From Maricaulis sp. (lineage in GTDB: Bacteria > Pseudomonadota > Alphaproteobacteria > Caulobacterales > Maricaulaceae): 63,234 bases of DNA. Position numbers and translations under genes: made by a program. Shown piece after piece: positions 1 through 63,234 of the stretch. Numbering within the stretch: position 1 is the first letter of the stretch; the number at the start of each line of letters is the position of its first letter. The notes under the pieces were generated by a model that saw only the letters and a list, made by a program, of their open reading frames with translations, was not told where the DNA came from and ran no database searches. The DNA lies in NCBI RefSeq assembly GCF_015665295.1, contig NZ_JADFAJ010000006.1, positions 1 through 63,234 on the forward strand, given 5' to 3'.

Positions 1-628
1 TCTGACCCACCGCAGAGCACCGTCGCCTGCGTTTCTCTTTCCATAACAACAATGTCAAAGAGCCGGACCCAAACAGCACAAGGCCGCCAAATCCGATAGC
101 CAAAGGGCAAAACATCAATGCCGCCCCGGCCAAGGAGGGCGGTGTTTAAGCCGCCCAATCTGCGAAGTCAATCGCGTTTCTCAGGGTTTCTGCAGCGCGC
201 CGTGGCCAGCGTTGTTTTCCGGAGAAATCATCGCCGGCGCCTGACATGAAATGCGCCTATGGAAAGCCTGAAGAGCGATCGCCCTCCCCTCGTCGCCGGC
301 GCCCCGTTTTCCGTGGCCCCCGCTGCGAGGAGGGCGAGGTTTAGGGCCCGGGCTTTTTGAAGTCAATCGAGGAATGTGCGGGAATCTGCAACGCGCTGCA
401 GTTCCTGCCGACAAGCCCTGCCCTGCCTGGCTTTGCGGACTGCATCGCAGAGCAAAAACCGGCCCACGGCGTGCCGGATACGGCGTGATCATGGATGTCC
501 GGCCATGACGAGCGCGAAACGGCAGGCCAGCAGCAGGGCGGCGGCCCAGAATCGGAGGAGGAATCGGAGGAGGAATCGGATGAGGCCCTGAGCACGGACG
601 ACATCACGGGCCGGGCAGGCAGCTCCGG
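1..628. other. Gene-free stretch with a duplicated segment
   Basis: I find no convincing gene here; the short open frames on both strands have no family resemblance and no good ribosome site. Two imperfect copies of a segment of about 70 bases are visible at 133-200 and 328-396. Both begin AGGAGGGCG, share GAAGTCAATCG in the middle and end in CTGCARCGCGC. A 12-base unit, AATCGGAGGAGG, is repeated about two and a half times around 550-585. The stretch could be the end of a decayed gene or a regulatory or structural RNA region, but nothing identifies it. Confidence 0.5.
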
Positions 629-1438
629 TCAGGCAGCCTGGTGATCCGGGCGCGGCTGCGCCTGGGTTTTCTGCATAAGCTCGGCCAGCCCGTCGCGATA
701 CTTGCGACCAACCCGGACCCGTGCGCCATTGGTGAGTTCAACCGCGAAAAGCCCGTGGCGGTCACGCAAGGCAGCCGCAATCTCGTCGACATTGACGATG
801 GCAGAACGGTGCAGCCGCAGGAAGCGCACCGGATCGAGGCGGGCCTCCAATTGCTTCATGGTCATGCGTTCAAGCAATTTGCGCGACCGCAGGTGGAAAT
901 AGACATATCCGCGTGCCGCCTCCAGCCAGACAATCTCGGACTGACCAATACGGACGCGGGCGCCATGGCCCGAGACCCAGAAATCGCGGCCGGTTTCGGT
1001 CGCGGCAGTCGCACCGGCCCGATGACGCAGATCGGCAAGGGCTTCCTCCAGCAAATCCGCGCGGGCCTGGGCCCGGCGGTCCTGTACAACATGACGCAGG
1101 CGATCCATGGTGACCGACAAGCGCTCGACCGCGATCGGGCGCAGGAGAAAATCGCTGGCGCCCCGATCGAACGCCTCGATCGCCCGCTCGGGAAAATCGC
1201 TCATCATGACAATCACCGGCGCCCGACTTCCCAGATCACGGATCATCGCGAGAGCCGTTTCGAGCCGGGGATGGTCGGCATCAAGAAACAGGACATCGGC
1301 TTCCTCGTTCTCGCAGGCGGCCGGCAGCGCCTGGATGGAAGCGGTCGCAAGATCTACCCGGAATTGGGAATGACGCTGCACCGCACGGGCGATGTGGGCC
1401 CGCGCAAGAGGGCGACTTTCCAGGATCACGCACCGCAT
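629..1438 (-). CDS. LytTR-family response regulator with atypical receiver
   Basis: Predicted 269-aa DNA-binding response regulator. The N-terminal part (about 1-120) is receiver-like, with a candidate phospho-acceptor Asp in VLFLDADH. The usual double-acidic pocket is reduced to one Glu (VILESR) and the conserved Lys-Pro is Arg-Pro (FLLRPI), so phosphorylation may be absent or altered. The C-terminal 100 residues are a LytTR domain (IVWLEAARGYVYFHL, then FLRLHRSAIVNVDEI). I prefer the ATG at 1438, preceded by GGAG at good spacing, over a TTG 21 bases upstream. It is divergent from a second LytTR gene at 1965. Target genes cannot be read from the sequence. Confidence 0.85.
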   Translation of the reverse strand: MRCVILESRPLARAHIARAVQRHSQFRVDLATASIQALPAACENEEADVLFLDADHPRLETALAMIRDLGSRAPVIVMMSDFPERAIEAFDRGASDFLLRPIAVERLSVTMDRLRHVVQDRRAQARADLLEEALADLRHRAGATAATETGRDFWVSGHGARVRIGQSEIVWLEAARGYVYFHLRSRKLLERMTMKQLEARLDPVRFLRLHRSAIVNVDEIAAALRDRHGLFAVELTNGARVRVGRKYRDGLAELMQKTQAQPRPDHQAA

Positions 1439-1964
1439 TACATTTTCTCCATCAATCAAATCAATTGGTTAGATAGGGTATCTCGTGATTGATGATGGAA
1501 GGAAGATGATCCGGCGAGCGGAATGACAAACCGGCCGGCTTCTGGTGCGAATGACGCGATTTCGTGTTTATCACAGGCTGAGGTGGGCCGAACGGGCGGG
1601 AATCTGATGCGAATGACCGGGTCCATTCGTCGACAAAACCCAGCCACTCGACAGACATCACGCGATTTGTCGCGCGCTGCCGCCACTGGTTGCTATCCGC
1701 TGGCGACCCGCCTGGCAGACTGGTCTCCTGGTCCGGCGTGTCATCCGGTTTCTTCGATCCCGGACACGTTTGGGCAGTCACGAGCCCTTATCCCTACTGT
1801 TTGCGTGCGACGTCCCAGCGGTGTCGCACGCAACTTTTTGTCCGGCTGCCGTTTTATCCGGATGCCTGTGGCGCGATGTGCAGAGGCGAGATGTACAGAC
1901 TGTAACCTCCCGGAAAACCCGTTCACATTCCGCGGGCGCTATCCGTAGGGTCTGTGAGGGCCAG
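1439..1964. other. Divergent intergenic region between two LytTR genes
   Basis: About 525 bases separate two divergently transcribed LytTR regulators, so both promoters and probably LytTR binding sites should lie here. I could not identify a convincing -35/-10 pair or the direct repeats typical of LytTR operators by eye. Open frames crossing it have no recognisable product. Confidence 0.4.
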
Positions 1965-2819
1965 ATGATCCAATCGTGGTGGCATGCATGCGACGCACTC
2001 CCGCCGGCGCGGTGGATGAAAATCCTGTTCATCACAACAGGTGCGTGGCTCGGCCTGCTCATCGGCTTCACGATCATTACCACGATCGACATGTCGCGGC
2101 TCGGCGTCGACCACACGATCGTGGAAATCGTCCAGGCCCAGGCTGTGATCATGATCCCCTGGCTCGCCATTCTCCCGACGGTCGCGATCACGCGGGCACG
2201 CCAAGCGCTCATGGGCACACCAATCGCCATCGCACTGAGCGAACTGGTCCTGCTCGCCGGCCTCGCCATTCTCGCGATCTACCTGCACATCATTTTTGTC
2301 TACGCGCCATTTCTGGGCGCCCCGCCCGCCCGCGTGCTCGAGCAAATCCCCCTCGCGAACTGGGTCTGGGACCCCGTCATGATCGCCATGACCGCTTTGC
2401 TTGGCGACGCCTACGCGCGTTCGATCCGACAACGCAGCCATTCATCGCAGACAACCCGTCACCGTATCGTCCTGCGAGCCGGCAACCAGGAAGACATCCT
2501 CGATATCGGCGACATCGTCGCAGTGAGCGCGCAAGGCAATTACGTCGCCTTCATTTCCAGCGACCGCGAATGGCTTCAACGCACAACGCTGTCCGAACTG
2601 GTCGTGCAGCTCACCCAAATGGACTTCATCCATATCCACCGGTCACATCTGGTCAGCGGTCCGGAAATCGCATCCTGCGCCCGTGAACGCGGTCGGATTG
2701 CCAGGGTTTCGCTTCGTACGGGCCACACTTTCCCGGTCAGCGCCCGCGGCGCTGAGCTTCTGGAGGCTTATCTGGCCAGCAAAACCTCACCACGCCTGGC
2801 CGCGCGCGCCCAAGCCTAG
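1965..2819 (+). CDS. Membrane-anchored LytTR transcriptional regulator
   Basis: A 284-aa protein with about four hydrophobic segments in the first 160 residues (for example WLGLLIGFTIITTID, then two central helices and one near WVWDPVMIAMTALLG), followed by a cytoplasmic LytTR DNA-binding domain at about 180-275 (DIVAVSAQGNYVAFI, DFIHIHRSHLVSG). Such one-component membrane LytTR proteins sense an unknown envelope or membrane signal and bind DNA directly. The start at 1965 follows GAGGG at suitable spacing; the frame stays open upstream but that extension looks non-coding. It faces the LytTR gene at 1438, so the two may be co-regulated. Confidence 0.85.
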   Translation: MIQSWWHACDALPPARWMKILFITTGAWLGLLIGFTIITTIDMSRLGVDHTIVEIVQAQAVIMIPWLAILPTVAITRARQALMGTPIAIALSELVLLAGLAILAIYLHIIFVYAPFLGAPPARVLEQIPLANWVWDPVMIAMTALLGDAYARSIRQRSHSSQTTRHRIVLRAGNQEDILDIGDIVAVSAQGNYVAFISSDREWLQRTTLSELVVQLTQMDFIHIHRSHLVSGPEIASCARERGRIARVSLRTGHTFPVSARGAELLEAYLASKTSPRLAARAQA

Positions 2820-3211
2820 ACCAAAGCGCGCACCCGCCGCCGGGCCGAGCTTACCAGCCCCGCCTTCACCCCGCCTGTCCGGAACCTGACGAGATTGCCA
2901 TGTCGGGCGCTCGGGGGCGAACCCCGGCAGCAGGGGCTTAACCCTCAACGCCCGGACGCTACACCCCGGGCGATCCACGGCCCGTTTGTCGCCATTTTCC
3001 CGTCATTCGGGGCTCGCCCCCCCGTTCGCGACACCCGCCCGCGGCTGGCAACATTGGCCTGTCACTGTGTTCAGCCCATTCCGCTCTATCCGCCCCACGC
3101 GTCCGCACTGCGGCGTTGCCTGGGCGGCTGCCTCCTCGAGGACGCCGACCACCGGGCCAACTCAAAATGGCTCCAGATAATTGCCGGGGCCGTCACTCCT
3201 GAGGGGATATA
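2820..3211. other. Leader region of the TonB receptor gene
   Basis: About 390 bases without a supported gene lie upstream of the TonB-dependent receptor. A purine-rich ribosome site (GAGGGGAT) lies just before its ATG. I see no recognisable riboswitch fold, but a long leader is a plausible place for regulation of an outer-membrane receptor. Confidence 0.35.
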
Positions 3212-6200
3212 ATGAGAGACGAAGAGTTCAAATCGCGAATCCTGCGATCCACCATCCTGGCCGGCTTTGCCGCGGCCGGTCTGTTGGTGTCACCTGCCAT
3301 GGCGCAGCAACCGGCGAGCGTGACCTCGACCGACGAGGAGACGAGCGAAGACGAAGACCGCATCGTGGTCACCGGCTCGCGCGTCCGCCGCAACAGCTTT
3401 ACCTCGACCTCGCCGCTGCAGGTGATCGATGAAGACACGATCCAGGAAGCGGGTCTGATTGATGTCGGTGAAATCCTGCGTTCGACCTCTGTCGTCCAGG
3501 GCGCACAGCTCGACCTGCAGACGAACGCGCAATTTGTCGGCAATGCCGGCCCGGGCGGCCAGGCCGTCTCGCTGCGCGGCCTTGCTGCGGACCGCACGCT
3601 CGTGCTGATCAATGGTCGCCGCTTTGCGCCCGCCGGTGTTGAAGGTGCACCCTCCTTCCCGGACGTCTCGCTGATCCCGTCCTCGATGATCCAGCGTGTC
3701 GACATCCTGCTTGACGGCGCCTCGTCGGTTTATGGTTCGGACGCCGTGGCCGGCGTGACCAACATCATCCTGCGTACCGAGTTCGAAGGCCTCCAGGTCG
3801 AAGCCTTCACGACGATCCCGGAAGACAGTGGTGGCTCGCAGTCGAGCGCGAACTTCCTGGTCGGCGGCAGCGAAGGCCGCGCCAGCTTCGTCTTCGCCGC
3901 AGAACTCGTCCGCAATGAAGAACTGACCGGCACCCAGCGCGACTGGATGTCCCGCGATGGCGGGCAGTATTGCTCCTTCGACATCATCGACAATGGTGAT
4001 GGCACGACGACGGAAACCTGCGGCACCGGCCACGCCTTCCAGTCCGGCCTCGGCATTCTTCTGCCAAGCTTCGCCCTGTTCTACGGGGCTCCGGGCACCT
4101 CGGCAGCCGACTCGGATATCGGCGTGGCCGGTTTCGTCAATGGCCGCGGCCCGCTCGCCGGTGGCTTCTCGGACCAGGCGCTGAACAATTCCCGCGTCGT
4201 CAACACGTATGAGTCCCCGGAGTTCGAGCGTTCCGTCTTCTTCCTGAGCGCAACCTATGACCTGGACGACTGGCTCCCGGGTTCAAACTTCTTCACCGAG
4301 ACCTCCTTCTCCAACCGCCAGACCTTCTTCAATGGCGGTCCGGCCCAGTTCACGGTCGACTTCAACGCCGACAACCCGTTCAATCCGTTTGGCGCACGGG
4401 GCTCCATCCTGCTGATGGCGCCGTGGGACAATGAGGCCTCGGTTGAGCTTGAACAGTGGCGGACCTACAACGGTCTGCAGGGCGATCTGGGTTTCATGGG
4501 CGCACCGAGCTGGGACTATGAAGTCTTCGCCGGCTACACGCGCTCCATGGGCTATTCCTCGCGTACGGTGACACTGGAAGAGAATCTCAACCTGTCGGCG
4601 TCGGCAACGATCGACCCGACAAGCGGCCTGCCGGTCTGTGGCGTTCCCACTCCGGACGGCTTCTTCCAGTCGCGCACGCCTGAAACCTGTGTGCCAATCA
4701 ACTTCTGGTCCGAGGGCCTGTACGGCGCTGACTCGGCGTTCGACGAAGGCCAGGCTGGCATTGACTGGCTGCGTGGCCAGCGCGAGATCACAACCTTTGT
4801 CGATGAGCGCATTCTCGGCGGTTTCGTGACCGGCCCGCTCTTTGAGCTGCTGGATGGCGAAGTCTCTGTTGTGCTGGGTTCGGAATGGCGCGAACAGTCG
4901 CTCGATTCGCGTTCGGGCGAAGTCGCCGAGCGCGGCCTTGGTCTCAACTTCTTCAAGGACCGGTCATCCGCCGGCTCTGTGGAACTGTTCGAGGTCTACG
5001 GCGAGGTCGTGGCACCGATCATCCAGGATCGTCCCTTCGCGCGTGAAGTCACGTTCGAGGCGGCGGCTCGCCTGGTTGACCATGAATTCTATGGCCAGAA
5101 CTCCACCTGGAGCGCTCGCATGCGCTGGGTTCCGGTCGACTTCCTGACCCTGCGCGGCACGGCTGGTACGTCCTTCCGCGCACCCAACCTGCGTGAACTC
5201 TTCCTTGGCGGCCAGTCCGGCTTTGTCGGCTTCGTCAACGATCCCTGCGGCGTTCCGGCGACCGCAGTGGCGACCGATCCGGTCACCAACCTGCCGATTT
5301 ACTCGCCCGGGCCGGACAGCAATGGCGACGGTATCGGCGATCTGGACGGTCGTCCCCAGATCGTGCTGGACAATTGTACGGCTGAAGGCGTCGATCCGCG
5401 CAATCTCGGCGTGACCGGGACATCGGGCTTCGAAGCCTTCCGCTCCGGCAATCCGGGTCTTGATCCGGAAACCTCCGAGGCGATCTCGCTGGGCTTCGTG
5501 ATCGAGCAGCCCTTCACGGACGCCTTCGACCTGACCTTCGGCGTGAACTATTTCGAGATCGAGGTCACCGACTCGATCCTCGTTCCGACCGCCGGGCAGA
5601 TCCTCGGCAATTGCTATCGCTCGGGCAATTTCCCGAACGATCCGTTCTGTACGCGCCGCGTGCGTGACCCGAACACGCAATACCTGGTCGAAGTGGACAC
5701 CACGCCGTTCAACGTGTCTTCAAACACGTCGGAAGGCCTGGATTACAATATCCGCTTCAACAAGGACTTCACCGCCTTTGGTCAAAGTTTCACGCTGACC
5801 TCGGATGCGGCGCTGACCCAGTCGACCGACATCACCACGACGATCACGCTGGGTGGTGTGACCAATGTGAACGAGTCGCTGAATACGCTCGGCAATCCGG
5901 AGTGGCGTGGCACCTTCACCAACCGGCTTTTCACGTCGACGGATTGGGGTGATCTCACCTTCTTCCACCGGGCGCGCTGGATCGGCGAAGTCAATGTCAC
6001 GGAGAACCCGAACTTCATCGGCACCGGCACCTCGGCGCAGTTTGATGTTCCGTCCGCCCAGTATCACGACATCTCGGTGTCGCTTTCCCAGGAAAGCTGG
6101 CGCGTAACGATGGGTATCCAGAACGTCGCCAATGAAGATCCGCCGCAGATCGACGAGGATCTCAGCGCCCAGGGCGTCGGCCTCGGCAGCCTGACTTCGC

Positions 6201-6274
6201 GCAATGTGCCGTCGGGTGGCGGGTATGACCAGATTGGTCGTCGCTTCTTCATCAACGTGTCGAAGCGCTTCTAG
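3212..6274 (+). CDS. TonB-dependent outer membrane receptor
   Basis: A 1020-aa TonB-dependent transporter. It has a cleavable signal peptide (cut predicted after about residue 31, in AMA-QQ), a TonB-box-like stretch (DRIVVTGSRV, near 49-58), a plug domain (VSLRGLAADRTLVLINGRR, VDILLDGASSVYGSDAV) and a long 22-strand barrel ending in the aromatic residue Phe (NVSKRF). The length and the cysteine-bearing extracellular loops match the large Oar-like/Caulobacterales receptors used for scarce nutrients rather than classical siderophore receptors. The substrate cannot be assigned. It stands alone, with a strong terminator directly downstream. Confidence 0.93.
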   Translation: MRDEEFKSRILRSTILAGFAAAGLLVSPAMAQQPASVTSTDEETSEDEDRIVVTGSRVRRNSFTSTSPLQVIDEDTIQEAGLIDVGEILRSTSVVQGAQLDLQTNAQFVGNAGPGGQAVSLRGLAADRTLVLINGRRFAPAGVEGAPSFPDVSLIPSSMIQRVDILLDGASSVYGSDAVAGVTNIILRTEFEGLQVEAFTTIPEDSGGSQSSANFLVGGSEGRASFVFAAELVRNEELTGTQRDWMSRDGGQYCSFDIIDNGDGTTTETCGTGHAFQSGLGILLPSFALFYGAPGTSAADSDIGVAGFVNGRGPLAGGFSDQALNNSRVVNTYESPEFERSVFFLSATYDLDDWLPGSNFFTETSFSNRQTFFNGGPAQFTVDFNADNPFNPFGARGSILLMAPWDNEASVELEQWRTYNGLQGDLGFMGAPSWDYEVFAGYTRSMGYSSRTVTLEENLNLSASATIDPTSGLPVCGVPTPDGFFQSRTPETCVPINFWSEGLYGADSAFDEGQAGIDWLRGQREITTFVDERILGGFVTGPLFELLDGEVSVVLGSEWREQSLDSRSGEVAERGLGLNFFKDRSSAGSVELFEVYGEVVAPIIQDRPFAREVTFEAAARLVDHEFYGQNSTWSARMRWVPVDFLTLRGTAGTSFRAPNLRELFLGGQSGFVGFVNDPCGVPATAVATDPVTNLPIYSPGPDSNGDGIGDLDGRPQIVLDNCTAEGVDPRNLGVTGTSGFEAFRSGNPGLDPETSEAISLGFVIEQPFTDAFDLTFGVNYFEIEVTDSILVPTAGQILGNCYRSGNFPNDPFCTRRVRDPNTQYLVEVDTTPFNVSSNTSEGLDYNIRFNKDFTAFGQSFTLTSDAALTQSTDITTTITLGGVTNVNESLNTLGNPEWRGTFTNRLFTSTDWGDLTFFHRARWIGEVNVTENPNFIGTGTSAQFDVPSAQYHDISVSLSQESWRVTMGIQNVANEDPPQIDEDLSAQGVGLGSLTSRNVPSGGGYDQIGRRFFINVSKRF

Positions 6275-6297
6275 GCCGCATTCGATGCATGAGGGGG

Positions 6298-6327
6298 ACG
6301 GCCCGCGTCATTGACGCGGGCCGTTTT
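6298..6327 (+). terminator. Rho-independent terminator after the TonB receptor gene
   Basis: A perfect 13-base inverted repeat (ACGGCCCGCGTCA / TGACGCGGGCCGT) with a very short loop is followed by TTTT, 23 bases after the receptor stop codon. It separates this gene from the convergent ABC transporter operon. Confidence 0.85.
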
Positions 6328-8153
6328 CATGTCCGGTAGGGGTCGGCCTGCAAGGCGAAGAGTTCGGCATAGCCTCCCCCCTGCCCGATCAGCGCTTCGT
6401 GAGTGCCCGCCTCGATGATGCGCCCGCCCTCGAGCATGATGATCTGGTCGGCCGTGCGGAGATTGGACAGGCGATGGCTGATCAGGATCAGTGATCGACC
6501 GGGAACGCGTGGCCGGGCCATGAAGGCCGCCTCTGCCTCGGCATCGAGGGCCGCCGTCGGCTCGTCGAGAATGAGAATATCGGCGGCTTCGTTGGCATGG
6601 GCCCGTGCCATGGCCAGTCGCTGCCATTGCCCTCCAGAAAGCTCGACACCTTCAGCGAAGCGTTTCGAGAGCCGGGTCTCGGTGCCATTGTCGAGCTCAT
6701 CGACGAGTTCACGGGCCAGGCCTGCGGCCAGCGCCCGCTCCATCGCATCCGGTGACAGGGTCGCCATACCGACACCGGACTCGACATTGTCACGGACCGA
6801 GAGCTTGTAGTTGACATGCGGCTGGAACATTACCCCGATCCGCCTCGACAAGGCGCCCGGCTCCCAGGCAGCAAGGTCGAGCCCGTCGAGCATCACGCGG
6901 CCTGAATCCGGGCGGTACAGGCCGGCCGCCAGTTTCACCAGCGTCGTCTTGCCGGATCCGTTCACCCCGACCAGGCCTAGCCGCATGCCGGGCGTGAGCT
7001 GGAAGCTGATACAGTCCAGCGCCGGGCGGGCTGTCCCCGGATAGGAAAAGCTGACGGAATCAAAGCGCAACCCGTCGCCAGGCACCGGCCCCGCCGTCGC
7101 CGTGCCGGCGGACCGGCCCTCATCAAGGTCGAGCAGCGCGAACAGGCGGGTCACGTAGAGGATATCCTCAAAACTGCCCGTGAAAGCTCCGAGCAGCGCG
7201 TTGACCGCGTTCTGGCCCTGTTTGAGCAGGCCGATCAGCATGGTCATGTCGCCAAGGCTGAATCGGCCGCCGATGGTAACGATGACGATCCACAGCTTGC
7301 CGCCGAGGAATATGGCTGAACCGGCAATGCCGAGCAGCGAACCGATGACCGCCTGGCGGCCCTGAAGGCGGCGATCGCCATCATGCATGTCGTGAAACAG
7401 GTCGGAGAAACGACCGAGCAAAGGATCACCCAGCCCGTAATGAAGCCTCTCGCGGGCCGCCGCCTCATTGGTCACGAGGCTTTCGAGATAATTGCGCTCA
7501 CGCATCTGCGGCGACCGGGCCGTATAAAAACGATAGGCGTCGCCGGAGAAACGGAGATTACCGATGAAGGCCGGCAATCCGCCGACCAGCATCAGAATGA
7601 TCAACCAGGGGGCCGTGGCCGCCAGCAGGGCGGTGATCGACACCAATGTGACAGCGGCCTGCAGGACGTCGAAACCTCGCACGATCAAGCCGTAGGGACG
7701 CGCTGCGGCAAACTGCTTGGCGTGGATCAGCATCTCCTGAACCCGAGGATGCTCGATATGTGCCAAGGCAAACCGGTTGGCCTTGTCGAGGATCAGGCGG
7801 GCGACCGCAAAGCCGAGTTCGGCATGAAGCCGGGCCTTCTGGAAGACCAGTCCCCGGCGCACCACGAGGAGAAGGGCAAGCAGGCCGGCCTCAATCACCA
7901 CCCATCGAAGCGCCGCATTGCGATCAGATTCGAGCCCTGACCCGATTGCCGCAACGACGCCGTCGATGAGCAATTTCGAAACATAAAGAGCGGCCGGCGG
8001 CAGCAGGGCCGCCAGAACGGTCAGGGCCGCGATGCCGATCGTCAGGCCGGGGCGCGTCCGCGCAATGATGGCCAGCGTCCGGCCGGCTGCCGAGATCCGG
8101 TCCCGCAGGGGCGGGACCGGTTCGTTTGCATTGTCCGGCTCAGCGTCTGCCAT
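6327..8153 (-). CDS. ABC exporter, fused permease and ATPase
   Basis: A 608-aa half-transporter of the MsbA-like exporter class. Residues 1 to about 340 form a six-helix transmembrane domain. The nucleotide-binding domain follows, with Walker A (GVNGSGKTT, about 396), ABC signature (LSGGQWQR, about 504), Walker B (ILILDEPTAALD, about 531) and H-loop (ISHRLS, about 558). It probably works as a homodimer in the inner membrane. It is the last gene of a three-gene operon, six bases after a glycosyltransferase-sulfotransferase fusion, so it likely exports the sulfated product made by the first two enzymes. A lipid-linked sugar or small metabolite is possible; the cargo is inferred from context only. 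Confidence 0.9.
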   Translation of the reverse strand: MADAEPDNANEPVPPLRDRISAAGRTLAIIARTRPGLTIGIAALTVLAALLPPAALYVSKLLIDGVVAAIGSGLESDRNAALRWVVIEAGLLALLLVVRRGLVFQKARLHAELGFAVARLILDKANRFALAHIEHPRVQEMLIHAKQFAAARPYGLIVRGFDVLQAAVTLVSITALLAATAPWLIILMLVGGLPAFIGNLRFSGDAYRFYTARSPQMRERNYLESLVTNEAAARERLHYGLGDPLLGRFSDLFHDMHDGDRRLQGRQAVIGSLLGIAGSAIFLGGKLWIVIVTIGGRFSLGDMTMLIGLLKQGQNAVNALLGAFTGSFEDILYVTRLFALLDLDEGRSAGTATAGPVPGDGLRFDSVSFSYPGTARPALDCISFQLTPGMRLGLVGVNGSGKTTLVKLAAGLYRPDSGRVMLDGLDLAAWEPGALSRRIGVMFQPHVNYKLSVRDNVESGVGMATLSPDAMERALAAGLARELVDELDNGTETRLSKRFAEGVELSGGQWQRLAMARAHANEAADILILDEPTAALDAEAEAAFMARPRVPGRSLILISHRLSNLRTADQIIMLEGGRIIEAGTHEALIGQGGGYAELFALQADPYRT

Positions 8154-8159
8154 GAAGGA

Positions 8160-9596
8160 TCAGGCAACCCGCGCCTTCTGGGCCTCGGCTTCCTCAGCCA
8201 TCTTGCGCGACAACACGGCACCCTTGTGAGGGAAGGCCTCTGCCGGCACGGGGCGATCGAGGAAGGGGGCGAGCTTCTCGAACCCTTCGCCTGAGCAGAT
8301 ATCAATGATCAGGAGGTCGTCCGGGCGATCCTTGAAGAAGGCCATGACATCGCGCACATGCTGGTCATAGACCCAGGAGAAACGGTCCGGGCAGAAATTG
8401 TAACAGCCATAAACCGCAGCTCGCAGGAATTGGCGCATCCGGAGATGAACTTCCTCGTCCGGATCCTCGACATCCTTGAAGGCGGGCCGGTTGTAATAGT
8501 GCCGCGACACAGAACCGAGCCAGCTATCCTTGTCACGCACGGTGAGAATGAATTTCGAGCCCGGATACTGCTTGTCGAGTTGCTGGTAGATCGGGATCGT
8601 CGTGATGTCGGTAAGACCATCATGATAGCGCAGCAGCGTCAGGTCGTACTGCGCATTGGCGATCTCGATATAGGTATCCTCGTCGATTGGGTAATGGTTA
8701 CAGTCAAAGCCGAGCATCTGCAGGCCGGCGGTCAGACTGCGCGTCGCGGTCCGCGACAGGCCGAGACCGAAAACCTTGGGCTTGTCGGCCTTTTGGCCAT
8801 AGGCGACGCGATCAGAATTGGCGTCGAGCCAGGCATCGAGATCAGCGCGCGCAAAGGGCGCCTCCTTGCCGAGCCCCAGTTTCGCCAGCTCGGCTTCAGC
8901 ATGTTTGGGCAGGTCGGCAATAAAGGCATGGACCTCGTCCGGCGTCGCTGTCTGCGGCACCATGCGCCGGGCATATTCGACTGCGTGGCGGGCCATGGTG
9001 AGGTCGCAGAAATCGCCATCCGTGGTCACCCATTTCTTCATCGAACGGGTCAGCCTCTGACGCTGAACCTTCACCCGGCTGCGCAATTCGCGCAGCGCGT
9101 ATTTCATGAAGATGTGGTGATAGGACTGGAAATGATCGTGCAGGATATCGAAATTGCGGAACTGCTTGGCCGAGCCCATCGGCTTCATGGCAAGGTTGCG
9201 CAGGCGGGACTCCGGACGCAACACATATTTGAGGTCATCGGCCGGCGGTTCGATCGCCGCCATGGCCCGCACCAGGTCGATACGGGTGATATGCACGCCG
9301 CAATGCAGCCGACCACGGAAACGGTCGGACACGTAGGCATCCACATAGGGCGCGTCACAATTGTCGATGAAAGGCCGGATATTCTCGAGGATCAGGCAGT
9401 CAGCATCGACATAGACGACATAATCGCAGTCATGCTCGATGCGAAGCATCTGTGCGACGCATTCCGTAAAGGGCCGGACATCATCAATCACATGGACATT
9501 GTCCGGCTGGATGTTCTCGATCGCCAGCGCGAGCGCGACATCGCGCGTGCGCTCGTCGATCTGACGGAAAACCAGGTCTACTTTCGCCATCGTCAT
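8160..9596 (-). CDS. Bifunctional glycosyltransferase-like / sulfotransferase fusion protein
   Basis: A 478-aa two-domain protein. The first 190 or so residues resemble a GT-A glycosyltransferase fold, with a DxD-type metal motif (VVYVDADCLIL, about 60-70) and a later RLHCGVHITRIDL stretch. From about residue 270 a PAPS-dependent sulfotransferase domain begins (KVFGLGLSRTATRSL, the 5'-phosphosulfate loop), with FILTVRDKDSWLGS as the 3'-phosphate-binding strand. Its ATG overlaps the TGA of the upstream sulfotransferase gene (ATGA), implying translational coupling. A single polypeptide may add a sugar and then sulfate it, or the N-terminal part may be a degenerate recognition module. Confidence 0.8.
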   Translation of the reverse strand: MTMAKVDLVFRQIDERTRDVALALAIENIQPDNVHVIDDVRPFTECVAQMLRIEHDCDYVVYVDADCLILENIRPFIDNCDAPYVDAYVSDRFRGRLHCGVHITRIDLVRAMAAIEPPADDLKYVLRPESRLRNLAMKPMGSAKQFRNFDILHDHFQSYHHIFMKYALRELRSRVKVQRQRLTRSMKKWVTTDGDFCDLTMARHAVEYARRMVPQTATPDEVHAFIADLPKHAEAELAKLGLGKEAPFARADLDAWLDANSDRVAYGQKADKPKVFGLGLSRTATRSLTAGLQMLGFDCNHYPIDEDTYIEIANAQYDLTLLRYHDGLTDITTIPIYQQLDKQYPGSKFILTVRDKDSWLGSVSRHYYNRPAFKDVEDPDEEVHLRMRQFLRAAVYGCYNFCPDRFSWVYDQHVRDVMAFFKDRPDDLLIIDICSGEGFEKLAPFLDRPVPAEAFPHKGAVLSRKMAEEAEAQKARVA

Positions 9597-10435
9597 TCCC
9601 CCCACTGAAACGGCGCATTGGCCGTTGCAGCCATCTGCTCGAACAGGGCGAGGTGTTCGGGCTTCATTTCAGTCCTCCAGCGCAAATCGAGCTCGATTCC
9701 GCCGGAATGGTTTTCGTAGTAATCGCGCGTACGTGAACCAAGGCTGACAAAGGCCTCGTCCGGATCCTCGAAGCGCGAGCGCGCAGCAATGAACTGGGTT
9801 CCGCTATTGCCGCCGAGCACGTGGTGCTCCGCGGCGCTGAAGTCTGCCATCGCAGGCTGGTAGTCGATCCCGATCAGGTGACAGAGCGCCTTGATCGTCG
9901 CCGCACTGTTGTCGGCGAGGTCTTCATACCGGATGCGCATTTTCGGTCCGTCGAACGCGTCGAAAAGCGCCTGTGCCGTCGCCATCTTGTCGATCCAGGC
10001 CTGGATTTGCTCGCCCGGGTCACGATCGGGATACTTGCGCAAACGCGAATTGACGACCGCCCGGCCGTCGCGACCGAGCAAGAGCAGGACGGGGGTGCCT
10101 CCACCGCTGCGAACCTCGGCGGCACGCGTGTCGATCCAGTCTTCATCCTTCGTGGAATCGATGATGACGGACTTGCCGACATGGTCGGCGACCCGGGCAT
10201 AGAGCGGCTCGCTGCCGTCCCACTCGAAGCCGGTCCAGACCGGACAGTCCTCGCCGCAGATCTTGCAGACACGCTTGCGCAGCGGCTTCTTCTCGTCACC
10301 GAGATAGCGCGCCTTGCCGCCTTCGCCCATGTAGAAAGCATCGGTATGACTGCCGAGTATCATGCCCAGCAGCGTCGAGCCGGAATGCCCGGCTCCACAT
10401 ATCATGACGGCCGACAGCCGTGATCGGTCATGCAT
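9593..10435 (-). CDS. Sulfotransferase family protein
   Basis: A 280-aa cytosolic sulfotransferase-like protein. The PAPS-binding loop is near the N-terminus (GAGHSGSTLLG, about 14-24) and a second phosphate-binding segment (VLLLLGRDGRAVVNSRLRK) lies at about 120-140. An unusual cysteine group (VCKICGEDCPVW) sits near residue 60 and may bind metal. It is the first gene of the sulfotransferase / fusion / ABC exporter operon, and its stop overlaps the next start. The acceptor is unknown. The start at 10435 has a GGGACAGG ribosome site. Confidence 0.85.
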   Translation of the reverse strand: MHDRSRLSAVMICGAGHSGSTLLGMILGSHTDAFYMGEGGKARYLGDEKKPLRKRVCKICGEDCPVWTGFEWDGSEPLYARVADHVGKSVIIDSTKDEDWIDTRAAEVRSGGGTPVLLLLGRDGRAVVNSRLRKYPDRDPGEQIQAWIDKMATAQALFDAFDGPKMRIRYEDLADNSAATIKALCHLIGIDYQPAMADFSAAEHHVLGGNSGTQFIAARSRFEDPDEAFVSLGSRTRDYYENHSGGIELDLRWRTEMKPEHLALFEQMAATANAPFQWGE

Positions 10436-10631
10436 CCTGTCCCGATGCCTCTATTGGGTCCCCGGAGTACTTCTTCGCGATTGCGTTGCACGAGACAAGC
10501 GAAAAAGCTGCGAAGTCCTGCTCAAGCCCGAACATGCAACCCGCCTTTGCAACCTGGTGTCATCGTGCCGCATGTTGATGCAATCTCACAGAGCTATAAC
10601 TGGCTGAGTGTATGCAATCGGGGATCCCAAA

Positions 10632-11159
10632 ATGTCACGCGCCCTCCTCTCAATCTTCCCGGCCCTGGCGCTTGCCGCCTGCGGCGGCGACCCGGCACCG
10701 ACCGAAAATACCGGCGCTTCCGCGACGGGCCCTGCTGCCACCAACACCGCGGTCGCGGTCGAATCCGTCCAAGCTGCCAACGCGCAGGAAATGAGCCCGG
10801 ATGCCGAAGCCATCCTCGCCAGTCTTGGAAGCGCCTATGCCGGGGCTGACCTCACGAACGGCGCCCGGCAATTCCGGCGTTGTCAGTCCTGCCACACGCT
10901 GAACGCGGGGGGACGTCACACTGTCGGGCCGAACCTGCACGGCTTGATCGGCGGCGCGGCGGCCAGTGCCGACCGGTTTGCCTACTCCAGCCAGCTCTCG
11001 GAGGCCGGCCTGGTCTGGGACCTTGAAACGCTGGACGCCTGGATCGCCAATCCCCGCGCGCTCGTGCCCGGCAATCGCATGAGCTTTGTCGGCCTGCGCG
11101 ATGCCGAGGATCGGCGTGATGTCATCGCCTACATCGCCGTCGAGACAGCCGGCGAATAG
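10632..11159 (+). CDS. Class I cytochrome c lipoprotein
   Basis: A 175-aa protein with a lipoprotein signal (ALALAAC, Cys about residue 19), a low-complexity Ala/Thr linker and one c-type haem domain (CQSCHT haem site; GPNLHGLIG; Met ligand probably in GNRMSFVG). This layout is that of membrane-tethered cytochrome c552/CycM-like electron carriers. I chose the ATG at 10632 because the lipobox then falls at the normal distance; the open frame continues 24 bases upstream. It is divergent from the sulfotransferase operon and appears monocistronic. Confidence 0.88.
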   Translation: MSRALLSIFPALALAACGGDPAPTENTGASATGPAATNTAVAVESVQAANAQEMSPDAEAILASLGSAYAGADLTNGARQFRRCQSCHTLNAGGRHTVGPNLHGLIGGAAASADRFAYSSQLSEAGLVWDLETLDAWIANPRALVPGNRMSFVGLRDAEDRRDVIAYIAVETAGE

Positions 11160-11165
11160 CCGACC

Positions 11166-12077
11166 TCAAAATCGCCGCCAGACCGACAGGAAGACGGCGC
11201 GCTGATCGATGGCATTGCGGCCGCTCGGCGTGAGCGATGCACCGAGCTGCCAGGTCTGGCGGCCCATTTCACGGCTCACGGAAAGCTGCACCTTGTGCTG
11301 GTCGAAACTGCGGGCGCCAGGCCGGTCAGACTCGACACTCCAGACCGAAAAGCTCTGCGCCAGAACCTGCCAGCGATCGGTCAAACGCCAGCCGGCAGTC
11401 AGATCGAATCGGGCTTCGTCGAGATAATCGCCATCCCGCCAGCGCCAGGCGGCCTGGGCTTCGGCGAAGCCTCGCTCGCCCACGCTTCGTCCGAGAAGCG
11501 AGCGGATTTCAGCGGCCATTTCGCCGGAGCCGAAGGCCTGGTTCGAAACATTTTCGCCGCGTCCGGGAATCAAGGCTGTCGCCTGCAGGGAGGCGATCAT
11601 CGGACCGCTTCGCCAAACCTGGCGACGCCAGGCGACCTCACTGGCAGACAATCCCTGCGCCGCGTCACGGGAGGGGCCGCGCTGGCGTCGAACATCCTGC
11701 CAGGCGATGCGGGCGACCAGCGTATCGCGCGCGGTCAGCCCGTATTCGACATAGGCGGCCGTTTCATCCTTGTAAAAATATCCGTCATCAGCGCGCCGGC
11801 GATCCGCGTCATAAGCTGTGTCGGCCCGATCGATGAGCGAGGTGACAATCAGCAGACCCTCACCGCGCGGCTGCGGCCAAGCCCCTGCTCCGGCCGGCGG
11901 CGCCAGGAGACCTCCCGACACGCCGGCCAGACAGACGATTGATATCAGACGTCGAAGCCGGGGCTTTCGCGACGAACCCGATCCAGCACCGCAGCCCAGG
12001 CAATCTCCTTGAAGAACTCGTTGGACGAGATCTCCCCGGATTGCCCGAAGACGCGGTCCTGCATCTTCTCGTCCCAT
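11166..12077 (-). CDS. Predicted exported beta-barrel-like protein, unknown function
   Basis: I do not recognise a named family. After a hydrophobic stretch (ISIVCLAGVSGGLLAPPAGAGA) come about 230 residues of alternating polar and hydrophobic segments ending in WRRF, a C-terminal Phe typical of outer-membrane barrels. The start is uncertain. The first ATG (12077), with GGAGAG upstream, overlaps the preceding aldolase-family gene by 133 bases and puts about 50 residues before the hydrophobic segment. A CTG at 11948 overlapping that gene's stop would give a more normal signal peptide. No ATG, GTG or TTG lies between them. It is probably co-transcribed with the aldolase-family gene. Confidence 0.6.
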   Translation of the reverse strand: MGREDAGPRLRAIRGDLVQRVLQGDCLGCGAGSGSSRKPRLRRLISIVCLAGVSGGLLAPPAGAGAWPQPRGEGLLIVTSLIDRADTAYDADRRRADDGYFYKDETAAYVEYGLTARDTLVARIAWQDVRRQRGPSRDAAQGLSASEVAWRRQVWRSGPMIASLQATALIPGRGENVSNQAFGSGEMAAEIRSLLGRSVGERGFAEAQAAWRWRDGDYLDEARFDLTAGWRLTDRWQVLAQSFSVWSVESDRPGARSFDQHKVQLSVSREMGRQTWQLGASLTPSGRNAIDQRAVFLSVWRRF

Positions 12078-12712
12078 TCGATCAGCTCTCCACCCGCCTG
12101 GGCCATGACCTGGATCTTGCAGGCACGCTCCAGTAGATAGATGCGAATATACGCGCTAAACGGGTGGTCGCCAACCGACAACGTCCCGTGGTTGCGCAGG
12201 ATCATGAGATTCTTGTCGCCGAGATCGGCCACGAGACGTTCCTTTTCCTCGGCTTCCAGCGCGATGCCCTCATAGTCGTGATAGCTTACATCGTTGAAGA
12301 CATTCATCGCCAGTTGCGAGATCGGGCGCAGACCGCCCCTTTGAGCCGCAACGGCCACGCCGGCATCGGAGTGAAGGTGCAGCGCCACCGCAACATCATG
12401 GCGGGCCGCATGGATGGCCGAGTGGATCGTGAAACCGGCAGGGTTGATCCCGTATTGCGACGGCGGCAGCACATTGCCGTCGAGATCGATCTTCACCAGG
12501 TTGGACGCCGTGACATCCTCGTACAACAGGCCAAACGGGTTCAGCAGGAAATGCTCTTCAGGCCCTGGCACCCGCATCGAGATGTGGGTGAAGAAAAGAT
12601 CGTCCCAGCCATGCATGCGCACGAGGCGGTAAAGCGCTGCGAGATCGCACCGCGCCTTCCATTCCTCGGCCGAAACCTGGTCCTTGACCGAAATGCTTGC
12701 TTGATCGTCCAT
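11945..12712 (-). CDS. Class II aldolase/adducin family protein
   Basis: A 255-aa protein of the class II aldolase/adducin fold. Zinc-binding histidines are visible in ALHLHSDAGV and in LRNHGTLSVG, with an active-site-like HISMRVPG segment near the N-terminus. Members include fuculose- and ribulose-phosphate aldolases, but many bacterial members closest to adducin are uncharacterised, so the substrate is open. The ATG at 12712 has an excellent ribosome site (GGGGAG). It lies downstream of egtB on the same strand with a 68-base gap and overlaps the next gene. Confidence 0.88.
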   Translation of the reverse strand: MDDQASISVKDQVSAEEWKARCDLAALYRLVRMHGWDDLFFTHISMRVPGPEEHFLLNPFGLLYEDVTASNLVKIDLDGNVLPPSQYGINPAGFTIHSAIHAARHDVAVALHLHSDAGVAVAAQRGGLRPISQLAMNVFNDVSYHDYEGIALEAEEKERLVADLGDKNLMILRNHGTLSVGDHPFSAYIRIYLLERACKIQVMAQAGGELIEWDEKMQDRVFGQSGEISSNEFFKEIAWAAVLDRVRRESPGFDV

Positions 12713-12780
12713 GATGTTCTCCCCATGGATTGTATCGTTATCGCCAACTCCGCGCAGGATCGGACCTGCGACGCGCGCCG

Positions 12781-14058
12781 TCAAATATCGCGCGCCAGTC
12801 TCACCCCGGAAAACTGCCAGCGCGCCTCGGGCGGGAAGAAATTGCGATAGCTCGCCCGTACGTGTCCGGGCGCCGTGGCACAGGATCCGCCACGCAGCAC
12901 ATACTGCCCGCTCATGAATTTGCCGTTGTACTCGCCGACAGCGCCCGCCGCCGGCCGGTAGCGCGGATAAGCGCAATAGTCGGACCGCGTCCACTCCCAG
13001 GCATCGCCGAACATCTGACGAAGCCGGGTCGGGCCTGATCCGGGCGGACTCGCAGCTGATGGATGCGCCGATATGCCGGCCTGGGCGAAGCGGCCGTCTG
13101 CTCCCCGGCATTTTCGCGCCGCATGCTCCCATTCCGCTTCACCGGGCAAACGCGCCCCGCTCCATTCGGCAAACGCGCTCGCCTCATAATAGCTGAGATG
13201 AATGACGGGCGCGTCAGGGGTGACCGGCTGCTGGCCATGCAGGGTGAACTCTTCCCACCTCGTTTCGCTACGACGCCAATACAGTGGCGCGCTCCAGCCC
13301 TCGGATCGGACCCGAGCCCAACCATCCGACAGCCAGAGCGAGGGTGTCGTATATCCCCCGTCAGCAATGAAATCGCCATAATCGCGATTGGTCGCGAGGC
13401 GATCGGCAAGCGCATAAGGAGTCAGGATCGTCTTGTGCGGCGGACCTTCATTGTCGAAATGAAATCCCCCCGCCTCGATACCGATCGCGACCTCTCCACC
13501 ATCGAAGCCGACCCAGCCGGGCTCCCCGACAGGCGCCGCCTCGCCGGCGTCGCCGCCCGCGTAGGCCGCCGGTGCGAACGGGTGCCGCGACAGCACATGC
13601 TTGATGTCCGTCAACATGAGTTCCTGGTGCTGTTCCTCGTGCGCCAGGCCGAGCTGGATCAAAGGCTCCAGCCGCGCATTCTTGGAATCTTGGTCAACGG
13701 CCAGTAAACGCGCCATCGCGGCATCGGTATGGGCGCGATAATCCATCACCTCCGACAGGCTCGGTCGGCTCAGAAAGCCGCGCTCAGGCCGTGGATGGCG
13801 CTCTCCGATCCCGTCATAATAGGAATTGAACAGGTAATTGAATTCAGGTGAAAATTCCTGATATCCCTCAAGATTTTCCCGCAACAGGAAGGTTTCCCAG
13901 AACCAGGTCGTGTGAGCGAGGTGCCATTTGGTCGGACTGACGTCAGGCATGGTCTGGACCAGCATGTCCTCAGCACTCAGGCCCGCGACCAGGGATTGCG
14001 TGCGATCCCGGACGGCCGTGTAGCGTGTGAGCAATGACACCTGTCTCATGTCATCCAT
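12781..14058 (-). CDS. egtB: Ergothioneine biosynthesis sulfoxide synthase EgtB
   Basis: A 425-aa non-haem iron enzyme that joins hercynine to a cysteine-containing thiol (gamma-glutamylcysteine or cysteine) in ergothioneine synthesis. The N-terminal DinB-like domain carries the iron-binding histidines: KWHLAHTTWFWE (H46/H49 region) and LAHEEQHQELM (H140 and H144). The C-terminal half is a formylglycine-enzyme-like (FGE-sulfatase) fold ending in RNFFPPEARWQFSGVRLARD, typical for EgtB. The start has GAGAGGGGGG upstream. The methyltransferase gene egtD, often adjacent, is not in this window. Confidence 0.93.
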   Translation of the reverse strand: MDDMRQVSLLTRYTAVRDRTQSLVAGLSAEDMLVQTMPDVSPTKWHLAHTTWFWETFLLRENLEGYQEFSPEFNYLFNSYYDGIGERHPRPERGFLSRPSLSEVMDYRAHTDAAMARLLAVDQDSKNARLEPLIQLGLAHEEQHQELMLTDIKHVLSRHPFAPAAYAGGDAGEAAPVGEPGWVGFDGGEVAIGIEAGGFHFDNEGPPHKTILTPYALADRLATNRDYGDFIADGGYTTPSLWLSDGWARVRSEGWSAPLYWRRSETRWEEFTLHGQQPVTPDAPVIHLSYYEASAFAEWSGARLPGEAEWEHAARKCRGADGRFAQAGISAHPSAASPPGSGPTRLRQMFGDAWEWTRSDYCAYPRYRPAAGAVGEYNGKFMSGQYVLRGGSCATAPGHVRASYRNFFPPEARWQFSGVRLARDI

Positions 14059-14153
14059 GTCTGACCCCCCTCTCGCCGCGGCCCGAATTAAGAAGTTTTC
14101 AAGGCGTCCGTGTCATCGATAAAGATCAATGTAACCGTTCGCAAATCAAGACC

Positions 14154-15212
14154 ATGGCCGCAAAACCAGCTGACGCGCTCCACCTTCTCGCGACTGTACG
14201 CGATCCCGACAAACGCCAGCAGCTCGCGCTGAGCGTGACAGAAATGTGCGTCGCGCAACCGCTTTCGCCATCGGCAGAACCGATCGCCGGGGACCTTTTG
14301 ATCACCCTGTCCACGAAGTCGGATCTGGACACCAAGGTTGCAATGGCCAAGAAGCTGGCAGGCTGCGACTGGGCACCTCATTCAGCGATCCGCCACTTCG
14401 CCTTCGACCAGATCGAGATTTCGGCCATCATTATCGAGAAAAGCGACCTTCTGACCCAGAAGGACATGGTTGAACTGGCAGAGTCCGGCTCGATTGACCA
14501 TCGCCGCCATCTCGCCATGCGCGCCAATCTCTGCCTGCCGGTGACAGATACCCTGGCCAAGCCGGGCGAAGCCATCGTGCTTCGTGCCCTGGCCAACAAT
14601 GATACCGCCGAAATCTCCGAGAACACACTTGAAGTCTGCCTACATGTGGCGCGCGAGCATCCCAAGCTTCGCGAAGCACTCGCCCGGCGGCATGACCTCT
14701 CGACCGACTACGCGACCCAGCTCTGCATCATGCTGCCGGAGAATTGGCGCGAGGAACTTTACCGCCGGTTCGGGCTCGACAAGACCAAGGTCGAAAGCCT
14801 CGCCGTGGAAGCCGCGCTGGGCGCCACACCGGAAGATGTCGACAAGGCCGCCGCTCGCGAAGTCCAGGACGCCAAGGCGGACGGCAAGCTGAACGGGCGT
14901 TTCGCGATGGATGCGCTGAAGGCCGGCAAGGAAGCCGTGTTCGACCACGCCATTGCATCGCTGTGCGAGATCAAGGCCTCACAATGGCGCATTGCCCTTG
15001 CGATGAATGGCGTGCGCGCCGCCGCCATGGCCTGCCAGGCGGCGCAGCTGGACCGCACTGCCTATCCGATCATCCACAAGGCATTGCAGCGCTCGGGCCG
15101 CATCCACCAGGCCCTTGAGGGCGATGCCATGGCGGCCGCCGCCAATGTGTTCCGCATGTATGGTCCGGAAAAAGCGGTGAAGGTCTTGCGCCAGATGGGC
15201 ACGAGGGCTTGA
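14154..15212 (+). CDS. DUF2336 domain-containing protein
   Basis: A 352-aa largely alpha-helical, HEAT-like protein of the alphaproteobacterial DUF2336 family (residues such as AESGSIDHRRHLAMR and LPENWREELYRRFG). Function is unknown; the family is common next to signalling genes in Caulobacterales. I chose the ATG at 14154 (MAAKPADAL) because sequence upstream of it in the same frame looks non-coding. A second DUF2336 gene lies at 17139-18275, with NAD kinase, a receiver and an Hpt-like protein between them. Confidence 0.75.
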   Translation: MAAKPADALHLLATVRDPDKRQQLALSVTEMCVAQPLSPSAEPIAGDLLITLSTKSDLDTKVAMAKKLAGCDWAPHSAIRHFAFDQIEISAIIIEKSDLLTQKDMVELAESGSIDHRRHLAMRANLCLPVTDTLAKPGEAIVLRALANNDTAEISENTLEVCLHVAREHPKLREALARRHDLSTDYATQLCIMLPENWREELYRRFGLDKTKVESLAVEAALGATPEDVDKAAAREVQDAKADGKLNGRFAMDALKAGKEAVFDHAIASLCEIKASQWRIALAMNGVRAAAMACQAAQLDRTAYPIIHKALQRSGRIHQALEGDAMAAAANVFRMYGPEKAVKVLRQMGTRA

Positions 15213-15252
15213 ATAAGAACCTGTTTCATCAGGTTTTCCTTCGAGCGCTCCC

Positions 15253-16017
15253 ATCACCGCCTCTCTTGCCTTCCTAGCCAGTCCCCGACCAGAGGCCAAG
15301 GCCGCCAAGTCGCGCCTTGAGAACCTGTATGGCCATGTGCCGATCGAGGAAGCCGACGTCATCGTCGCCCTCGGTGGTGACGGGCTGATGCTGGATGCGC
15401 TGCACATGTCTATCCGGACCGGCGCACGCGTCTATGGCATGAATTTCGGCTCGGTCGGATTTCTCATGAACGAGTTTCGGGAAGACGGGCTGACGCAGCG
15501 CATCGCCGAGGCAGAGCGGGCCCGCATCCATCCGCTGCGGGCCTTCGGTGAGGACATTCACTGCAAGCCCTTCGAAGCACTGGCCATCAATGAGGTCTCG
15601 CTGCTGCGCGAAACGCGGCAGACGGCGAAGATCAAGATCACGATCGATGGCAAGAGCCGGATGGCCGAGCTTCAGGCTGACGGCGTGCTGGTCGCCACGC
15701 CGGCCGGATCGACCGCCTATAACCTGTCGGCCCACGGCCCCATCCTGCCGCTCAACTCAACTGTCCTGGCATTGACGCCGATCAGTGCCTTCCGGCCCCG
15801 TCGTTGGCGCGGCGCGCTGCTGCCGCGCAATGTCCGGGTCGGCTTCGAGATCGTCGAGCCTTCGCTGCGCCCGGTATCGGCCGTGGCCGACAACCAGGAA
15901 TTCCGTGAGGTCGCCCGGGTCGATGTGGTAGAAGCGCATGATGTCACGCTCACCATGCTGTTCGACCCAGGTCGTGATCTGGCTGAGCGTATTCTCGTCG
16001 AGCAGTTCGAAAACTGA
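15253..16017 (+). CDS. nadK: NAD kinase (start codon unclear)
   Basis: ATP-dependent phosphorylation of NAD to NADP. The diagnostic GGDG motif ([12 protein letters not shown]) and the NAD-binding loop ([19 protein letters not shown]) are present. Family members of this short type begin about 30 residues before GGDG with a hydrophobic strand. That strand is present here ([16 protein letters not shown]), but the frame between the upstream stop (15214) and GTG 15337 contains no ATG, GTG or TTG. I give the gene from an ATC at 15253 (254 aa) where homology should start; a pipeline would probably call GTG 15337 (226 aa), which loses the first strand. A rare AUC start, a CTG at 15325 or a sequence error are all possible. 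Confidence 0.8.
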
Positions 16018-16023
16018 CCGGAT

Positions 16024-16038
16024 TTAGGCTGGCGTTAA
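16024..16038 (+). promoter_or_regulatory. CtrA-like box upstream of the receiver gene
   Basis: TTAG-GCTGGCG-TTAA matches the CtrA consensus TTAA-N7-TTAA with one mismatch, 48 bases before the receiver gene start. CtrA is the cell-cycle regulator of Caulobacterales and its targets include signalling and motility genes. By-eye match only. Confidence 0.4.
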
Positions 16039-16085
16039 GCAAGCCGTGCCAGTCTGGCGACACATTGCCTTCGAGCGGACCCGAA

Positions 16086-16544
16086 ATGACCGACTTCGCG
16101 CTGGACACGACCTTATCGCGTCTCACCGTTCTCCTGGTGGATGACAGTGCTGCCCTGCGCGGCGCACTGCGGGTATCCCTGCAGGCGTTCGGCTGCGGGC
16201 GCGTGATCGAGGCCGACACGGTTGAACGCGCACTGGACGTGCTGCGCGCCCGGCCGGTCGACCTGCTGATTACCGACTGGAAGATGAAACCGCGCGACGG
16301 GCTCGACCTCGTTCGCACCTTGCGCGACCGGCGCCACAGCCCGGCCCCGCAACTGCCGGTCATCATGCTGTCGGCCTACAGCGCCGAAGAGCGTATCCGC
16401 CAGGCACGTCAGACCGGCGTCGACGCTTTCCTGACCAAACCCTTCACCGCGGCCAACCTCGCCCAGACCCTGCGCGAGACCCTCGGTACGAACCAGAATA
16501 CGCGGACTGGCGATACGAACGCCTCACTCGCGACTGCCAGCTAA
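16086..16544 (+). CDS. CheY-like single-domain response regulator
   Basis: A 152-aa receiver protein. The acidic pair is in LLVDDSAAL, the phospho-acceptor Asp in LLITDWKMKP, and the conserved Lys in FLTKPF. The tail after about residue 130 is polar and unstructured, with no output domain. Eleven bases downstream lies an Hpt-like gene, so the pair probably exchanges phosphate. I use the ATG at 16086 (MTDFAL), not the one 21 bases upstream. Confidence 0.9.
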   Translation: MTDFALDTTLSRLTVLLVDDSAALRGALRVSLQAFGCGRVIEADTVERALDVLRARPVDLLITDWKMKPRDGLDLVRTLRDRRHSPAPQLPVIMLSAYSAEERIRQARQTGVDAFLTKPFTAANLAQTLRETLGTNQNTRTGDTNASLATAS

Positions 16545-16555
16545 GAGGACGTCTC

Positions 16556-17053
16556 ATGGCCAGTAACAAGGATGTGGAAGTCATCTCCGCGCCGAACATG
16601 CTGCAAATCAAGGTTGGCGGCCCCGTCAGCCAGGGCGATCTGCACATGATCCAGAAGGCCGAGGAGGCCCTCAAGGACCTGCGATCGGATTTCGGCCAGT
16701 GGCTGGAAGAAGAAGTGGTCAAGCTGGAAGCCGCCGCCAGGATCGTCCGCGACAAGGGTCTCGAGGGTGCCGAAGGCGAAGAATTATTCGTCCGCGCCCA
16801 TGACCTGCGCGGTCTCGGGACGACCTATGAATTCCCGATCATCACCCGTCTCGCCAAGTCGCTGACCAAGATGATCGACATGCCTGAAAAGCGCGCGCAG
16901 GCACCGACCGGCCTCGCCCTCGCCCATGTCGGCGCGATCCGGGCTGCACTGTCGCAGAATATCCGCGACGACAACGACCCGGTTGCCGCCGAACTGGCCG
17001 GCGAGCTGGAAACCCAGACCGCGGCTTTTGCCGAGCCGTGGAAAGACGATTGA
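16556..17053 (+). CDS. Hpt-domain-like phosphotransfer protein
   Basis: A 165-aa helical protein. The segment ELFVRAHDLRGLGTTYEFP (about residues 80-98) fits the histidine-phosphotransfer signature HxL(K/R)G, with His in RAHDLRG as the likely phospho-site. The ribosome site AAGAGGA precedes the ATG. It follows a single-domain receiver gene and is followed by a bidirectional terminator, so the two form a small operon. The partner kinase is not in this stretch. Confidence 0.8.
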   Translation: MASNKDVEVISAPNMLQIKVGGPVSQGDLHMIQKAEEALKDLRSDFGQWLEEEVVKLEAAARIVRDKGLEGAEGEELFVRAHDLRGLGTTYEFPIITRLAKSLTKMIDMPEKRAQAPTGLALAHVGAIRAALSQNIRDDNDPVAAELAGELETQTAAFAEPWKDD

Positions 17054-17083
17054 TCGCGCACCTCAGCCCGTGCGATCAGACAA

Positions 17084-17115
17084 AAAAGCCGACGCCAAAG
17101 CGTCGGCTTTTCTTT
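17084..17115. terminator. Bidirectional Rho-independent terminator
   Basis: AAAAGCCGACGC / GCGTCGGCTTTT with a CAAA loop, flanked by an A-run on the left and a T-rich run on the right. It can stop both the Hpt-like gene (plus) and the DUF2336 gene (minus), which converge here. Confidence 0.85.
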
Positions 17116-17138
17116 TGGCGGGCGTGAGAAAACGCTGA

Positions 17139-18275
17139 CTAGCCGGCAGCCTGAAGCGCAGCGACATCCTCGTCGAAACGACTGAGAACATAGTCCAGGT
17201 CTTCCTCCGGAATGCCCTGGAAGCGCGTAATCGCGCGTTCAGCGAGGATGCGGCGGAAGTGAGCCCGTCCGATCTCGTCCTGCGGGACTTCCATGCCGTG
17301 ATAGACGTCCAGCGCTGCCCGCACCGCCGGGTAGAGCCGCGACGGCATGCCGGTACGATCATAGACAGCGCGCAGCCCGAGCGGACCGGCATCATGAACA
17401 AGCAGCCAGGCGCGCGAATGGGTGACGCCCGCCAGTTCGGCAAAGGCATGCTCGACGAACGCGATATGGCCGCGCAGCAGGGCGCGCAGGATAAGCGAGG
17501 GCGTCAGCCGGCTGTTGAGCCGCAATTGCTGGACGAAATGCTCGGGATCGTGCGCCAGGCCGGCCTGGTCGACGAGATCGAGCGTCGCGCGTTCGCGGGC
17601 ACCTTCAGACAACTCCACCGCGAGCTGCGGCGGCAGGGCATGCGTCTTGACGAGCCTGTTCAGCGCCACATCGCTGACATGGGCGATCAGGCGTTCGGTG
17701 ACGCTGAGCGGCAGTTGCGAGCGCGCGACGAAGGAGTCCATCACGCCGCTGCTTTCACAAAACTCGGCAAAGGCGCGTTGATAGGCGGCATCATCGAACT
17801 GGGCACCATCATTGGCGGCCGCGATCGACACGGCGGCTTCGTCGCGACTATCGAGGATTTCGTGCACGATGATTGGCGCCACATGTTCGCGCCTGGCGAT
17901 GGCGCAGCGCTTGGCAGTGTCAGCGGTCTCGAGCACGGTCAACAGATCGTCATCGGTGAGGACCGGCGAGGATTCCAGCACCGGCGTTGCCACACCGTCA
18001 ACATCGGCGGCAAGCTTGCGGGCGATGTCGCGAGGCAGGTTCGGTGACTGACGCAGCGTTATGGCAAGGGCCCGGCGGACCAGTTCCGTCGCGTCGCGGG
18101 CGATCATGTCCAGAATGTCGCGCGCAGCGGCGCGTTCGGCCTCAGTCAGCGAGGCGCCATCCATCCGGCGGCAGATCTTGCGCGCCGCCATCGCCCTCAC
18201 CTCATCATTCTCACCCCGCACCAGGCGACGAATATCATCATTTGTCAGACGGTTACGAAGGGCAACGACACTCAT
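17139..18275 (-). CDS. DUF2336 domain-containing protein
   Basis: A 378-aa helical-repeat protein that fits the alphaproteobacterial DUF2336 family closely: ARKICRRMDGASLTEAER near the N-terminus, repeated helix pairs, and FVARSQLPLSVTERLIAHVS centrally. No catalytic motif or membrane segment is visible. Function is unknown. It may be transcribed with, or behind, the transglycosylase-like gene, which lies 84 bases upstream on the same strand. Being the second member of the family in 4 kb, next to phosphotransfer genes, it may act in signalling. Confidence 0.82.
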   Translation of the reverse strand: MSVVALRNRLTNDDIRRLVRGENDEVRAMAARKICRRMDGASLTEAERAAARDILDMIARDATELVRRALAITLRQSPNLPRDIARKLAADVDGVATPVLESSPVLTDDDLLTVLETADTAKRCAIARREHVAPIIVHEILDSRDEAAVSIAAANDGAQFDDAAYQRAFAEFCESSGVMDSFVARSQLPLSVTERLIAHVSDVALNRLVKTHALPPQLAVELSEGARERATLDLVDQAGLAHDPEHFVQQLRLNSRLTPSLILRALLRGHIAFVEHAFAELAGVTHSRAWLLVHDAGPLGLRAVYDRTGMPSRLYPAVRAALDVYHGMEVPQDEIGRAHFRRILAERAITRFQGIPEEDLDYVLSRFDEDVAALQAAG

Positions 18276-18359
18276 CGGACTTCCGATTCAAGACAGGCAG
18301 CTGGACAGGAAGTCTAGCCCCGGCATGCTTAATGAAAGCTTGCCGCAGGGGTGCTGCGT

Positions 18360-19202
18360 TTACGAGTTGCGACTGCGGCCGCTGCGGGGCGCATCGAGCG
18401 AGGCGAGGATTTCCACCAGGGCGGGCGACAATTCACCGTTCCCAACCTGGAGGTTGGATCGTATCGAGGCGACGGACGCGCGAACGACCGGCGATGGCGA
18501 AACCGAGCTGTTATCAAGCGGCGTGGCCAGCATATTGCCGACCTCCTGGACAGCGGCGGCAGCCGCTAGGCGCCGCGTATTGGTCCGCTCATGACCATTG
18601 CCCTCATGCGTCAGCACGGCGAGCACTTCAGCGGCCGAGCGTGGACGACCACCCTCGAAGAATATCGGACGATTGGCTCGGGCCGCCGCCGGGAAAAGCG
18701 TATCGGCGCGTTGGTCGGGATTGTCCTGCGCCGCATTGATCAGTTCGGCCGCGCCGCCGGCGCCGAGGAAATGAGCCGCATAAAGCTCGCCGCTGGAGGC
18801 CGGACGGCCGATGCGCGATTCAATCACGGCATTGTTCTCGGCTGCCAGCTCGCCCGCCATGCGGGCCGAAGCGACGGCGTCGAACCGCAGGTCAAGGATT
18901 TGCTGGCGCTGCGCCGGATCACTCACCGTGAAGCGGCCATTGGCGTCCTGGCTGATCGCCTGTGACGCCGCTTCATAGCCATGATCGGCGCCACGTCGGG
19001 CCAGCACGCCCAGCCAGGTCTGCTCGATAAACTGGAACATGCCGGCCGCGCTCGAGGTCCGGGCCTGCGCGCGCACGTCGAAATTGCTTTCCCGCGCGGC
19101 AGTATCGACCAGGAAGTTGAAGTCCGTGCCGGTCTCCTGCGCGGCCTGGCGAATGGCGCGCATGGTGAAATCCTGGCTGTGAGTGTCGACGGGGCTGACC
19201 AA
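18360..19202 (-). CDS. Lytic transglycosylase-like (SLT) protein
   Basis: About 280 aa. Residues after TMRAIRQAAQETG form a lysozyme-like transglycosylase core, with the catalytic Glu probably in DTAARESNFD and the following ARTSSAAGMFQFIEQTW typical of SLT domains. There is no clear signal peptide. I favour a TTG start at 19202 because GGAGACG lies seven bases upstream; the ATG at 19277 adds an Arg-rich stretch without good support. Related proteins cut peptidoglycan for flagellar or other envelope assembly. A CtrA-like box lies upstream. Confidence 0.75.
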   Translation of the reverse strand: MVSPVDTHSQDFTMRAIRQAAQETGTDFNFLVDTAARESNFDVRAQARTSSAAGMFQFIEQTWLGVLARRGADHGYEAASQAISQDANGRFTVSDPAQRQQILDLRFDAVASARMAGELAAENNAVIESRIGRPASSGELYAAHFLGAGGAAELINAAQDNPDQRADTLFPAAARANRPIFFEGGRPRSAAEVLAVLTHEGNGHERTNTRRLAAAAAVQEVGNMLATPLDNSSVSPSPVVRASVASIRSNLQVGNGELSPALVEILASLDAPRSGRSRNS

Positions 19203-19283
19203 GGTTCGTCTCCGCGGGCGTTGCTGCCGGATCGTGGCGACTCGCAAGGACCGAATCGCCTGTGCAGACTCACGCAAACGTGG

Positions 19284-19298
19284 CTAACCCGGCGTTAA
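19284..19298 (-). promoter_or_regulatory. CtrA-like box upstream of the transglycosylase gene
   Basis: On the minus strand the sequence reads TTAA-CGCCGGG-TTAG, one mismatch from the CtrA consensus TTAA-N7-TTAA, about 80 bases before the TTG start. It resembles the site at 16024-16038 (both contain GGCGTTAA). Confidence 0.4.
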
Positions 19299-19413
19299 CA
19301 GCGCCCCGCTGACCGCTTGCAAGCGCCCCCGGATGACCCAATAATACATGTGAGGGACGTCTGACCCGACACGAGGCCCGTGCACGGGCCTCACGCCTTG
19401 AAGGAGACGACGC

Positions 19414-19899
19414 ATGACATGCTTTGAAAACCGCTCACGCGGTCTTGCCGCCATCGCTGCTGCAGCCGGCAGCCTACTGCTGCTGGCCTCCGCCCCCGCA
19501 CTCGCGACCCAGCCAGGCGTAGGCCAGGCCGATGCCGAGCCCGCCGCGACACAATCCGCCGCCGAACGGGACCGCCCGTTGCGACTGCGCAATATCAATG
19601 GCTATGCCGTACTGGACCGCCAGCACATCGTCTTGCGCGCCGGGGCCAGCCGCCGCTATCTGGTAACGCTGCAGCGGCGCTGTTTCGGACTGCGTTCCAG
19701 CCAGCGGCTCGGCCTCAGCCTTGACACGTTCGGAACAATCCACAATCCGCGCTTTGAATTCGTCCAGACCGAAGACGGGCGCTGCTATTTCGACACGATC
19801 GAGGAAGTCGACAGCAATGACGCGGCCCGCGCGCTGATCGCGGCGCGGGCGGAAGCAGCGGCCGAAGCAGAAGGCGACGCCGGATCACGGCGCCGCTGA
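19414..19899 (+). CDS. DUF6491 family exported protein
   Basis: A 161-aa protein with a signal peptide (SLLLLASAPALA-TQ, cut near residue 32). The conserved core LRNINGYAVLDRQHIVLRAGASRRYLVTLQRRC, written here in parts as INGYAVLDRQHIVL and RRYLVTLQRRC, is typical of the DUF6491 family. One more Cys (GRCYFDTIEEV) could pair with the first. The C-terminus is Ala/Glu-rich. Function is unknown; it is probably periplasmic. The ribosome site GAAGGAG precedes the ATG. It is monocistronic with a terminator behind it. Confidence 0.8.
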   Translation: MTCFENRSRGLAAIAAAAGSLLLLASAPALATQPGVGQADAEPAATQSAAERDRPLRLRNINGYAVLDRQHIVLRAGASRRYLVTLQRRCFGLRSSQRLGLSLDTFGTIHNPRFEFVQTEDGRCYFDTIEEVDSNDAARALIAARAEAAAEAEGDAGSRRR

Positions 19900-19921
19900 A
19901 CCACAGCGCGGTCCGAAACAG

Positions 19922-19950
19922 GAAAGCCGGCCTTCCGGCCGGCTTTCTCA
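19922..19950 (+). terminator. Rho-independent terminator after the DUF6491 gene
   Basis: GAAAGCCGGCC / GGCCGGCTTTC with a four-base loop, 23 bases after the stop codon. It lies just left of the displaced tRNA-His fragment and so marks the end of the conserved chromosome before the island. Confidence 0.75.
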
Positions 19951-19969
19951 TGGGCGATACCCCGTCAGG

Positions 19970-20015
19970 AAAATGGTACCGCCGTCCCGGATTGAACGGG
20001 AGACCTCTAGATTCA
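19970..20015 (-). repeat. Displaced tRNA-His 3' fragment (putative left att site)
   Basis: Matches 38076-38121 at 44 of 46 positions. It covers the tRNA from the anticodon loop to beyond CCA but lacks the 5' half, so it cannot encode a tRNA. One mismatch (19984) corresponds to tRNA position 66 and would break the acceptor stem; the other (20013) is position 37. Both are expected drift in a copy free of selection. Confidence 0.8.
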
Positions 20016-20182
20016 AGAACTGGATGCGGCTGTGGGAAATCAGCGGGTTGGGTCTAAAACGGGGCACTCAAAGAGCGTATCGGGACAATAGCGTTCGCGC
20101 AGAGTGTGAAATGGACAAATCTGCCAAAGCGGGGCCCTCGCGGATCACCTGAGGACGACTGCTGCGAGCCAGCCATACCCGG

Positions 20183-21175
20183 CTAAGCCGCGACCGGTGT
20201 GAACCGCGGTGCGTGATACCGCCACGCGTCTTGAACAACCTGGCCGATTGCCGAGCTGCGTGGCCTGAAGCCCAAATGGTCGCGCGCAAATCCCACATCT
20301 GCATAGAGCTCGGGCGCGTCGCCTGGGCGGCGGCCGGACAGCTTGCGCGGGACGGGTCGTCCGACGACAGCTTCGACCGCATCGAGAACTTCCAAGACCG
20401 TCACACCACGGCCTGTCCCGAGGTTGCAGGCAAAGCTCTCGCCAGTCTCGCTCAATCGGTCCAGCGCGAGGAGATGACCCGCGGCGAGGTCGTCGACGTG
20501 GATGAAATCGCGGACGCAGCTTCCGTCTCGCGTGGCGTAGTCCGTCCCGAAGACCTGCATCGGGCCACCGATACCGGCAGCGGCTTTCAATGCATTGGGA
20601 ATGAGGTGCGTCTCCGGCTCGTGCTCTTCGCCGATATCGCCATCCGGGCTGGCGCCGCTGGCGTTGAAGTATCGAAGCGCGGCGAAGTCGATGATCCCTC
20701 CCCGCGCGGCGTCCTCCAGTGCGCACTCCACCGCCAGCTTGGTCTGGCCGTAGGTGTTGATCGGCCGGCGCGGGTGGTTTTCCCGCAAAGGAAGCAGGCT
20801 TGGCGTTCCATAGACCGCGCATGTGGAGGAGAAGACGATCGAACGGCATCGGTTCCGCTGCATCGCCGAGAGAACACTCAAGGACCCGGCGACATTATTG
20901 TTCCAGAACTCGATCGGTTTGCGCTCCCCAATACCGACTTCGATGGAGGCAGCGAAATGCATGACGGCGTCGGGGCGGTAGGTCTTAAAAACCGCGTCGA
21001 ATGCCGCGCCATCACGTATATCGGCCTCAACCAGCGGCCCCCACCGAACAAAGTCACGCCGTCCGGAAGAGAGATTATCCAGTACGACCGGCAGATCGCC
21101 GCGCCCGGCAAGCGCCTTGGCCGCATGGGCACCGATGTAACCAGCACCTCCGAGTACAAGCACTGTCTTCGCCAT
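20183..21175 (-). CDS. galE: UDP-glucose 4-epimerase
   Basis: A 330-aa extended short-chain dehydrogenase that interconverts UDP-glucose and UDP-galactose. The NAD-binding GGAGYIGAH motif is at the N-terminus, the SSTCAVYG strand carries the catalytic Ser/Thr region, and the catalytic pair is in NTYGQTK (YxxxK). GalE-type length and C-terminal motifs (CVRDFIHVDDLA, GTGRGVTVLEV) are intact. The ribosome site GAGAGG precedes the ATG. Standing first inside the left edge of the island, it probably supplies the sugar nucleotide for the exopolysaccharide made by the other island genes. It is divergent from rpoN. Confidence 0.93.
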   Translation of the reverse strand: MAKTVLVLGGAGYIGAHAAKALAGRGDLPVVLDNLSSGRRDFVRWGPLVEADIRDGAAFDAVFKTYRPDAVMHFAASIEVGIGERKPIEFWNNNVAGSLSVLSAMQRNRCRSIVFSSTCAVYGTPSLLPLRENHPRRPINTYGQTKLAVECALEDAARGGIIDFAALRYFNASGASPDGDIGEEHEPETHLIPNALKAAAGIGGPMQVFGTDYATRDGSCVRDFIHVDDLAAGHLLALDRLSETGESFACNLGTGRGVTVLEVLDAVEAVVGRPVPRKLSGRRPGDAPELYADVGFARDHLGFRPRSSAIGQVVQDAWRYHAPRFTPVAA

Positions 21176-21455
21176 CTTTCACCTCTCGCGTTCGGCCTTG
21201 ATGACGTTGAACGCTGCAAGTCGATGACCGAGCCGGGAGCGGACGCCGGACAAGCCCCAGGACGCTTGCTACGCCTAGCCCATCGCGCGCACCGGCGGGA
21301 AAGGCCGAGGCGCCGGGCTTGCATTACGCGACGCTTGCCGTTGCAGCGCGCCATGCCCGCCCTTGCAGAATGCGCCGCAAGACATTTAATCCTTTGTTTT
21401 TAAAGGCTATTTACAAATCACACCGATTGCATAGACACTGGCCATGGAGGTTCCC

Positions 21456-22769
21456 ATGAGCAGTTTTTCTCAACGCCTTGGCGTGTCGCAAAAACAATCC
21501 ATCCGGCAGACGCTGTCGCCGCAGATGCAAAAAACCATGCATCTGCTCGGGCTCTCGCAAGACGAGCTCGAGCGGGAGGTTGCGGAGATCTGCGAAGCGA
21601 ACCCGCTGATCACCAACCAGCCGAACTGGTCACGGGCTCGAGCCGGTTCGGCGGCAAACACTGATTGGGCGAGCCGCGCCGAGGCGCCGCGTCATCTCAG
21701 CAGTCATTTGCTGGAGCAGCTCGCTCTTTCCGGCGCAATGCCGACGGTTCGAGACACGGCTAAACAGATCATCGCGCACCTAGCATCCGACGGGCGAATG
21801 GACGCCGACGACTGGGCCGCCCTGTCGACCGCCAGGGCGGCCGACAAGGCGCTCAGGCTCGTGCAGAGTTTCGAACCGGCCGGGGTTGCCGCGCGATCGC
21901 TGGTCGAGTGTTTCCAGCTTCAACTGGATCCGGAACGGGCCGCGTGCCCGCGATGGGCGTGCCTGCTGGCTCATCTGGACGAGCTCGCGACATCGACTGC
22001 CAGCACACTCGCCAGGCGATGCGGAATCGATGAGGTCGAGCTGCGCGCGATGGTCGATCATATCCGCATGCTCGATCCGCATCCTGGGCACCGGTTTGAT
22101 CCGGGCGATCCGATCGAGATCACGCCGGATCTTTGCGCCTGGCTAACCCCAACGGGCGAATGGGCGGTTGACCTTACCTGGGACCCACACGCCGCCTTGG
22201 TCGCGGAGGGGACCTACCGCAACTGGCGATCAAACGCGGCACTGCCTGCCTCCGCCAAAGCGTTCCTGGCCGACAAACAAGCGGAAGCCGACTGGCTCCA
22301 ACGCGCCCTCAAGCAGCGCGGCCAGTCCCTGTTGCGCGTTGCCCGCCTGGCAATCGCACGCCAATACCGCTTCCTGACCGACGGGAGAGAACATCTCGCC
22401 CCGCTGACCATGCGCGAGATCGCCGCAAAACTGGAGCTACACGAGTCGACGGTCAGCCGTGCGGTTGCGCACAAGCACATCCTCACACCACGCGGCGTTC
22501 TGCCGATGCGGAGCTTCTTCTCAACAGCGCTGAGCGAGAATGCCGAGGACGCAAAAACGTCCTCAGCCGCGGTCCGGGCCCGGATCGGTCAGTTGATTGG
22601 CGATGAGGCTACGCCCGGTGCCATGTCCGACAGTGCAATATCAGAGGCATTGCGGGAGATTGGCATTCAGATCGCGCGGCGGTCGGTCGCCAAACACCGT
22701 GAACAGCTGGGCTTGAGAAATTCACGCGACCGGGCGCGCCTCGCCACCTATGCCGTCGCGGCCGCGTGA
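21456..22769 (+). CDS. rpoN: RNA polymerase sigma-54 factor, island-borne copy
   Basis: A 437-aa sigma-54. Region I (residues about 5-50) has the Gln/Leu-rich activator-responsive segment (QTLSPQMQKTMHLLGLSQ, EICEANPLI). The core-binding region is in the middle. The C-terminal RpoN box, which reads the -24 element, is ARRSVAKHRE (about 407-416), against the usual ARRTVAKYRE. Region II is short, making the protein smaller than many alphaproteobacterial RpoN. I chose the ATG at 21456, five bases after GGAGG, rather than the one at 21444. Being next to a kinase/activator pair within the island, it is probably a dedicated second copy; the housekeeping rpoN would be elsewhere. Confidence 0.93.
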   Translation: MSSFSQRLGVSQKQSIRQTLSPQMQKTMHLLGLSQDELEREVAEICEANPLITNQPNWSRARAGSAANTDWASRAEAPRHLSSHLLEQLALSGAMPTVRDTAKQIIAHLASDGRMDADDWAALSTARAADKALRLVQSFEPAGVAARSLVECFQLQLDPERAACPRWACLLAHLDELATSTASTLARRCGIDEVELRAMVDHIRMLDPHPGHRFDPGDPIEITPDLCAWLTPTGEWAVDLTWDPHAALVAEGTYRNWRSNAALPASAKAFLADKQAEADWLQRALKQRGQSLLRVARLAIARQYRFLTDGREHLAPLTMREIAAKLELHESTVSRAVAHKHILTPRGVLPMRSFFSTALSENAEDAKTSSAAVRARIGQLIGDEATPGAMSDSAISEALREIGIQIARRSVAKHREQLGLRNSRDRARLATYAVAAA

Positions 22770-22776
22770 GGCGTGA

Positions 22777-24186
22777 TCAGGCTTTCTCGGACCATTGCTC
22801 GCGCTTGCGGTAGATCGTCGACGGCGCGATTTCGAGCTGTTTGGCCGCTTCGGTGACATTGTCGCTGCACAGCGCGATCGCGTGCTCGATGGCGCGTTTT
22901 TCCACCATCCAGAGCGGTTCAATGCCGGCGGGCGCCGGTCTTGAAGCGACACCCGCATTCACCGCTGAGAATGAAGGCGGAACCGGTTCAACGGAGACGG
23001 GCGGAAAATAGCTCGATTGAGCTTCACCCAGCGATAGGTCGGATGCGTCAATCTCGTCGCCAGCGGCAAGCACGACACAACGCCGCACAAGGTTCTCCAA
23101 CTCACGCACATTGCCGGGCCAATGATGCCGCAAAAGCGCCTGGCGAGAATCTTCAGCGAATTTGAGATCGGCCCGCCCCTCCTCTTCCGCATACCGGCCG
23201 AGAAAAGCATCCGCCAACATCAGGATATCGCCGGCCCGGTCGCGCAAGGGCGGCAGCTCGACGGGAATGACGTTGAGGCGGAAGTAGAGATCCTCCCGCA
23301 ACCGGCCGGCGCGGACCGCAGCCCACGGATCGCGATTGGTCGCCGCAACAATGCGGATGTCGGTCTGCCGGATCCGGCTATCGCCGACGCGCGCGTAAGT
23401 GCCCGTCTGCAGGAAGCGCAGGAGTTTGGGCTGCAGATCGATCGGCATCTCGCCAATCTCGTCCAGGAAAAGCGTACCTCCATTGGCCAGCTCAGCCGCG
23501 CCGGCCCGGTCCGATGTCGCACCGGTGAACGCGCCTTTCACATGACCGAACAACTCGCTCTCGATGAGGTCTTTCGGGATCGCGCCGCAATTGACCGCGA
23601 TGAATGCCCGGCCCGCCCGCCCGCTGGATGTATGGATGGCCCGCGCCGCGAGCTCCTTTCCGGTACCGGTTTCACCTGTAACGAAAATGCCGGCGTTCGA
23701 AGGTGCAGCAGATTCCAACACGCGGTAGACGGCCTGCATCGGCAAGGATGAACCGATGAATTCTGCGAATTGGGTCTTCGGTCTGCTTTGTTCGAGGGCT
23801 TTAACGACCTTCTCGAGCTTGGATTTTTCAACGGCGTTCTTGACCGTCGTGATCAGGCGTTCGGCCCCGAAGGGTTTTACAAGGAAATCCGTCGCACCTT
23901 CACGCATCGCTTCGATCGCCGCGTTGATCGAGCCATTGGCTGTAATGACAACAACCGGCGTCGTGACCTCTGAGGCGCGCCAGGACCGCAGTAGATCCAT
24001 GCCATTGGCATCCGGCAGGTTTAGATCGAGAAGGATGCAGTCCGGACGGCCCGCACCCATTGCCCGTTCGCCAGCGGCCCCGTCCTCGGCGATCTCGATC
24101 GCGGCGGCGTCGCGCTTGAGCTGGGCCTCATAGGTTCGCGCCAGAGACGGGCTGTCTTCGATGATCAGGACACGTCCGATACTCAT
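22777..24186 (-). CDS. NtrC-family sigma-54-dependent response regulator
   Basis: A 469-aa enhancer-binding protein. The receiver domain (1-120) has IIEDS, phospho-acceptor Asp in ILLDLNLPD and Lys in FLVKPF. The AAA+ domain (about 140-370) has Walker A (GETGTGKE), the sigma-54-contact loop GAFTGA intact, Walker B ([12 protein letters not shown]) and an arginine-finger region. A Fis-type helix-turn-helix is at the C-terminus ([19 protein letters not shown]). Its ATG overlaps the TGA of the hybrid kinase gene (ATGA). It should activate sigma-54 promoters; the likely binding sites are the 13-bp dyads upstream of the kinase and polysaccharide operons (inference). Confidence 0.95.
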
Positions 24187-26525
24187 CCGCTTGCTCCCTC
24201 AATCTGCGCCAGACTTGTCTCCGCTGCGGGCAAGAAGAGCTCCGCTGCCCGTTTCAAGTCCGCGATCGAACTGTCGCTCGGGCGGCCCCGGTTGTCGGTA
24301 CTGCAGGCTTGCTCAAGCCGGGCCGCGGCATGCGACAACGCGTCCGCGCCGACATTACTGGCACCGCCTTTGATCGCATGCGCTTCGTACTGAACCTTGG
24401 CCGTATCCCCGGCCAGCAGGCTTTCGGAAATCCGCCCCAACCGCTCGCGCAACTCGCGCACGAAAATGCGAAGCACGAAGGCATAGCCGGCCGCATCGCC
24501 ATCCCATTGCTCGTCGATATGGGCGGCACTCAGAACGATATGATGTGCGGCTTCGGCCCGCGGCAGCCATTTTTCCAGCTCGCGCGAAAGGTCCTTTGAC
24601 CGAATAGGCTTGGTGAGAAACCCATTCATCCCGGCCGCTCGCGTCTGCTTGCGGTTCTCCGACAAGGCATGCGCCGTCAATGCGATGATCGGTGTCGCGT
24701 AACCCGCGGCCCGGATCAGGCGCGAGGCCTCCAGACCGTCCATTACCGGCATGCCGACATCCATAATGATGAGATCGTAAGTCCCGCTGTCGACAGCCTG
24801 AACGGCCGCCGCGCCATCCGCGACAATTTCCGGTTCGAGCCCGAGCTTGGCCAGCATGCTCGCGACCACAGCCGCATTGGTTTCGCTGTCCTCGGCAAGA
24901 AGGACGCGCCCATGCAGGTGCAGCGCAGGTGCCGCAGGGTTGGCATCTTCGGCCTGCTCCCGCTGGCTAAGCACGGCAGGGAGCGTAACACTGAACTTGC
25001 TGCCGGCGCCGAGCAGGCTTGTCGCATCGACCTGACCGCCCATCAGCTCCGCGAGTTCGCGGCTGATGGCGAGGCCAAGCCCGACGCCCTGGCTCACTGC
25101 GCATGGCGAGCCCGAGCCTTGCTCGAACCTGGAAAACAATTTTGGCAAAACATCTTCTGCGATGCCGATTCCGGTGTCGAGCACGATGAAGTTGATCTCC
25201 TGATCCGGCGCAACGCCGCGCAATCGGGCGTCGACCGTAACCCCCCCGTCCGAGGTAAACTTGATCGCGTTGCCGACGAGGTTGAACAGGATTTGCCGAA
25301 CACGCCCCGGATCGCCGATCAGACGAAGATCCGTGGGCAAGGATGCGACCTCGAGTGAAACGCCTTTCTCCGCAGCGGAGTTGGAAAAAATTTCACGTAC
25401 CTGTTCAAGCAGACCATTGGGCGAATAAGGCTCTTCATCCAAATCCACGCGCCCGGATTCGATGTGGCTGATGTCCAGCACTGCATCGATCAAAGTCAAC
25501 AGGCTCTCAGCGGACCGTTCAGCAAGATCGATCAGACGTGCCGTCTCGTCCGCCAGCCCGTCGCGTTTGATAAGGCCGAGCGGGCCGATCACGCCGTTGA
25601 GCGGCGTTCGCATTTCATGGCTCATATTGGCGAGAAACTCGGTCTTGGCGGCGCTTGCCCGCTCCGCTTCTGCCTTCGCCATGCGGAGCTCCGCCTCGGT
25701 TAGCGCCCGCTCCGATACGTCGCGTACAACGCCGTGCACCAGCGTTCGGTCATCCGCCTCGAAGGCGCGCGCATTCACCTCGGTAGGGATTTCAACGCCG
25801 GAGCGATGAATAAAGCGGATATCCATCCGTGCCTCACCCGCCTCCTGGACGGATTTGATCGCGTCTCTCGCCGTTGGGTGATCAGCTTCGGGGTGAAGTC
25901 GGGGCAAGCGCATGCCGACCAAGGCCTGCCGGTCCCAGCCCACGAGCTCTTCAGCGCGCGCGTTCACATCCACAATCTCTCCGTCGAGCGTATGAATGAA
26001 GATCGCATCGCCGGAGCGTTCAAACAAATCGCGATAACGCTGGCGCGACCGCTTCAGCTCCGCTTCATCGGCCTTCTTTTCTGTGATGTCGCGCAGATAG
26101 GCGGTGAAATAGGTCTGGTCTTTCAGATGGACGGGGATGATCGCCAGCTCAACAAGCAATTGCCGACCGCTTGCATGCAGCGCCGGCACCTCGATCCGCT
26201 TGCCCAGCACAGCGTGCTCGCCGCTGGCTAGATACTTCGCCAGACCTGCATCGTGTGCGCCCCGCAGCGCCTCTGGAATGATCAACTCCGCCATGGGCTG
26301 ACCGAGTACAGCGTCGCGCATGTGGCCGAACGTACGCTCGGCGGAGTCGTTGAACTCCACGATCAAACCGTCGGAGTCGATAATGACGATACAATCCAGC
26401 GCCGCCTGCACGAGCGCTGCGCGCAAGGCCGCTTCACGTTCTTCTGTCCTGCGCTCACGCGTTCCCAAGACTTCGCTCCTAGGATTGGTGTCGGCGGGTT
26501 GGCTGTGGCTTTCTGCTCTGCTCAT
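24183..26525 (-). CDS. PAS-PAS hybrid histidine kinase with receiver and HPt domains
   Basis: A 780-aa cytosolic kinase without obvious membrane segments. Order: two PAS domains (about 35-150 and 160-290), HisKA with phospho-His in MSHEMRTPLNG (about 315), HATPase (NLVGNAIKFT, DTGIGI, GVGLGLAI), receiver (IIMDVGMPVMDG; FLTKPI), and C-terminal HPt (HAIKGGASNVGA). It can run the whole His-Asp-His relay and pass phosphate to the NtrC-type protein encoded by the overlapping downstream gene. PAS domains suggest a redox, oxygen or small-ligand signal; no haem or flavin ligand can be assigned. The start at 26525 has GAGGGAGA upstream. Confidence 0.93.
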   Translation of the reverse strand: MSRAESHSQPADTNPRSEVLGTRERRTEEREAALRAALVQAALDCIVIIDSDGLIVEFNDSAERTFGHMRDAVLGQPMAELIIPEALRGAHDAGLAKYLASGEHAVLGKRIEVPALHASGRQLLVELAIIPVHLKDQTYFTAYLRDITEKKADEAELKRSRQRYRDLFERSGDAIFIHTLDGEIVDVNARAEELVGWDRQALVGMRLPRLHPEADHPTARDAIKSVQEAGEARMDIRFIHRSGVEIPTEVNARAFEADDRTLVHGVVRDVSERALTEAELRMAKAEAERASAAKTEFLANMSHEMRTPLNGVIGPLGLIKRDGLADETARLIDLAERSAESLLTLIDAVLDISHIESGRVDLDEEPYSPNGLLEQVREIFSNSAAEKGVSLEVASLPTDLRLIGDPGRVRQILFNLVGNAIKFTSDGGVTVDARLRGVAPDQEINFIVLDTGIGIAEDVLPKLFSRFEQGSGSPCAVSQGVGLGLAISRELAELMGGQVDATSLLGAGSKFSVTLPAVLSQREQAEDANPAAPALHLHGRVLLAEDSETNAAVVASMLAKLGLEPEIVADGAAAVQAVDSGTYDLIIMDVGMPVMDGLEASRLIRAAGYATPIIALTAHALSENRKQTRAAGMNGFLTKPIRSKDLSRELEKWLPRAEAAHHIVLSAAHIDEQWDGDAAGYAFVLRIFVRELRERLGRISESLLAGDTAKVQYEAHAIKGGASNVGADALSHAAARLEQACSTDNRGRPSDSSIADLKRAAELFLPAAETSLAQIEGASG

Positions 26526-26555
26526 GACGGTTCTCCCTCGCACGGAAGAACTGTC

Positions 26556-26571
26556 TGCAAGCCTGAGCCCG
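26556..26571 (-). promoter_or_regulatory. Possible sigma-54 promoter of the kinase-activator operon
   Basis: On the minus strand CGGGCTCAGGCTTGCA has the invariant GG-N10-GC spacing and a perfect -12 element (TTGCA), but only GG of the -24 element TGGCAC. Predicted transcription start is near 26545, 20 bases before the ATG. Alone this is weak; the dyads upstream at matching distance strengthen it and would make the circuit autoregulated. Confidence 0.4.
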
Positions 26572-26636
26572 CCCTGCGAAAACAGACCAGCCACAGCGTC
26601 TCAACGCCTTAGGGGGCGATTCACATCCTGCAAAAA

Positions 26637-26690
26637 ACGCATTTTGCAAAGTCATTGCAATATGCAACGATCATTCTTCGCATATTGCAA
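26637..26690 (-). promoter_or_regulatory. Three dyads, candidate enhancer for the kinase operon
   Basis: Three copies of a 13-base dyad of form YGCA-N3-TGCA: ACGCA-TTT-TGCAA (26637-26649), TTGCA-ATA-TGCAA (26655-26667, perfect palindrome) and TCGCA-TAT-TGCAA (26678-26690). Centres lie about 98, 116 and 139 bases upstream of the predicted start. The region is A/T-rich against its surroundings. It is probably bound by the island's NtrC-type activator. Confidence 0.6.
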
Positions 26691-26714
26691 CCGTTTTTTG
26701 GCTTTATGGATAGG

Positions 26715-28175
26715 CTAGTAGGCACCCTTTGCCATGATCACCGCCAGCGGCGTGCGCGCCAGGATGGCGATATCAGTGAAGAGCGATCGTGTGTTTAGAT
26801 ACTCGACATCCAATTCCACCATGCGCTGGAACGGGATATCTGCCCGGCCGCTCACCTGCCAGATGCCCGTAATGCCTGGCTTACCCGCCAGCCGGCCGCG
26901 ATCCTGTGCCGAATACTTGGCCACTTCGCGCGGTAACGCCGGACGCGGCCCGACGAGCGACATTTCTCCGCGCACCACGTTGAACAGCTGCGGAAGTTCG
27001 TCGATCGAGTATTTGCGGATGAAACGCCCAACCTTGGTGACCCTTGGGTCCTGCTTCAGCTTGAAGGTCACGCCGTCATTGCGATCATTCGCGGACATGA
27101 GCGAGTCGAGGCGTTTCTCAGCATCGGTATACATTGAGCGGAATTTGAGCATCTCGAACGTGTCGCCATTCTTTCCGACCCGCTCCTGCCGGAACAGGAT
27201 CGACCCACGACTTTCCAGCCGGATGGCGAGCGCGGCAAGCAACAGAAGCGGCGACAAACCCGCAATCGCCGTTGTTGCAACGGAGACATCGAGCGCCCGT
27301 TTCAGAGCGTTGCTTATAGAGCGGCGGCGCGCCCCCCGGCGCTTCTGCCAGCCATAGCTCAGCGCCCGGCTCAGGAAGGTAACATTGCCGACGAGATAGC
27401 GCCGCCACATGCGCTGCGGCTCCTGGAGAAGCCGGTAGGCCCATTCCAGCCGAGCCTGCCGCATCCATCGCGGCGCACGCGCCGTGGCCCCGGAAACGAA
27501 ATCGAACAGACCTCCAACGCCCGCGACCAAAGGCGCATCAATCCGCGCCGCCACACGGGCCAGCCAGGTCTCCTGAGCCGGCACGCCCATCGCCACGAAT
27601 AACACATCGGGCTGACAGGCGTTGATGCGTTCGATCATCGCGTCTTCATCCTGGGGTCCGAAATAGCCGTGATAGCTGCCGGCGATCTTAAGCGAGGGTA
27701 TGCGCGCCTTCGCAGCGTTGGCCGTCGCATCAGCCACGCCCGGCCGTCCGCCGAGGAAGAAAACGGATTTGCCCGCCGCAGCCAATGCTTCGCAGAGCGG
27801 GAAGAAGAGATCCGTCCCGTTGAGATCGTCCACCACCGGCTCGCCGCCCAGTCGGCTGGCAATCTCAACGCCAATGCCGTCGGGGAGGACAGCGTCGCAG
27901 GACAGCAGAGCCTGGCGATATTGCCAGTCGCCGGACGCAACATTTGCGCAATGGGCATTCACGAACGCGATGCGCGTCTTGATGCCCCAACTGACACGGG
28001 CCACGAGCGCGTCGACCACCTCGCGCTGACGCATGGCCAAGAGAGGCAAGCCGAGCACATCCACCACCGTGCCAAATCGCTCGTGACAGGAAGTGTGGTC
28101 GATCAAGGCTTGAGGCTGAAAGCGCGCCAAAGGCGCGAGGGCTTGGACATTCGAACTCAAAAACACATCAACCAT
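26715..28175 (-). CDS. Fused WecG/TagA glycosyltransferase and polyprenyl-phosphate sugar transferase
   Basis: A 486-aa fusion of two exopolysaccharide enzymes normally encoded separately. Residues about 30-250 are a WecG/TagA/CpsF (GT26) domain: TRIAFVNAHCANVA, VLPDGIGVEIAS, DLNGTDLFFPL, and DVLFVAMGVPAQETW. From about 290 comes a bacterial sugar transferase (WcaJ/ExoY/HfsE type): one membrane helix (SPLLLLAALAIRL), then LFRQERVGKNGDTFEMLKFRSM, IDELPQLFNVVRGEMSLVGPRP and PGITGIWQVSGR. The second domain would load the first sugar phosphate onto undecaprenyl phosphate and the first would add the next sugar. The ATG at 28175 follows GGAG; the open frame begins 27 bases upstream. Confidence 0.9.
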   Translation of the reverse strand: MVDVFLSSNVQALAPLARFQPQALIDHTSCHERFGTVVDVLGLPLLAMRQREVVDALVARVSWGIKTRIAFVNAHCANVASGDWQYRQALLSCDAVLPDGIGVEIASRLGGEPVVDDLNGTDLFFPLCEALAAAGKSVFFLGGRPGVADATANAAKARIPSLKIAGSYHGYFGPQDEDAMIERINACQPDVLFVAMGVPAQETWLARVAARIDAPLVAGVGGLFDFVSGATARAPRWMRQARLEWAYRLLQEPQRMWRRYLVGNVTFLSRALSYGWQKRRGARRRSISNALKRALDVSVATTAIAGLSPLLLLAALAIRLESRGSILFRQERVGKNGDTFEMLKFRSMYTDAEKRLDSLMSANDRNDGVTFKLKQDPRVTKVGRFIRKYSIDELPQLFNVVRGEMSLVGPRPALPREVAKYSAQDRGRLAGKPGITGIWQVSGRADIPFQRMVELDVEYLNTRSLFTDIAILARTPLAVIMAKGAY

Positions 28176-28323
28176 CAAACAACTCCATATTGGGTTGCTC
28201 AACGGACTTCACAGCCAGGTCCAAACACGTCGGAAGACCCACAATTTACTGATTTATTTATATAATTACTTCTGCGGCGGATTGGGCTGCCGCGCCCGTA
28301 ATCCGAAAATGCGATACGCCGTC

Positions 28324-28357
28324 TCGCGCAATGCGGCAGGGGTCTCGCAGATCGCGG
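28324..28357 (+). promoter_or_regulatory. Candidate enhancer dyads upstream of wzx
   Basis: TCGCG-CAA-TGCGG (28324-28336) and TCGCA-GAT-CGCGG (28345-28357) resemble the dyads upstream of wza and the kinase (compare TCGCA-AGT-TGCGG at 37182). Their centres are about 130 and 109 bases before the predicted wzx transcription start. A weaker match is centred near 28315. GC-rich DNA gives such matches by chance, so confidence is limited. Confidence 0.35.
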
Positions 28358-28433
28358 AACGAAACCGAGAACAATCGCTCGACTGAACCGCCAACCCTTT
28401 CAAACAACTACAAAATCCCTCTGAGCGCGGGAA

Positions 28434-28449
28434 TGGCGCCGGACTTGAA
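28434..28449 (+). promoter_or_regulatory. Possible sigma-54 promoter of the wzx operon
   Basis: TGGC-GCC-GGAC-TTGAA matches the sigma-54 consensus TGGCAC-N5-TTGCA well at -24 and at spacing, but has A where the -12 C is expected. Predicted start near 28460, 18 bases before the ATG at 28478, the same geometry as the wza promoter. Confidence 0.4.
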
Positions 28450-28477
28450 CTCTGTGGATCAGCGAAAGGACGCGACA

Positions 28478-29752
28478 ATGATCCACACGACCAGAAACAT
28501 CCTAGGGCGTCACACCCTCCTGAAGAATGTCGGCTGGCTTGCTTCAGGCGAGATGGTGTCACGGATCACGCGCCTCCTTGCCGCGATCGCGCTGGCCCGC
28601 ATGCTCACACCGCTTGAGTTCGGCGCCGCGGCGATTGCCATCACCGTCTTCGAGTTGGTTCGAGTGTTCAATCAAAACGGCGTCGGTGCCGCAGTCATCG
28701 CTTCAAAGAATTCAGCGCTGCCCGCGCTGATCCGAACCGCGCATCTGGCCGGATGGGTGACCTGCTTCTTGCTGGCCGGCGTACAGTGTCTGGTCGGCTA
28801 CATCGTCGCACGCTCGACCGGTTCATCCGAGATCGGCTGGATGATCGTCTGCCTGGCCGGCGTCTACCTCATCATGCCTCCGGGCATACCGCACGGCTGG
28901 GCGTTGCAGCGCGCACAGAACATGCGCCGCCTTGCCACGGTCAATGCAGTCCAGGTCTCAATCGACAATCTGCTGACTGCTGGGCTCGCTCTGACCGGGT
29001 TCGGCGCCTGGGCAATAGTCCTGCCAAAGCTCGTGACGGCGCCGATCTGGCTGGTCGGCGTTATGTGGGGGCGCCCTTGGCGGCCAGACCGCGGGGCCGG
29101 TTTCGCGTCGCCGCGCAAGCTTCTGTCCTTTGCAGGACCCGTGCTAGGTTCGGAACTCCTGAATGCGATGCGCCTGCATGTCGACAAGCTGATCATCGGC
29201 GCCGTCTGCGGACTCGAATTGCTGGGCATCTACTATTTTGCCTTCAATGCCGGGCTCGGCCTGTCTTCCGCGCTGTCGATCGCCTTCAACGGCGCCTTCT
29301 ATCCCAATCTCTGCGAAGCGTTCCGCCGGACAGGTTCCGCCGTCAGTGCGTTCAACAAAGGGCTAAAGACGGCGGGCGCCCCGCTCGCCGCCCTCTTCCT
29401 GATCCAGGCCTCGCTGGTCCCGATCTACGTGCCGATCGTCTTCGGCATGGAGTGGGCTTTCGCGGTCCCGCTGATCGCCATTCTGTGCCTCAGCGGCCCA
29501 GCCAGAATTCTCGCTGACGGGTGCGCGCTTCTGCTACGCGCCAGCGGTCGGCCTCGCATGGAATTGCTTGCGGTCAGTGCCGTGACCCTCACGTGCCTTG
29601 GCGGGCTGGTGATGGGCGCCCAGGCCGGCCTGATCGCCGCCGCCATCGCCCTCACCCTCGCCGCCACGCTTACCGCGCTCGCCCTGTACCCGGTCGTTCA
29701 GACGCTATGCAGCGAGGACGCCCCGTGCCTTATGCCCAAGGAGGCCTCATGA
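28478..29752 (+). CDS. Wzx-type oligosaccharide flippase
   Basis: A 424-aa integral membrane protein with about 12 hydrophobic segments, in the polysaccharide transporter branch of the MOP flippases (LLKNVGWLASGEMVSRITRLLAAIALARML near the N-terminus is characteristic, given here only as the region 8-37). It would flip lipid-linked repeat units across the inner membrane for polymerisation by the Wzy-like protein. The ATG at 28478 follows AAAGGA. Its stop overlaps the start of the following glycosyltransferase (ATGA), so wzx and two GT2 genes form one operon. Confidence 0.88.
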   Translation: MIHTTRNILGRHTLLKNVGWLASGEMVSRITRLLAAIALARMLTPLEFGAAAIAITVFELVRVFNQNGVGAAVIASKNSALPALIRTAHLAGWVTCFLLAGVQCLVGYIVARSTGSSEIGWMIVCLAGVYLIMPPGIPHGWALQRAQNMRRLATVNAVQVSIDNLLTAGLALTGFGAWAIVLPKLVTAPIWLVGVMWGRPWRPDRGAGFASPRKLLSFAGPVLGSELLNAMRLHVDKLIIGAVCGLELLGIYYFAFNAGLGLSSALSIAFNGAFYPNLCEAFRRTGSAVSAFNKGLKTAGAPLAALFLIQASLVPIYVPIVFGMEWAFAVPLIAILCLSGPARILADGCALLLRASGRPRMELLAVSAVTLTCLGGLVMGAQAGLIAAAIALTLAATLTALALYPVVQTLCSEDAPCLMPKEAS

Positions 29753-30687
29753 TGAACCGGAACCCGACCGTCTCGGTGATTATGCCCATCTTCAACGCCG
29801 AAAAGACGCTCTGTAAATCGGTACTTTCGGTCCAAGTGCAGACCTTCCGGGACTGGGAATTGATCTTGGTCGATGATGGCTCGACGGACACCTCGCTCGA
29901 CCTTGCCGATGAGCTTGCGGCCCGCGATGACCGCATCCGCGTCATCGCCCAGAAAAATGCCGGCCCGGCAGAAGCGCGAAACAACGGAATAGCATGCGCG
30001 CGCGGCCGGATCATCGCCTTCCTCGACGCTGATGATCTGTGGCATCGCCAGCGGTTGTCAGCATGCCTCGGCCACTTCGGCCGGAATCCGCAAGCGGGAG
30101 TGGTCTTCACCCGTATTGCCTTCATGCGTCCGGACGGCACGCGCGGGGCCGAACCGTCACCCCACTTCGATACCCTGGATCCCGAACACCTGCTCTCTGA
30201 AAACCCCGTCTGTACGACATCGAACATCGTCGCACGCGCCGTGCTTCTGGAGCGTCTCGGCGGCTTCGACAAAAAAATGGCCTACCTGGAAGATCAGGAC
30301 CTACTTTTTCGGGCTGCGGCGAATTCGCCTTGGACCGTGGAAGGTCTCGATCAGGTTTTGCTTGATTACAGCATCGGCGGCGTATCTCGATCCGCCGACC
30401 TCGCCAGAACCGCGAAGAGCTGGCGCTGTTTCATGGCCCGCGCCGGTGCCATTGCACCGGAATTGGTGCGCCCTCGCTGGAACGGCCTCATCGCCGATTT
30501 CCATCGCAATCAGGCCCGTCGAGCCCTGCGCGGCGGCCTGCCTGCCACGGCGCTGAACAGCATTGTCCAGGCTTTGCTCAGGGATCCGTTGATCCTTATC
30601 CGGATGCCGCGCCGCGTTGGCCTGACCTTCGCCGCCGCGCTCGCCCTGCTTCTGCCCATTCCGCAACTCAAGGAGTATGTCCGATGA
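29749..30687 (+). CDS. Family 2 glycosyltransferase
   Basis: A 312-aa GT2 enzyme with the GT-A fold. The N-terminal nucleotide-binding strand is VSVIMPIFNAEKTL, followed by ILVDDGSTDTSL and the metal-binding DxD-type motif FLDADDLWH (about residue 95). An acidic catalytic segment (YLEDQDLLFR) lies near 185. The C-terminal 20 residues are hydrophobic and may touch the membrane. It starts in an ATGA overlap with wzx behind AAGGAGG, and its own stop overlaps the next GT2. It adds one sugar to the lipid-linked repeat unit; donor and linkage are unknown. Confidence 0.9.
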   Translation: MMNRNPTVSVIMPIFNAEKTLCKSVLSVQVQTFRDWELILVDDGSTDTSLDLADELAARDDRIRVIAQKNAGPAEARNNGIACARGRIIAFLDADDLWHRQRLSACLGHFGRNPQAGVVFTRIAFMRPDGTRGAEPSPHFDTLDPEHLLSENPVCTTSNIVARAVLLERLGGFDKKMAYLEDQDLLFRAAANSPWTVEGLDQVLLDYSIGGVSRSADLARTAKSWRCFMARAGAIAPELVRPRWNGLIADFHRNQARRALRGGLPATALNSIVQALLRDPLILIRMPRRVGLTFAAALALLLPIPQLKEYVR

Positions 30688-31673
30688 CCTTGCCCGCCAT
30701 TTCCGTCATCATGCCGGTCTATAATGTCGAGCGCTATGTCGAGATCGCCGCCAAAAGCGTCCTGGCGCAAACCTTCGAAAACTTCGAGCTGATCATCGTC
30801 GATGACGGCGGCACGGATCGCTCGATCGATTTCTGCCGGAAGTTCGTCGACCCGCGCATTCGCATCATCAGTCAGGAGAATCGCGGGCTCGCCGGCGCTC
30901 GCAATACCGGCATCCGCTATGCCCGCGCCGAGATCATCGCGTTCCTCGACTCCGACGATCTCTGGCACCCGGAGAAGCTCGATCGGCATTTTTCTCATCT
31001 GCGCCGGCGGCCCGAGGTGGGCGTGAGCTATTCCGGCGCCCGACTCATCGACGATGACGGCAGGGATATCGGTATCGACCAGGCACCAAAGCTCACCGGG
31101 ATTCAGTCGAAGGACGTTTATCTTCGCAATCCGGTCAGCAATGGTTCGACACCCGTGATCCGACGGGCAGCGTTCGATGAGATTGCACGGCCGTCTTTCC
31201 GCCCCGGCGAACAGGTCTGGTTCGACGAGAACCTGCGCCAGTCTGAAGACATCGATTGCTGGCTGCGGATCGCACTTCTGACCGGCTGGACCTTCGAAGG
31301 CATTCCCGGCCCGCTCACCGCCTATCGCATCAATGAATCCGGCCTCTCAGCCGATGTCGTCAGGCAATTCGAGAGCTGGGTTTATGTCCGCGACAATGTC
31401 CGGACGCTGGCGCCCAGCTTCGCACGACGCTGGGAAGCCTCTGCCGAAGCCTTCCAGCTGCGCTATCTCGCGCGACGCGCAATCCGCATGCGCGACCGCG
31501 GCCTCGCGATCGAGCTGGCCTTCAAGTCCGTCCTGAAAGCACCGCTCGCCGTGCTGAAGGAGCCAGTGAAGACAGCAACCACGCTCGCGGCTGCCTTGGC
31601 ACTCCGGCTGATGCCGGCACGGCTGTACGGCAAGCTCGAATCCGCGGCCCTTGCCAGCGCCACATCCAGCTGA
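30684..31673 (+). CDS. Family 2 glycosyltransferase
   Basis: A 329-aa GT2 enzyme, clearly related to the preceding gene (VIMPVYNVERYVEI, LIIVDDGGTDRSI, FLDSDDLWHP), probably an old tandem duplication. The acidic segment is QSEDIDCWLRIALL near residue 190. A hydrophobic C-terminal segment (TATTLAAALALRL) may be membrane-associated. It is last in the wzx-GT2-GT2 operon and converges on the GT4 gene with 21 bases between stops. The sugar donor is not predictable. Confidence 0.9.
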   Translation: MTLPAISVIMPVYNVERYVEIAAKSVLAQTFENFELIIVDDGGTDRSIDFCRKFVDPRIRIISQENRGLAGARNTGIRYARAEIIAFLDSDDLWHPEKLDRHFSHLRRRPEVGVSYSGARLIDDDGRDIGIDQAPKLTGIQSKDVYLRNPVSNGSTPVIRRAAFDEIARPSFRPGEQVWFDENLRQSEDIDCWLRIALLTGWTFEGIPGPLTAYRINESGLSADVVRQFESWVYVRDNVRTLAPSFARRWEASAEAFQLRYLARRAIRMRDRGLAIELAFKSVLKAPLAVLKEPVKTATTLAAALALRLMPARLYGKLESAALASATSS

Positions 31674-31694
31674 CGGCGCGGAGCCGGTGCGCAC

Positions 31695-32888
31695 CTAGAT
31701 AATGGATTGATAAATCCTGAGGTGCGCATCGGCGATGGCCGCCCAATTATACTGAGCGTCCACTTTCCGCGCCCCTTGTTGGCCCATGCGCTTGGCACGT
31801 GAGGGGCGCCCGAGAAGATCGGTGATGGCCGTTGCAACGGCCGTCGCGTCCTGGCGCACCAGAACACCATCCTCTCCATCCTCGATTACCGACCGCATGG
31901 CGGGAATGTCGGCTGCGATCACGGGTTTGTCGAACGACCAGGCCTCAAGGAAGACAACCCCCAGGCTTTCCTCGGTCGAGGGCACACACAACAGATCGCA
32001 CGCAGCCAGCACGGACTTCTTGTCAGCCCCGCTCAGTGTACCGGTGATGATGATACGCGGATCGGGCCGAGACCGGAATGCAACCTCGGCTTCGGGCGTC
32101 ACAGGTCCGGCGAAGACCAGTCGCGCCTCAGGCTGCTGCGCCCAGATCTGCGACGCGGCATCGAGCAGCGTGCGATAGCCTTTGTATTCCGCTGTACGGC
32201 CCAGAAAGAGGATGACAGGCGCCTCCCCGAGCTCGAACCGGGCCCTGAGCGCTACCGGGTCCGGCACATCGCTCTCAAAGAGCGGCGCCATCGGGCAGAC
32301 ATGCACCCGCGAGGACTGCGCGCCCTGCCCGATCAGCCATTCGCGCTCATACTCCGTCATGGCGATGAGCGCGTCCGTCTTGCGGTAAAGATGTTTGAAG
32401 CCCGGCGAAGACCAAGCGGTGCCGTCCGGCTTGGTCGTATGCGCCAGCGGCGTAAAGACAAAGGGTTGGCCGAGCGACTGAAGAGCCTCTGCGCCCGGTG
32501 TGAAGCCGTTGTAGATCGCATGCACAATCGATGCGTTCCCGACGAGGCGGCGGAACGGTTCTGTGATCACCGCGCGTGCCGCCCGGGCGAACAGGAGGCG
32601 CGCCAGCCGGGATTTCGGCGCCGCCTTCGCGAGGGGTGAAAGCAACGCTCGGGCTGCGCCTGCCGGCGCCAGTGTATGCACAGCGACATCGCCGTCTTCG
32701 ATGCGCGCTGCTCTCGCGGTGGCGAAGGCGAAATCGGTTGGCGCTTCTTCAGTCGAGCAACACCGCCCAACCTCGATAGGGACATGCCGGGCGAGTTCAT
32801 GTGCCAAGCGGCGCGAATGCAATTCGGCTCCACCGAGACCGGGCCAATAGCGCGGCACGAAGAGGAAGGGGCGAATGGGTCGGGTCAT
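31695..32888 (-). CDS. Family 4 glycosyltransferase
   Basis: A 397-aa GT4 retaining glycosyltransferase (GT-B fold). The N-terminal domain opens with PRYWPGLGGAELHSRRLAHEL, in which the Gly-rich loop binds the donor. The C-terminal domain has VILFLGRTAEYKGYRTLLDA and the E-x7-E-like motif in PSTEESLGVVFLEAWSFDKPV. The ATG at 32888 overlaps the stop of the polymerase gene (ATGA). It is the last gene of the wza operon and is probably one of the assembly transferases for the repeat unit. Confidence 0.92.
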   Translation of the reverse strand: MTRPIRPFLFVPRYWPGLGGAELHSRRLAHELARHVPIEVGRCCSTEEAPTDFAFATARAARIEDGDVAVHTLAPAGAARALLSPLAKAAPKSRLARLLFARAARAVITEPFRRLVGNASIVHAIYNGFTPGAEALQSLGQPFVFTPLAHTTKPDGTAWSSPGFKHLYRKTDALIAMTEYEREWLIGQGAQSSRVHVCPMAPLFESDVPDPVALRARFELGEAPVILFLGRTAEYKGYRTLLDAASQIWAQQPEARLVFAGPVTPEAEVAFRSRPDPRIIITGTLSGADKKSVLAACDLLCVPSTEESLGVVFLEAWSFDKPVIAADIPAMRSVIEDGEDGVLVRQDATAVATAITDLLGRPSRAKRMGQQGARKVDAQYNWAAIADAHLRIYQSII

Positions 32889-34207
32889 GATGCCCTCGCT
32901 GCAGCAATGATGGATGAACGCCTCTCGGCGGCCTCGCGCATGGCAATTCCCATGATCACAAGGCCCGGCCAGAATAGGTAGGTCAGGATTTCCAGGTTCT
33001 CGCCGACGGTGAAAAGAACCAGCAGAATGGTGATCGCCAAGGCGGCCCGCCCCATCCGGCTGGACAGGGACAGAAGCGCGAATTCCAGAAGGCTCCACAG
33101 CAGCGGAATGGCCAATGCCGCAACACCGACAATCCCCTTCACGAATAAAAGCCCGAACCAGGTGTGGTGGCTGCCGATCGGCATGTACTCGACATAGTGG
33201 GGCCCACGCTCGACCACGCCATGCCCCCAGACCGGCGCCTCATGCCACCAGCGGTCGATGGCGATACGCCCAAGCGCCTCGCGAACCCGTGTGGAGTTCG
33301 CCCGCATGCCGCGAAAGCCGTCATAGGCCGCGCCCAGCTGGGCCAGGAGGACAGGCGAGAAAAGGCCGGCAAAGAAGACCGGCACGGCCGCAGCGAGCCA
33401 CAGAATGCTGCGGCGAAGCTGCGATATGCCGAATGCGCTTGGCCAGACCAGAACCGCGGTCACCAATCCCAGGCGTGATTTCGACAACACGATGATCGCA
33501 ATGGCTGAAACAATCCCGATAATGCGCCAGACCACGCGCCGGTCTTCGATCGCCAGGATCAAGTAGAGATTGCCGATCAGGGCGGCCGCCGGCGACCAGG
33601 GCGTGAAATAGCGCCAGCGCGGAAGCCCGTCTGCCGGATCCATGGAGTAGAGCTGGACCGCGAAAAACTCCGGCCCCGGTCCGCCGATCGCTTTGAGCGG
33701 CGAGACGAAGAGCACTTCGGGCAATCCCGCCATCGGCGCGAGATAAAGGACCGGGGTCAGCAGGAGGGAGATGAGCGCGGTCAGACCTGTGGCGCGAATG
33801 ACCGTTTCGAAGCGGATATCCAGACAAGCCCCGGCCAAGATGAACATCGCAAAAAGTGCCCAGCCTTTGGCCCAGCCGATTGTCGACTTGACGGTCTGGC
33901 CTGCGGAAAGTTCATAGCTCCAATGTCCCCCCAGCAGCGCGATCTGCATAAGCCCCATGCCGGCAATCCAAAACCAGACGCCGATCGGCACGGGCGGTGG
34001 TGCGGGGCGCGGCGTGGTTGGCGTGCGGACGTATTTGCGCACCAGGACGATGGCCGTGAGCAAGACGCCCAGGACCGGTCCCAGAACGTAGAGCCCTCCG
34101 AGGAAGTAGACCGGCCAGGTGCCCGCAAGCGCCAGCGCGACTAGATAATCTTCCACAGGGCGCGGATCAGCGGCAGGCGCAGCCACAGCAACAATACTCC
34201 CATGCAA
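32885..34207 (-). CDS. O-antigen polymerase/ligase-like (Wzy) membrane protein
   Basis: A protein of up to 440 aa with about 10-12 hydrophobic helices and a large periplasmic loop (roughly residues 290-370, RGMRANSTRVREALGRIA then VWGHGVVERGP), as in Wzy polymerases and WaaL-like ligases. The loop segment WWHEAPVWGHG is typical of the family. The start is uncertain: ATG 34207 overlaps wzz by 67 bases, while a GTG at 34156 overlaps by only 16. Within the locus it should polymerise flipped repeat units. Wzy families have low sequence identity, so the assignment rests on topology, loop motif and context. Confidence 0.8.
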   Translation of the reverse strand: MHGSIVAVAAPAADPRPVEDYLVALALAGTWPVYFLGGLYVLGPVLGVLLTAIVLVRKYVRTPTTPRPAPPPVPIGVWFWIAGMGLMQIALLGGHWSYELSAGQTVKSTIGWAKGWALFAMFILAGACLDIRFETVIRATGLTALISLLLTPVLYLAPMAGLPEVLFVSPLKAIGGPGPEFFAVQLYSMDPADGLPRWRYFTPWSPAAALIGNLYLILAIEDRRVVWRIIGIVSAIAIIVLSKSRLGLVTAVLVWPSAFGISQLRRSILWLAAAVPVFFAGLFSPVLLAQLGAAYDGFRGMRANSTRVREALGRIAIDRWWHEAPVWGHGVVERGPHYVEYMPIGSHHTWFGLLFVKGIVGVAALAIPLLWSLLEFALLSLSSRMGRAALAITILLVLFTVGENLEILTYLFWPGLVIMGIAMREAAERRSSIIAAARAS

Positions 34208-35610
34208 TAGAGGAAAAACCCGCCGAATGCGGCGAGTGCGGCAATCTTCTTGGACGGCGATGATGGGCTTTCCGGACGCGCCGGCGGTTCCAGCAATTGC
34301 GCCAGCGGGTATGACGCGAAAACGTCCGCGCGCGACATATCCAGCCGCGCCAGCGCGGAAGCGAAGACGGTCTCGGCCACCTGGTGCTCGCGGAGCAAGG
34401 CGTCCAGACGCGCCGCGACCGGTGCAAGCGCTTCAACGCGCTGCTCATTTCTGAAAAGCCGATCCTGCAGCGAGCGGGCTTCCGCGCGCGCACCCTCGGC
34501 TTCCGCCGAAAGATCGACGACTTGGCGCAGAAGCTGGGCGCGCTCATCGTCCAGATTGATATCGGCTAGACGCAACAGCCCGTAGCCGGCGACGCCGAGC
34601 AAGGCTTCGCCACGTGCAGCCAAGGCATCGACCAGACCGGCGTGGCGCTCGGTCTCGGCGCGCATCTCTGGATGGTTGCGGCCGTACATGTTTTCGAAGC
34701 TGGCGATTTGCGCCGCGCTCGCAGCTAATTGCTCGATCAGCGCCTCGAAGACGGCATCGCCTCGCAAGACAAGTACACGCGCGGCGACTTCCTCCGGCAA
34801 GTCGATGAGCTCACCAAGCCTTCCTGATCGATTGGACAGAGCCCGCGCCCGGTCGAGGGTGACAGCGAGCGTGCGTTCCAATGCGTCGGTCTCGGCGACC
34901 AGGGATTGGTATTGATCGAGCGAGATCAGCCCGCTCTCAGCCTGGAATTCGATGACCGCCTGGCGCGTTGCGATAACATTGCGCTCATAGCCCGCAAGGC
35001 TTTCTTGATACGCCGAATCCCGCGCATCCAGCTCCTCCTGGCGAAGCGCATCGAGATTGGCTTGGAAGGCCGACAAAAGGGCGTTGGCGGACGCATAGAC
35101 CCGGTCGGGATCTGTCTCTGTCATGCGCACGTAGATCAGCGGCGTTTGATCGACCAGACGAACACGAGCCGTCGCAAAGTCTCGGGCAGGCATACCGGAT
35201 TCCGCAGCGGCGGCGCCGCGCACGCGGTCAGACTGAAGTAGCCGCTTGTAGTTTTCCGTCGGGCTCAAGGAGGCGCTGGAGAAGGCGGAGGACGTCGCCG
35301 ATGTGGCCTGGCCGAGGTCGGTCAGATTGACGCTCGCCCCGGCGCCGGATCCGGGAAGGATGAGGGTGAAGCCGCTGACATAGGTGCGCGGCGAGGTGAC
35401 GTAATAGGTCGCAGCGATACCACCGAAAAAGACCGCACCCACGACGAGCACAAACAGATATCTGAGCCAGCGGCGGGGTCCGCCGGAGCCCACGATCAGG
35501 CGCCCTAAGAGCGATCTGCGCGCGATCATGTAGTCCGTCTCACGCTGCGAATTGCGAGGGTCGGCGTGAGGCGGTGGCTCCGGCGGATTGGGAATCAGCG
35601 GGCGCTTCAT
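34141..35610 (-). CDS. Wzz/GumC-type polysaccharide chain-length protein
   Basis: A 489-aa co-polymerase. A cytoplasmic N-terminus of about 45 residues leads to the first membrane helix (YLFVLVVGAVFFGGIAATYYV); then comes a long periplasmic region with coiled coil (about 180-400, including the RNHPEM-containing GRNHPEMRAETERH), and a second helix near the C-terminus (LAAFGGFFLYCMGVLLLWL). There is no Walker-type tyrosine-kinase domain, so regulation by BY-kinase phosphorylation is not built in. It would set chain length and couple Wzy to the Wza channel. Its ATG overlaps the wza stop (ATGA). Confidence 0.88.
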   Translation of the reverse strand: MKRPLIPNPPEPPPHADPRNSQRETDYMIARRSLLGRLIVGSGGPRRWLRYLFVLVVGAVFFGGIAATYYVTSPRTYVSGFTLILPGSGAGASVNLTDLGQATSATSSAFSSASLSPTENYKRLLQSDRVRGAAAAESGMPARDFATARVRLVDQTPLIYVRMTETDPDRVYASANALLSAFQANLDALRQEELDARDSAYQESLAGYERNVIATRQAVIEFQAESGLISLDQYQSLVAETDALERTLAVTLDRARALSNRSGRLGELIDLPEEVAARVLVLRGDAVFEALIEQLAASAAQIASFENMYGRNHPEMRAETERHAGLVDALAARGEALLGVAGYGLLRLADINLDDERAQLLRQVVDLSAEAEGARAEARSLQDRLFRNEQRVEALAPVAARLDALLREHQVAETVFASALARLDMSRADVFASYPLAQLLEPPARPESPSSPSKKIAALAAFGGFFLYCMGVLLLWLRLPLIRALWKII

Positions 35611-36839
35611 CGCGCGGCACCGCTGAGAATAGTCAGATTGATGGCCGGAGTCAGAACGCCGCTGAAGGCGCTAATGACATCACGCACATTGGTAACGTGG
35701 CTGTCATAGCAAGCCAGCGCATCGCCCGGCAGCAAGATCGGGTTGAACGCGTCGCGGTCGGCACGGCGCACTAGGCCCTCTATCGACCGCGCTATGACTT
35801 CGCTTTGGCCGGTGATTGGATTGCGCGAGATCAGTACCGCCCAGCGATCTGCATTGGTCGCCTGAGTACCGCCGACGCAATTCGCCGTCACCAGCGCCTG
35901 CAGGAAGCGCGTTCCATAGGGCAGGCTGGTGCTTTGGCTATTGATCGCGGACTGGGAGTTCGACGAAGCGGGTGTCGTCAGGTTGGACATGAAGACCCGG
36001 ATACCCGGCACAGTGATGCGGCTCGGGCGCGCCAAGGCTTCCTGGAAACAGCCGCGCGAGGGGACATGAATCTGATCGCCGGTCGCCAGCATCGGATCGG
36101 CCACGCGCTGGCCCGTGAAAGCGCCGGACAGGTCGTAGATCTGCCGTTGGCCGTCGCGCACGAGCACAACATGACGGACATCCGCATCAGGACGAAGGCC
36201 CGCGGCTGAAGACAGCGCAGAAACCAGCGTTCGACCGGAGGTGACATCGCCTTGGGCTTCGACGCGGGAGTTTTGCACCAGCTCGGCATTGCGATCGTTC
36301 AGCAAGAGATCACCGGGCTGAAAAACCGCGCCGGAGACATGCACCTGGACCGGTGCCCATTGCGCTACATCGAGGTCGAGCTGAAGGAAGCCGGCACGGT
36401 ACATCCCTTCTTCCACGAACATCCGCGCGACGAGCGCCTCGACCACTTCAACTGTGAAGCCGGCGGCCCGGATCGGTGGAAGGTGCGGCACGGTCAGTGT
36501 GCCGTCTGGCGCCACGATATACGTCCCTTCGAACGCCTCTCCGGCCGGCAATGTCATCCGCAGCATGTCGCCGGGCGAGAGTGGAGGCATGGCCAATGCG
36601 GCGCTTGCCGCAAAGGCCACGCTCTCCGGGGGGGACATCGGTAAATCCGCATCCGCGCAGCCAGCGAGATCGCCGTAGCGCCCCTGCCCGCTGAGCGGAA
36701 TCTCGCGAACACCGGTCATCGGGCGGCGAGCCGAGGTATAGCCTTGCGTTGTCAGATCGACAGTGTTGCGTGGCTCCTCGAAGGCAGTCGCGCAGGATGC
36801 AAGCGCAAGGGCGAGGATCGGGATGAGGCGGCGGCACAT
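35607..36839 (-). CDS. Wza-type polysaccharide export lipoprotein
   Basis: A 410-aa outer-membrane lipoprotein with lipobox LALASC at about residue 16. The polysaccharide export domain is seen in LSPGDMLRMTLPAGEAF and APDGTLTVPHLPPIRAAG (about 90-130), followed by SLBB-like repeats (VHVSGAVFQPGDLLL; GLRPDADVRHVVLVRDG; GDQIHVPSRGC). A Ser/Asn-rich insertion and further domains follow. It forms the export channel for the polymer. It is second in an operon behind a 78-aa gene and overlaps wzz by four bases. It is comparable in role to HfsD of Caulobacter holdfast export. Confidence 0.9.
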   Translation of the reverse strand: MCRRLIPILALALASCATAFEEPRNTVDLTTQGYTSARRPMTGVREIPLSGQGRYGDLAGCADADLPMSPPESVAFAASAALAMPPLSPGDMLRMTLPAGEAFEGTYIVAPDGTLTVPHLPPIRAAGFTVEVVEALVARMFVEEGMYRAGFLQLDLDVAQWAPVQVHVSGAVFQPGDLLLNDRNAELVQNSRVEAQGDVTSGRTLVSALSSAAGLRPDADVRHVVLVRDGQRQIYDLSGAFTGQRVADPMLATGDQIHVPSRGCFQEALARPSRITVPGIRVFMSNLTTPASSNSQSAINSQSTSLPYGTRFLQALVTANCVGGTQATNADRWAVLISRNPITGQSEVIARSIEGLVRRADRDAFNPILLPGDALACYDSHVTNVRDVISAFSGVLTPAINLTILSGAAR

Positions 36840-36842
36840 CGA

Positions 36843-37079
36843 TCAGATCCCGTGGGCCGGTCGGCTCGCCAGGGCGTCGGCGATATAGGCGGCAAGTTCG
36901 CGCGCCATCTTTGGGCAATTGCAGTCAATAGTCTTAATCGTCGTTTCGCCGTCGGGACGACCTTCCACGAAAACGCTGCGCGATGCCGGTCGCTCGTAAG
37001 CAAGCTTGAGATAGTCGAACAAGGCGCGGTCGAATTGGCGCGATTGGCGGGGCGATGTGATTTTGAAATCTGTACGCAT
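36843..37079 (-). CDS. Small protein heading the wza operon, unknown function
   Basis: A 78-aa soluble protein that I do not recognise. It is charged and probably helical, with CNCPKMARELAAYIADAL in the C-terminal half holding two close cysteines. A perfect AGGAGGT ribosome site lies six bases before the ATG, and a sigma-54 promoter ends only 26 bases upstream, so it is real and is the first gene translated from the wza-wzz-wzy-GT4 operon. The gap to wza is 3 bases. It could be a regulator or accessory protein of polysaccharide export. Confidence 0.75.
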   Translation of the reverse strand: MRTDFKITSPRQSRQFDRALFDYLKLAYERPASRSVFVEGRPDGETTIKTIDCNCPKMARELAAYIADALASRPAHGI

Positions 37080-37104
37080 GACGAACCTCCTGGGTTTAGG
37101 AGGC

Positions 37105-37119
37105 GCAAGCTCGGGGCCA
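37105..37119 (-). promoter_or_regulatory. Sigma-54 promoter of the wza operon
   Basis: On the minus strand TGGCCCC-GAGC-TTGC matches the -24/-12 consensus TGGCACG-N4-TTGC with two mismatches and exact spacing (GG-N10-GC). The predicted transcription start is about 37093, leaving a 14-base leader that contains the AGGAGGT ribosome site. This is the best sigma-54 promoter in the island. Confidence 0.75.
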
Positions 37120-37181
37120 GCGCTGACCGATCCCAGAGATTCATAATTTCAACGACTTAGATTCGTGCGGCGCGAGCTTGT

Positions 37182-37236
37182 TCGCAAGTTGCGGATTGCA
37201 GACTGCAAATCGAGGAAGAAGCCTCGCATTTTGCGA
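37182..37236. promoter_or_regulatory. Three dyads, candidate enhancer between wza operon and membrane gene
   Basis: TCGCA-AGT-TGCGG (37182-37194), TTGCA-GAC-TGCAA (37196-37208, perfect arms) and TCGCA-TTT-TGCGA (37224-37236, arms extend to CTCGCA/TGCGAG). Centres are about 95, 109 and 137 bases upstream of the predicted wza start, close to the 98, 116 and 139 seen for the kinase operon. They may also serve the divergent gene at 37367. Confidence 0.65.
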
Positions 37237-37318
37237 GACGCGCATTTGCCTCGACGCCAGCGCGCGACTTTTCTCTACCTTTTCCGTCACTTATTTTTCC
37301 AAAGGCGCTCAGGCAGTC

Positions 37319-37334
37319 CGGCCCTGAACTTGAA
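37319..37334 (+). promoter_or_regulatory. Possible sigma-54 promoter of the divergent membrane gene
   Basis: CGGCCCTGAACTTGAA has GG at correct spacing and TTGA at -12, the same deviation as the wzx candidate (GGC-N5-ACTTGAA in both). Predicted start near 37345, 22 bases before the ATG. Confidence 0.3.
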
Positions 37335-37366
37335 GCTGTGTCTACCAGTCAGTTTCAGGAAACAGC

Positions 37367-38101
37367 ATGGCCCGGATCGAGCTCTCAATTCCCATCCCCC
37401 TCGCCAGCAGACTGGCGTGGACCGCCTTCGTGGCGCTCTGTATCGGCAACGCCCTCGCCCTCAGCCTTGTCCATTACGCCGACATTGAGGACGCATGGGG
37501 CCTTGTCACGCTCTTCCACTTCGATCGGGAACAAAACCTGCCAACCCTTTTTTCGGTCCTCCTGATCCTCGCATCGAGCGGCTTGGCATTTCTGCAGGCC
37601 GAAGTGTCACCTCAAGAGACTCGCCTCAGAACCGGATGGATCATCGTGTCGGTCGTCCTGGCCTTGCTGGCGATCGACGAGTTCGCCTCGATCCACGAGC
37701 GCGTGGACGCGGCGTTGCGTTACTATCTAGGCTCCGAGCTCCTGCCCTACGCCGCCTGGCCGATCCCTTATGTGCTCGGCGTTGCCGCTCTCGGGGGGGC
37801 CCTTTGGCGCTGGTTCTTCGCGCTCGAGCGCGCCCAGGCGATGTATCTCATTCTCTCAGGCGTGATCTATTTGAGCGGCGCCGTCGGCGTGGAGCTCATC
37901 ACCGGCCAGTATCTCGCCCACATCGATCCCGACCATCTCGGCGTGACGAACCGAACACGCGACCTCCTCGCAACGCTGGAGGAGACGCTCGAGATGTTTG
38001 GATTGCTAGTGCTCGCTCAAACAGTTGCCAGGAGGCTTCACGACACGGGTAATCGAGGTGGGATCGCTTTGAAGAAAAATGGTACCGCCTTCCCGGATTG
38101 A
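37367..38101 (+). CDS. Multi-pass membrane protein of unknown function, island edge
   Basis: A 244-aa protein with about six hydrophobic segments. Polar residues sit inside or beside helices (LLAIDEFASIHERV near residue 105, VGVELITGQY near 170, LATLEETLEMFGLLV near 205), a pattern seen in intramembrane enzymes, but I cannot place it in a family. The reading frame ends inside the tRNA-His gene on the other strand (about 22 bases of antisense overlap), so its last residues (GTAFPD) are encoded by the att repeat. It is divergent from the wza operon and shares its control region. The ATG has AGGA upstream. Confidence 0.65.
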   Translation: MARIELSIPIPLASRLAWTAFVALCIGNALALSLVHYADIEDAWGLVTLFHFDREQNLPTLFSVLLILASSGLAFLQAEVSPQETRLRTGWIIVSVVLALLAIDEFASIHERVDAALRYYLGSELLPYAAWPIPYVLGVAALGGALWRWFFALERAQAMYLILSGVIYLSGAVGVELITGQYLAHIDPDHLGVTNRTRDLLATLEETLEMFGLLVLAQTVARRLHDTGNRGGIALKKNGTAFPD

Positions 38102-38156
38102 ACGGGAGACCTCTAGATCCACAATCTAGCGCTCTAACCAACTGAGCTAAGGCGGC
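38080..38156 (-). tRNA. tRNA-His (anticodon GTG)
   Basis: Cloverleaf with acceptor GCCGCCT / AGGCGGT, D arm GCTCAGTTGGTTAGAGC, anticodon stem CTAGA/TCTAG with loop TTGTGGA (anticodon GTG), T arm TCCCG-TTCAATC-CGGGA, and encoded CCA. The discriminator is A73 and there is no base-paired G-1, the known alphaproteobacterial variant. The 3' half is repeated at 19970-20015, marking it as the likely integration site of the exopolysaccharide island. Confidence 0.95.
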
Positions 38157-38301
38157 ACTCGATGTCACGGGGCCATAACGCGGCCGCCCCGGCGAACCGG
38201 GTCGTGAGGCGCGGGAAACTAGCCTCCCCGCCCCCCTCTGGCAACCGTCCTGTCAGGGCTTTTGCAGGCGCCGTCACAGCGCCGCAACCACGCGGCCAGG
38301 A

Positions 38302-39102
38302 TCAGGAATACCCCCGCGCCTGGATGTGCGCCCGCATGGCCGCGACACGATTATCGTCCGACGGGTGGGTGGAGGCAAACTCCGCGACATTGTGATCATT
38401 CATCGCCGACATGCCGACCCAGAAATCGATGGCCTGGCGCGGATCATAGCCGGAGCCAACCATGAAATCGACGCCGAGCCGGTCGGCCTCGTACTCATGC
38501 TCACGCGAATAGGGCAGGATCACGCCATAGGTGACGCCCATGCCAAGCGCGGCACCGATATCCTGGCTGTACTGGGCATACTCGCCGCCCGACGACCCGA
38601 TCGCACTGGCCAGAAGCGACACGCCCATCTGGGCCGCCATCTGCTGGCTGGCGCGTTCAGCCGAGTGGCGACCGGCGACATGGCCGACTTCATGCCCCAT
38701 CACCGTGGCGACATGATCATCGGTCTCCATGATGTCCAGAATGCCCTTGTAGAAGCCGACCTTGCCGTTGGGCAGGACCCAGGCATTCACCGTGTCGCTG
38801 TCAAAGACGACGAATTCCCAATCGAGATGCGACTGGCCGGATGCCCGGACAACCCGGTCGCCCACGCGCTGCAGGCGCCGCTGATAGGACGGGTCCCGCA
38901 ACACGCGCTCGCGCTGCAGGCTGTCGCGCCAGGCCTGGTTGGAGAGCTGGGCGAGCTGGCCGTCGGAGACCAGCATGAGCTGGCTGCGCCCGAGGGCAGC
39001 ATTGTCGGCACAGCCGGCGACGAAAGGCAGAACGGTCCCGGCCGCGAGCCCCATGATCAATTCACGACGCCTTACGAGATCGACTGGTGGTTTTGCCGAC
39101 AT
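38302..39102 (-). CDS. M48 family zinc metalloprotease, lipoprotein
   Basis: A 266-aa exported peptidase. A twin-Arg-containing N-terminus (RRRELIMGLAAG) is followed by lipobox VAGC near residue 31. The zinc motif HEVGH is central (VMGHEVGHVAGRHSAER), with the third ligand Glu in SREHEYEADRLG. It belongs to the bacterial M48 peptidases (Oma1/LoiP/BepA-like) that degrade misfolded envelope proteins. The ATG at 39102 follows GGGGGGAAAA. It is divergent from the AsmA gene. Confidence 0.92.
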   Translation of the reverse strand: MSAKPPVDLVRRRELIMGLAAGTVLPFVAGCADNAALGRSQLMLVSDGQLAQLSNQAWRDSLQRERVLRDPSYQRRLQRVGDRVVRASGQSHLDWEFVVFDSDTVNAWVLPNGKVGFYKGILDIMETDDHVATVMGHEVGHVAGRHSAERASQQMAAQMGVSLLASAIGSSGGEYAQYSQDIGAALGMGVTYGVILPYSREHEYEADRLGVDFMVGSGYDPRQAIDFWVGMSAMNDHNVAEFASTHPSDDNRVAAMRAHIQARGYS

Positions 39103-39232
39103 GAGTTTTCCCCCCTTTGGTGTTGTCGCAATCAGCGATAATCTTAGCGCAGAGTGTTTTTCGCGTCTCGCCAAGAAAGCGACAAACACGCCTGCTAGCG
39201 TGTTTATTCAGCCATTTCGGAGCTTCCTTCCC

Positions 39233-41359
39233 ATGAAACGCATCGCTGTCGCCCTCGGTCTGATCGTCGTCCTCGCGGTTGCCGCCGTCTTTGTCCTGCC
39301 GGCGGTGATTCCCGCCGCGACCTATCGGGAGCCGGTCCAGGCCGCGGCCCGCGACGCGCTGCATCGCGATGTCTCGCTGGGAGGCGACATCTCGCTGCAG
39401 GTCTTCCCGAGCCTGCAGATCCGTGCCAGCGAGGTGTCGATCGCCAATGCAGACGGTTTTGGCGAGGAGGCTTTCGCCGAGATGCGCGAGATGCGGGTCG
39501 GCGTGCGACTCATCCCGCTCCTGAGCCGGCGTGTCGAGATAACCGAATTCGTGCTGGTCGAGCCGACCATCCGCCTGGCCCAGAACCGCGCCGGCAATAA
39601 CTGGACCTTCACCGCCGCCGAAGCAGCCGGGACCCCGGCGACACCCGCCGCGTCCGAAGGCTTTGTCCGCCGCGAAGGGGCCCTGCCCATCGAGGCCAGC
39701 CTGGGGGATGTGCGCATCGAGAACGGCGCCCTCTACTTCACCGACGGCACCCAATCGCGCGCCATCACGGGGCTCGACCTGTCAGTCTCCCTGCCCTCGC
39801 TGGACGCTGAGACCCGCCTCACCGGAGCGCTCAATGCCGATGGAGAAAGCCTGGCATTCAATGCCGTCATCGGCTCGATCCGCGACTTCTTCGAAGGGCG
39901 CGAGACGCCAGTCAGCTTCGGGCTGGGCGGTCGCCTGGCCGATCTGAGCTTTGACGGATACATCCTTGAGGGCGAGAGCCTGGCCTATGGCGGCGCCCTT
40001 GACGCCACCATACCCTCGATCCGGGCCCTGGCCGCCTTTGCCGGCGCGCCCCTGCCTCCGGGCGAGAATATCGAGCGTTTCCGGGCCGTCGGCCAGCTGA
40101 CCGGCGCGCCGGGCGAAATCGGGCTCGAAGCCTCGCGCCTGGAATTTGATGCGCTCTCCGGCTCCGCCGCGCTCACCGCCAATCTCACCGGTGATCGTCC
40201 GCGTCTGACCGGCTCGCTCACCCTGGCCGAGCTGGACGTGAACCCCTATCTGCCGGCCCCGGCGGAAAGCCCGGCCCCGACGAGCGGTGGCGGCGTGCCG
40301 CCCTGGAGCGAGGACCCGATCGACCTGGCCGGTCTGGGGATTGTTGATGCCGATCTGCGTCTGGAGGTTGGACGCCTGCTGGTCCAGGCCATGGAGATCA
40401 ACGATGCCCGTCTGCGCGCGCAATTGCGCAATGGCCGCCTTGAGGTGACGCTGGAAAACATCGCGCTCTATGACGGCCAGGGCCGCGCCAGCGTGGTTGC
40501 CAATGCCCGCGGCAACCGGCCCAGCTTTTCGCTCAATGCCAGCCTGGACGGACTGGATGCCGGGCCTTTCCTTGAAGCCGCCGCCGGTTTCGACAAACTG
40601 CGCGGGACCGGGTCCGTTACCCTGGATCTGACCGCCAGCGGCAACAGCCAGGCCGCGATCATGAACTCGCTGGGCGGGACCGGGAATTTCAGCTTTGCCG
40701 ACGGAGCCATTGTCGGCATCAACATCGCGCAGACAATCCGCAATGTGAGCCGGTTGGTCGGCGGCAGCCAGACCACGGGCGAAACCGAGGACCAGGAAGC
40801 GGCCAGCACCGGCGCGCAACAGGCGACCGACTTCTCCTCGCTCACAGGGAGTTTCACCATCGCCAGCGGTCAGATTTCGCAACAGGACCTGTTGATGCTC
40901 TCGCCCTTGCTGCGCGTTGAAGGCGCCGGTTCGGTCAACCTGCCCGGCCAGTCGCTTGACTACCGGCTGCGCCCCCGGGCGGTCGCCTCGATCGAGGGAC
41001 AGGGCGGCTCGCGCGACCTGCGTGGCATCACAGTCCCGATTCGCATGCGTGGTGGTTTCAACAATGTCTCGGTCGGCGTCGACACAGAAGCCGTCGGCCA
41101 GGCCCTGTTGCAGGGCGCGCTGAACAATGCGCTCGGCCGTGACAGCTCCACCAATCCGCGCGACGCGCTGCGCGAGGGCCTGATGGACGCCATTGGTCTT
41201 GGAAATGAAGGCGGTGGCGACGCGGCCAGCGCGGACGGTGACACCCGCACCGAGCCGCGCGATCCGGCCGAACAATTGCTCCGAAACCTGCTCAATCAGC
41301 GCCGCAGCCGCAATCAGGACACCACCGAGGATCCGCAACCAGCACAGGATCCGCAGTAA
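39233..41359 (+). CDS. AsmA family protein
   Basis: A 708-aa protein with one N-terminal membrane anchor (VALGLIVVLAVAAVFVLPAVI) and a long periplasmic beta-rich body typical of AsmA/TamB-like (repeating beta-groove) proteins thought to carry phospholipid between membranes. AsmA N-terminal (YREPVQAAARDAL, GDISLQVFPSLQIRASEVSI) and C-terminal (LTGSFTIASGQISQQDLLM, GAGSVNLPGQSLDYRL) signatures are present. A Pro/Ser linker lies near 345. The C-terminus is a charged, Gln/Asp-rich tail. Start chosen at 39233 behind GGAG. Confidence 0.9.
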   Translation: MKRIAVALGLIVVLAVAAVFVLPAVIPAATYREPVQAAARDALHRDVSLGGDISLQVFPSLQIRASEVSIANADGFGEEAFAEMREMRVGVRLIPLLSRRVEITEFVLVEPTIRLAQNRAGNNWTFTAAEAAGTPATPAASEGFVRREGALPIEASLGDVRIENGALYFTDGTQSRAITGLDLSVSLPSLDAETRLTGALNADGESLAFNAVIGSIRDFFEGRETPVSFGLGGRLADLSFDGYILEGESLAYGGALDATIPSIRALAAFAGAPLPPGENIERFRAVGQLTGAPGEIGLEASRLEFDALSGSAALTANLTGDRPRLTGSLTLAELDVNPYLPAPAESPAPTSGGGVPPWSEDPIDLAGLGIVDADLRLEVGRLLVQAMEINDARLRAQLRNGRLEVTLENIALYDGQGRASVVANARGNRPSFSLNASLDGLDAGPFLEAAAGFDKLRGTGSVTLDLTASGNSQAAIMNSLGGTGNFSFADGAIVGINIAQTIRNVSRLVGGSQTTGETEDQEAASTGAQQATDFSSLTGSFTIASGQISQQDLLMLSPLLRVEGAGSVNLPGQSLDYRLRPRAVASIEGQGGSRDLRGITVPIRMRGGFNNVSVGVDTEAVGQALLQGALNNALGRDSSTNPRDALREGLMDAIGLGNEGGGDAASADGDTRTEPRDPAEQLLRNLLNQRRSRNQDTTEDPQPAQDPQ

Positions 41360-41462
41360 GCCGCAGGTGAATGCCGGATGAATTGACCGTCCGGCGGGTA
41401 TTCACAATCGCTATGCGAGGGTCGAGCCTGTGACGAGCAGACCCGTATGAGGGGAGACAAAA

Positions 41463-42674
41463 ATGACCATGAAACGCTTGGGACAGGCGGCGATCGCCTT
41501 GCTGCTGACAGGGCTCGCGGGCCAGGCGGCCGCGCAGTCGATCATCCTGTTTGAGGACAGCAATTATCGCGGCCGCCAGGTTCAGATAACGAGCGATGTC
41601 CGCAATCTCGATTCTGTCCGATTCAATGATCGAACCTCATCCTTCCGGATCGTGTCGGGTCAGTGGGAGCTGTGCCAGCACGATGACTATAACGGAACCT
41701 GCGAGATCCACTCATCCGACCAGGCGTCGATGGGCCGGATGAATGACCAGCTCACCTCCCTGCGCCCGGTCGCGGCGGGGCGTCCCGGCGGCGGTTATGG
41801 CGGCCCCTCTCTGACTTTCTATTCCGGCCCCAACTATACCGGGCGTTCTGTCGTGGTCTCGACCAGCACGCCGGACTTTTCCCGAATCAATTTCAACGAC
41901 CAGGCCCGCTCCGTCCGCCACAGCGGCCGTGGTGCCTGGGTAGCCTGCCAGCATGCCAATTTCGACGGCGCCTGCATGGTGATCGATGGCGATATCGCCA
42001 ATATCGGTGGCGGGATGGGCGGCGAAATCAGCTCGGCTGAACCGGATTATGCCGGTAGGCCCAGCCGGCCGGGCCGACCCGGTGGAGCCGATCGTCCGCG
42101 CTCCGGCGTCTTCCTGTTCGACGGGGTGAATTTTGACGGCCAGCGCGTCGCCGTGGATGCCGACATCTCCAACCTGTCCCGCATGGGCTTCAATGATCGC
42201 GCCGACAGCCTGATTGTGGCCCGGGGTGAAACCTGGATCGTCTGCGACGATGAAGGCTTCACCGACAGTTGCCAGCGTGTTCAGGGCGAGGTCCGCGACC
42301 TCACCAGCCTGGGCCTGCGCAACCGGATTACCTCGCTGCGCCGCGTCGATGACAGCTGGGGCGGCCCAGGCGGTGGTTATCCCGGACCGGGCGGAGGGCG
42401 TCTCGATATCCGCGGCGGCACGCGCGGCGTCGAAAGCCTCTTCTTCCCCCGCCCCGAGATCAATGGCTATGCGGTTGACCGCTGCCTCGGCGGCTACGGT
42501 GCCCGCTGTGACCAGGAGGCAGCAGATCGCATGTGCCAGGCTGCCGGCATGCGTCAGGCTGCTCACTACAGCGTCGACCGCTACAATCGCACCCGGACCT
42601 GGTTCATTGGCCAGAACCGCGCCTGCTCGTCGGGCCAGTGCGCCGCGCTGGTTGACGTGCTCTGCACGGACTGA
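41463..42674 (+). CDS. Secreted beta/gamma-crystallin protein with three repeats
   Basis: A 403-aa exported protein (signal peptide to AQAAA-QS, about residue 25). Three beta/gamma-crystallin Greek-key units, at about 26-105, 118-195 and 215-295, each begin with LF/TFY-type strands (ILFEDSNYRGR, LTFYSGPNYTGR, FLFDGVNFDGQ) and hold the FNDxxxS element (FNDRTSSFRI, FNDQARSVRH, FNDRADSLIV) resembling the calcium-binding N/D-x-x-S motif. Gly/Pro-rich linkers separate them. The last 95 residues form a Cys-rich domain with six cysteines. It is probably extracellular or surface-associated and calcium-stabilised; its role is unknown. Confidence 0.88.
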   Translation: MTMKRLGQAAIALLLTGLAGQAAAQSIILFEDSNYRGRQVQITSDVRNLDSVRFNDRTSSFRIVSGQWELCQHDDYNGTCEIHSSDQASMGRMNDQLTSLRPVAAGRPGGGYGGPSLTFYSGPNYTGRSVVVSTSTPDFSRINFNDQARSVRHSGRGAWVACQHANFDGACMVIDGDIANIGGGMGGEISSAEPDYAGRPSRPGRPGGADRPRSGVFLFDGVNFDGQRVAVDADISNLSRMGFNDRADSLIVARGETWIVCDDEGFTDSCQRVQGEVRDLTSLGLRNRITSLRRVDDSWGGPGGGYPGPGGGRLDIRGGTRGVESLFFPRPEINGYAVDRCLGGYGARCDQEAADRMCQAAGMRQAAHYSVDRYNRTRTWFIGQNRACSSGQCAALVDVLCTD

Positions 42675-42695
42675 TCCACCCGCGTGGCATGAATG

Positions 42696-42725
42696 CGCCG
42701 CTCCCGGGCCGGGGGCGGCGTTTTT
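42696..42725 (+). terminator. Rho-independent terminator after the crystallin gene
   Basis: CGCCGCTCCCGG / CCGGGGGCGGCG (one G-T pair) followed by TTTTT, 21 bases after the stop codon. Confidence 0.8.
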
Positions 42726-42786
42726 CATGCGCGGGTCGCTGACTTCGTGCAAAAGCGATATTGGGTCCGCGTCGGATTTGCCGTAT

Positions 42787-42808
42787 ATTAGTTTCATATG
42801 AAACTAAT
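42787..42808. promoter_or_regulatory. 22-bp perfect palindrome upstream of phhA
   Basis: The sequence ATTAGTTTCAT followed by its exact complement is a perfect 22-base palindrome, 29 bases before the phhA start and overlapping the likely promoter. Such a perfect, A/T-rich dyad is almost certainly an operator for a dimeric repressor (MarR or Lrp/AsnC type are reasonable guesses). No regulator gene is adjacent. Confidence 0.7.
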
Positions 42809-42837
42809 TCGCGCCCCGGCGCGACCGGAGCTGAACC

Positions 42838-43719
42838 ATGCCCGTGAACGATCCCGTTGTTGCTGAACAAGAGCCCGCCGCAGACTTCACCATTGATCAG
42901 AAGTGGGACCGCTATTCCTCCGAGGAGCATGCGATCTGGACCACGCTCTATGAGCGACAGATGAAGGTGCTCAACGGGCGTGCCGCGCCGGAACACTTCG
43001 CCGGACTGAAAATGCTCAATCTCAACGAGGGTGGCATTCCCGACTTCCGCCGCGTCAACGAGAAGCTGGAAAAGCTGACCGGCTGGACTGTCGTGACCGT
43101 TCCCGGCCTGATCCCCGAGAAGGATTTCTACGAGCATCTCGCCAACCGGCGCTTCGTGTCGGGGCGCTTCATCCGAGACGGTGAAAAGCTGGACTACCTC
43201 CCCGAGCCCGACATCTTCCATGACGTGTTCGGGCATGTGCCGCTGCTCACCCAGCCAGTCTTCGCCGACTATATGCAGGCCTATGGCAAGGGCGGGCTGC
43301 GCTCGCTGGAATTTGACGCGATCAAGAACATGGCCCGGCTGTACTGGTATACGGTCGAGTTCGGCCTGATCAACACGCCCGAGGGTCGCCGCATCTATGG
43401 TGCCGGGATCGTTTCCTCACGGGCGGAGTCGATCTTCAGCCTTGAAGCAAGATCACCCAACCGGATCCACTTCGATCTCGAGCGCATCATGCGCACCGAT
43501 TATCGCTATGACGACTTCCAGCAGTCCTATTTCGTCATCGACAGCTATGAGGAGTTGATGGAGGCGACTTATGCCGACTTCGCGCCGCTATACGAAAGGC
43601 TGCCGACCCTGTCGGATTACCGGCCGTCGGATGTCGTTGAGGGTGACCGCGTGTATTCGCGTGGCAGCCAGGAATACGCCCTGGCAGGCGGCCTGACCGG
43701 CAAGGCCGAAGCGGTCTGA
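42838..43719 (+). CDS. phhA: Phenylalanine 4-monooxygenase
   Basis: A 293-aa pterin-dependent non-haem iron hydroxylase that converts phenylalanine to tyrosine, the first step of phenylalanine breakdown. The iron ligands are visible: H128 and H133 in PDIFHDVFGHVPLL and E174 in WYTVEFGL. Length and sequence match the single-domain bacterial enzymes without the ACT regulatory domain. GGAGCTGAACC precedes the ATG. The palindrome just upstream suggests substrate-responsive repression. Three bases after its stop lies a convergent receiver gene; the pterin-recycling gene phhB is not nearby. Confidence 0.96.
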   Translation: MPVNDPVVAEQEPAADFTIDQKWDRYSSEEHAIWTTLYERQMKVLNGRAAPEHFAGLKMLNLNEGGIPDFRRVNEKLEKLTGWTVVTVPGLIPEKDFYEHLANRRFVSGRFIRDGEKLDYLPEPDIFHDVFGHVPLLTQPVFADYMQAYGKGGLRSLEFDAIKNMARLYWYTVEFGLINTPEGRRIYGAGIVSSRAESIFSLEARSPNRIHFDLERIMRTDYRYDDFQQSYFVIDSYEELMEATYADFAPLYERLPTLSDYRPSDVVEGDRVYSRGSQEYALAGGLTGKAEAV

Positions 43720-43722
43720 GGC

Positions 43723-44154
43723 TCACAGGAGGACCGGCGTCACCCGGCCATTGCCCTGCTCGGCCAGCTTTATCCGGCCGCCCTTGGCCAGCGCATCAAC
43801 AAGCTTTGCCCGTGAGACCGGTTTGACGATGTAAAAGGTCGCGCCGGCCGCGCGGCATTTCTCTTCAATCTCGGGATTGCGCGCACCGGAATACACGCCG
43901 ATCGCGCCACCTCCCAGAAACGGCTGCGTGTCGCCGATGAAGGCCAGAGCGTCGCTACCAGCGAGGCTGAGATCGCACAGCACAAGCACAGGCTCCCCGG
44001 CACGCGCGCGCAGATGCCCCATCGCGTCCTCGGGCCGGGTAAAGCCGTTGAACTCGAAATCAATTCCCGCATCTTCAAGGTCAGCCTTGAACAGGAAGTG
44101 CTCGTCCGGATCATCATCAACGAGAATTACCGGAACAGGCTTGGCTTCAGTCAA
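43723..44154 (-). CDS. CheY-like single-domain response regulator
   Basis: A 143-aa receiver. The acidic pocket is ILVDDDPDE, the phospho-acceptor Asp is in VLCDLSLAG, the Thr/Ser position in GVYSGAR, and Lys in YIVKPVS. There is no output domain. No kinase is adjacent, so the partner is unknown. It converges with phhA three bases away and is probably transcribed alone. Confidence 0.88.
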   Translation of the reverse strand: MTEAKPVPVILVDDDPDEHFLFKADLEDAGIDFEFNGFTRPEDAMGHLRARAGEPVLVLCDLSLAGSDALAFIGDTQPFLGGGAIGVYSGARNPEIEEKCRAAGATFYIVKPVSRAKLVDALAKGGRIKLAEQGNGRVTPVLL

Positions 44155-44255
44155 CTACGTCCTCCCCCTAGGTGATGAACGCCGCAAACTATCACGAAAT
44201 TCCCGTTTGGGTAGCGCATTGAAGAATAGGAATATTCTGCAATCTCCACGATGCC

Positions 44256-45596
44256 TTAAACGCGCTGGAACGGGTAGAAATCGCTGCCCAGCCGCAAGAT
44301 TTCCGTCAGGGAATCAAGCGCCGCACGCGACTCGGACAGCAATGCAGGATCGCCAAGCTCGCCCGGTGCCAGCCGCTCACGATAATGCCTGTGCGCCCAG
44401 GTTGTAAGCTCGACGTAAAGCGCATCGGTCATCAGGGCAGTAGGTGTGACGGCGGAAAATTCCTCATCTGTCAGGGTGACCCGTAACCGCAGACAGGCCG
44501 GACCCCCGCCATTGCGCATCGACTGACGGACATCGACATACTCGACCCGGCCGATCGGGCCGTTGCCGGCGACCATGTCCGCGCAATAATCCCGCGTCGA
44601 TTGCGTCTCCTGCGTCTCCTTCGGCGCGATCAGGGCAAGACGCCGCTCGCCCGGCCACTCCAGGAGCTGTGAATTGAACAGATAGCTGGTGATCGCATCG
44701 CCGATCGGGACATCGCATTGGGCCACTTCCACAAAATCCGGTTCGAACAGCCCGTCCGCTGCACGACGAATCGCATCGAGCGCCGCCTGACGATTCTCGA
44801 AAGCCAGTTCGTGAAAGAAGAGCGTCGTGCGGGTTCCGACACACACGACATCATTGTGAAAGGCGCCCGCATCAATCGCGGCTTGCGACTGCCGCAGGAA
44901 GACACAGCGCTTCGGATCGAGTCCGTGCGAGCGCGCGACGGCCTGACTGGCCTCCAGCGTCTGGCGGGCCGGGAAGCTGCCGGCCCAATTCTCGTCAGCC
45001 GTGCGGCCATAGACGAAAATCTCCACCCCCTCACCGCCCTGCTCCGCGCACAGCCGGACGTGATTGGCCGCGCCTTCGTCCGCAAAGTCGGCCTGCATGG
45101 GAAGCGGATCGTGAACCGCGAAGCGAGTGCTGTCCGCAAAGGCCCATGACAGGGCGCGCTGCGTCTGCCGCCCCTCGATCGAGCGGTGCAGCGTGGTCAG
45201 GAGATTGGCCGGAGTAAAATGCAGCCGCCGGTCTGCAGTATCGGCTGACGGCGACACGGTCGCCGCATTGGCTGCCCACATCGGCGAGGCGGAGCTGGCT
45301 TTGCGCACCAGGCCCGGCGCCTGCTGCCAGGCAGTCTCGATGACATGTGAATCAGAGCCGGAGAAGCCGGCACGACGCAACAATGGCAGGAAGGGACGCT
45401 CATGCGGCGGCAGCAGACCTTGCACAAGGCCCGCATCCGCCAGCCGCTTCATCTTGGCGAGGCCTTCCAGCACGCCTTCGCGCGGCGAGGAAACGAGACC
45501 TTCATTCCTGGCACTGGCCAGATTGCCGTCCGACAGCCCGCCATAATTATGGGTCGGTCCGATCAGCCCGTCGAAATTCGCTTCACGCGCGGTCAT
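44256..45596 (-). CDS. astB: N-succinylarginine dihydrolase
   Basis: A 446-aa guanidino-group hydrolase of the arginine succinyltransferase pathway; it converts N2-succinylarginine to succinylornithine, CO2 and two ammonia. The start NFDGLIGPTHNYGGLSDGN is diagnostic. FHNDVVCVGT carries the active-site His, and the catalytic Cys is in NGGGPACLRLRV. The ATG at 45596 overlaps the astD stop (ATGA), and the open frame upstream of it lies inside astD. It is the last gene of the ast operon. Confidence 0.95.
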   Translation of the reverse strand: MTAREANFDGLIGPTHNYGGLSDGNLASARNEGLVSSPREGVLEGLAKMKRLADAGLVQGLLPPHERPFLPLLRRAGFSGSDSHVIETAWQQAPGLVRKASSASPMWAANAATVSPSADTADRRLHFTPANLLTTLHRSIEGRQTQRALSWAFADSTRFAVHDPLPMQADFADEGAANHVRLCAEQGGEGVEIFVYGRTADENWAGSFPARQTLEASQAVARSHGLDPKRCVFLRQSQAAIDAGAFHNDVVCVGTRTTLFFHELAFENRQAALDAIRRAADGLFEPDFVEVAQCDVPIGDAITSYLFNSQLLEWPGERRLALIAPKETQETQSTRDYCADMVAGNGPIGRVEYVDVRQSMRNGGGPACLRLRVTLTDEEFSAVTPTALMTDALYVELTTWAHRHYRERLAPGELGDPALLSESRAALDSLTEILRLGSDFYPFQRV

Positions 45597-47047
45597 GCCC
45601 CGTCGACCCCTTTCACCGCCATGCGCTCGGGCGTACGGGCCGCCTGGGTGGCAACCGGATAGGCACAATAATCGGCCGCATAATAGGCGCTCGGCCGCAG
45701 GTTGCCGGACTGACCGGGGCCACCGAACGGCATGTTCGAGGCAGCGCCGCAGGTCGGCCGGTTCCAGTTGACGATCCCGGCACGACTCTCGACCCAGAAC
45801 CGGTCCCACAGATCCTCATCATCAGACACCAGGCCCGAGGACAGGCCATAGGCAGTGTTATTGGCAGCGGCGATGGCGGCCTCGAAACTGGCCACGCGTG
45901 TGACCTGGAGCAACGGTCCGAAGACTTCCTCGTCCGGCACGTCAACGCCGGTCACGTCGAGCAGGCCGGGTCGCAGGAAAGCATCGCCAAGTCCGGGCAC
46001 GCGCGAAACCTCCAGGATCGGTCGGGCCCCGCGTCGGATCAGATCAGCCTGGGCATCCAGCACGCCCTGCGCGGCGCGTGCCGAGACAAGCGGGCCGATG
46101 AAGGGCTCGACCTCATCATCCCAGCGACCGATCGAAAGCGCACCGGCAATACGGATGATTTCTGCAATCACGGCCTCACCGAATTCGCCTTCAGGCAGGA
46201 TCAGTCGGCGGGCACAGGAACAGCGTTGACCGGCGGTGACATAGGCCGACTGCACGGCGATTCGTGCAGCAGCCTCGGCATCCTCGGCGCCCCAGACAAC
46301 GAGCGGGTTATTGCCACCCATTTCAAGCGCCAGCTGGATGCCGGTCCGACCGGCGAACTTCTCGTGGATGAACTTGCCCGTGCCCCATGACCCGGTGAAC
46401 AAAACCCCGTCGAGTTCGCCGTTTTCGAGGGCGGCCGCGCCGGTCTCGCGCGCGCCCTGGACCAGATTGAGCACGCCCGCCGGCAGGCCGGCAGATTCCC
46501 AGGCCTTGACCATCGCCTCTGCAACGCCCGGCGTGATTTCCGACGGTTTGAACACGATCGTATTGCCAGCAATCAGCGCTGGCACGATGTGACCATTGGG
46601 CAGGTGGCCGGGAAAATTGTACGGGCCGAGAACGAACATGACGCCAAGCGGCTTGTGCGCCAGCCGCGCATAACCAAACGGCATCTCGGTCTGGTGCCCG
46701 GAAGCCCGCTCCGCATTGGCCTTCACGGAAATATCGATCTTACCGATCATGGCGCCGGCCTCTGCCAGACCTTCCCAGCGCGGCTTGCCGGTTTCGCGCG
46801 AGATCAGATCGGCGATCTCGGCCTTGCGGTCTTCCAGCACGGCCTTGAAACGCTCGGCGATCGCGATGCGCTCGGCGAGCGGGCGACGCCCCCAGGACGG
46901 GAAGGCGGAACGCGCCGCCGCAAACGCGTGATCGACTTCCGCCGGAGAAGCGGTTCGACCCGACCAGACCTGACTGTCATCGGCCGGATTGTGAGAGACC
47001 AGCTTCGCGCCGGTTCCGTCGCGCCATTCGCCATTGATGAAATTCAT
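45593..47047 (-). CDS. astD: Succinylglutamate-semialdehyde dehydrogenase
   Basis: A 484-aa aldehyde dehydrogenase that oxidises succinylglutamate semialdehyde to succinylglutamate in the AST pathway. The catalytic Cys is in TAGQRCSCARRL, the general-base Glu in LALEMGGNNP, and the Asn in VLGPYNFPGHLPNGH. The order astA-astD-astB supports AstD over other aldehyde dehydrogenases. The ATG at 47047 follows AGGTAGGA, four bases after the astA stop. Confidence 0.95.
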   Translation of the reverse strand: MNFINGEWRDGTGAKLVSHNPADDSQVWSGRTASPAEVDHAFAAARSAFPSWGRRPLAERIAIAERFKAVLEDRKAEIADLISRETGKPRWEGLAEAGAMIGKIDISVKANAERASGHQTEMPFGYARLAHKPLGVMFVLGPYNFPGHLPNGHIVPALIAGNTIVFKPSEITPGVAEAMVKAWESAGLPAGVLNLVQGARETGAAALENGELDGVLFTGSWGTGKFIHEKFAGRTGIQLALEMGGNNPLVVWGAEDAEAAARIAVQSAYVTAGQRCSCARRLILPEGEFGEAVIAEIIRIAGALSIGRWDDEVEPFIGPLVSARAAQGVLDAQADLIRRGARPILEVSRVPGLGDAFLRPGLLDVTGVDVPDEEVFGPLLQVTRVASFEAAIAAANNTAYGLSSGLVSDDEDLWDRFWVESRAGIVNWNRPTCGAASNMPFGGPGQSGNLRPSAYYAADYCAYPVATQAARTPERMAVKGVDGA

Positions 47048-47051
47048 GGTC

Positions 47052-48068
47052 CTACCTCTTGCGTCGCCAGAAACGGGCGCGGTCGCCCTCGTGCAGGTCG
47101 AGTGCCTGCATGGTGTCATACGAAACGCCCACGACCTCGCCATCATCGACCACCTGGGCCTGACAGGTCCGGAAGTCTTCAAAGCGGTCGGTCGAAAGAA
47201 TGCCCTCGGCCCCGCCAGCCGTTGTCGCGGCACGCACCGTCACTTCTCGGCTTTCGCGCAGGGTGCGGATATTCTCTGTCCAGGTCGAGACCAGCGGGCC
47301 ACCATCGAAAATGTCGACATAGCGATCATAGTGGAAACCTTCCCACTTGAGCAGGTTGTAGGCGCCCTCGCCATCCTTGTGGGTCTTGCCGATCACGGCC
47401 CGGGCGGCCTCGGGCAGCAGGTCGACATAGATCAGGTGTTGCGGGCCAAGATCGAGGATGAACTGGTTGTCGGTCGCTGCCGACAGGCGGTCCGCATCAT
47501 CGAAATCCATGCGGAAAAAGGGACGCGAGACGTGGTCGAAAAAGGGCGATGAGCCATCATCGTGAACAACACCACGCAGCTCCGCCAGAACCTTCTCGCC
47601 GAACCGGTCGGGGCCGGCGGCAATCAGGAGATAGCGCGACTGGGCAACCAGGCGACCGGCGCCTGTTCCGCGTCCGGCCTCGGACACAAACAGGGTTCCC
47701 ACTTCCGACGCGCCGGCGAAGTCATTGACCAGCAGCATGGCATCCATGTCGAAACGGCGATTCGCTTCCTTGGAGTGTTGGGCCAGGGTCATGATCTTGA
47801 AATCCCAATAGGGCTTCGAGACTCCGACCATTGCCTTGACGGCCGAACAGCCAACGATCTGGCCGCTTTCCGTGTCCTCCAGCATCAGCTGATAGGTATC
47901 CTCGGTCTGCTTGTCGCCGGGTCCGGCAAAGGCAGCGACAGATTTGGCGAGACGCGCCTCGAGCACTTCAGGCGGAACGGCCAGCGAGGTGAAACCGGTA
48001 CCGGCTTCCTCGGCCAGTCGCACCAGCGCATCCAGGTCCGACCGCTTGGCCGCACGTACGATCAGCAT
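47052..48068 (-). CDS. astA: Arginine N-succinyltransferase
   Basis: A 338-aa GNAT-like acyltransferase that transfers succinyl from succinyl-CoA to arginine, the first AST step. MLIVRAAKRSDLDALVRLAE, GTGFTSLAVPPEVLEARL and LFVSEAGRGTGAGRLVAQSRYL are typical of the monomer-type AstA. It lies between an M20 hydrolase gene (upstream, 19-base gap) and astD. It is probably controlled together with them by arginine or nitrogen state; no operator was identified. Confidence 0.95.
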   Translation of the reverse strand: MLIVRAAKRSDLDALVRLAEEAGTGFTSLAVPPEVLEARLAKSVAAFAGPGDKQTEDTYQLMLEDTESGQIVGCSAVKAMVGVSKPYWDFKIMTLAQHSKEANRRFDMDAMLLVNDFAGASEVGTLFVSEAGRGTGAGRLVAQSRYLLIAAGPDRFGEKVLAELRGVVHDDGSSPFFDHVSRPFFRMDFDDADRLSAATDNQFILDLGPQHLIYVDLLPEAARAVIGKTHKDGEGAYNLLKWEGFHYDRYVDIFDGGPLVSTWTENIRTLRESREVTVRAATTAGGAEGILSTDRFEDFRTCQAQVVDDGEVVGVSYDTMQALDLHEGDRARFWRRKR

Positions 48069-48087
48069 GATCCCTCCCGATCAGTTT

Positions 48088-49353
48088 TCAGACCCGGCCC
48101 TTGGCCAGGGCGCGCGCTTCCCGCGCGTCAAATTGGCCTTGCGCAAACTTCATCAGCATCACGGCTGACAATTTGGCGCGCTCGGCAAAGCTGGACAGTT
48201 TGACGATCTCGCGATCGGAATGGATATCGGCGCCCCGTACCCCCAGCGTGTCGACATTGGGACAGCCGGCGGCCCACAGATTATTGCCCTCGCAGACCCC
48301 GCCGGTATCCTGCCAGCGGATATCGAGCCCGAGCGCAGATCCGGCTGCCTTCGTCCACTCGAACATCTTCGCATTGGCGGGCGACATGGGCTTGGGCGGG
48401 CGGGTGAAGCCGCCATGCAGCTCCGCCTCGATACCGTCGCGAACCCGGATTTCGTCAACGAGCCGCTCGAGCTCGGCTTCGACCCAGACCCGGTCATTCT
48501 CGGTTTTCACACGCACGTTGAAGCGTGCAACGGCATTGTCCGGCACAACATTCGGCGGACCGCCACCATCGATCCGCGCGAGGTTGAATGTGACGTCGGG
48601 TCGCTTGCCATTGAGGGCATCAAGCCCGAGCCCGAACTGGCAGGCCGCAGCCAGGGCATTCCGGCCGAGATGATGCTCGCGCCCGGCGTGGGCAGCCCGG
48701 CCGGACACTTTCAGGGACCAGTTTCCCGAGCCCTTGCGGGCGCCCGCCAGCGAGCCATCTGCCAAGGCGGGCTCGTAGGTCATGCCGATATCGGCGCCCG
48801 CTCCCAGCTCGGCAAGAACAGGGCCGGAGCCAAGCGAGCCAATTTCCTCATCGGGGCTGATCAGGACATCGATACCGATCTGGTCCTTCCAGGGCGAACG
48901 TTCCAGCCCGAGAATGCCGTGCAGCATTACCAGGATGCCGCCCTTCATGTCGGCCACGCCAGGCCCGTTCAGCGTGTCGTCGTCCCACAGGGTCGTGCCC
49001 TGAAAATGGCTGTCGGCAGGAAAGACGGTGTCGTGATGGCCCGTCATGACGATCCGGATCGGGGCCTGGGGCCGGATGCGGCAATGAAATGACGGCGTGA
49101 AGGCCTGTTCGCGAACGGTGCCGTCGGGATCAACGACTGTCGTCGGCGGCAGCGCGACCGCACTGATCTCGCCACCGGTCTCGGCGAAGGCCGTTTCGAG
49201 CTCGCGTCGCATGGCCTCGAGACCGTCCGGATTGCGGCTGCCTGAATTGATCGCCGACCAGGCCTTGACCGTTTCGATCATGCCGTCGGCACGCGTATCG
49301 ATCCAGTCGAGTACGGCGCGTTCGTCCGGATTGAGGTCCAGCTTGTTGTGCAT
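48088..49353 (-). CDS. M20 family metallo-hydrolase linked to the ast operon
   Basis: A 421-aa M20 peptidase/deacylase. The metal-binding motifs are GHHDTVFPADS (first His/Asp), GPGVADMKGG (bridging Asp), SPDEEIGSLGS (catalytic Glu pair), and a C-terminal DTLGVRGADIHSDREIV His. The dimerisation domain is in the middle. The start at 49353 has a poor ribosome site. As first gene of the operon with astA, astD and astB, it may remove the succinyl group from succinylglutamate, a job usually done by the M14-like AstE, which is absent here; M20 enzymes cleave such N-acyl amino acids. This role is inferred. Confidence 0.85.
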   Translation of the reverse strand: MHNKLDLNPDERAVLDWIDTRADGMIETVKAWSAINSGSRNPDGLEAMRRELETAFAETGGEISAVALPPTTVVDPDGTVREQAFTPSFHCRIRPQAPIRIVMTGHHDTVFPADSHFQGTTLWDDDTLNGPGVADMKGGILVMLHGILGLERSPWKDQIGIDVLISPDEEIGSLGSGPVLAELGAGADIGMTYEPALADGSLAGARKGSGNWSLKVSGRAAHAGREHHLGRNALAAACQFGLGLDALNGKRPDVTFNLARIDGGGPPNVVPDNAVARFNVRVKTENDRVWVEAELERLVDEIRVRDGIEAELHGGFTRPPKPMSPANAKMFEWTKAAGSALGLDIRWQDTGGVCEGNNLWAAGCPNVDTLGVRGADIHSDREIVKLSSFAERAKLSAVMLMKFAQGQFDAREARALAKGRV

Positions 49354-49432
49354 GAGCCAGTGATAGCCGTTTAAACGGAGCCGTCCACCCCCGGCCGACA
49401 GGTTATGCCGGCCGGGGCGCATGGTCGCGCTA

Positions 49433-50722
49433 TCAGACCTTCTGGAGGGCCTGGTCGAGGTCTGCGATCAGATCGTCCGGGTTCTCGATGCCGACCGAAA
49501 TTCGGACCAGGCCTTCGGAGAAACCCTGGCGCTTGCGCAGCTCCGGATCGACGCCGCGGTGCGTGGTCGAGCCGGGGTGACAGATCAGGGTTTCGGTACC
49601 ACCGAGACTGACCGCCAGCTTCATCACCTGCAGCTCGTTGAGCATGCGGAAGGCCGCTTTCTCATCGGCGAGGTCGAAGGCGAAGGTCGAGCCCGCCATT
49701 GTGGACTGCGCGTGGAATACGTCACCGTCGCGCGTGCCTTTTTCGAGGAAGCCGAGATAGCGGACACGGCCGACCTTGGGATGGTCGCGCAGGTATTCCG
49801 CGACCTTGCGGGCCCCAAGAGCGGCTGCCTCCATGCGGATTTTCACCGTCTCGAGCGAGCGCAACAACATCCAGCAAGTATGGGCATCCAGATTGGTACC
49901 GAGATATCCGCGAAGACCGCGGATCTGGGCCATCGCCGCGCTCGAGCCGGATGCCGAACCGGCGATCAGGTCGGAATGGCCGCCAATATACTTGGTGAGC
50001 GAATAGATGACGACGTCGGCACCGAGCGCCAGCGGCGCCTGCCCAACCGGTCCGAGGAAGGTGTTGTCGACCACGATCCAGGGCCGCTTGCCCTGCTTCT
50101 CCTTGATCATGTCGGCGATCCGGCGGCAGGCCGCGAGGTCGACAAGGTCATTGGTGGGATTGGTCGGTGTCTCGGTGTAGATGACCGAAACCTCACCTTG
50201 CGCCATCGCGGCCTCGGCCGCCTCGCGAAGCTCGTCCTCGCGCGCACCGGCAAAGAAGTCGACGGACTTGATGCCGTAATTTGGCAGGAATTTGCGGATC
50301 AGGCTTTCGGTACCGCCGTAGAGCGGCGTCGATTGCAGGATGACCGAGCCCGCATGTGCCAGCCCCATCAGGGTCGTGGAAATCGCCGCCATGCCGGAGG
50401 AGAAAACGGCCGCTTCTTCAGCACCATCATAGAGTGCAAGGCGGTCTTCCAAGACCTCCATGTTGGGATTGTTGAAGCGCGAATACATCAGGCCGGCGGC
50501 TTCGGGATCCCCCTCTTCGGCCTGACCGAGCGTCACCCGGAAGAAGGCGGCGCCGTCCTCGGCGCTCGCGAAGGCGAAGGTCGAAGTCAGGAAGATCGGC
50601 GGCTTGATCGACATTTCAGAGAGCTTTGGATCATAGCCATAGCTCATCATCTGGGTTTCCGGGCTCAGCGTGTGGCCGCCGACCTGGCGTTTGCGATAGG
50701 ATTTGTCCGGCTTGCTCATCAT
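49433..50722 (-). CDS. Cys/Met metabolism PLP-dependent enzyme (cystathionine gamma-synthase family)
   Basis: A 429-aa fold-type I PLP enzyme. The PLP lysine is in VIYSLTKYIGGHSD, with the preceding Asp in WIVVDNTFLGP and the phosphate-binding FSSGMAAIST. Family members include cystathionine gamma-synthase, gamma-lyase, methionine gamma-lyase and O-acylhomoserine sulfhydrylases. The long N-terminal section (TLSPETQMMSYGYDP) and insert AEEGDPEAAGLMYSR mark a subgroup often annotated only as family member, so the exact reaction is unclear. It is upstream of the ast-linked M20 gene on the same strand with an 80-base gap. Confidence 0.88.
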   Translation of the reverse strand: MMSKPDKSYRKRQVGGHTLSPETQMMSYGYDPKLSEMSIKPPIFLTSTFAFASAEDGAAFFRVTLGQAEEGDPEAAGLMYSRFNNPNMEVLEDRLALYDGAEEAAVFSSGMAAISTTLMGLAHAGSVILQSTPLYGGTESLIRKFLPNYGIKSVDFFAGAREDELREAAEAAMAQGEVSVIYTETPTNPTNDLVDLAACRRIADMIKEKQGKRPWIVVDNTFLGPVGQAPLALGADVVIYSLTKYIGGHSDLIAGSASGSSAAMAQIRGLRGYLGTNLDAHTCWMLLRSLETVKIRMEAAALGARKVAEYLRDHPKVGRVRYLGFLEKGTRDGDVFHAQSTMAGSTFAFDLADEKAAFRMLNELQVMKLAVSLGGTETLICHPGSTTHRGVDPELRKRQGFSEGLVRISVGIENPDDLIADLDQALQKV

Positions 50723-50886
50723 TCTTCTCCCGACACTTCGCCGCCCTGATGGCGCGAAAGATTTCAGCCGGTTTGTACCGCGCTGCCGGGCGGGTCAAGC
50801 CTGTCCTCAGCATGGCGGGAAATCCGCCCAATCATGCCCCTGGACCGCCCTGCTTGCGCATTATATTTCCAAGCCTTGGCTCGGAA

Positions 50887-50923
50887 CAAAAAAAAGCGGC
50901 CCGGTGACAAACACCGGGCCGCT
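50887..50923 (-). terminator. Rho-independent terminator of the OmpA-like gene
   Basis: On the minus strand AGCGGCCCGGTG / CACCGGGCCGCT (perfect 12-base stem, five-base loop) is followed by eight Ts. It lies 27 bases after the OmpA-like stop codon. Confidence 0.93.
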
Positions 50924-50949
50924 CTCATTTCAGTGTCCGTTCCCGACGA

Positions 50950-52032
<1,083 letters not shown>

Positions 52033-52364
52033 TCCCCCTCCGGGAGCGAGGCTCCCTTGGTGTGACTGACCGTTTTCGACCGAATGCCGAACACGAGGAG
52101 ACTGCCCACACGGGCAAATCCTAGGAATTTCTCTACTACAATTAGATCGCGAGCGCCATACCGCAGCGAGGCAAATCAAGCATTTGGTGCAAAAATTCGA
52201 ACCCGTTGCAACGATGATACAGTCAATTTGTCGTCGTGTGGCATCACTTGTCGATTAAACCGCCTTATCAAAGACTTAAGCCCGATACGCGAGGCCGGAC
52301 CCCAGATTTCAGGAGGCCAAACCTGTAGCAAGATTACATCGCTTTCACATGCGACGCTGCGGAC
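52033..52364. other. Promoter region of the OmpA-like gene
   Basis: About 330 bases between the OmpA-like start and the stop of the L,D-transpeptidase gene, both on the minus strand. It is more A/T-rich than its flanks and should hold a strong promoter, but I could not pick one with confidence. No gene or structured RNA is evident. Confidence 0.35.
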
Positions 52365-53990
52365 TCAATCAAAACTGGCAGCAAAGGCACCGGAAGGCCC
52401 GCGTGTGACCCGCGGCACGTCCCCGGCTCCGATTTCGTAGGCCGCAAGATAGGAGTCGATAACGCTACCATCGCGCCGGTAGAGATCATTGAGGTACCGC
52501 ACCCGCCCCTCGCCATCCCCGACAACTGTCCAATAGGCAATATGGACGGGAATTCGATCATCCAGCCAGACAACGGTCGGCGAACTGCCGGCGGTGACAG
52601 CGTCGATGCGGCCACGATCCCAGCCCTCCTGGCCCTCGAGAACCCAGGCAGCCAGGGCCAGCGGGTCACGGACACGAATACACCCGGCCGAGAAGTCGCG
52701 ACGGGTTCTCACGAACTGGTCCCGCTCGGTCGTGTCATGGATGTAGACATTGTGGCGATTGGGAAAAATGAATTTCACCTCACCCATCGGATTTGTCGGC
52801 CCCGGCGGTTGCGACATGCGGTAAGGCCAGTCATTGCCCCACCGGCTCCAGTCGATTTCATAGACCGAGACCGGCGCTCCGGCAGCATTGTAGATCTGGA
52901 ATCCATGCTCGCGGACCAGGCCCGGATTGCGTCGGAAGGACTGGAATCGCGGTCGCGCCGAACCGGCCGGGAGTCCCCACCAGGGATTGAGCACGATATA
53001 CTGCATTTCCTCGGAGAATTCGGGCGTCGAACTGGCCTGCGTCCCGACCATGACCTCGTGTTCGCGGACCAGCTCGCCATCCTGCCAGGCTTCCAGACGG
53101 AATTCGGCGAGATTGACCCAGATATGACGCTGCCCGAGCTCGCGTGTTCGCCAACGGCGCTGCTCGAGATTGGCCATGAGTTGCCCGACACGCCGGTCCG
53201 GCGGCAGGTTCAGCTGGCGCAGCGTGGCCTGGTCCATGCGGCCGGTCGGCGCAAGATTGGCCCGCCCCTGATAGCGACGCACCGCGGTCTCGAGGCGCAG
53301 GTCATAGGGGGCGCCCTCTTCCCAGTTCGCATCCAGCAGGCCTTCAGAGGTCAGGCGGGTTCGCAGCTGGTCAACGCGCGGCCCGTGATCACCCGGCACC
53401 AGGGACGGGCCGGCTGACACACCGGCCCAGATCGGCGTCACGGCCAGGACCCGCATCATCTCGAGACGCAGCGCCTCATAGTCCCGGACCCGCGGGACAC
53501 TTTCATCAATCGCCTGCGCGGCATCACCCGCCTCGAAGGCCCAGCCGAGGCGACGGACAAGCAGCGCCGCTTCGCTGTCGAGCAATGGCCGGCGATCATG
53601 TGTTTCAGAATCGATCAGGCCGAACTCAAGCCAGCCGGCAAACCGCAGATAGGCGAGCCCGGCCAGGTGGTTGCGTTCCGCTTCGGGGCGTTGTTCGTCA
53701 AGAATGGCCTGCGCATAGGCATCCAGGTCCGGCAGGCCGTGACTGGGCGCATCGAACAGGCGGATACCGATGGCTTCACGGTGCGCGCCGGTCCACCCCT
53801 CTATCCTCGAGGCCCAGCGTTCGAGGTCGGCAACGGGAAGGACCGGAGCAGCGAGCGGGATCATTTCGGCCGCTTCGCCGGCCGTGTCAGAACCGGGCGG
53901 AAGGTTATCCCGGACGCTCCAGGCGGGTGAACAAGCGAGAACCAGCCACAGAGCGGCGGACACCGCGGTGCGAATGCTGCACAGAATCAC
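52365..53990 (-). CDS. L,D-transpeptidase (YcbB/LdtD type)
   Basis: A 541-aa exported enzyme that makes 3-3 peptidoglycan cross-links. Signal peptide (LWLVLACSPAWS); a scaffold domain; a peptidoglycan-binding domain (PGDHGPRVDQLRTRLTSEG, YQGRANLAPTGRMDQATLRQLN); then the YkuD catalytic domain, with His in VYIHDTTERDQF and the catalytic Cys in FSAGCIRVRDP (about residue 433). The two-domain layout and length match LdtD/YcbB rather than the small ErfK type. SAGC replaces the common SHGC, an accepted variant. Upstream lies the CPA2 antiporter gene on the same strand with a 93-base gap. Confidence 0.93.
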   Translation of the reverse strand: MILCSIRTAVSAALWLVLACSPAWSVRDNLPPGSDTAGEAAEMIPLAAPVLPVADLERWASRIEGWTGAHREAIGIRLFDAPSHGLPDLDAYAQAILDEQRPEAERNHLAGLAYLRFAGWLEFGLIDSETHDRRPLLDSEAALLVRRLGWAFEAGDAAQAIDESVPRVRDYEALRLEMMRVLAVTPIWAGVSAGPSLVPGDHGPRVDQLRTRLTSEGLLDANWEEGAPYDLRLETAVRRYQGRANLAPTGRMDQATLRQLNLPPDRRVGQLMANLEQRRWRTRELGQRHIWVNLAEFRLEAWQDGELVREHEVMVGTQASSTPEFSEEMQYIVLNPWWGLPAGSARPRFQSFRRNPGLVREHGFQIYNAAGAPVSVYEIDWSRWGNDWPYRMSQPPGPTNPMGEVKFIFPNRHNVYIHDTTERDQFVRTRRDFSAGCIRVRDPLALAAWVLEGQEGWDRGRIDAVTAGSSPTVVWLDDRIPVHIAYWTVVGDGEGRVRYLNDLYRRDGSVIDSYLAAYEIGAGDVPRVTRGPSGAFAASFD

Positions 53991-54083
53991 CAGAACGCCC
54001 CTTTGTTTCCGTCCCCACGTTAACCAATTTAGCCGGGCGTGTAACCTCCGCGAGCGCGCGTTTCATAACAACGCGAAATCCCG

Positions 54084-55958
54084 CTATTCAGCCTCGTCAT
54101 GCCCGGGCTTTCCTTCGGGATCACCGATATCCTCGGCCATGATCTCGGCCAGTGAAACGACACGCGACCTGGCCTTTTCCATGTAGGCCTCGTTGTCATA
54201 GACATTGGTGTCCGCGTCCCAGACCTCGAACAATTGCTGCAGGCTTTCCTCGTCATGACGGGCGAAGGCCTCGGTCTTGCGGCGGGCGCGCTCCGGCGCT
54301 TCGCCGAGCACTTCCAGCGAACGCCTGGCGGCGTCGAGCGAGGAGCCGAACATCTCGCGGATTGCCAGGTCGGCACCGGCCGCGCGCAGCTGGTAGACGT
54401 GCTCGCGGCTGGCGGCTCGCGCTATGACATAGACATGCGGGTAGCGTTGCTTGACGTGATTGACCAGTTCGACCGCGCGATCCCGGCTGTCCGTACAGAC
54501 AACCAGCAAACGCGCCCGCGCAATCCCGGCCGCCTCGAGGAGCCCCGGTCGCATGGCATTGCCGTAATAGACCTGGATGCCGAACTTTCGCAGCCCTTCG
54601 ATATGCGCGGCGGAATTGTCCAGCACGACCGGCTTGTAGCCATCCATCACCAGCAAGCGCTGAACGATCTGTCCGAACCGGCCCATCCCGGCAATGATCA
54701 CAGGCGCCTCTTCCTCAATCGTGTCAGCCTCACGCTCCGGCGAGGCCGGACGGCGGACACGCGGTGAGACGAAGCGCTCGAAGACGATCATGATCAACGG
54801 CGTTGCCATCATCGACAGGGCGACGACGAGGCCGGCAATCTGCGCCACAGGCCCGGGCACCACGTTGACACCGCCGGCAAAGGCCAGCAGCACAAAACCG
54901 AACTCACCGCTCTGGGCAAGGGAGAAGGTGAACAGCCAGCGGGCCCGTCCCTTCATGCGGAAAGCGAAGGCAAGCCCCAGCAGGATCAGCCCCTTGAGCC
55001 CGATCAGCGCCAGGGTGAGGCCGATGATCAAGCCGGGCTGATCCGCGAGCACGGCGAATTCCATGCTCGCACCGACCGTGATGAAGAAGACGCCGAGCAG
55101 CAGCCCCTTGAACGGTTCGAGATCGCTTACCAGCTCGTGCCGGTATTCGCTCTCGGCCAGCAGGACACCGGCGAGAAACGTGCCCAGCGCCGGCGACAGG
55201 CCGACCATGCTCATCAGCACCGCGATCCCGATCACAAGGAACAGCGCTGCAGACAGGAAGAGCTCATGCTGGCCGGTCCTCGCGATGATGCGAAAGGCCG
55301 GACGGGTCAGGTAGCGTCCGCCGAGCACGATGGCGCCGACGACGCCGAGTGTCACCAGGCCCTGGGCCCAGGCCGGCAGATGCGCGAATGGCGTGTCCCC
55401 GCCGGCATGCGCAGCGGCCACGTCCGCACCGGCTGCCTCGACACCCGGCAGCGCCAGAAACGGCATCAGGGCCAGCATCGGGATAACGGCGATATCCTGG
55501 AACAGCAGGACCGAAAAGGCAGACTGCCCGCCATCCGTGCGCAGCCAGCCCTTTTCACCCAGCGTCTGCAGGACGATGGCGGTCGAGGACAAAGCAAAGA
55601 TGAGGCCGAGCGCGATCGACAGGCGCAGATCCAGATCGATGACAAGACAGAAAGCCGCCACCGCCAGCGCGGTGACACCCACCTGCAGGCCACCAAGCCC
55701 GAACAATCGCACACGCAGGTCCCACAAGAGACGCGGCTGCAATTCCAGCCCGACCAGAAAGAGCATCATCACCACACCGAACTCGGCGAAGTGCTGAACG
55801 CTTTCAGGGTCGGAACCCACCAGATCAAGCACCGGCGCGATCGCAACTCCGGCCAGCAGATAGCCAAGCACCGAGCCCAGCCCGAGCCGGTGCGCAATCG
55901 GCACGGCGATCACGCCGGCGCCGAGATAAATGGCTGCCTGCAACAGGAGTGAGTCCAT
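54084..55958 (-). CDS. CPA2 monovalent cation:proton antiporter with RCK/TrkA-N domain
   Basis: A 624-aa KefB/KefC-like transporter. The first 380 residues hold about 12-13 membrane helices (for example VLGYLLAGVAIAPVLDLVG, FGVVMMLFLVGLELQP, ALSSTAIVLQTLGEKG with the Na/H exchanger fold). A TrkA-N Rossmann domain follows (VIIAGMGRFGQIVQRLL, about 415-530), with a short C-terminal acidic tail. It should exchange K+ (or Na+) for H+, gated by a nucleotide or thiol ligand. A KefF/KefG-type ancillary subunit gene is not adjacent. The ribosome site is weak (GGCGGGTGGC). Confidence 0.93.
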   Translation of the reverse strand: MDSLLLQAAIYLGAGVIAVPIAHRLGLGSVLGYLLAGVAIAPVLDLVGSDPESVQHFAEFGVVMMLFLVGLELQPRLLWDLRVRLFGLGGLQVGVTALAVAAFCLVIDLDLRLSIALGLIFALSSTAIVLQTLGEKGWLRTDGGQSAFSVLLFQDIAVIPMLALMPFLALPGVEAAGADVAAAHAGGDTPFAHLPAWAQGLVTLGVVGAIVLGGRYLTRPAFRIIARTGQHELFLSAALFLVIGIAVLMSMVGLSPALGTFLAGVLLAESEYRHELVSDLEPFKGLLLGVFFITVGASMEFAVLADQPGLIIGLTLALIGLKGLILLGLAFAFRMKGRARWLFTFSLAQSGEFGFVLLAFAGGVNVVPGPVAQIAGLVVALSMMATPLIMIVFERFVSPRVRRPASPEREADTIEEEAPVIIAGMGRFGQIVQRLLVMDGYKPVVLDNSAAHIEGLRKFGIQVYYGNAMRPGLLEAAGIARARLLVVCTDSRDRAVELVNHVKQRYPHVYVIARAASREHVYQLRAAGADLAIREMFGSSLDAARRSLEVLGEAPERARRKTEAFARHDEESLQQLFEVWDADTNVYDNEAYMEKARSRVVSLAEIMAEDIGDPEGKPGHDEAE

Positions 55959-56074
55959 GCCACCCGCCGAATCACGACCGGACCGAATGTCCCGCCCCGA
56001 ACAGCATAACGCGCAGGGCGCGCGTCACCAGTGGCTTGTTGCGACGCAGCGTCCGGCCGAATACCGCGATCGCG

Positions 56075-57793
56075 CTAGTTCGCCGAACAATCCAGCACGC
56101 TGTCGAACACATCCGTCAACGCCGGCTGACGCGCGGTCATTCCGCGCGCGATCCGGCAGCGCACCTCGTCGTCGACGCGGTCATCCGCCGCGAGATCTGC
56201 CGCGATGGCCAGCGGGCTTTCGATCCGCGACATGATGTCCGGACCGCCGCCTTCGCGGGTATCGAAACGCAGCGCAGCGCCGGTATCGGTCCATTGCGGC
56301 CATTCCGGACCCATGCCGATACCGTCACCCGGCTGACCGGTCGCCGCAAATTGTGCCCAGTAGGCCCCCATCGTGCCTGCCAGTTCCAGGCGTCCGACCT
56401 CATTGCGGTCGTTGAACAGGATGCGGTCGAATGAACCAAACAGCTCGAAATGATTGAACACGAAGGGAATTTCCATGGCATGCGAGGCCCCGAGCAAGTC
56501 GCCCGTATCGGTCACCAGGACCGAACCGCCTTCATCCCAGTCGAAGCGGTAAGCCCAAAGATCGCTGCGACCGTGCGCGGCGAGCCGGTTCAGCAGACCA
56601 TCGACAGCATTGTAGCGCCAATTGCGGCTGGGGTATTCAACGGCGGCCTCATAGACATCGTGATCACGCAACCAGACAAGTGGACCCAGCCGCCGGGTCA
56701 ATCGCGGATCAAACACCGTATAGAGCTTCATCTCGTCGCGATTGGTGCCGGTGATCAAGGGAACCGGCGCGAACCCGTCCGGATCTTCGGCCGCAGCGAG
56801 AATGCCACCCTCACGCAGCGTCACCCCGTCCTCGATCATGCGTGGCAGGGAGGTCAGTTCCCCGCTCTCGTCACGATAGGCCGCAAAGACAGTCGCCAGC
56901 GGCGCCGCGCGCAAAGCCGCGCCATCAGCCTCCGGACCGGCAATCGACGCCGCCGCAGCCAGACCGGCCACCGCGTCCGTACCGCCACCCTGCTCGGCGA
57001 TTTCGAGCGGCACCGTCTCTGTGCCGCCACTTTGCATGATGGCACGATGGAACAGGCCGCGAGCCTGCGGCGTCGCCATCAATCCTGCGATATTATAGGC
57101 CCCTGCGCTCTCGCCGAAAATCGTCACCCGACCGGCATCGCCACCGAATGTCCCGATATTGACGCTGACCCAGTCTAGCGCCGCGACCAGGTCGAGCAGC
57201 GCAAAATTGGCAGCCGCATCGTCGGGCACGCCGGGATCTGCCCGCAGCGCGGGATGGGCCAGGAAACCCAGTGGCCCGAGCCGGTATTGCACGCTGACAA
57301 TGATGACGCCCTGCTGGCTGGCCAGGCTGGACCCGTCATAGGCCGAAGACGAGCCCCAGACATTGGCGCCGCCATGGATCCACACCATCACCGGAAGCGC
57401 ATCGCCGGGTCGCGCGTCGCGCGGGGCATAGATATCCAGCGTCAGGCAGTCCTCGGAGCCGATCAGCTCGCCGACTTCATACAGCTCGCCGGCCGACAGG
57501 TTATTGGTCACCTGCGGACAGACAGGGCCGGCGCTCAACGCCTCGAGGCGCGCCTCCAGGACCTGCGGCGGACGCGGTGCACGCCAACGCAAATCTCCAA
57601 CCGGCGGAGCGGCATAGGGCACCGCCATCCAGGCTGCGGCGCCAGTCTCTGTCTCGAAGCCGGCAATCTCGCCCTGCGAGATCGTGCGGACGAGATCGTC
57701 TGCCGGCACCGGCGTGAAGGCGACGTCCTCGTCGGACGAACACGCCGTTACCCCCAATATGGCCAATCCCAGTAGCAGATGTGCAAGACGCAT
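56075..57793 (-). CDS. Type B carboxylesterase lipoprotein
   Basis: A 572-aa secreted alpha/beta hydrolase. Lipobox VTAC at about residue 18. The carboxylesterase B signatures are the nucleophile GESAGAYN, the oxyanion region VMVWIHGGANVWGS, and SEDCLTLDIYAP; YRLGPLGFLAHPAL is also typical. It is anchored in the outer or inner membrane facing the periplasm and hydrolyses an unknown ester. The start has GGGAGGACTTC upstream. It is transcribed away from tRNA-Cys and probably alone. Confidence 0.92.
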   Translation of the reverse strand: MRLAHLLLGLAILGVTACSSDEDVAFTPVPADDLVRTISQGEIAGFETETGAAAWMAVPYAAPPVGDLRWRAPRPPQVLEARLEALSAGPVCPQVTNNLSAGELYEVGELIGSEDCLTLDIYAPRDARPGDALPVMVWIHGGANVWGSSSAYDGSSLASQQGVIIVSVQYRLGPLGFLAHPALRADPGVPDDAAANFALLDLVAALDWVSVNIGTFGGDAGRVTIFGESAGAYNIAGLMATPQARGLFHRAIMQSGGTETVPLEIAEQGGGTDAVAGLAAAASIAGPEADGAALRAAPLATVFAAYRDESGELTSLPRMIEDGVTLREGGILAAAEDPDGFAPVPLITGTNRDEMKLYTVFDPRLTRRLGPLVWLRDHDVYEAAVEYPSRNWRYNAVDGLLNRLAAHGRSDLWAYRFDWDEGGSVLVTDTGDLLGASHAMEIPFVFNHFELFGSFDRILFNDRNEVGRLELAGTMGAYWAQFAATGQPGDGIGMGPEWPQWTDTGAALRFDTREGGGPDIMSRIESPLAIAADLAADDRVDDEVRCRIARGMTARQPALTDVFDSVLDCSAN

Positions 57794-58032
57794 GAAGTCC
57801 TCCCGAAGTGTCTGCGGGAAAGCTGGGGCGGCATGGCAGGAAGGTCAAGCAGACCGCGGCCAGGAAGCAAATCTCCATTTCATGGAGTGAGGAGGCCGGA
57901 CGGTGGACACCGCTTCGTGTTGCGCGACTCCAACACCGTCCATACCCATGCCCCGCCGCACTGCCGTTCAGGTGACAAACCCGGATTGCTCGCGCCGCAC
58001 GAGAGCGCTATAGCTCCCGGCTCGCAGGGCTT

Positions 58033-58106
58033 GGCACCGTGGCGGAGTGGTGACGCAGCGGATTGCAAATCCGTGTACCCCGGTTCGATTCCGGGCGGTG
58101 CCTCCA
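58033..58106 (+). tRNA. tRNA-Cys (anticodon GCA)
   Basis: Acceptor GGCACCG / CGGTGCC, D arm GCGGAGTGGTGACGC, anticodon stem GCGGA/TCCGT with loop TTGCAAA (anticodon GCA), T arm CCGGT-TCGATTC-CGGG, discriminator T and encoded CCA. All are consistent with tRNA-Cys. Confidence 0.95.
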
Positions 58107-58139
58107 AGCCCTCTGCGACTTCTCCCGATTTCGCGCCCC

Positions 58140-58835
58140 TCAAAAAGGGATTGGCTGCCCCTTGTGGTCGAAGAAGCCACCGGTTTGCGCGGGATCGAGC
58201 GAAGCGATGACCGCCAGAATGTCGTCTGCAGCTTCTGCTGGCGGACGCACGGCCAGGCCGGATTTGGAAAAGGGTGCCGACAGGCCGGTCTCGACCGTGC
58301 CGGGATGCAGCGCGACGCAGATTGCTTCCGGACGCTTGCGGGCAAACTCGATCGCGGCGCCACGCACCAGCTGGTTCAGCGCCGCCTTGGAGGCGCGATA
58401 GGCATGCCAGCCGCCAAGGCGGTTATCGCTGATCGAGCCGACCCGGGCCGACAGGGTGGCGAAGACGGACCGACCCGCGCGTGGCAGCAGCGGCAGCACA
58501 TGCTTCATCAACAGCGCCGGTCCCACCGCATTGATTGCGAAGGCACGGTGCAGATGATCGGCGTCAAGGTCGCGCAGGGAACGCTCCGGCTGGAAGGTTT
58601 CATCATGCAGGAAGCCGGTCGCGTCGATCACGGTGCGGAGCTCACCCGGCTGATCGGCGAGCCAGGCGGCAACCTCTGACAGGCCGGAGAGCTGGTCAAA
58701 ATCGATCGCCGGATCGCTCGCCCGCGACAAGGCGATGACGCGCCCATGCCGGCCCTGCCCGATCAGCGCCTCAGCCAGTGCCGCTCCGATGCCACCGCTC
58801 GCCCCGAATACCACCGCCAGTCCTGCTTCCGACAT
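58140..58835 (-). CDS. Short-chain dehydrogenase/reductase
   Basis: A 231-aa SDR. The NAD(P)-binding loop is GASGGIGAALAEAL at the N-terminus; the catalytic residues are Ser in FATLSARVGSISDN and YxxxK in HAYRASKAALNQL; the PG motif is in ALHPGTVETGL. It resembles the CsgA-like/C-factor subgroup often found beside photolyase genes. The start at 58835 has AGGAGCG upstream. It is divergent from the FeS photolyase gene with 64 bases between them, so they may share regulation. Substrate unknown. Confidence 0.9.
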   Translation of the reverse strand: MSEAGLAVVFGASGGIGAALAEALIGQGRHGRVIALSRASDPAIDFDQLSGLSEVAAWLADQPGELRTVIDATGFLHDETFQPERSLRDLDADHLHRAFAINAVGPALLMKHVLPLLPRAGRSVFATLSARVGSISDNRLGGWHAYRASKAALNQLVRGAAIEFARKRPEAICVALHPGTVETGLSAPFSKSGLAVRPPAEAADDILAVIASLDPAQTGGFFDHKGQPIPF

Positions 58836-58899
58836 TGCCGCGCTCCTGTGCTGCCGCTGGTCTGATCCGCCGGTTTCTACGTAGACCGGGTCAGGATGG

Positions 58900-60435
58900 A
58901 TGAAAGCCCCTGACATGACCGATCTTGTGCTCGTACTGGGCGACCAGCTCTCCCCCGGCCTGCCCAGCCTGCGCCAGACGCGCCCGGAGGCGGCCGACAT
59001 CCTGATGGTCGAGGCCCTCAGCGAGAGCCGCTATGTCTGGCACCATCGCAAGAAGACCGCCCTCATCCTGTCGGCGATGCGCCATTTTGCGGCCGAGCTG
59101 GAGGCGACGGATCGCCGGGTGATCTATCACAGGCTCGACCAGGACGAACCGTGTCGCGACTTCACGGATGCGGTGACGCGGGCGCTTGCCCGTCGGGACT
59201 ATGATCGCATCATCGTGACTGAGCCGGGCGAATGGCGGCTGCGAACCGAATTCGAGAGCTGGCAGGCGCGCTTCGGCGTGCCGGTGGTCATCCTCGAGGA
59301 TGACCGTTTCCTGTGCTCACATGGCCGTTTCAACGCCTGGGCCGAGGGCCGCAAGCAATTGCGGATGGAGTATTTCTACCGCGAGATGCGGCGCGAAACC
59401 GGTCTCCTCATGGAGGGCGACAAGCCAGCCGGCGGGCAGTGGAATTACGATGCCGACAACCGCAAGCCGGCGGCCGGCGATCTCTTCATGCCGCGCCCCC
59501 ATCACGTCGAGCCTGATGCGATCACCCGCGACGTGCTCGACATGGTGGCGGCCCACTTCCCCGACGGGTTCGGCGATCTGGAACCCTTCTGCTTTGCAGT
59601 CACGCGGCGCGACGCCGAGGCCGCGCTCGAGCATTTCATCGCCACCGCCCTTGCCGGCTTCGGCCCCTATCAGGACGCCATGCTGAAGGGCGAGGCCTTT
59701 CTCTACCACTCTGTCCTGTCGGCCTATATCAATATCGGCCTGCTTGACCCGCTGACAGTCTGCCGCCGTGTCGAGGCCGCCTGGCAAGCCGGCGACGTGC
59801 CGCTGAACTCGGCCGAGGGCTATATCCGCCAGATCATCGGCTGGCGCGAATATGTCCGCGGCATCTATTGGCGCGAAGGTCCCGACTATGTCCGCCGCAA
59901 TGCCCTGAACGCCACCCGCCCCCTGCCCGCTTTCTACTGGAGCGGCGAGACCGACATGGCCTGCCTCGCCGACACGGTCCGCCAGACCCGGCGCGAGGCC
60001 TATGCCCACCACATCCAGCGCCTGATGGTCACCGGCACGTTCGCGCTCATCGCCGGGATCGACCCGCACGCCCTGCATGAATGGTATCTGGCCGTCTATG
60101 TCGACGCGTTCGAATGGGTCGAGGCACCCAACACGATCGGCATGTCGCAATTCGCCGATGGCGGACTGCTCGGATCCAAACCCTATGCCGCGAGCGGCGC
60201 CTATATCGACCGCATGTCCGATTACTGCGGCGATTGCCGCTACAAGGTGAAGGACAAGACCGGGCCGGACAGCTGCCCCTTCAATTCACTCTACTGGGAC
60301 TTCCTCGACCGCAATGCCGACACGCTGCGCGGCAATCCGCGCCTGGGTCCGGTCTATCGGAACTGGGACCGGATGGACGAGGGCAAGCGCCAGGCCTATC
60401 GCGACCGGGCTCGCGACGTCATCGACGCACTCTAG
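58900..60435 (+). CDS. Iron-sulfur bacterial cryptochrome/photolyase (PhrB-like)
   Basis: A 511-aa member of the FeS-BCP/CryPro group, prokaryotic (6-4) photolyases that use FAD and a 4Fe-4S cluster. The N-terminal antenna domain starts LVLVLGDQLSPGLPSL. Four cysteines for the cluster are C355 (MACLADTV), C443 and C446 (YCGDCRYK) and C459 (DSCPFN); their spacing (88, 3, 13) agrees with that I recall for PhrB of Agrobacterium. HHIQRLMVTGTFALIAG and WEAPNTIGMSQ-like segments bind FAD. A start at 58915 (MTDLVLV) is also possible and would give the same cysteine numbers as PhrB. It repairs UV (6-4) lesions with blue light, or senses light. Confidence 0.94.
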   Translation: MKAPDMTDLVLVLGDQLSPGLPSLRQTRPEAADILMVEALSESRYVWHHRKKTALILSAMRHFAAELEATDRRVIYHRLDQDEPCRDFTDAVTRALARRDYDRIIVTEPGEWRLRTEFESWQARFGVPVVILEDDRFLCSHGRFNAWAEGRKQLRMEYFYREMRRETGLLMEGDKPAGGQWNYDADNRKPAAGDLFMPRPHHVEPDAITRDVLDMVAAHFPDGFGDLEPFCFAVTRRDAEAALEHFIATALAGFGPYQDAMLKGEAFLYHSVLSAYINIGLLDPLTVCRRVEAAWQAGDVPLNSAEGYIRQIIGWREYVRGIYWREGPDYVRRNALNATRPLPAFYWSGETDMACLADTVRQTRREAYAHHIQRLMVTGTFALIAGIDPHALHEWYLAVYVDAFEWVEAPNTIGMSQFADGGLLGSKPYAASGAYIDRMSDYCGDCRYKVKDKTGPDSCPFNSLYWDFLDRNADTLRGNPRLGPVYRNWDRMDEGKRQAYRDRARDVIDAL

Positions 60436-60436
60436 C

Positions 60437-60577
60437 TCAGCGCGCCCGGCGGCACCGGTCGGAGCAGTATTTCACCTCATCCCAGACCGCTGCCCATTTG
60501 CGGCGCCATTCGAAGGGGCGGCCGCAAGCGGCACAGGTCTTGGTCGGCTTGGGCTGTTTCGAGACGTGACGCGCCAT
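60437..60577 (-). CDS. DUF2256 zinc-ribbon-like small protein
   Basis: A 46-aa protein, easily missed. It starts MARHVSKQPKPTKTC and contains CAACGRPFEWRRKWA and VKYCSDRCRRAR: two CxxC pairs that should bind zinc, characteristic of DUF2256. It converges with the FeS photolyase gene, whose stop is one base away. DUF2256 proteins are known neighbours or fusion partners of this photolyase class, so a functional link is likely; what it does is unknown. Confidence 0.88.
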   Translation of the reverse strand: MARHVSKQPKPTKTCAACGRPFEWRRKWAAVWDEVKYCSDRCRRAR

Positions 60578-60613
60578 GCCACTCAGATAGATCGGATGGG
60601 TGCGGTTTAAAGC

Positions 60614-60964
60614 TCAGCCCTCATTGGCCTGCCGGCCGGTCGATACGCCGGCCTTGTCCAGCTCGGCATCGAGCCGTCCGATGAGGAAGAGGCCGTACAT
60701 GCGGTAATCCGCGACCAGCGACCACAACGGATAGGTGAAGGTGGCCGGCTTGTTGCGCTCGACGAAGGCATGGCTCACCCACGCAAAGAAATAGCCTGAC
60801 ACCGGCACGGCCAGCAACAGCCACCAGCTCTGCGAGGCCAGGGCATAGATCAAAACCGCGATCGCCAGGGTAGAGCCCACAAAGTGCCAGGCCCGCGTCC
60901 ACGGCTTGGCGTGCTCCTGGAGATAGAAGGGCCAGAATGATTCGAACGTGGCGTGCTCGCGCAT
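60614..60964 (-). CDS. DUF962 / Mpo1-like membrane protein
   Basis: A 116-aa protein with two hydrophobic hairpin segments (AIAVLIYALASQSWWLLLAVPVSGYFFAWV region, about 33-62). The FWPFYLQEHAKPWTRAWHFVGS start and SHAFVERNKPATFTYPLWSLVADYRMY are typical of DUF962, related to yeast Mpo1, an iron(II)-dependent dioxygenase of 2-hydroxy fatty acids. Conserved histidines (EHAKP, RAWHFVG, VSHAFVE) fit metal binding. The ATG at 60964 follows GGAG. It may be co-transcribed with the DUF2256 gene 36 bases downstream. Confidence 0.88.
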   Translation of the reverse strand: MREHATFESFWPFYLQEHAKPWTRAWHFVGSTLAIAVLIYALASQSWWLLLAVPVSGYFFAWVSHAFVERNKPATFTYPLWSLVADYRMYGLFLIGRLDAELDKAGVSTGRQANEG

Positions 60965-61133
60965 GGTCAGCTCCGGTGATTCGCCTGCCGAATCAGTAGC
61001 ACGACGTCGCCGCACCCCGAAAACCGGCAAAATCCATGGTGAATGAAATCTGCGCACTTATCCACGCATTTCCATGATTCAATTAGGATTCCGGCAAGGA
61101 CGATAAACCAAATCCCAAATTCTCCCGACCCCG

Positions 61134-61148
61134 TTAACCCCGCTTTAA
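61134..61148 (+). promoter_or_regulatory. Perfect CtrA box
   Basis: TTAA-CCCCGCT-TTAA is an exact TTAA-N7-TTAA CtrA site. CtrA-activated promoters place this over the -35 region, predicting transcription start near 61175-61180 and a short RNA ending at the terminator at 61214-61244. Confidence 0.55.
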
Positions 61149-61166
61149 GGGTTCGAGGGCGAATTT

Positions 61167-61244
61167 GGGTGCGTCTTCCCGTGAAGACACCCCACCATCC
61201 ACCCAATGCCTTTTCGGGAGCCTTTGCGGCTCCCGATTTTTTTT
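61167..61244 (+). ncRNA. Candidate small RNA with its own CtrA-type promoter
   Basis: No gene fits between the DUF962 start (60964) and tRNA-Asn (61334), yet a strong plus-strand terminator stands at 61214-61244. Upstream of it are a hairpin (GTCTTC / GAAGAC with a CCGT loop, extended by GGGT/ACCC, 61167-61192), a single-stranded A/C-rich linker with CCACCATCCACCC, and a perfect CtrA box at 61134-61148. This is the layout of a small regulatory RNA of about 70-80 bases. The 5' end is a guess; no known RNA family was recognised. Confidence 0.45.
61214..61244 (+). terminator. Orphan Rho-independent terminator
   Basis: TCGGGAGCC / GGCTCCCGA with a five-base loop followed by eight Ts. No plus-strand protein gene precedes it, so it probably ends a small RNA. 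Confidence 0.88.
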
Positions 61245-61333
61245 GCACACAGTTTGCGCTTCTTGCGCAGCAGGGTGCTTGCGCGGCGCGGCGAAGCTCT
61301 GATAAAAGCCGATCCTCGCTTGAGAGACGGTAT

Positions 61334-61409
61334 TCCTCGGTAGCTCAGTTGGTAGAGCAGGTGACTGTTAATCACCGGGTCGGCGGTTCGAGCCCGTCCC
61401 GAGGAGCCA
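61334..61409 (+). tRNA. tRNA-Asn (anticodon GTT)
   Basis: Acceptor TCCTCGG / CCGAGGA, D arm GCTCAGTTGGTAGAGC, anticodon stem GGTGA/TCACC with loop CTGTTAA (anticodon GTT), T arm GGCGG-TTCGAGC-CCGTC, discriminator G and encoded CCA. Confidence 0.95.
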
Positions 61410-61441
61410 TTCTCAAGAGACACCCCGACACAGGGGTCGGA

Positions 61442-61465
61442 CAGCCCGCCGCAAGGCGGGCTTTT
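61442..61465 (+). terminator. Rho-independent terminator after tRNA-Asn
   Basis: AGCCCGCC / GGCGGGCT with a GCAA tetraloop followed by TTTT, 32 bases after the tRNA. It also lies opposite the end of the prephenate dehydrogenase gene. Confidence 0.88.
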
Positions 61466-61491
61466 TCGTGGCCGCCAGCCAGCTCTGCCCC

Positions 61492-62214
61492 CTACTCCAG
61501 CCGCGCATCCAGCGCCCGCGCCGCTTCGAAGAAACGCGCACGCAGGGCGCCGGCATAGGGGTTGTGGCGTTCAATCGCACGGAAGAGTTCATCGCTGTCG
61601 CCGGCCACCAGGTCGGCCGCCTGTTTCAACAATTCATAGCTGCGCGTCGTATAGGGCGCAGCCGGCAGGTCGAGATCGGTGATGACCCTGGAGACCAGAT
61701 GGGTCAGCGCCTGGACGCTGGCCATGGTCCGGTCATGGGTATCGGCGTCGGAGATGTGGACATCGAGCCGCAGATCATCGCGCAGGAAATCGGCGATACA
61801 GGCCGGATCAACCCCGTCATCCGGACACAGGACGATCGACTGCCCGTCCAGCCCGTCGGCCGCACTCTGCGGGCCGAACAGCGGGTGGGTGCCGAGGATG
61901 CGCGTGCCGGCCGGCAGGTTGTCGCGCATAGCCGCCATCGGCCCCAGCTTGACCGAGGCGACGTCCAGCACCAGCGCCCCCGGGCCGAGATGCCCGGCGA
62001 CCTGCTGGCACGCCTCACCGATCAGCTGAACCGGGACGGCGAGGATGACAATGTCGCGCGCCGCAGCTTCGGCGACGCAGACACAATCGACATCCTTCAA
62101 CGCGGACACGGCCGGATCATGGGCAACCAGATCGAGATGCGGGGCGAGATGGGTGGCCGCCAAGCGTCCAAACGCGCCCAGCCCGATCAGGCCGACTGAA
62201 GGGATTGATGTCAT
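61492..62214 (-). CDS. tyrA: Prephenate/arogenate dehydrogenase
   Basis: A 240-aa NAD(P)-dependent enzyme of tyrosine synthesis. The Rossmann loop is VGLIGLGAFGRLAA; the conserved LGTHPLFGPQSAADG holds the catalytic His of TyrA enzymes; later helices (SVQALTHLVSRVI) form the dimer domain. It lacks chorismate mutase and ACT domains and is shorter than most TyrA, as in some alphaproteobacteria. An IS481-like element begins about 33 bases upstream of the start, so the native promoter or operon partner has probably been cut off. Confidence 0.9.
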   Translation of the reverse strand: MTSIPSVGLIGLGAFGRLAATHLAPHLDLVAHDPAVSALKDVDCVCVAEAAARDIVILAVPVQLIGEACQQVAGHLGPGALVLDVASVKLGPMAAMRDNLPAGTRILGTHPLFGPQSAADGLDGQSIVLCPDDGVDPACIADFLRDDLRLDVHISDADTHDRTMASVQALTHLVSRVITDLDLPAAPYTTRSYELLKQAADLVAGDSDELFRAIERHNPYAGALRARFFEAARALDARLE

Positions 62215-62247
62215 GAATGGTCCCCGCGCTGTTTCGACCAGACTAGG

Positions 62248-63234
62248 TGTGAGTTCTCATAAGGTTGTTCACCCGGGCTGAAGCCTTGAGACTGGTTGTT
62301 GCGAAACGATCAGCCATCGAGGAGAGCCCGGATGAACGCCCACAGGAATGCCAGAACTACGCCCTATTCGCGAGCCCTGATTGTCGAACGGCATGCTGCC
62401 GGAGCGCCGGTCGCTGTCATTGCGACAGCCTTCGGCATCTCGGTGCGGACCGTCTACAAATGGCTGGCGCGCTATCGCAGCGGCGGGATGGCCGCCCTGG
62501 AGACCCGCTCGAGCGCACCCGCCCGGACTGCCACATCGATCGGGGACTGGTGGGTAAAGATGGCGGCGCAGCTGCGCCGCGACTATCGCATGACCGCCGC
62601 CGAGATCGCCGAGCGGTTGCGGCTGGCGCGCTCAACCGTCGCGCGCTGGCTCACGCGCATGGGACTGGGTCGCCTGTCGGCCTTGGAGCCCCGGCCACCG
62701 GTAATCCGCTATCAGCGCGAGCGTCCCGGCGAGCTGATCCATCTGGACATCAAATCCCTGGGCCGCTTCAACAAACCCGGCCATCGCGTCACCGGTCAGC
62801 GCAAGGGCAACCGCAATACCGGCGCCGGCTGGGACTGCGTCCATGTCGCCATCGACGACGCCACACGCCTGGCCTATGTCGAGGTCCTGGCCGACCAGAA
62901 GCGCGGAACCACGACCGCCTTCCTGGTGCGCGCCCTGCGCTGGTTCAGGACGCGCGGCATCACCGTCGAGCGCGTCATGACCGACAATGGCAGCCCCTAC
63001 GTCTCGCGCCTCTTCGCCAAGGCCCTGCGCTGGCTGGGCATCCGCCACATCCGCACAAGGCCCTATACGCCCCGCACCAACGGCAAGGCCGAGCGCTTCA
63101 TCCAGACCCTGCTCAGGGAATGGGCCTACGCCATACCCTACAGATCATCCGATAGCCGGAACCGCGATCTCGCCCGATATCTAGACTGGTACAATACCGG
63201 CCGGCCGCACTATGCTCTCGCCAAACAGCCGCCA
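62248..63234 (+). mobile_element. IS481-family insertion sequence, right end beyond window
   Basis: The element is identified by its transposase gene at 62332. The left end is probably near 62248, where TGTGAGTTCTCATAAGG begins, but this is by eye and the partner inverted repeat lies outside the window. It sits directly upstream of tyrA. Confidence 0.7.
62332..63234 (+). CDS. IS481-family transposase, 3' end beyond window
   Basis: The first 301 codons are open to the window edge, with no stop. N-terminal helix-turn-helix domains (VIATAFGISVRTVYKWLARYR; MTAAEIAERLRLARSTVARWL) are followed by the DDE integrase core: first Asp in LIHLDIKSLGRFNK, second in RVMTDNGSPYVSRLF, and Glu in TNGKAERFIQTLLREW. 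C-terminal NTGRPHYAL is typical for IS481. The ATG at 62332 follows GGAGAGCCCGG. The visible part has no frameshift, so the element may be active. Confidence 0.92.
   Translation, partial: MNAHRNARTTPYSRALIVERHAAGAPVAVIATAFGISVRTVYKWLARYRSGGMAALETRSSAPARTATSIGDWWVKMAAQLRRDYRMTAAEIAERLRLARSTVARWLTRMGLGRLSALEPRPPVIRYQRERPGELIHLDIKSLGRFNKPGHRVTGQRKGNRNTGAGWDCVHVAIDDATRLAYVEVLADQKRGTTTAFLVRALRWFRTRGITVERVMTDNGSPYVSRLFAKALRWLGIRHIRTRPYTPRTNGKAERFIQTLLREWAYAIPYRSSDSRNRDLARYLDWYNTGRPHYALAKQPP

What the first reader, a model, noticed from the sequence alone, without database searches (positions are those of the whole stretch)
21456..37119. Self-contained sigma-54 circuit controlling exopolysaccharide genes
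The island carries RpoN (RpoN box ARRSVAKHRE), a hybrid kinase with receiver and HPt, an NtrC-type activator with intact GAFTGA, and -24/-12 promoters with upstream dyads in front of its own operons. Having the sigma factor, the activator, the sensor and the targets in one transferable unit would let a new host switch the polymer on without using its own regulators. I do not know this arrangement as a described system.
Basis: inference. Interest (0 to 1): 0.9.

Follow-up and report, generated by a model that had tools for sequence, protein, structure and literature searches.

The report
Mobile polysaccharide island with private sigma-54
An 18-kb genomic island beside a histidine-tRNA gene in a marine Maricaulis bacterium carries surface-polysaccharide genes with their own sensor, LuxO-like activator, binding sites and a second, fast-evolving sigma-54 factor; the arrangement is real, but several relatives carry the same gene cluster with only the ordinary sigma-54.

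Summary
The genome has two rpoN genes; the island copy (RpoN2) is divergent, accessory, and shares an altered RpoN box (RRS-AKH) with four relatives. The unit is bounded by a 49-nt direct repeat of the tRNA-His 3' end (19967-20015 / 38073-38121), with near-empty sites in some congeners, so it is a genomic island (no integrase found in it). The activator is LuxO-like. Exact TTGCA-N3-TGCAA operators, the published LuxO type, lie upstream of the kinase-activator and export operons: 2 of 3 copies in the genome. The kinase has a FixL-like PAS, receiver and HPt.

Independence from host regulators is not shown. Of 150 genomes of the order, 14 have the LuxO-like activator (10 with the syntenic EPS cluster); only 3 of the 14 have a second rpoN, so the others presumably use RpoN1. 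The island's export promoter matches one upstream of the genome's flgK.

Precedents: Vibrio fischeri Syp, Cereibacter RpoN/activator pairs, rpoN2 on the Mesorhizobium symbiosis ICE. Best called a new variant: a Syp-like locus on a tRNA-bounded island with its own sigma-54.

The parts
19967..20015 (.). left attachment-like repeat: copy of the tRNA-His 3' end
   Evidence: 49-nt direct repeat, 94% identical to 38073-38121, spacing 18106
20183..21175 (-). NAD-dependent nucleotide-sugar epimerase
   Evidence: PF01370 1.6e-47
21456..22769 (+). RpoN2, second sigma-54, RpoN box IARRSVAKHRE (open frame from 21444)
   Evidence: PF00309, PF04963, PF04552; second of two copies; clade of 5 RpoN2 99/98
22777..24186 (-). 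LuxO-like response regulator / sigma-54 activator, GAFTGA intact
   Evidence: PF00158, PF00072, PF02954; best NCBIfam NF041946 LuxO 554 of 800 bits; best PDB 5ep0 LuxO
24183..26525 (-). hybrid histidine kinase PAS-PAS-HisKA-HATPase-REC-HPt, probably soluble; PAS1 FixL-like
   Evidence: open frame reaches 26594 (GTG), ATG at 26525 conserved
26555..26571 (-). -24/-12-like promoter of the kinase-activator operon
   Evidence: GG-N8-TTGCAG in 4 of 4 islands
26655..26667 (.). LuxO-type operator, exact TTGCAATATGCAA
   Evidence: each of 4 islands has sites here with at most 1 mismatch
26678..26690 (.). second operator, 1 mismatch, 23 bp from the first
26715..28202 (-). WecG/TagA glycosyltransferase fused to initiating sugar phosphotransferase
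   Evidence: PF03808, PF02397
28434..28449 (+). promoter-like site of the wzx-GT operon, TGGCGCCGGACTTGAA (-12 is GA, not GC)
   Evidence: TGGCGCCGGANTTGAA in 4 of 4 islands
28478..29752 (+). Wzx-type flippase (start inferred; open frame from 28331)
   Evidence: PF13440, PF01943
29521..31673 (+). two GT2 glycosyltransferases
   Evidence: PF00535
31695..33098 (-). GT4-type glycosyltransferase
   Evidence: PF13692, PF00534
32885..34207 (-). Wzy-like polymerase
   Evidence: PF04932 below cut-off, 25.7 of 31.7 bits
34141..35610 (-). chain-length determinant-like protein
   Evidence: weak TIGR03007 45.5 of 278.9 bits
35607..36839 (-). polysaccharide export protein (Wza-like)
   Evidence: PF02563, PF22461
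37104..37120 (-). -24/-12 promoter of the export operon, CTGGCCCCGAGCTTGCG
   Evidence: CTGGCCC-N4-CTTGCG in 4 of 4 islands
37196..37208 (.). LuxO-type operator, exact TTGCAGACTGCAA; a second one upstream has 2 mismatches
37367..38101 (+). island-end ORF, no family
   Evidence: no Pfam or PHROGs match; remnant in G007
38073..38121 (.). right attachment-like repeat, 3' end of tRNA-His
38080..38156 (-). tRNA-His, integration site
   Evidence: ARAGORN, Rfam RF00005

Best explanation
It is a genomic island in Maricaulis, once integrated at the 3' end of tRNA-His, that carries a Wzx/Wzy-type surface polysaccharide locus under LuxO/SypG-style control plus a specialised second sigma-54. A kinase with a FixL-like PAS, probably soluble, senses a cytoplasmic cue (inferred: oxygen, NO or redox) and passes phosphate through its receiver and HPt to the LuxO-like activator (inferred from domains). 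The activator binds TTGCA-N3-TGCAA sites about 90-120 bp upstream of -24/-12 promoters (conservation of sites shown; binding inferred) and opens sigma-54 RNA polymerase at three operons: its own kinase-activator operon (positive feedback), the export/polymerase operon and, through weaker sites, the flippase/glycosyltransferase operon. RpoN2 most likely serves as an added sigma-54 dedicated to these promoters, on top of an older circuit that, in relatives with one rpoN, runs with the housekeeping RpoN1.
For: Two rpoN in the genome; RpoN1 in 41 of 41 genomes, full-length RpoN2 in own plus 3 of 18 congeners. RpoN2 clade 99/98. The 5 full-length RpoN2 found (window, G009, G004, G005, G142) all lie in this cluster; a second rpoN match in 3 of 14 genomes with the LuxO-like gene vs 1 of 136 without, Fisher 0.0025. 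Exact operators: 8 of 12 in the four Maricaulis carriers fall in the islands; 15 in 15 other congeners. Promoter-like sites conserved 4 of 4 at three operons. In G142 rpoN2 itself has an exact operator upstream. GAFTGA in 17 of 17. Codon position 3 differs more than 1 and 2 in 6 of 6 RpoN2 pairs. att-like repeats and near-empty sites. FixL is the best PDB match of PAS1, and the column of FixL's heme ligand is His in 11 of 11 kinases that align there.
Against: No expression or binding data. Seven EPS clusters in single-rpoN genomes have LuxO-type operators, so RpoN2 is not necessary for this kind of circuit. The export promoter is of the type found upstream of flgK. Operators upstream of rpoN2 in Maricaulis are degenerate (best 1 mismatch, in G005), and in G142 the -24/-12-like site lies only about 10 bp from the operator. 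The four islands are homologous, so operator counts are not independent. FixL's distal Arg is one residue off. No operator with at most 1 mismatch precedes wzx in the window.
Confidence: 0.6

Rival explanations
1. RpoN1 does the work: the housekeeping sigma-54 drives the island promoters and RpoN2 is a redundant or decaying paralog.
For: 11 of 14 genomes with the LuxO-like gene have one rpoN match; LuxO-type operators without rpoN2; rpoN2 in G011 is interrupted while its LuxO-like neighbour is intact; the export promoter resembles the flgK one; RpoN2 diverges faster (45-62% identity vs 78-85% for RpoN1).
Against: RpoN2 is open and exactly 437 codons in 4 of 4 Maricaulis islands with all domains and codon position 3 bias; box RRS-AKH kept in 5 of 5 across two genera.
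Confidence: 0.25
2. RpoN2 is orthogonal: it reads only island promoters and only with the LuxO-like activator, insulating the island from host sigma-54 as Cereibacter RpoN paralogs are insulated.
For: Shared box substitutions, fast divergence, atypical -12 at wzx; precedent for cognate pairs (passages of PMC11999139; PMC3538637).
Against: The atypical wzx -12 (TTGAA) is also seen in four single-rpoN genomes; the export promoter is of the flgK type; by eye the three promoters share no common -11 base.
Confidence: 0.3
3. A vertically inherited, chromosomal EPS locus that only looks like an island.
For: No integrase in the island by Pfam; GC 62.2% vs 63.5% for the rest of the window; right end at the same site in G000, G004 and G009.
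Against: tRNA 3'-end repeats at both ends, absent from 9 of 9 opened non-carriers at that site, different place in G005.
Confidence: 0.08

Closest known systems
Vibrio fischeri syp locus with SypF and SypG
   Same: Polysaccharide locus turned on by a phosphorelay through the HPt domain of SypF to SypG, a LuxO-related sigma-54 activator (passages of PMC10162802, and PMC12369376)
   Different: No sigma-54 gene in the locus (recalled); published SypG site TTCTCANNNTGMDWN differs from the island's LuxO-type site; here the kinase has a FixL-like PAS
LuxO (Vibrio quorum sensing)
   Same: Activator is closest to LuxO by NCBIfam and PDB; operator fits published TTGCAWWWTGCAA, the export one with a GAC spacer
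   Different: Below the LuxO model cut-off (554 of 800 bits); no Qrr RNA in 15000-45000; candidate targets are EPS operons
Cereibacter sphaeroides RpoN paralogs with cognate activators
   Same: Alphaproteobacterial sigma-54 paralogs each tied to one activator and gene set (passages of PMC11999139)
   Different: nif, flagella and xrpA there; polysaccharide on a tRNA-bounded island here; specificity untested here
Mesorhizobium loti R7A rpoN2/nifA2 on ICEMlSymR7A
   Same: A mobile element carrying sigma-54, its activator and its targets; island copy essential, chromosomal copy dispensable for nitrogen fixation (passages of PMC3538637)
   Different: 502-kb ICE, NifA, nitrogen fixation
PrsK/PrsR of PEP-CTERM/exosortase systems
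   Same: Kinase plus sigma-54 response regulator beside EPS genes (recalled; listing)
   Different: PrsR model missed (374.5 of 502.6 bits); no exosortase match in the genome

Membership tests
Sigma-54 (RpoN) | Activator-interacting, core-binding and DNA-binding domains; equivalog cut-off | tested here: met
Sigma-54 (RpoN) | Canonical RpoN box ARRTVAKYR | tested here: not met
   ARRSVAKHR; T to S and Y to H in 5 of 5 RpoN2; canonical in 30 of 30 RpoN1 rows examined, of 41 genomes. A variant box; the domain itself is present
LuxO | NCBIfam NF041946 cut-off (800 bits) | tested here: not met
   553.9 bits, so filed as LuxO-like
LuxO | GAFTGA, phospho-acceptor Asp, Walker motifs | tested here: met
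   17 of 17 sequences
LuxO | TTGCAWWWTGCAA operators upstream of targets | tested here: met
   26655-26667 fits exactly; 37196-37208 fits except for its GAC spacer
LuxO | Qrr sRNA targets | tested here: inconclusive
   none in window 15000-45000; rest of genome not searched
Syp-type locus | EPS locus encoding HPt hybrid kinase and sigma-54 response regulator that act on its own promoters | tested here: inconclusive
   anatomy and conserved sites present; action on the promoters not testable here
Syp-type locus | Orthology to SypF/SypG | not tested
   no SypF or SypG sequence was compared
PEP-CTERM PrsK/PrsR | PrsR model and exosortase | tested here: not met
tRNA-integrated genomic island | Direct repeat of tRNA 3' end at both ends | tested here: met
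tRNA-integrated genomic island | Unoccupied site in relatives | tested here: met
   DUF6491 match to tRNA-His about 154 bp in G016, 168 bp in G010
tRNA-integrated genomic island | Integrase in the element | tested here: not met
   two tyrosine-recombinase matches in the genome, both on other contigs

The most novel reading that the evidence does not exclude
The island carries a truly orthogonal sigma-54: RpoN2, with its RRS-AKH box, transcribes only the island's operons with the LuxO-like activator, so that the polymer circuit works in any recipient regardless of its own RpoN. Its fast evolution reflects continual re-tuning away from the host sigma-54.
Probability: 0.3. Interest if true: 0.78.

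Novelty: new variant of a known kind. Interest (0 to 1): 0.56.

Why it matters
It joins two known ideas, LuxO/SypG-style control of a polysaccharide and a sigma-54 tied to one activator, in one small island. The order offers a natural experiment: the same cluster with the same type of operator exists with and without the extra sigma factor, so what a dedicated sigma-54 adds can be tested directly. It also suggests LuxO-type operators at EPS operons outside vibrios; my searches for Maricaulis/Hyphomonas with LuxO (listings and abstract starts only) listed no paper whose title or abstract start describes this.

Tried and rejected
Consensus scan of -24/-12 sites over the window: no excess over random sequence, rejected as evidence by itself and replaced by comparison of four islands. 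PEP-CTERM control: rejected. Qrr RNA: none in 15000-45000. RpoN2-specific promoter motif: in R2-plus modules 11 of 11 scored regions hold a GG-N10-GC site scoring 6 or more; in R2-minus modules 4 of 10 do (R2-minus export regions fetched later were only looked at by eye). Of the five kinase regions aligned only G108 reached 6, at another place than the conserved TTGCA. This looks like a difference, but the R2-plus sites are nearer to the canonical motif, not further, so it does not show a private code. TTGAA at the wzx -12 as RpoN2 signature: rejected, seen in four single-rpoN genomes G085, G080, G108, G076. Third genome-wide operator (C13:18614): upstream of an HU-family gene, taken as chance. 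Named-genome scan gave six loci: three are the congener islands, three are RpoN with canonical boxes. The tree warns of long branches; only the RpoN2 clade, not its root position, is used. The dyad binomial ignores relatedness of islands. No structure was predicted.

On recheck I changed: promoter spacings (N4, N8), the G029 distance, one refutation sentence, two membership rows to inconclusive, and confidence in the best explanation from 0.62 to 0.60 because of the short operator spacing in G142.
Full report
What the sequence holds. The window is contig C19 of a 3.16-Mb genome. The genus is Maricaulis by inference: two congener contigs, G009:C43 and G005:C1, have the lengths of contigs titled Maricaulis sp. 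(153938 and 132136 bases). Between 20.2 and 38.1 kb lie an epimerase, rpoN2, a LuxO-like activator, a hybrid kinase with receiver and HPt, a fused WecG/sugar-phosphate transferase, a flippase, glycosyltransferases, a weak Wzy, a chain-length-like protein and an export protein.

Is rpoN a second copy? Yes: two in the genome. In 41 genomes (own plus 40 relatives) every one has the housekeeping copy; six have a second match: own, G004, G005 and G009 with a full-length divergent copy, G011 with an interrupted one, and G029 with a partial match about 2.4 kb from its RpoN1. In 150 genomes of the order four have two matches: G000, G004, G142, G029. The five full-length RpoN2 (window, G009, G004, G005, G142) share RRS[VI]AKHR, whereas 30 of 30 RpoN1 rows that I examined, out of 41 genomes and one of them partial, have RRTVAKYR. 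The RpoN2 form one clade, 99/98, in a tree of 37 rows with long branches. RpoN2 is 45-62% identical among Maricaulis islands, against 78-85% for RpoN1 of the same genomes; the LuxO-like neighbour is 85-91% identical to the window's. RpoN2 still looks selected: codon position 3 differs most, position 2 least, in 6 of 6 pairs.

Is it an island? A 49-nt direct repeat, 94% identical, lies at 19967-20015 and 38073-38121; the right copy is the 3' end of tRNA-His. I opened this site in ten congeners, about 20 kb each. In none of the nine that lack a full island did tblastn (E 1e-6) find rpoN2, activator, kinase or export gene there. Measured from match ends, DUF6491 and tRNA-His are about 154 bp apart in G016 and 168 bp in G010, 0.9-1.8 kb in G001, G007 and G012, and 4-6 kb (other DNA) in G018, G015, G003 and G014. 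G007 keeps a remnant of the island-end ORF. In G005 the island lies on another contig than the tRNA-His/M48 site. In G004 a degenerate repeat (7 of 41 mismatches) lies between tRNA-His and the island end, and G005's tRNA-His site has a second copy 2 kb away. In G009 only one copy was seen in the range fetched, so its left end is not shown. No integrase was found in the island; the genome's two tyrosine-recombinase matches are elsewhere. So integration in the past is well supported; present mobility is not.

The regulatory sites. The activator's best family and structure matches are LuxO. The published LuxO operator is TTGCAWWWTGCAA (passages of PMC10162802). The pattern TTGCANNNTGCAA occurs 3 times in the whole genome and its reversed control 0 times; two of the three lie upstream of the kinase and export operons, the third before an HU-family gene. 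In four island carriers 8 of 12 exact sites lie in the islands; the 15 other congeners have 15 in all, and the reversed control gives 5 in the 18 congeners. One of the 15, in G011, lies near polysaccharide genes. Each island has at least two sites at both operons with at most one mismatch, except that the window's second export site has two mismatches. Downstream, CTGGCCC-N4-CTTGCG is kept in 4 of 4 at the export operon, GG-N8-TTGCAG in 4 of 4 at the kinase operon, and TGGCGCCGGANTTGAA in 4 of 4 before wzx. The wzx site has GA where GC is usual; M. loti NifA-regulated promoters such as TTGGCACGAGTTTTGAA show the same (passages of PMC3538637).

Relatives without the extra sigma factor. LuxO-like activators above 500 bits occur in 14 of 150 genomes of the order; the next score is 441. 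With the window and G004, I had the neighbourhoods of all 14. Ten hold the syntenic EPS cluster: G000, G004, G142, G085, G104, G076, G080, G108, G125, G103; G152 (at a contig end) and G093 show fragments only, G052 and G115 none. GAFTGA is intact in 17 of 17 sequences: these 14 plus G009, G005 and G011. A second rpoN match is present in 3 of the 14 and in 1 of the other 136 (Fisher 0.0025). Seven EPS clusters therefore occur with one rpoN, each with exact or one-mismatch operators. Five of them (G085, G104, G076, G080, G108) share a TTGCA element at the kinase operon without a GG at -24. In G142 rpoN2 sits at the other end of the cluster with an exact operator before it and a -24/-12-like site only about 10 bp further on, which hints at activator-controlled rpoN2 there. 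In Maricaulis the sites before rpoN2 are degenerate.

Does RpoN2 read a private code? Not shown. CTGGCNCNNNNCTTGC occurs at 7 places in the genome, its reversed control at 4; one, CTGGCCCGCCGCTTGC, lies about 200 bp upstream of flgK. The single-rpoN clusters have -24 elements further from the consensus, not nearer, and TTGAA at wzx is seen in four of them too.

The signal. The kinase has no strong membrane segment (highest 19-residue hydropathy 1.73 in the window, up to 2.01 in relatives, a crude measure). PAS1 matches FixL heme domains best (3.5e-15). The column of FixL's heme ligand (which residue that is, is recalled) is His in 11 of 11 kinases where it aligns; G125 has a gap there; FixL's distal Arg is one residue off. 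A heme-based gas or redox input is therefore an inference.

Known systems. V. fischeri Syp is the closest in logic; Cereibacter RpoN paralogs with cognate activators and M. loti rpoN2 on an ICE cover the private-sigma and mobile-unit sides (passages). I found no paper describing a sigma-54 gene inside a LuxO-controlled polysaccharide locus in searches; apart from the passages named, only listings and abstract starts were seen. The library lacks most subscription papers.

Verdict. Observation confirmed and extended; interpretation partly supported; new variant of a known kind.

Noticed in passing
window 19967-38156 and L121-L130: The tRNA-His 3' end is a variable site in Maricaulis: four of nine opened non-carriers hold 4-6 kb of other DNA between it and DUF6491, and G005 has a second repeat copy 2 kb away.
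   Followed up: partly
L048 9110-10152 (G011:C130): An interrupted rpoN reading frame beside an intact LuxO-like activator and a GAF-type hybrid kinase with HPt; the exact operator of that genome is on another contig between sugar-transferase-like and WecG-like genes (L062:9578).
   Followed up: partly
L049 10082-13879 (G029): A partial second sigma-54 DNA-binding domain about 2.4 kb from the housekeeping rpoN in another family of the order.
   Followed up: no
L061:9675 (G016:C1:88674): Exact TTGCAATATGCAA with no island gene found within the fetched 20 kb in a congener without the island.
   Followed up: no
L105:16407 and L106:16710: Exact LuxO-type operators about 5 kb beyond the LuxO-like gene in G052 and G115, where no EPS cluster match was found; target genes not examined.
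   Followed up: no
window 41463-42674: Protein with three beta/gamma-crystallin stretches and an inhibitor I36-like match, next to an AsmA-family protein; matched in 8 of the 10 congener loci.
   Followed up: no
window 8160-10435: Two adjacent sulfotransferase-like genes beside an ABC transporter gene and a TonB-dependent receptor.
   Followed up: no
window 12781-14058: DinB_2 plus FGE-sulfatase domain protein, the layout of EgtB-type sulfoxide synthases (recalled), and two DUF2336 genes nearby.
   Followed up: no
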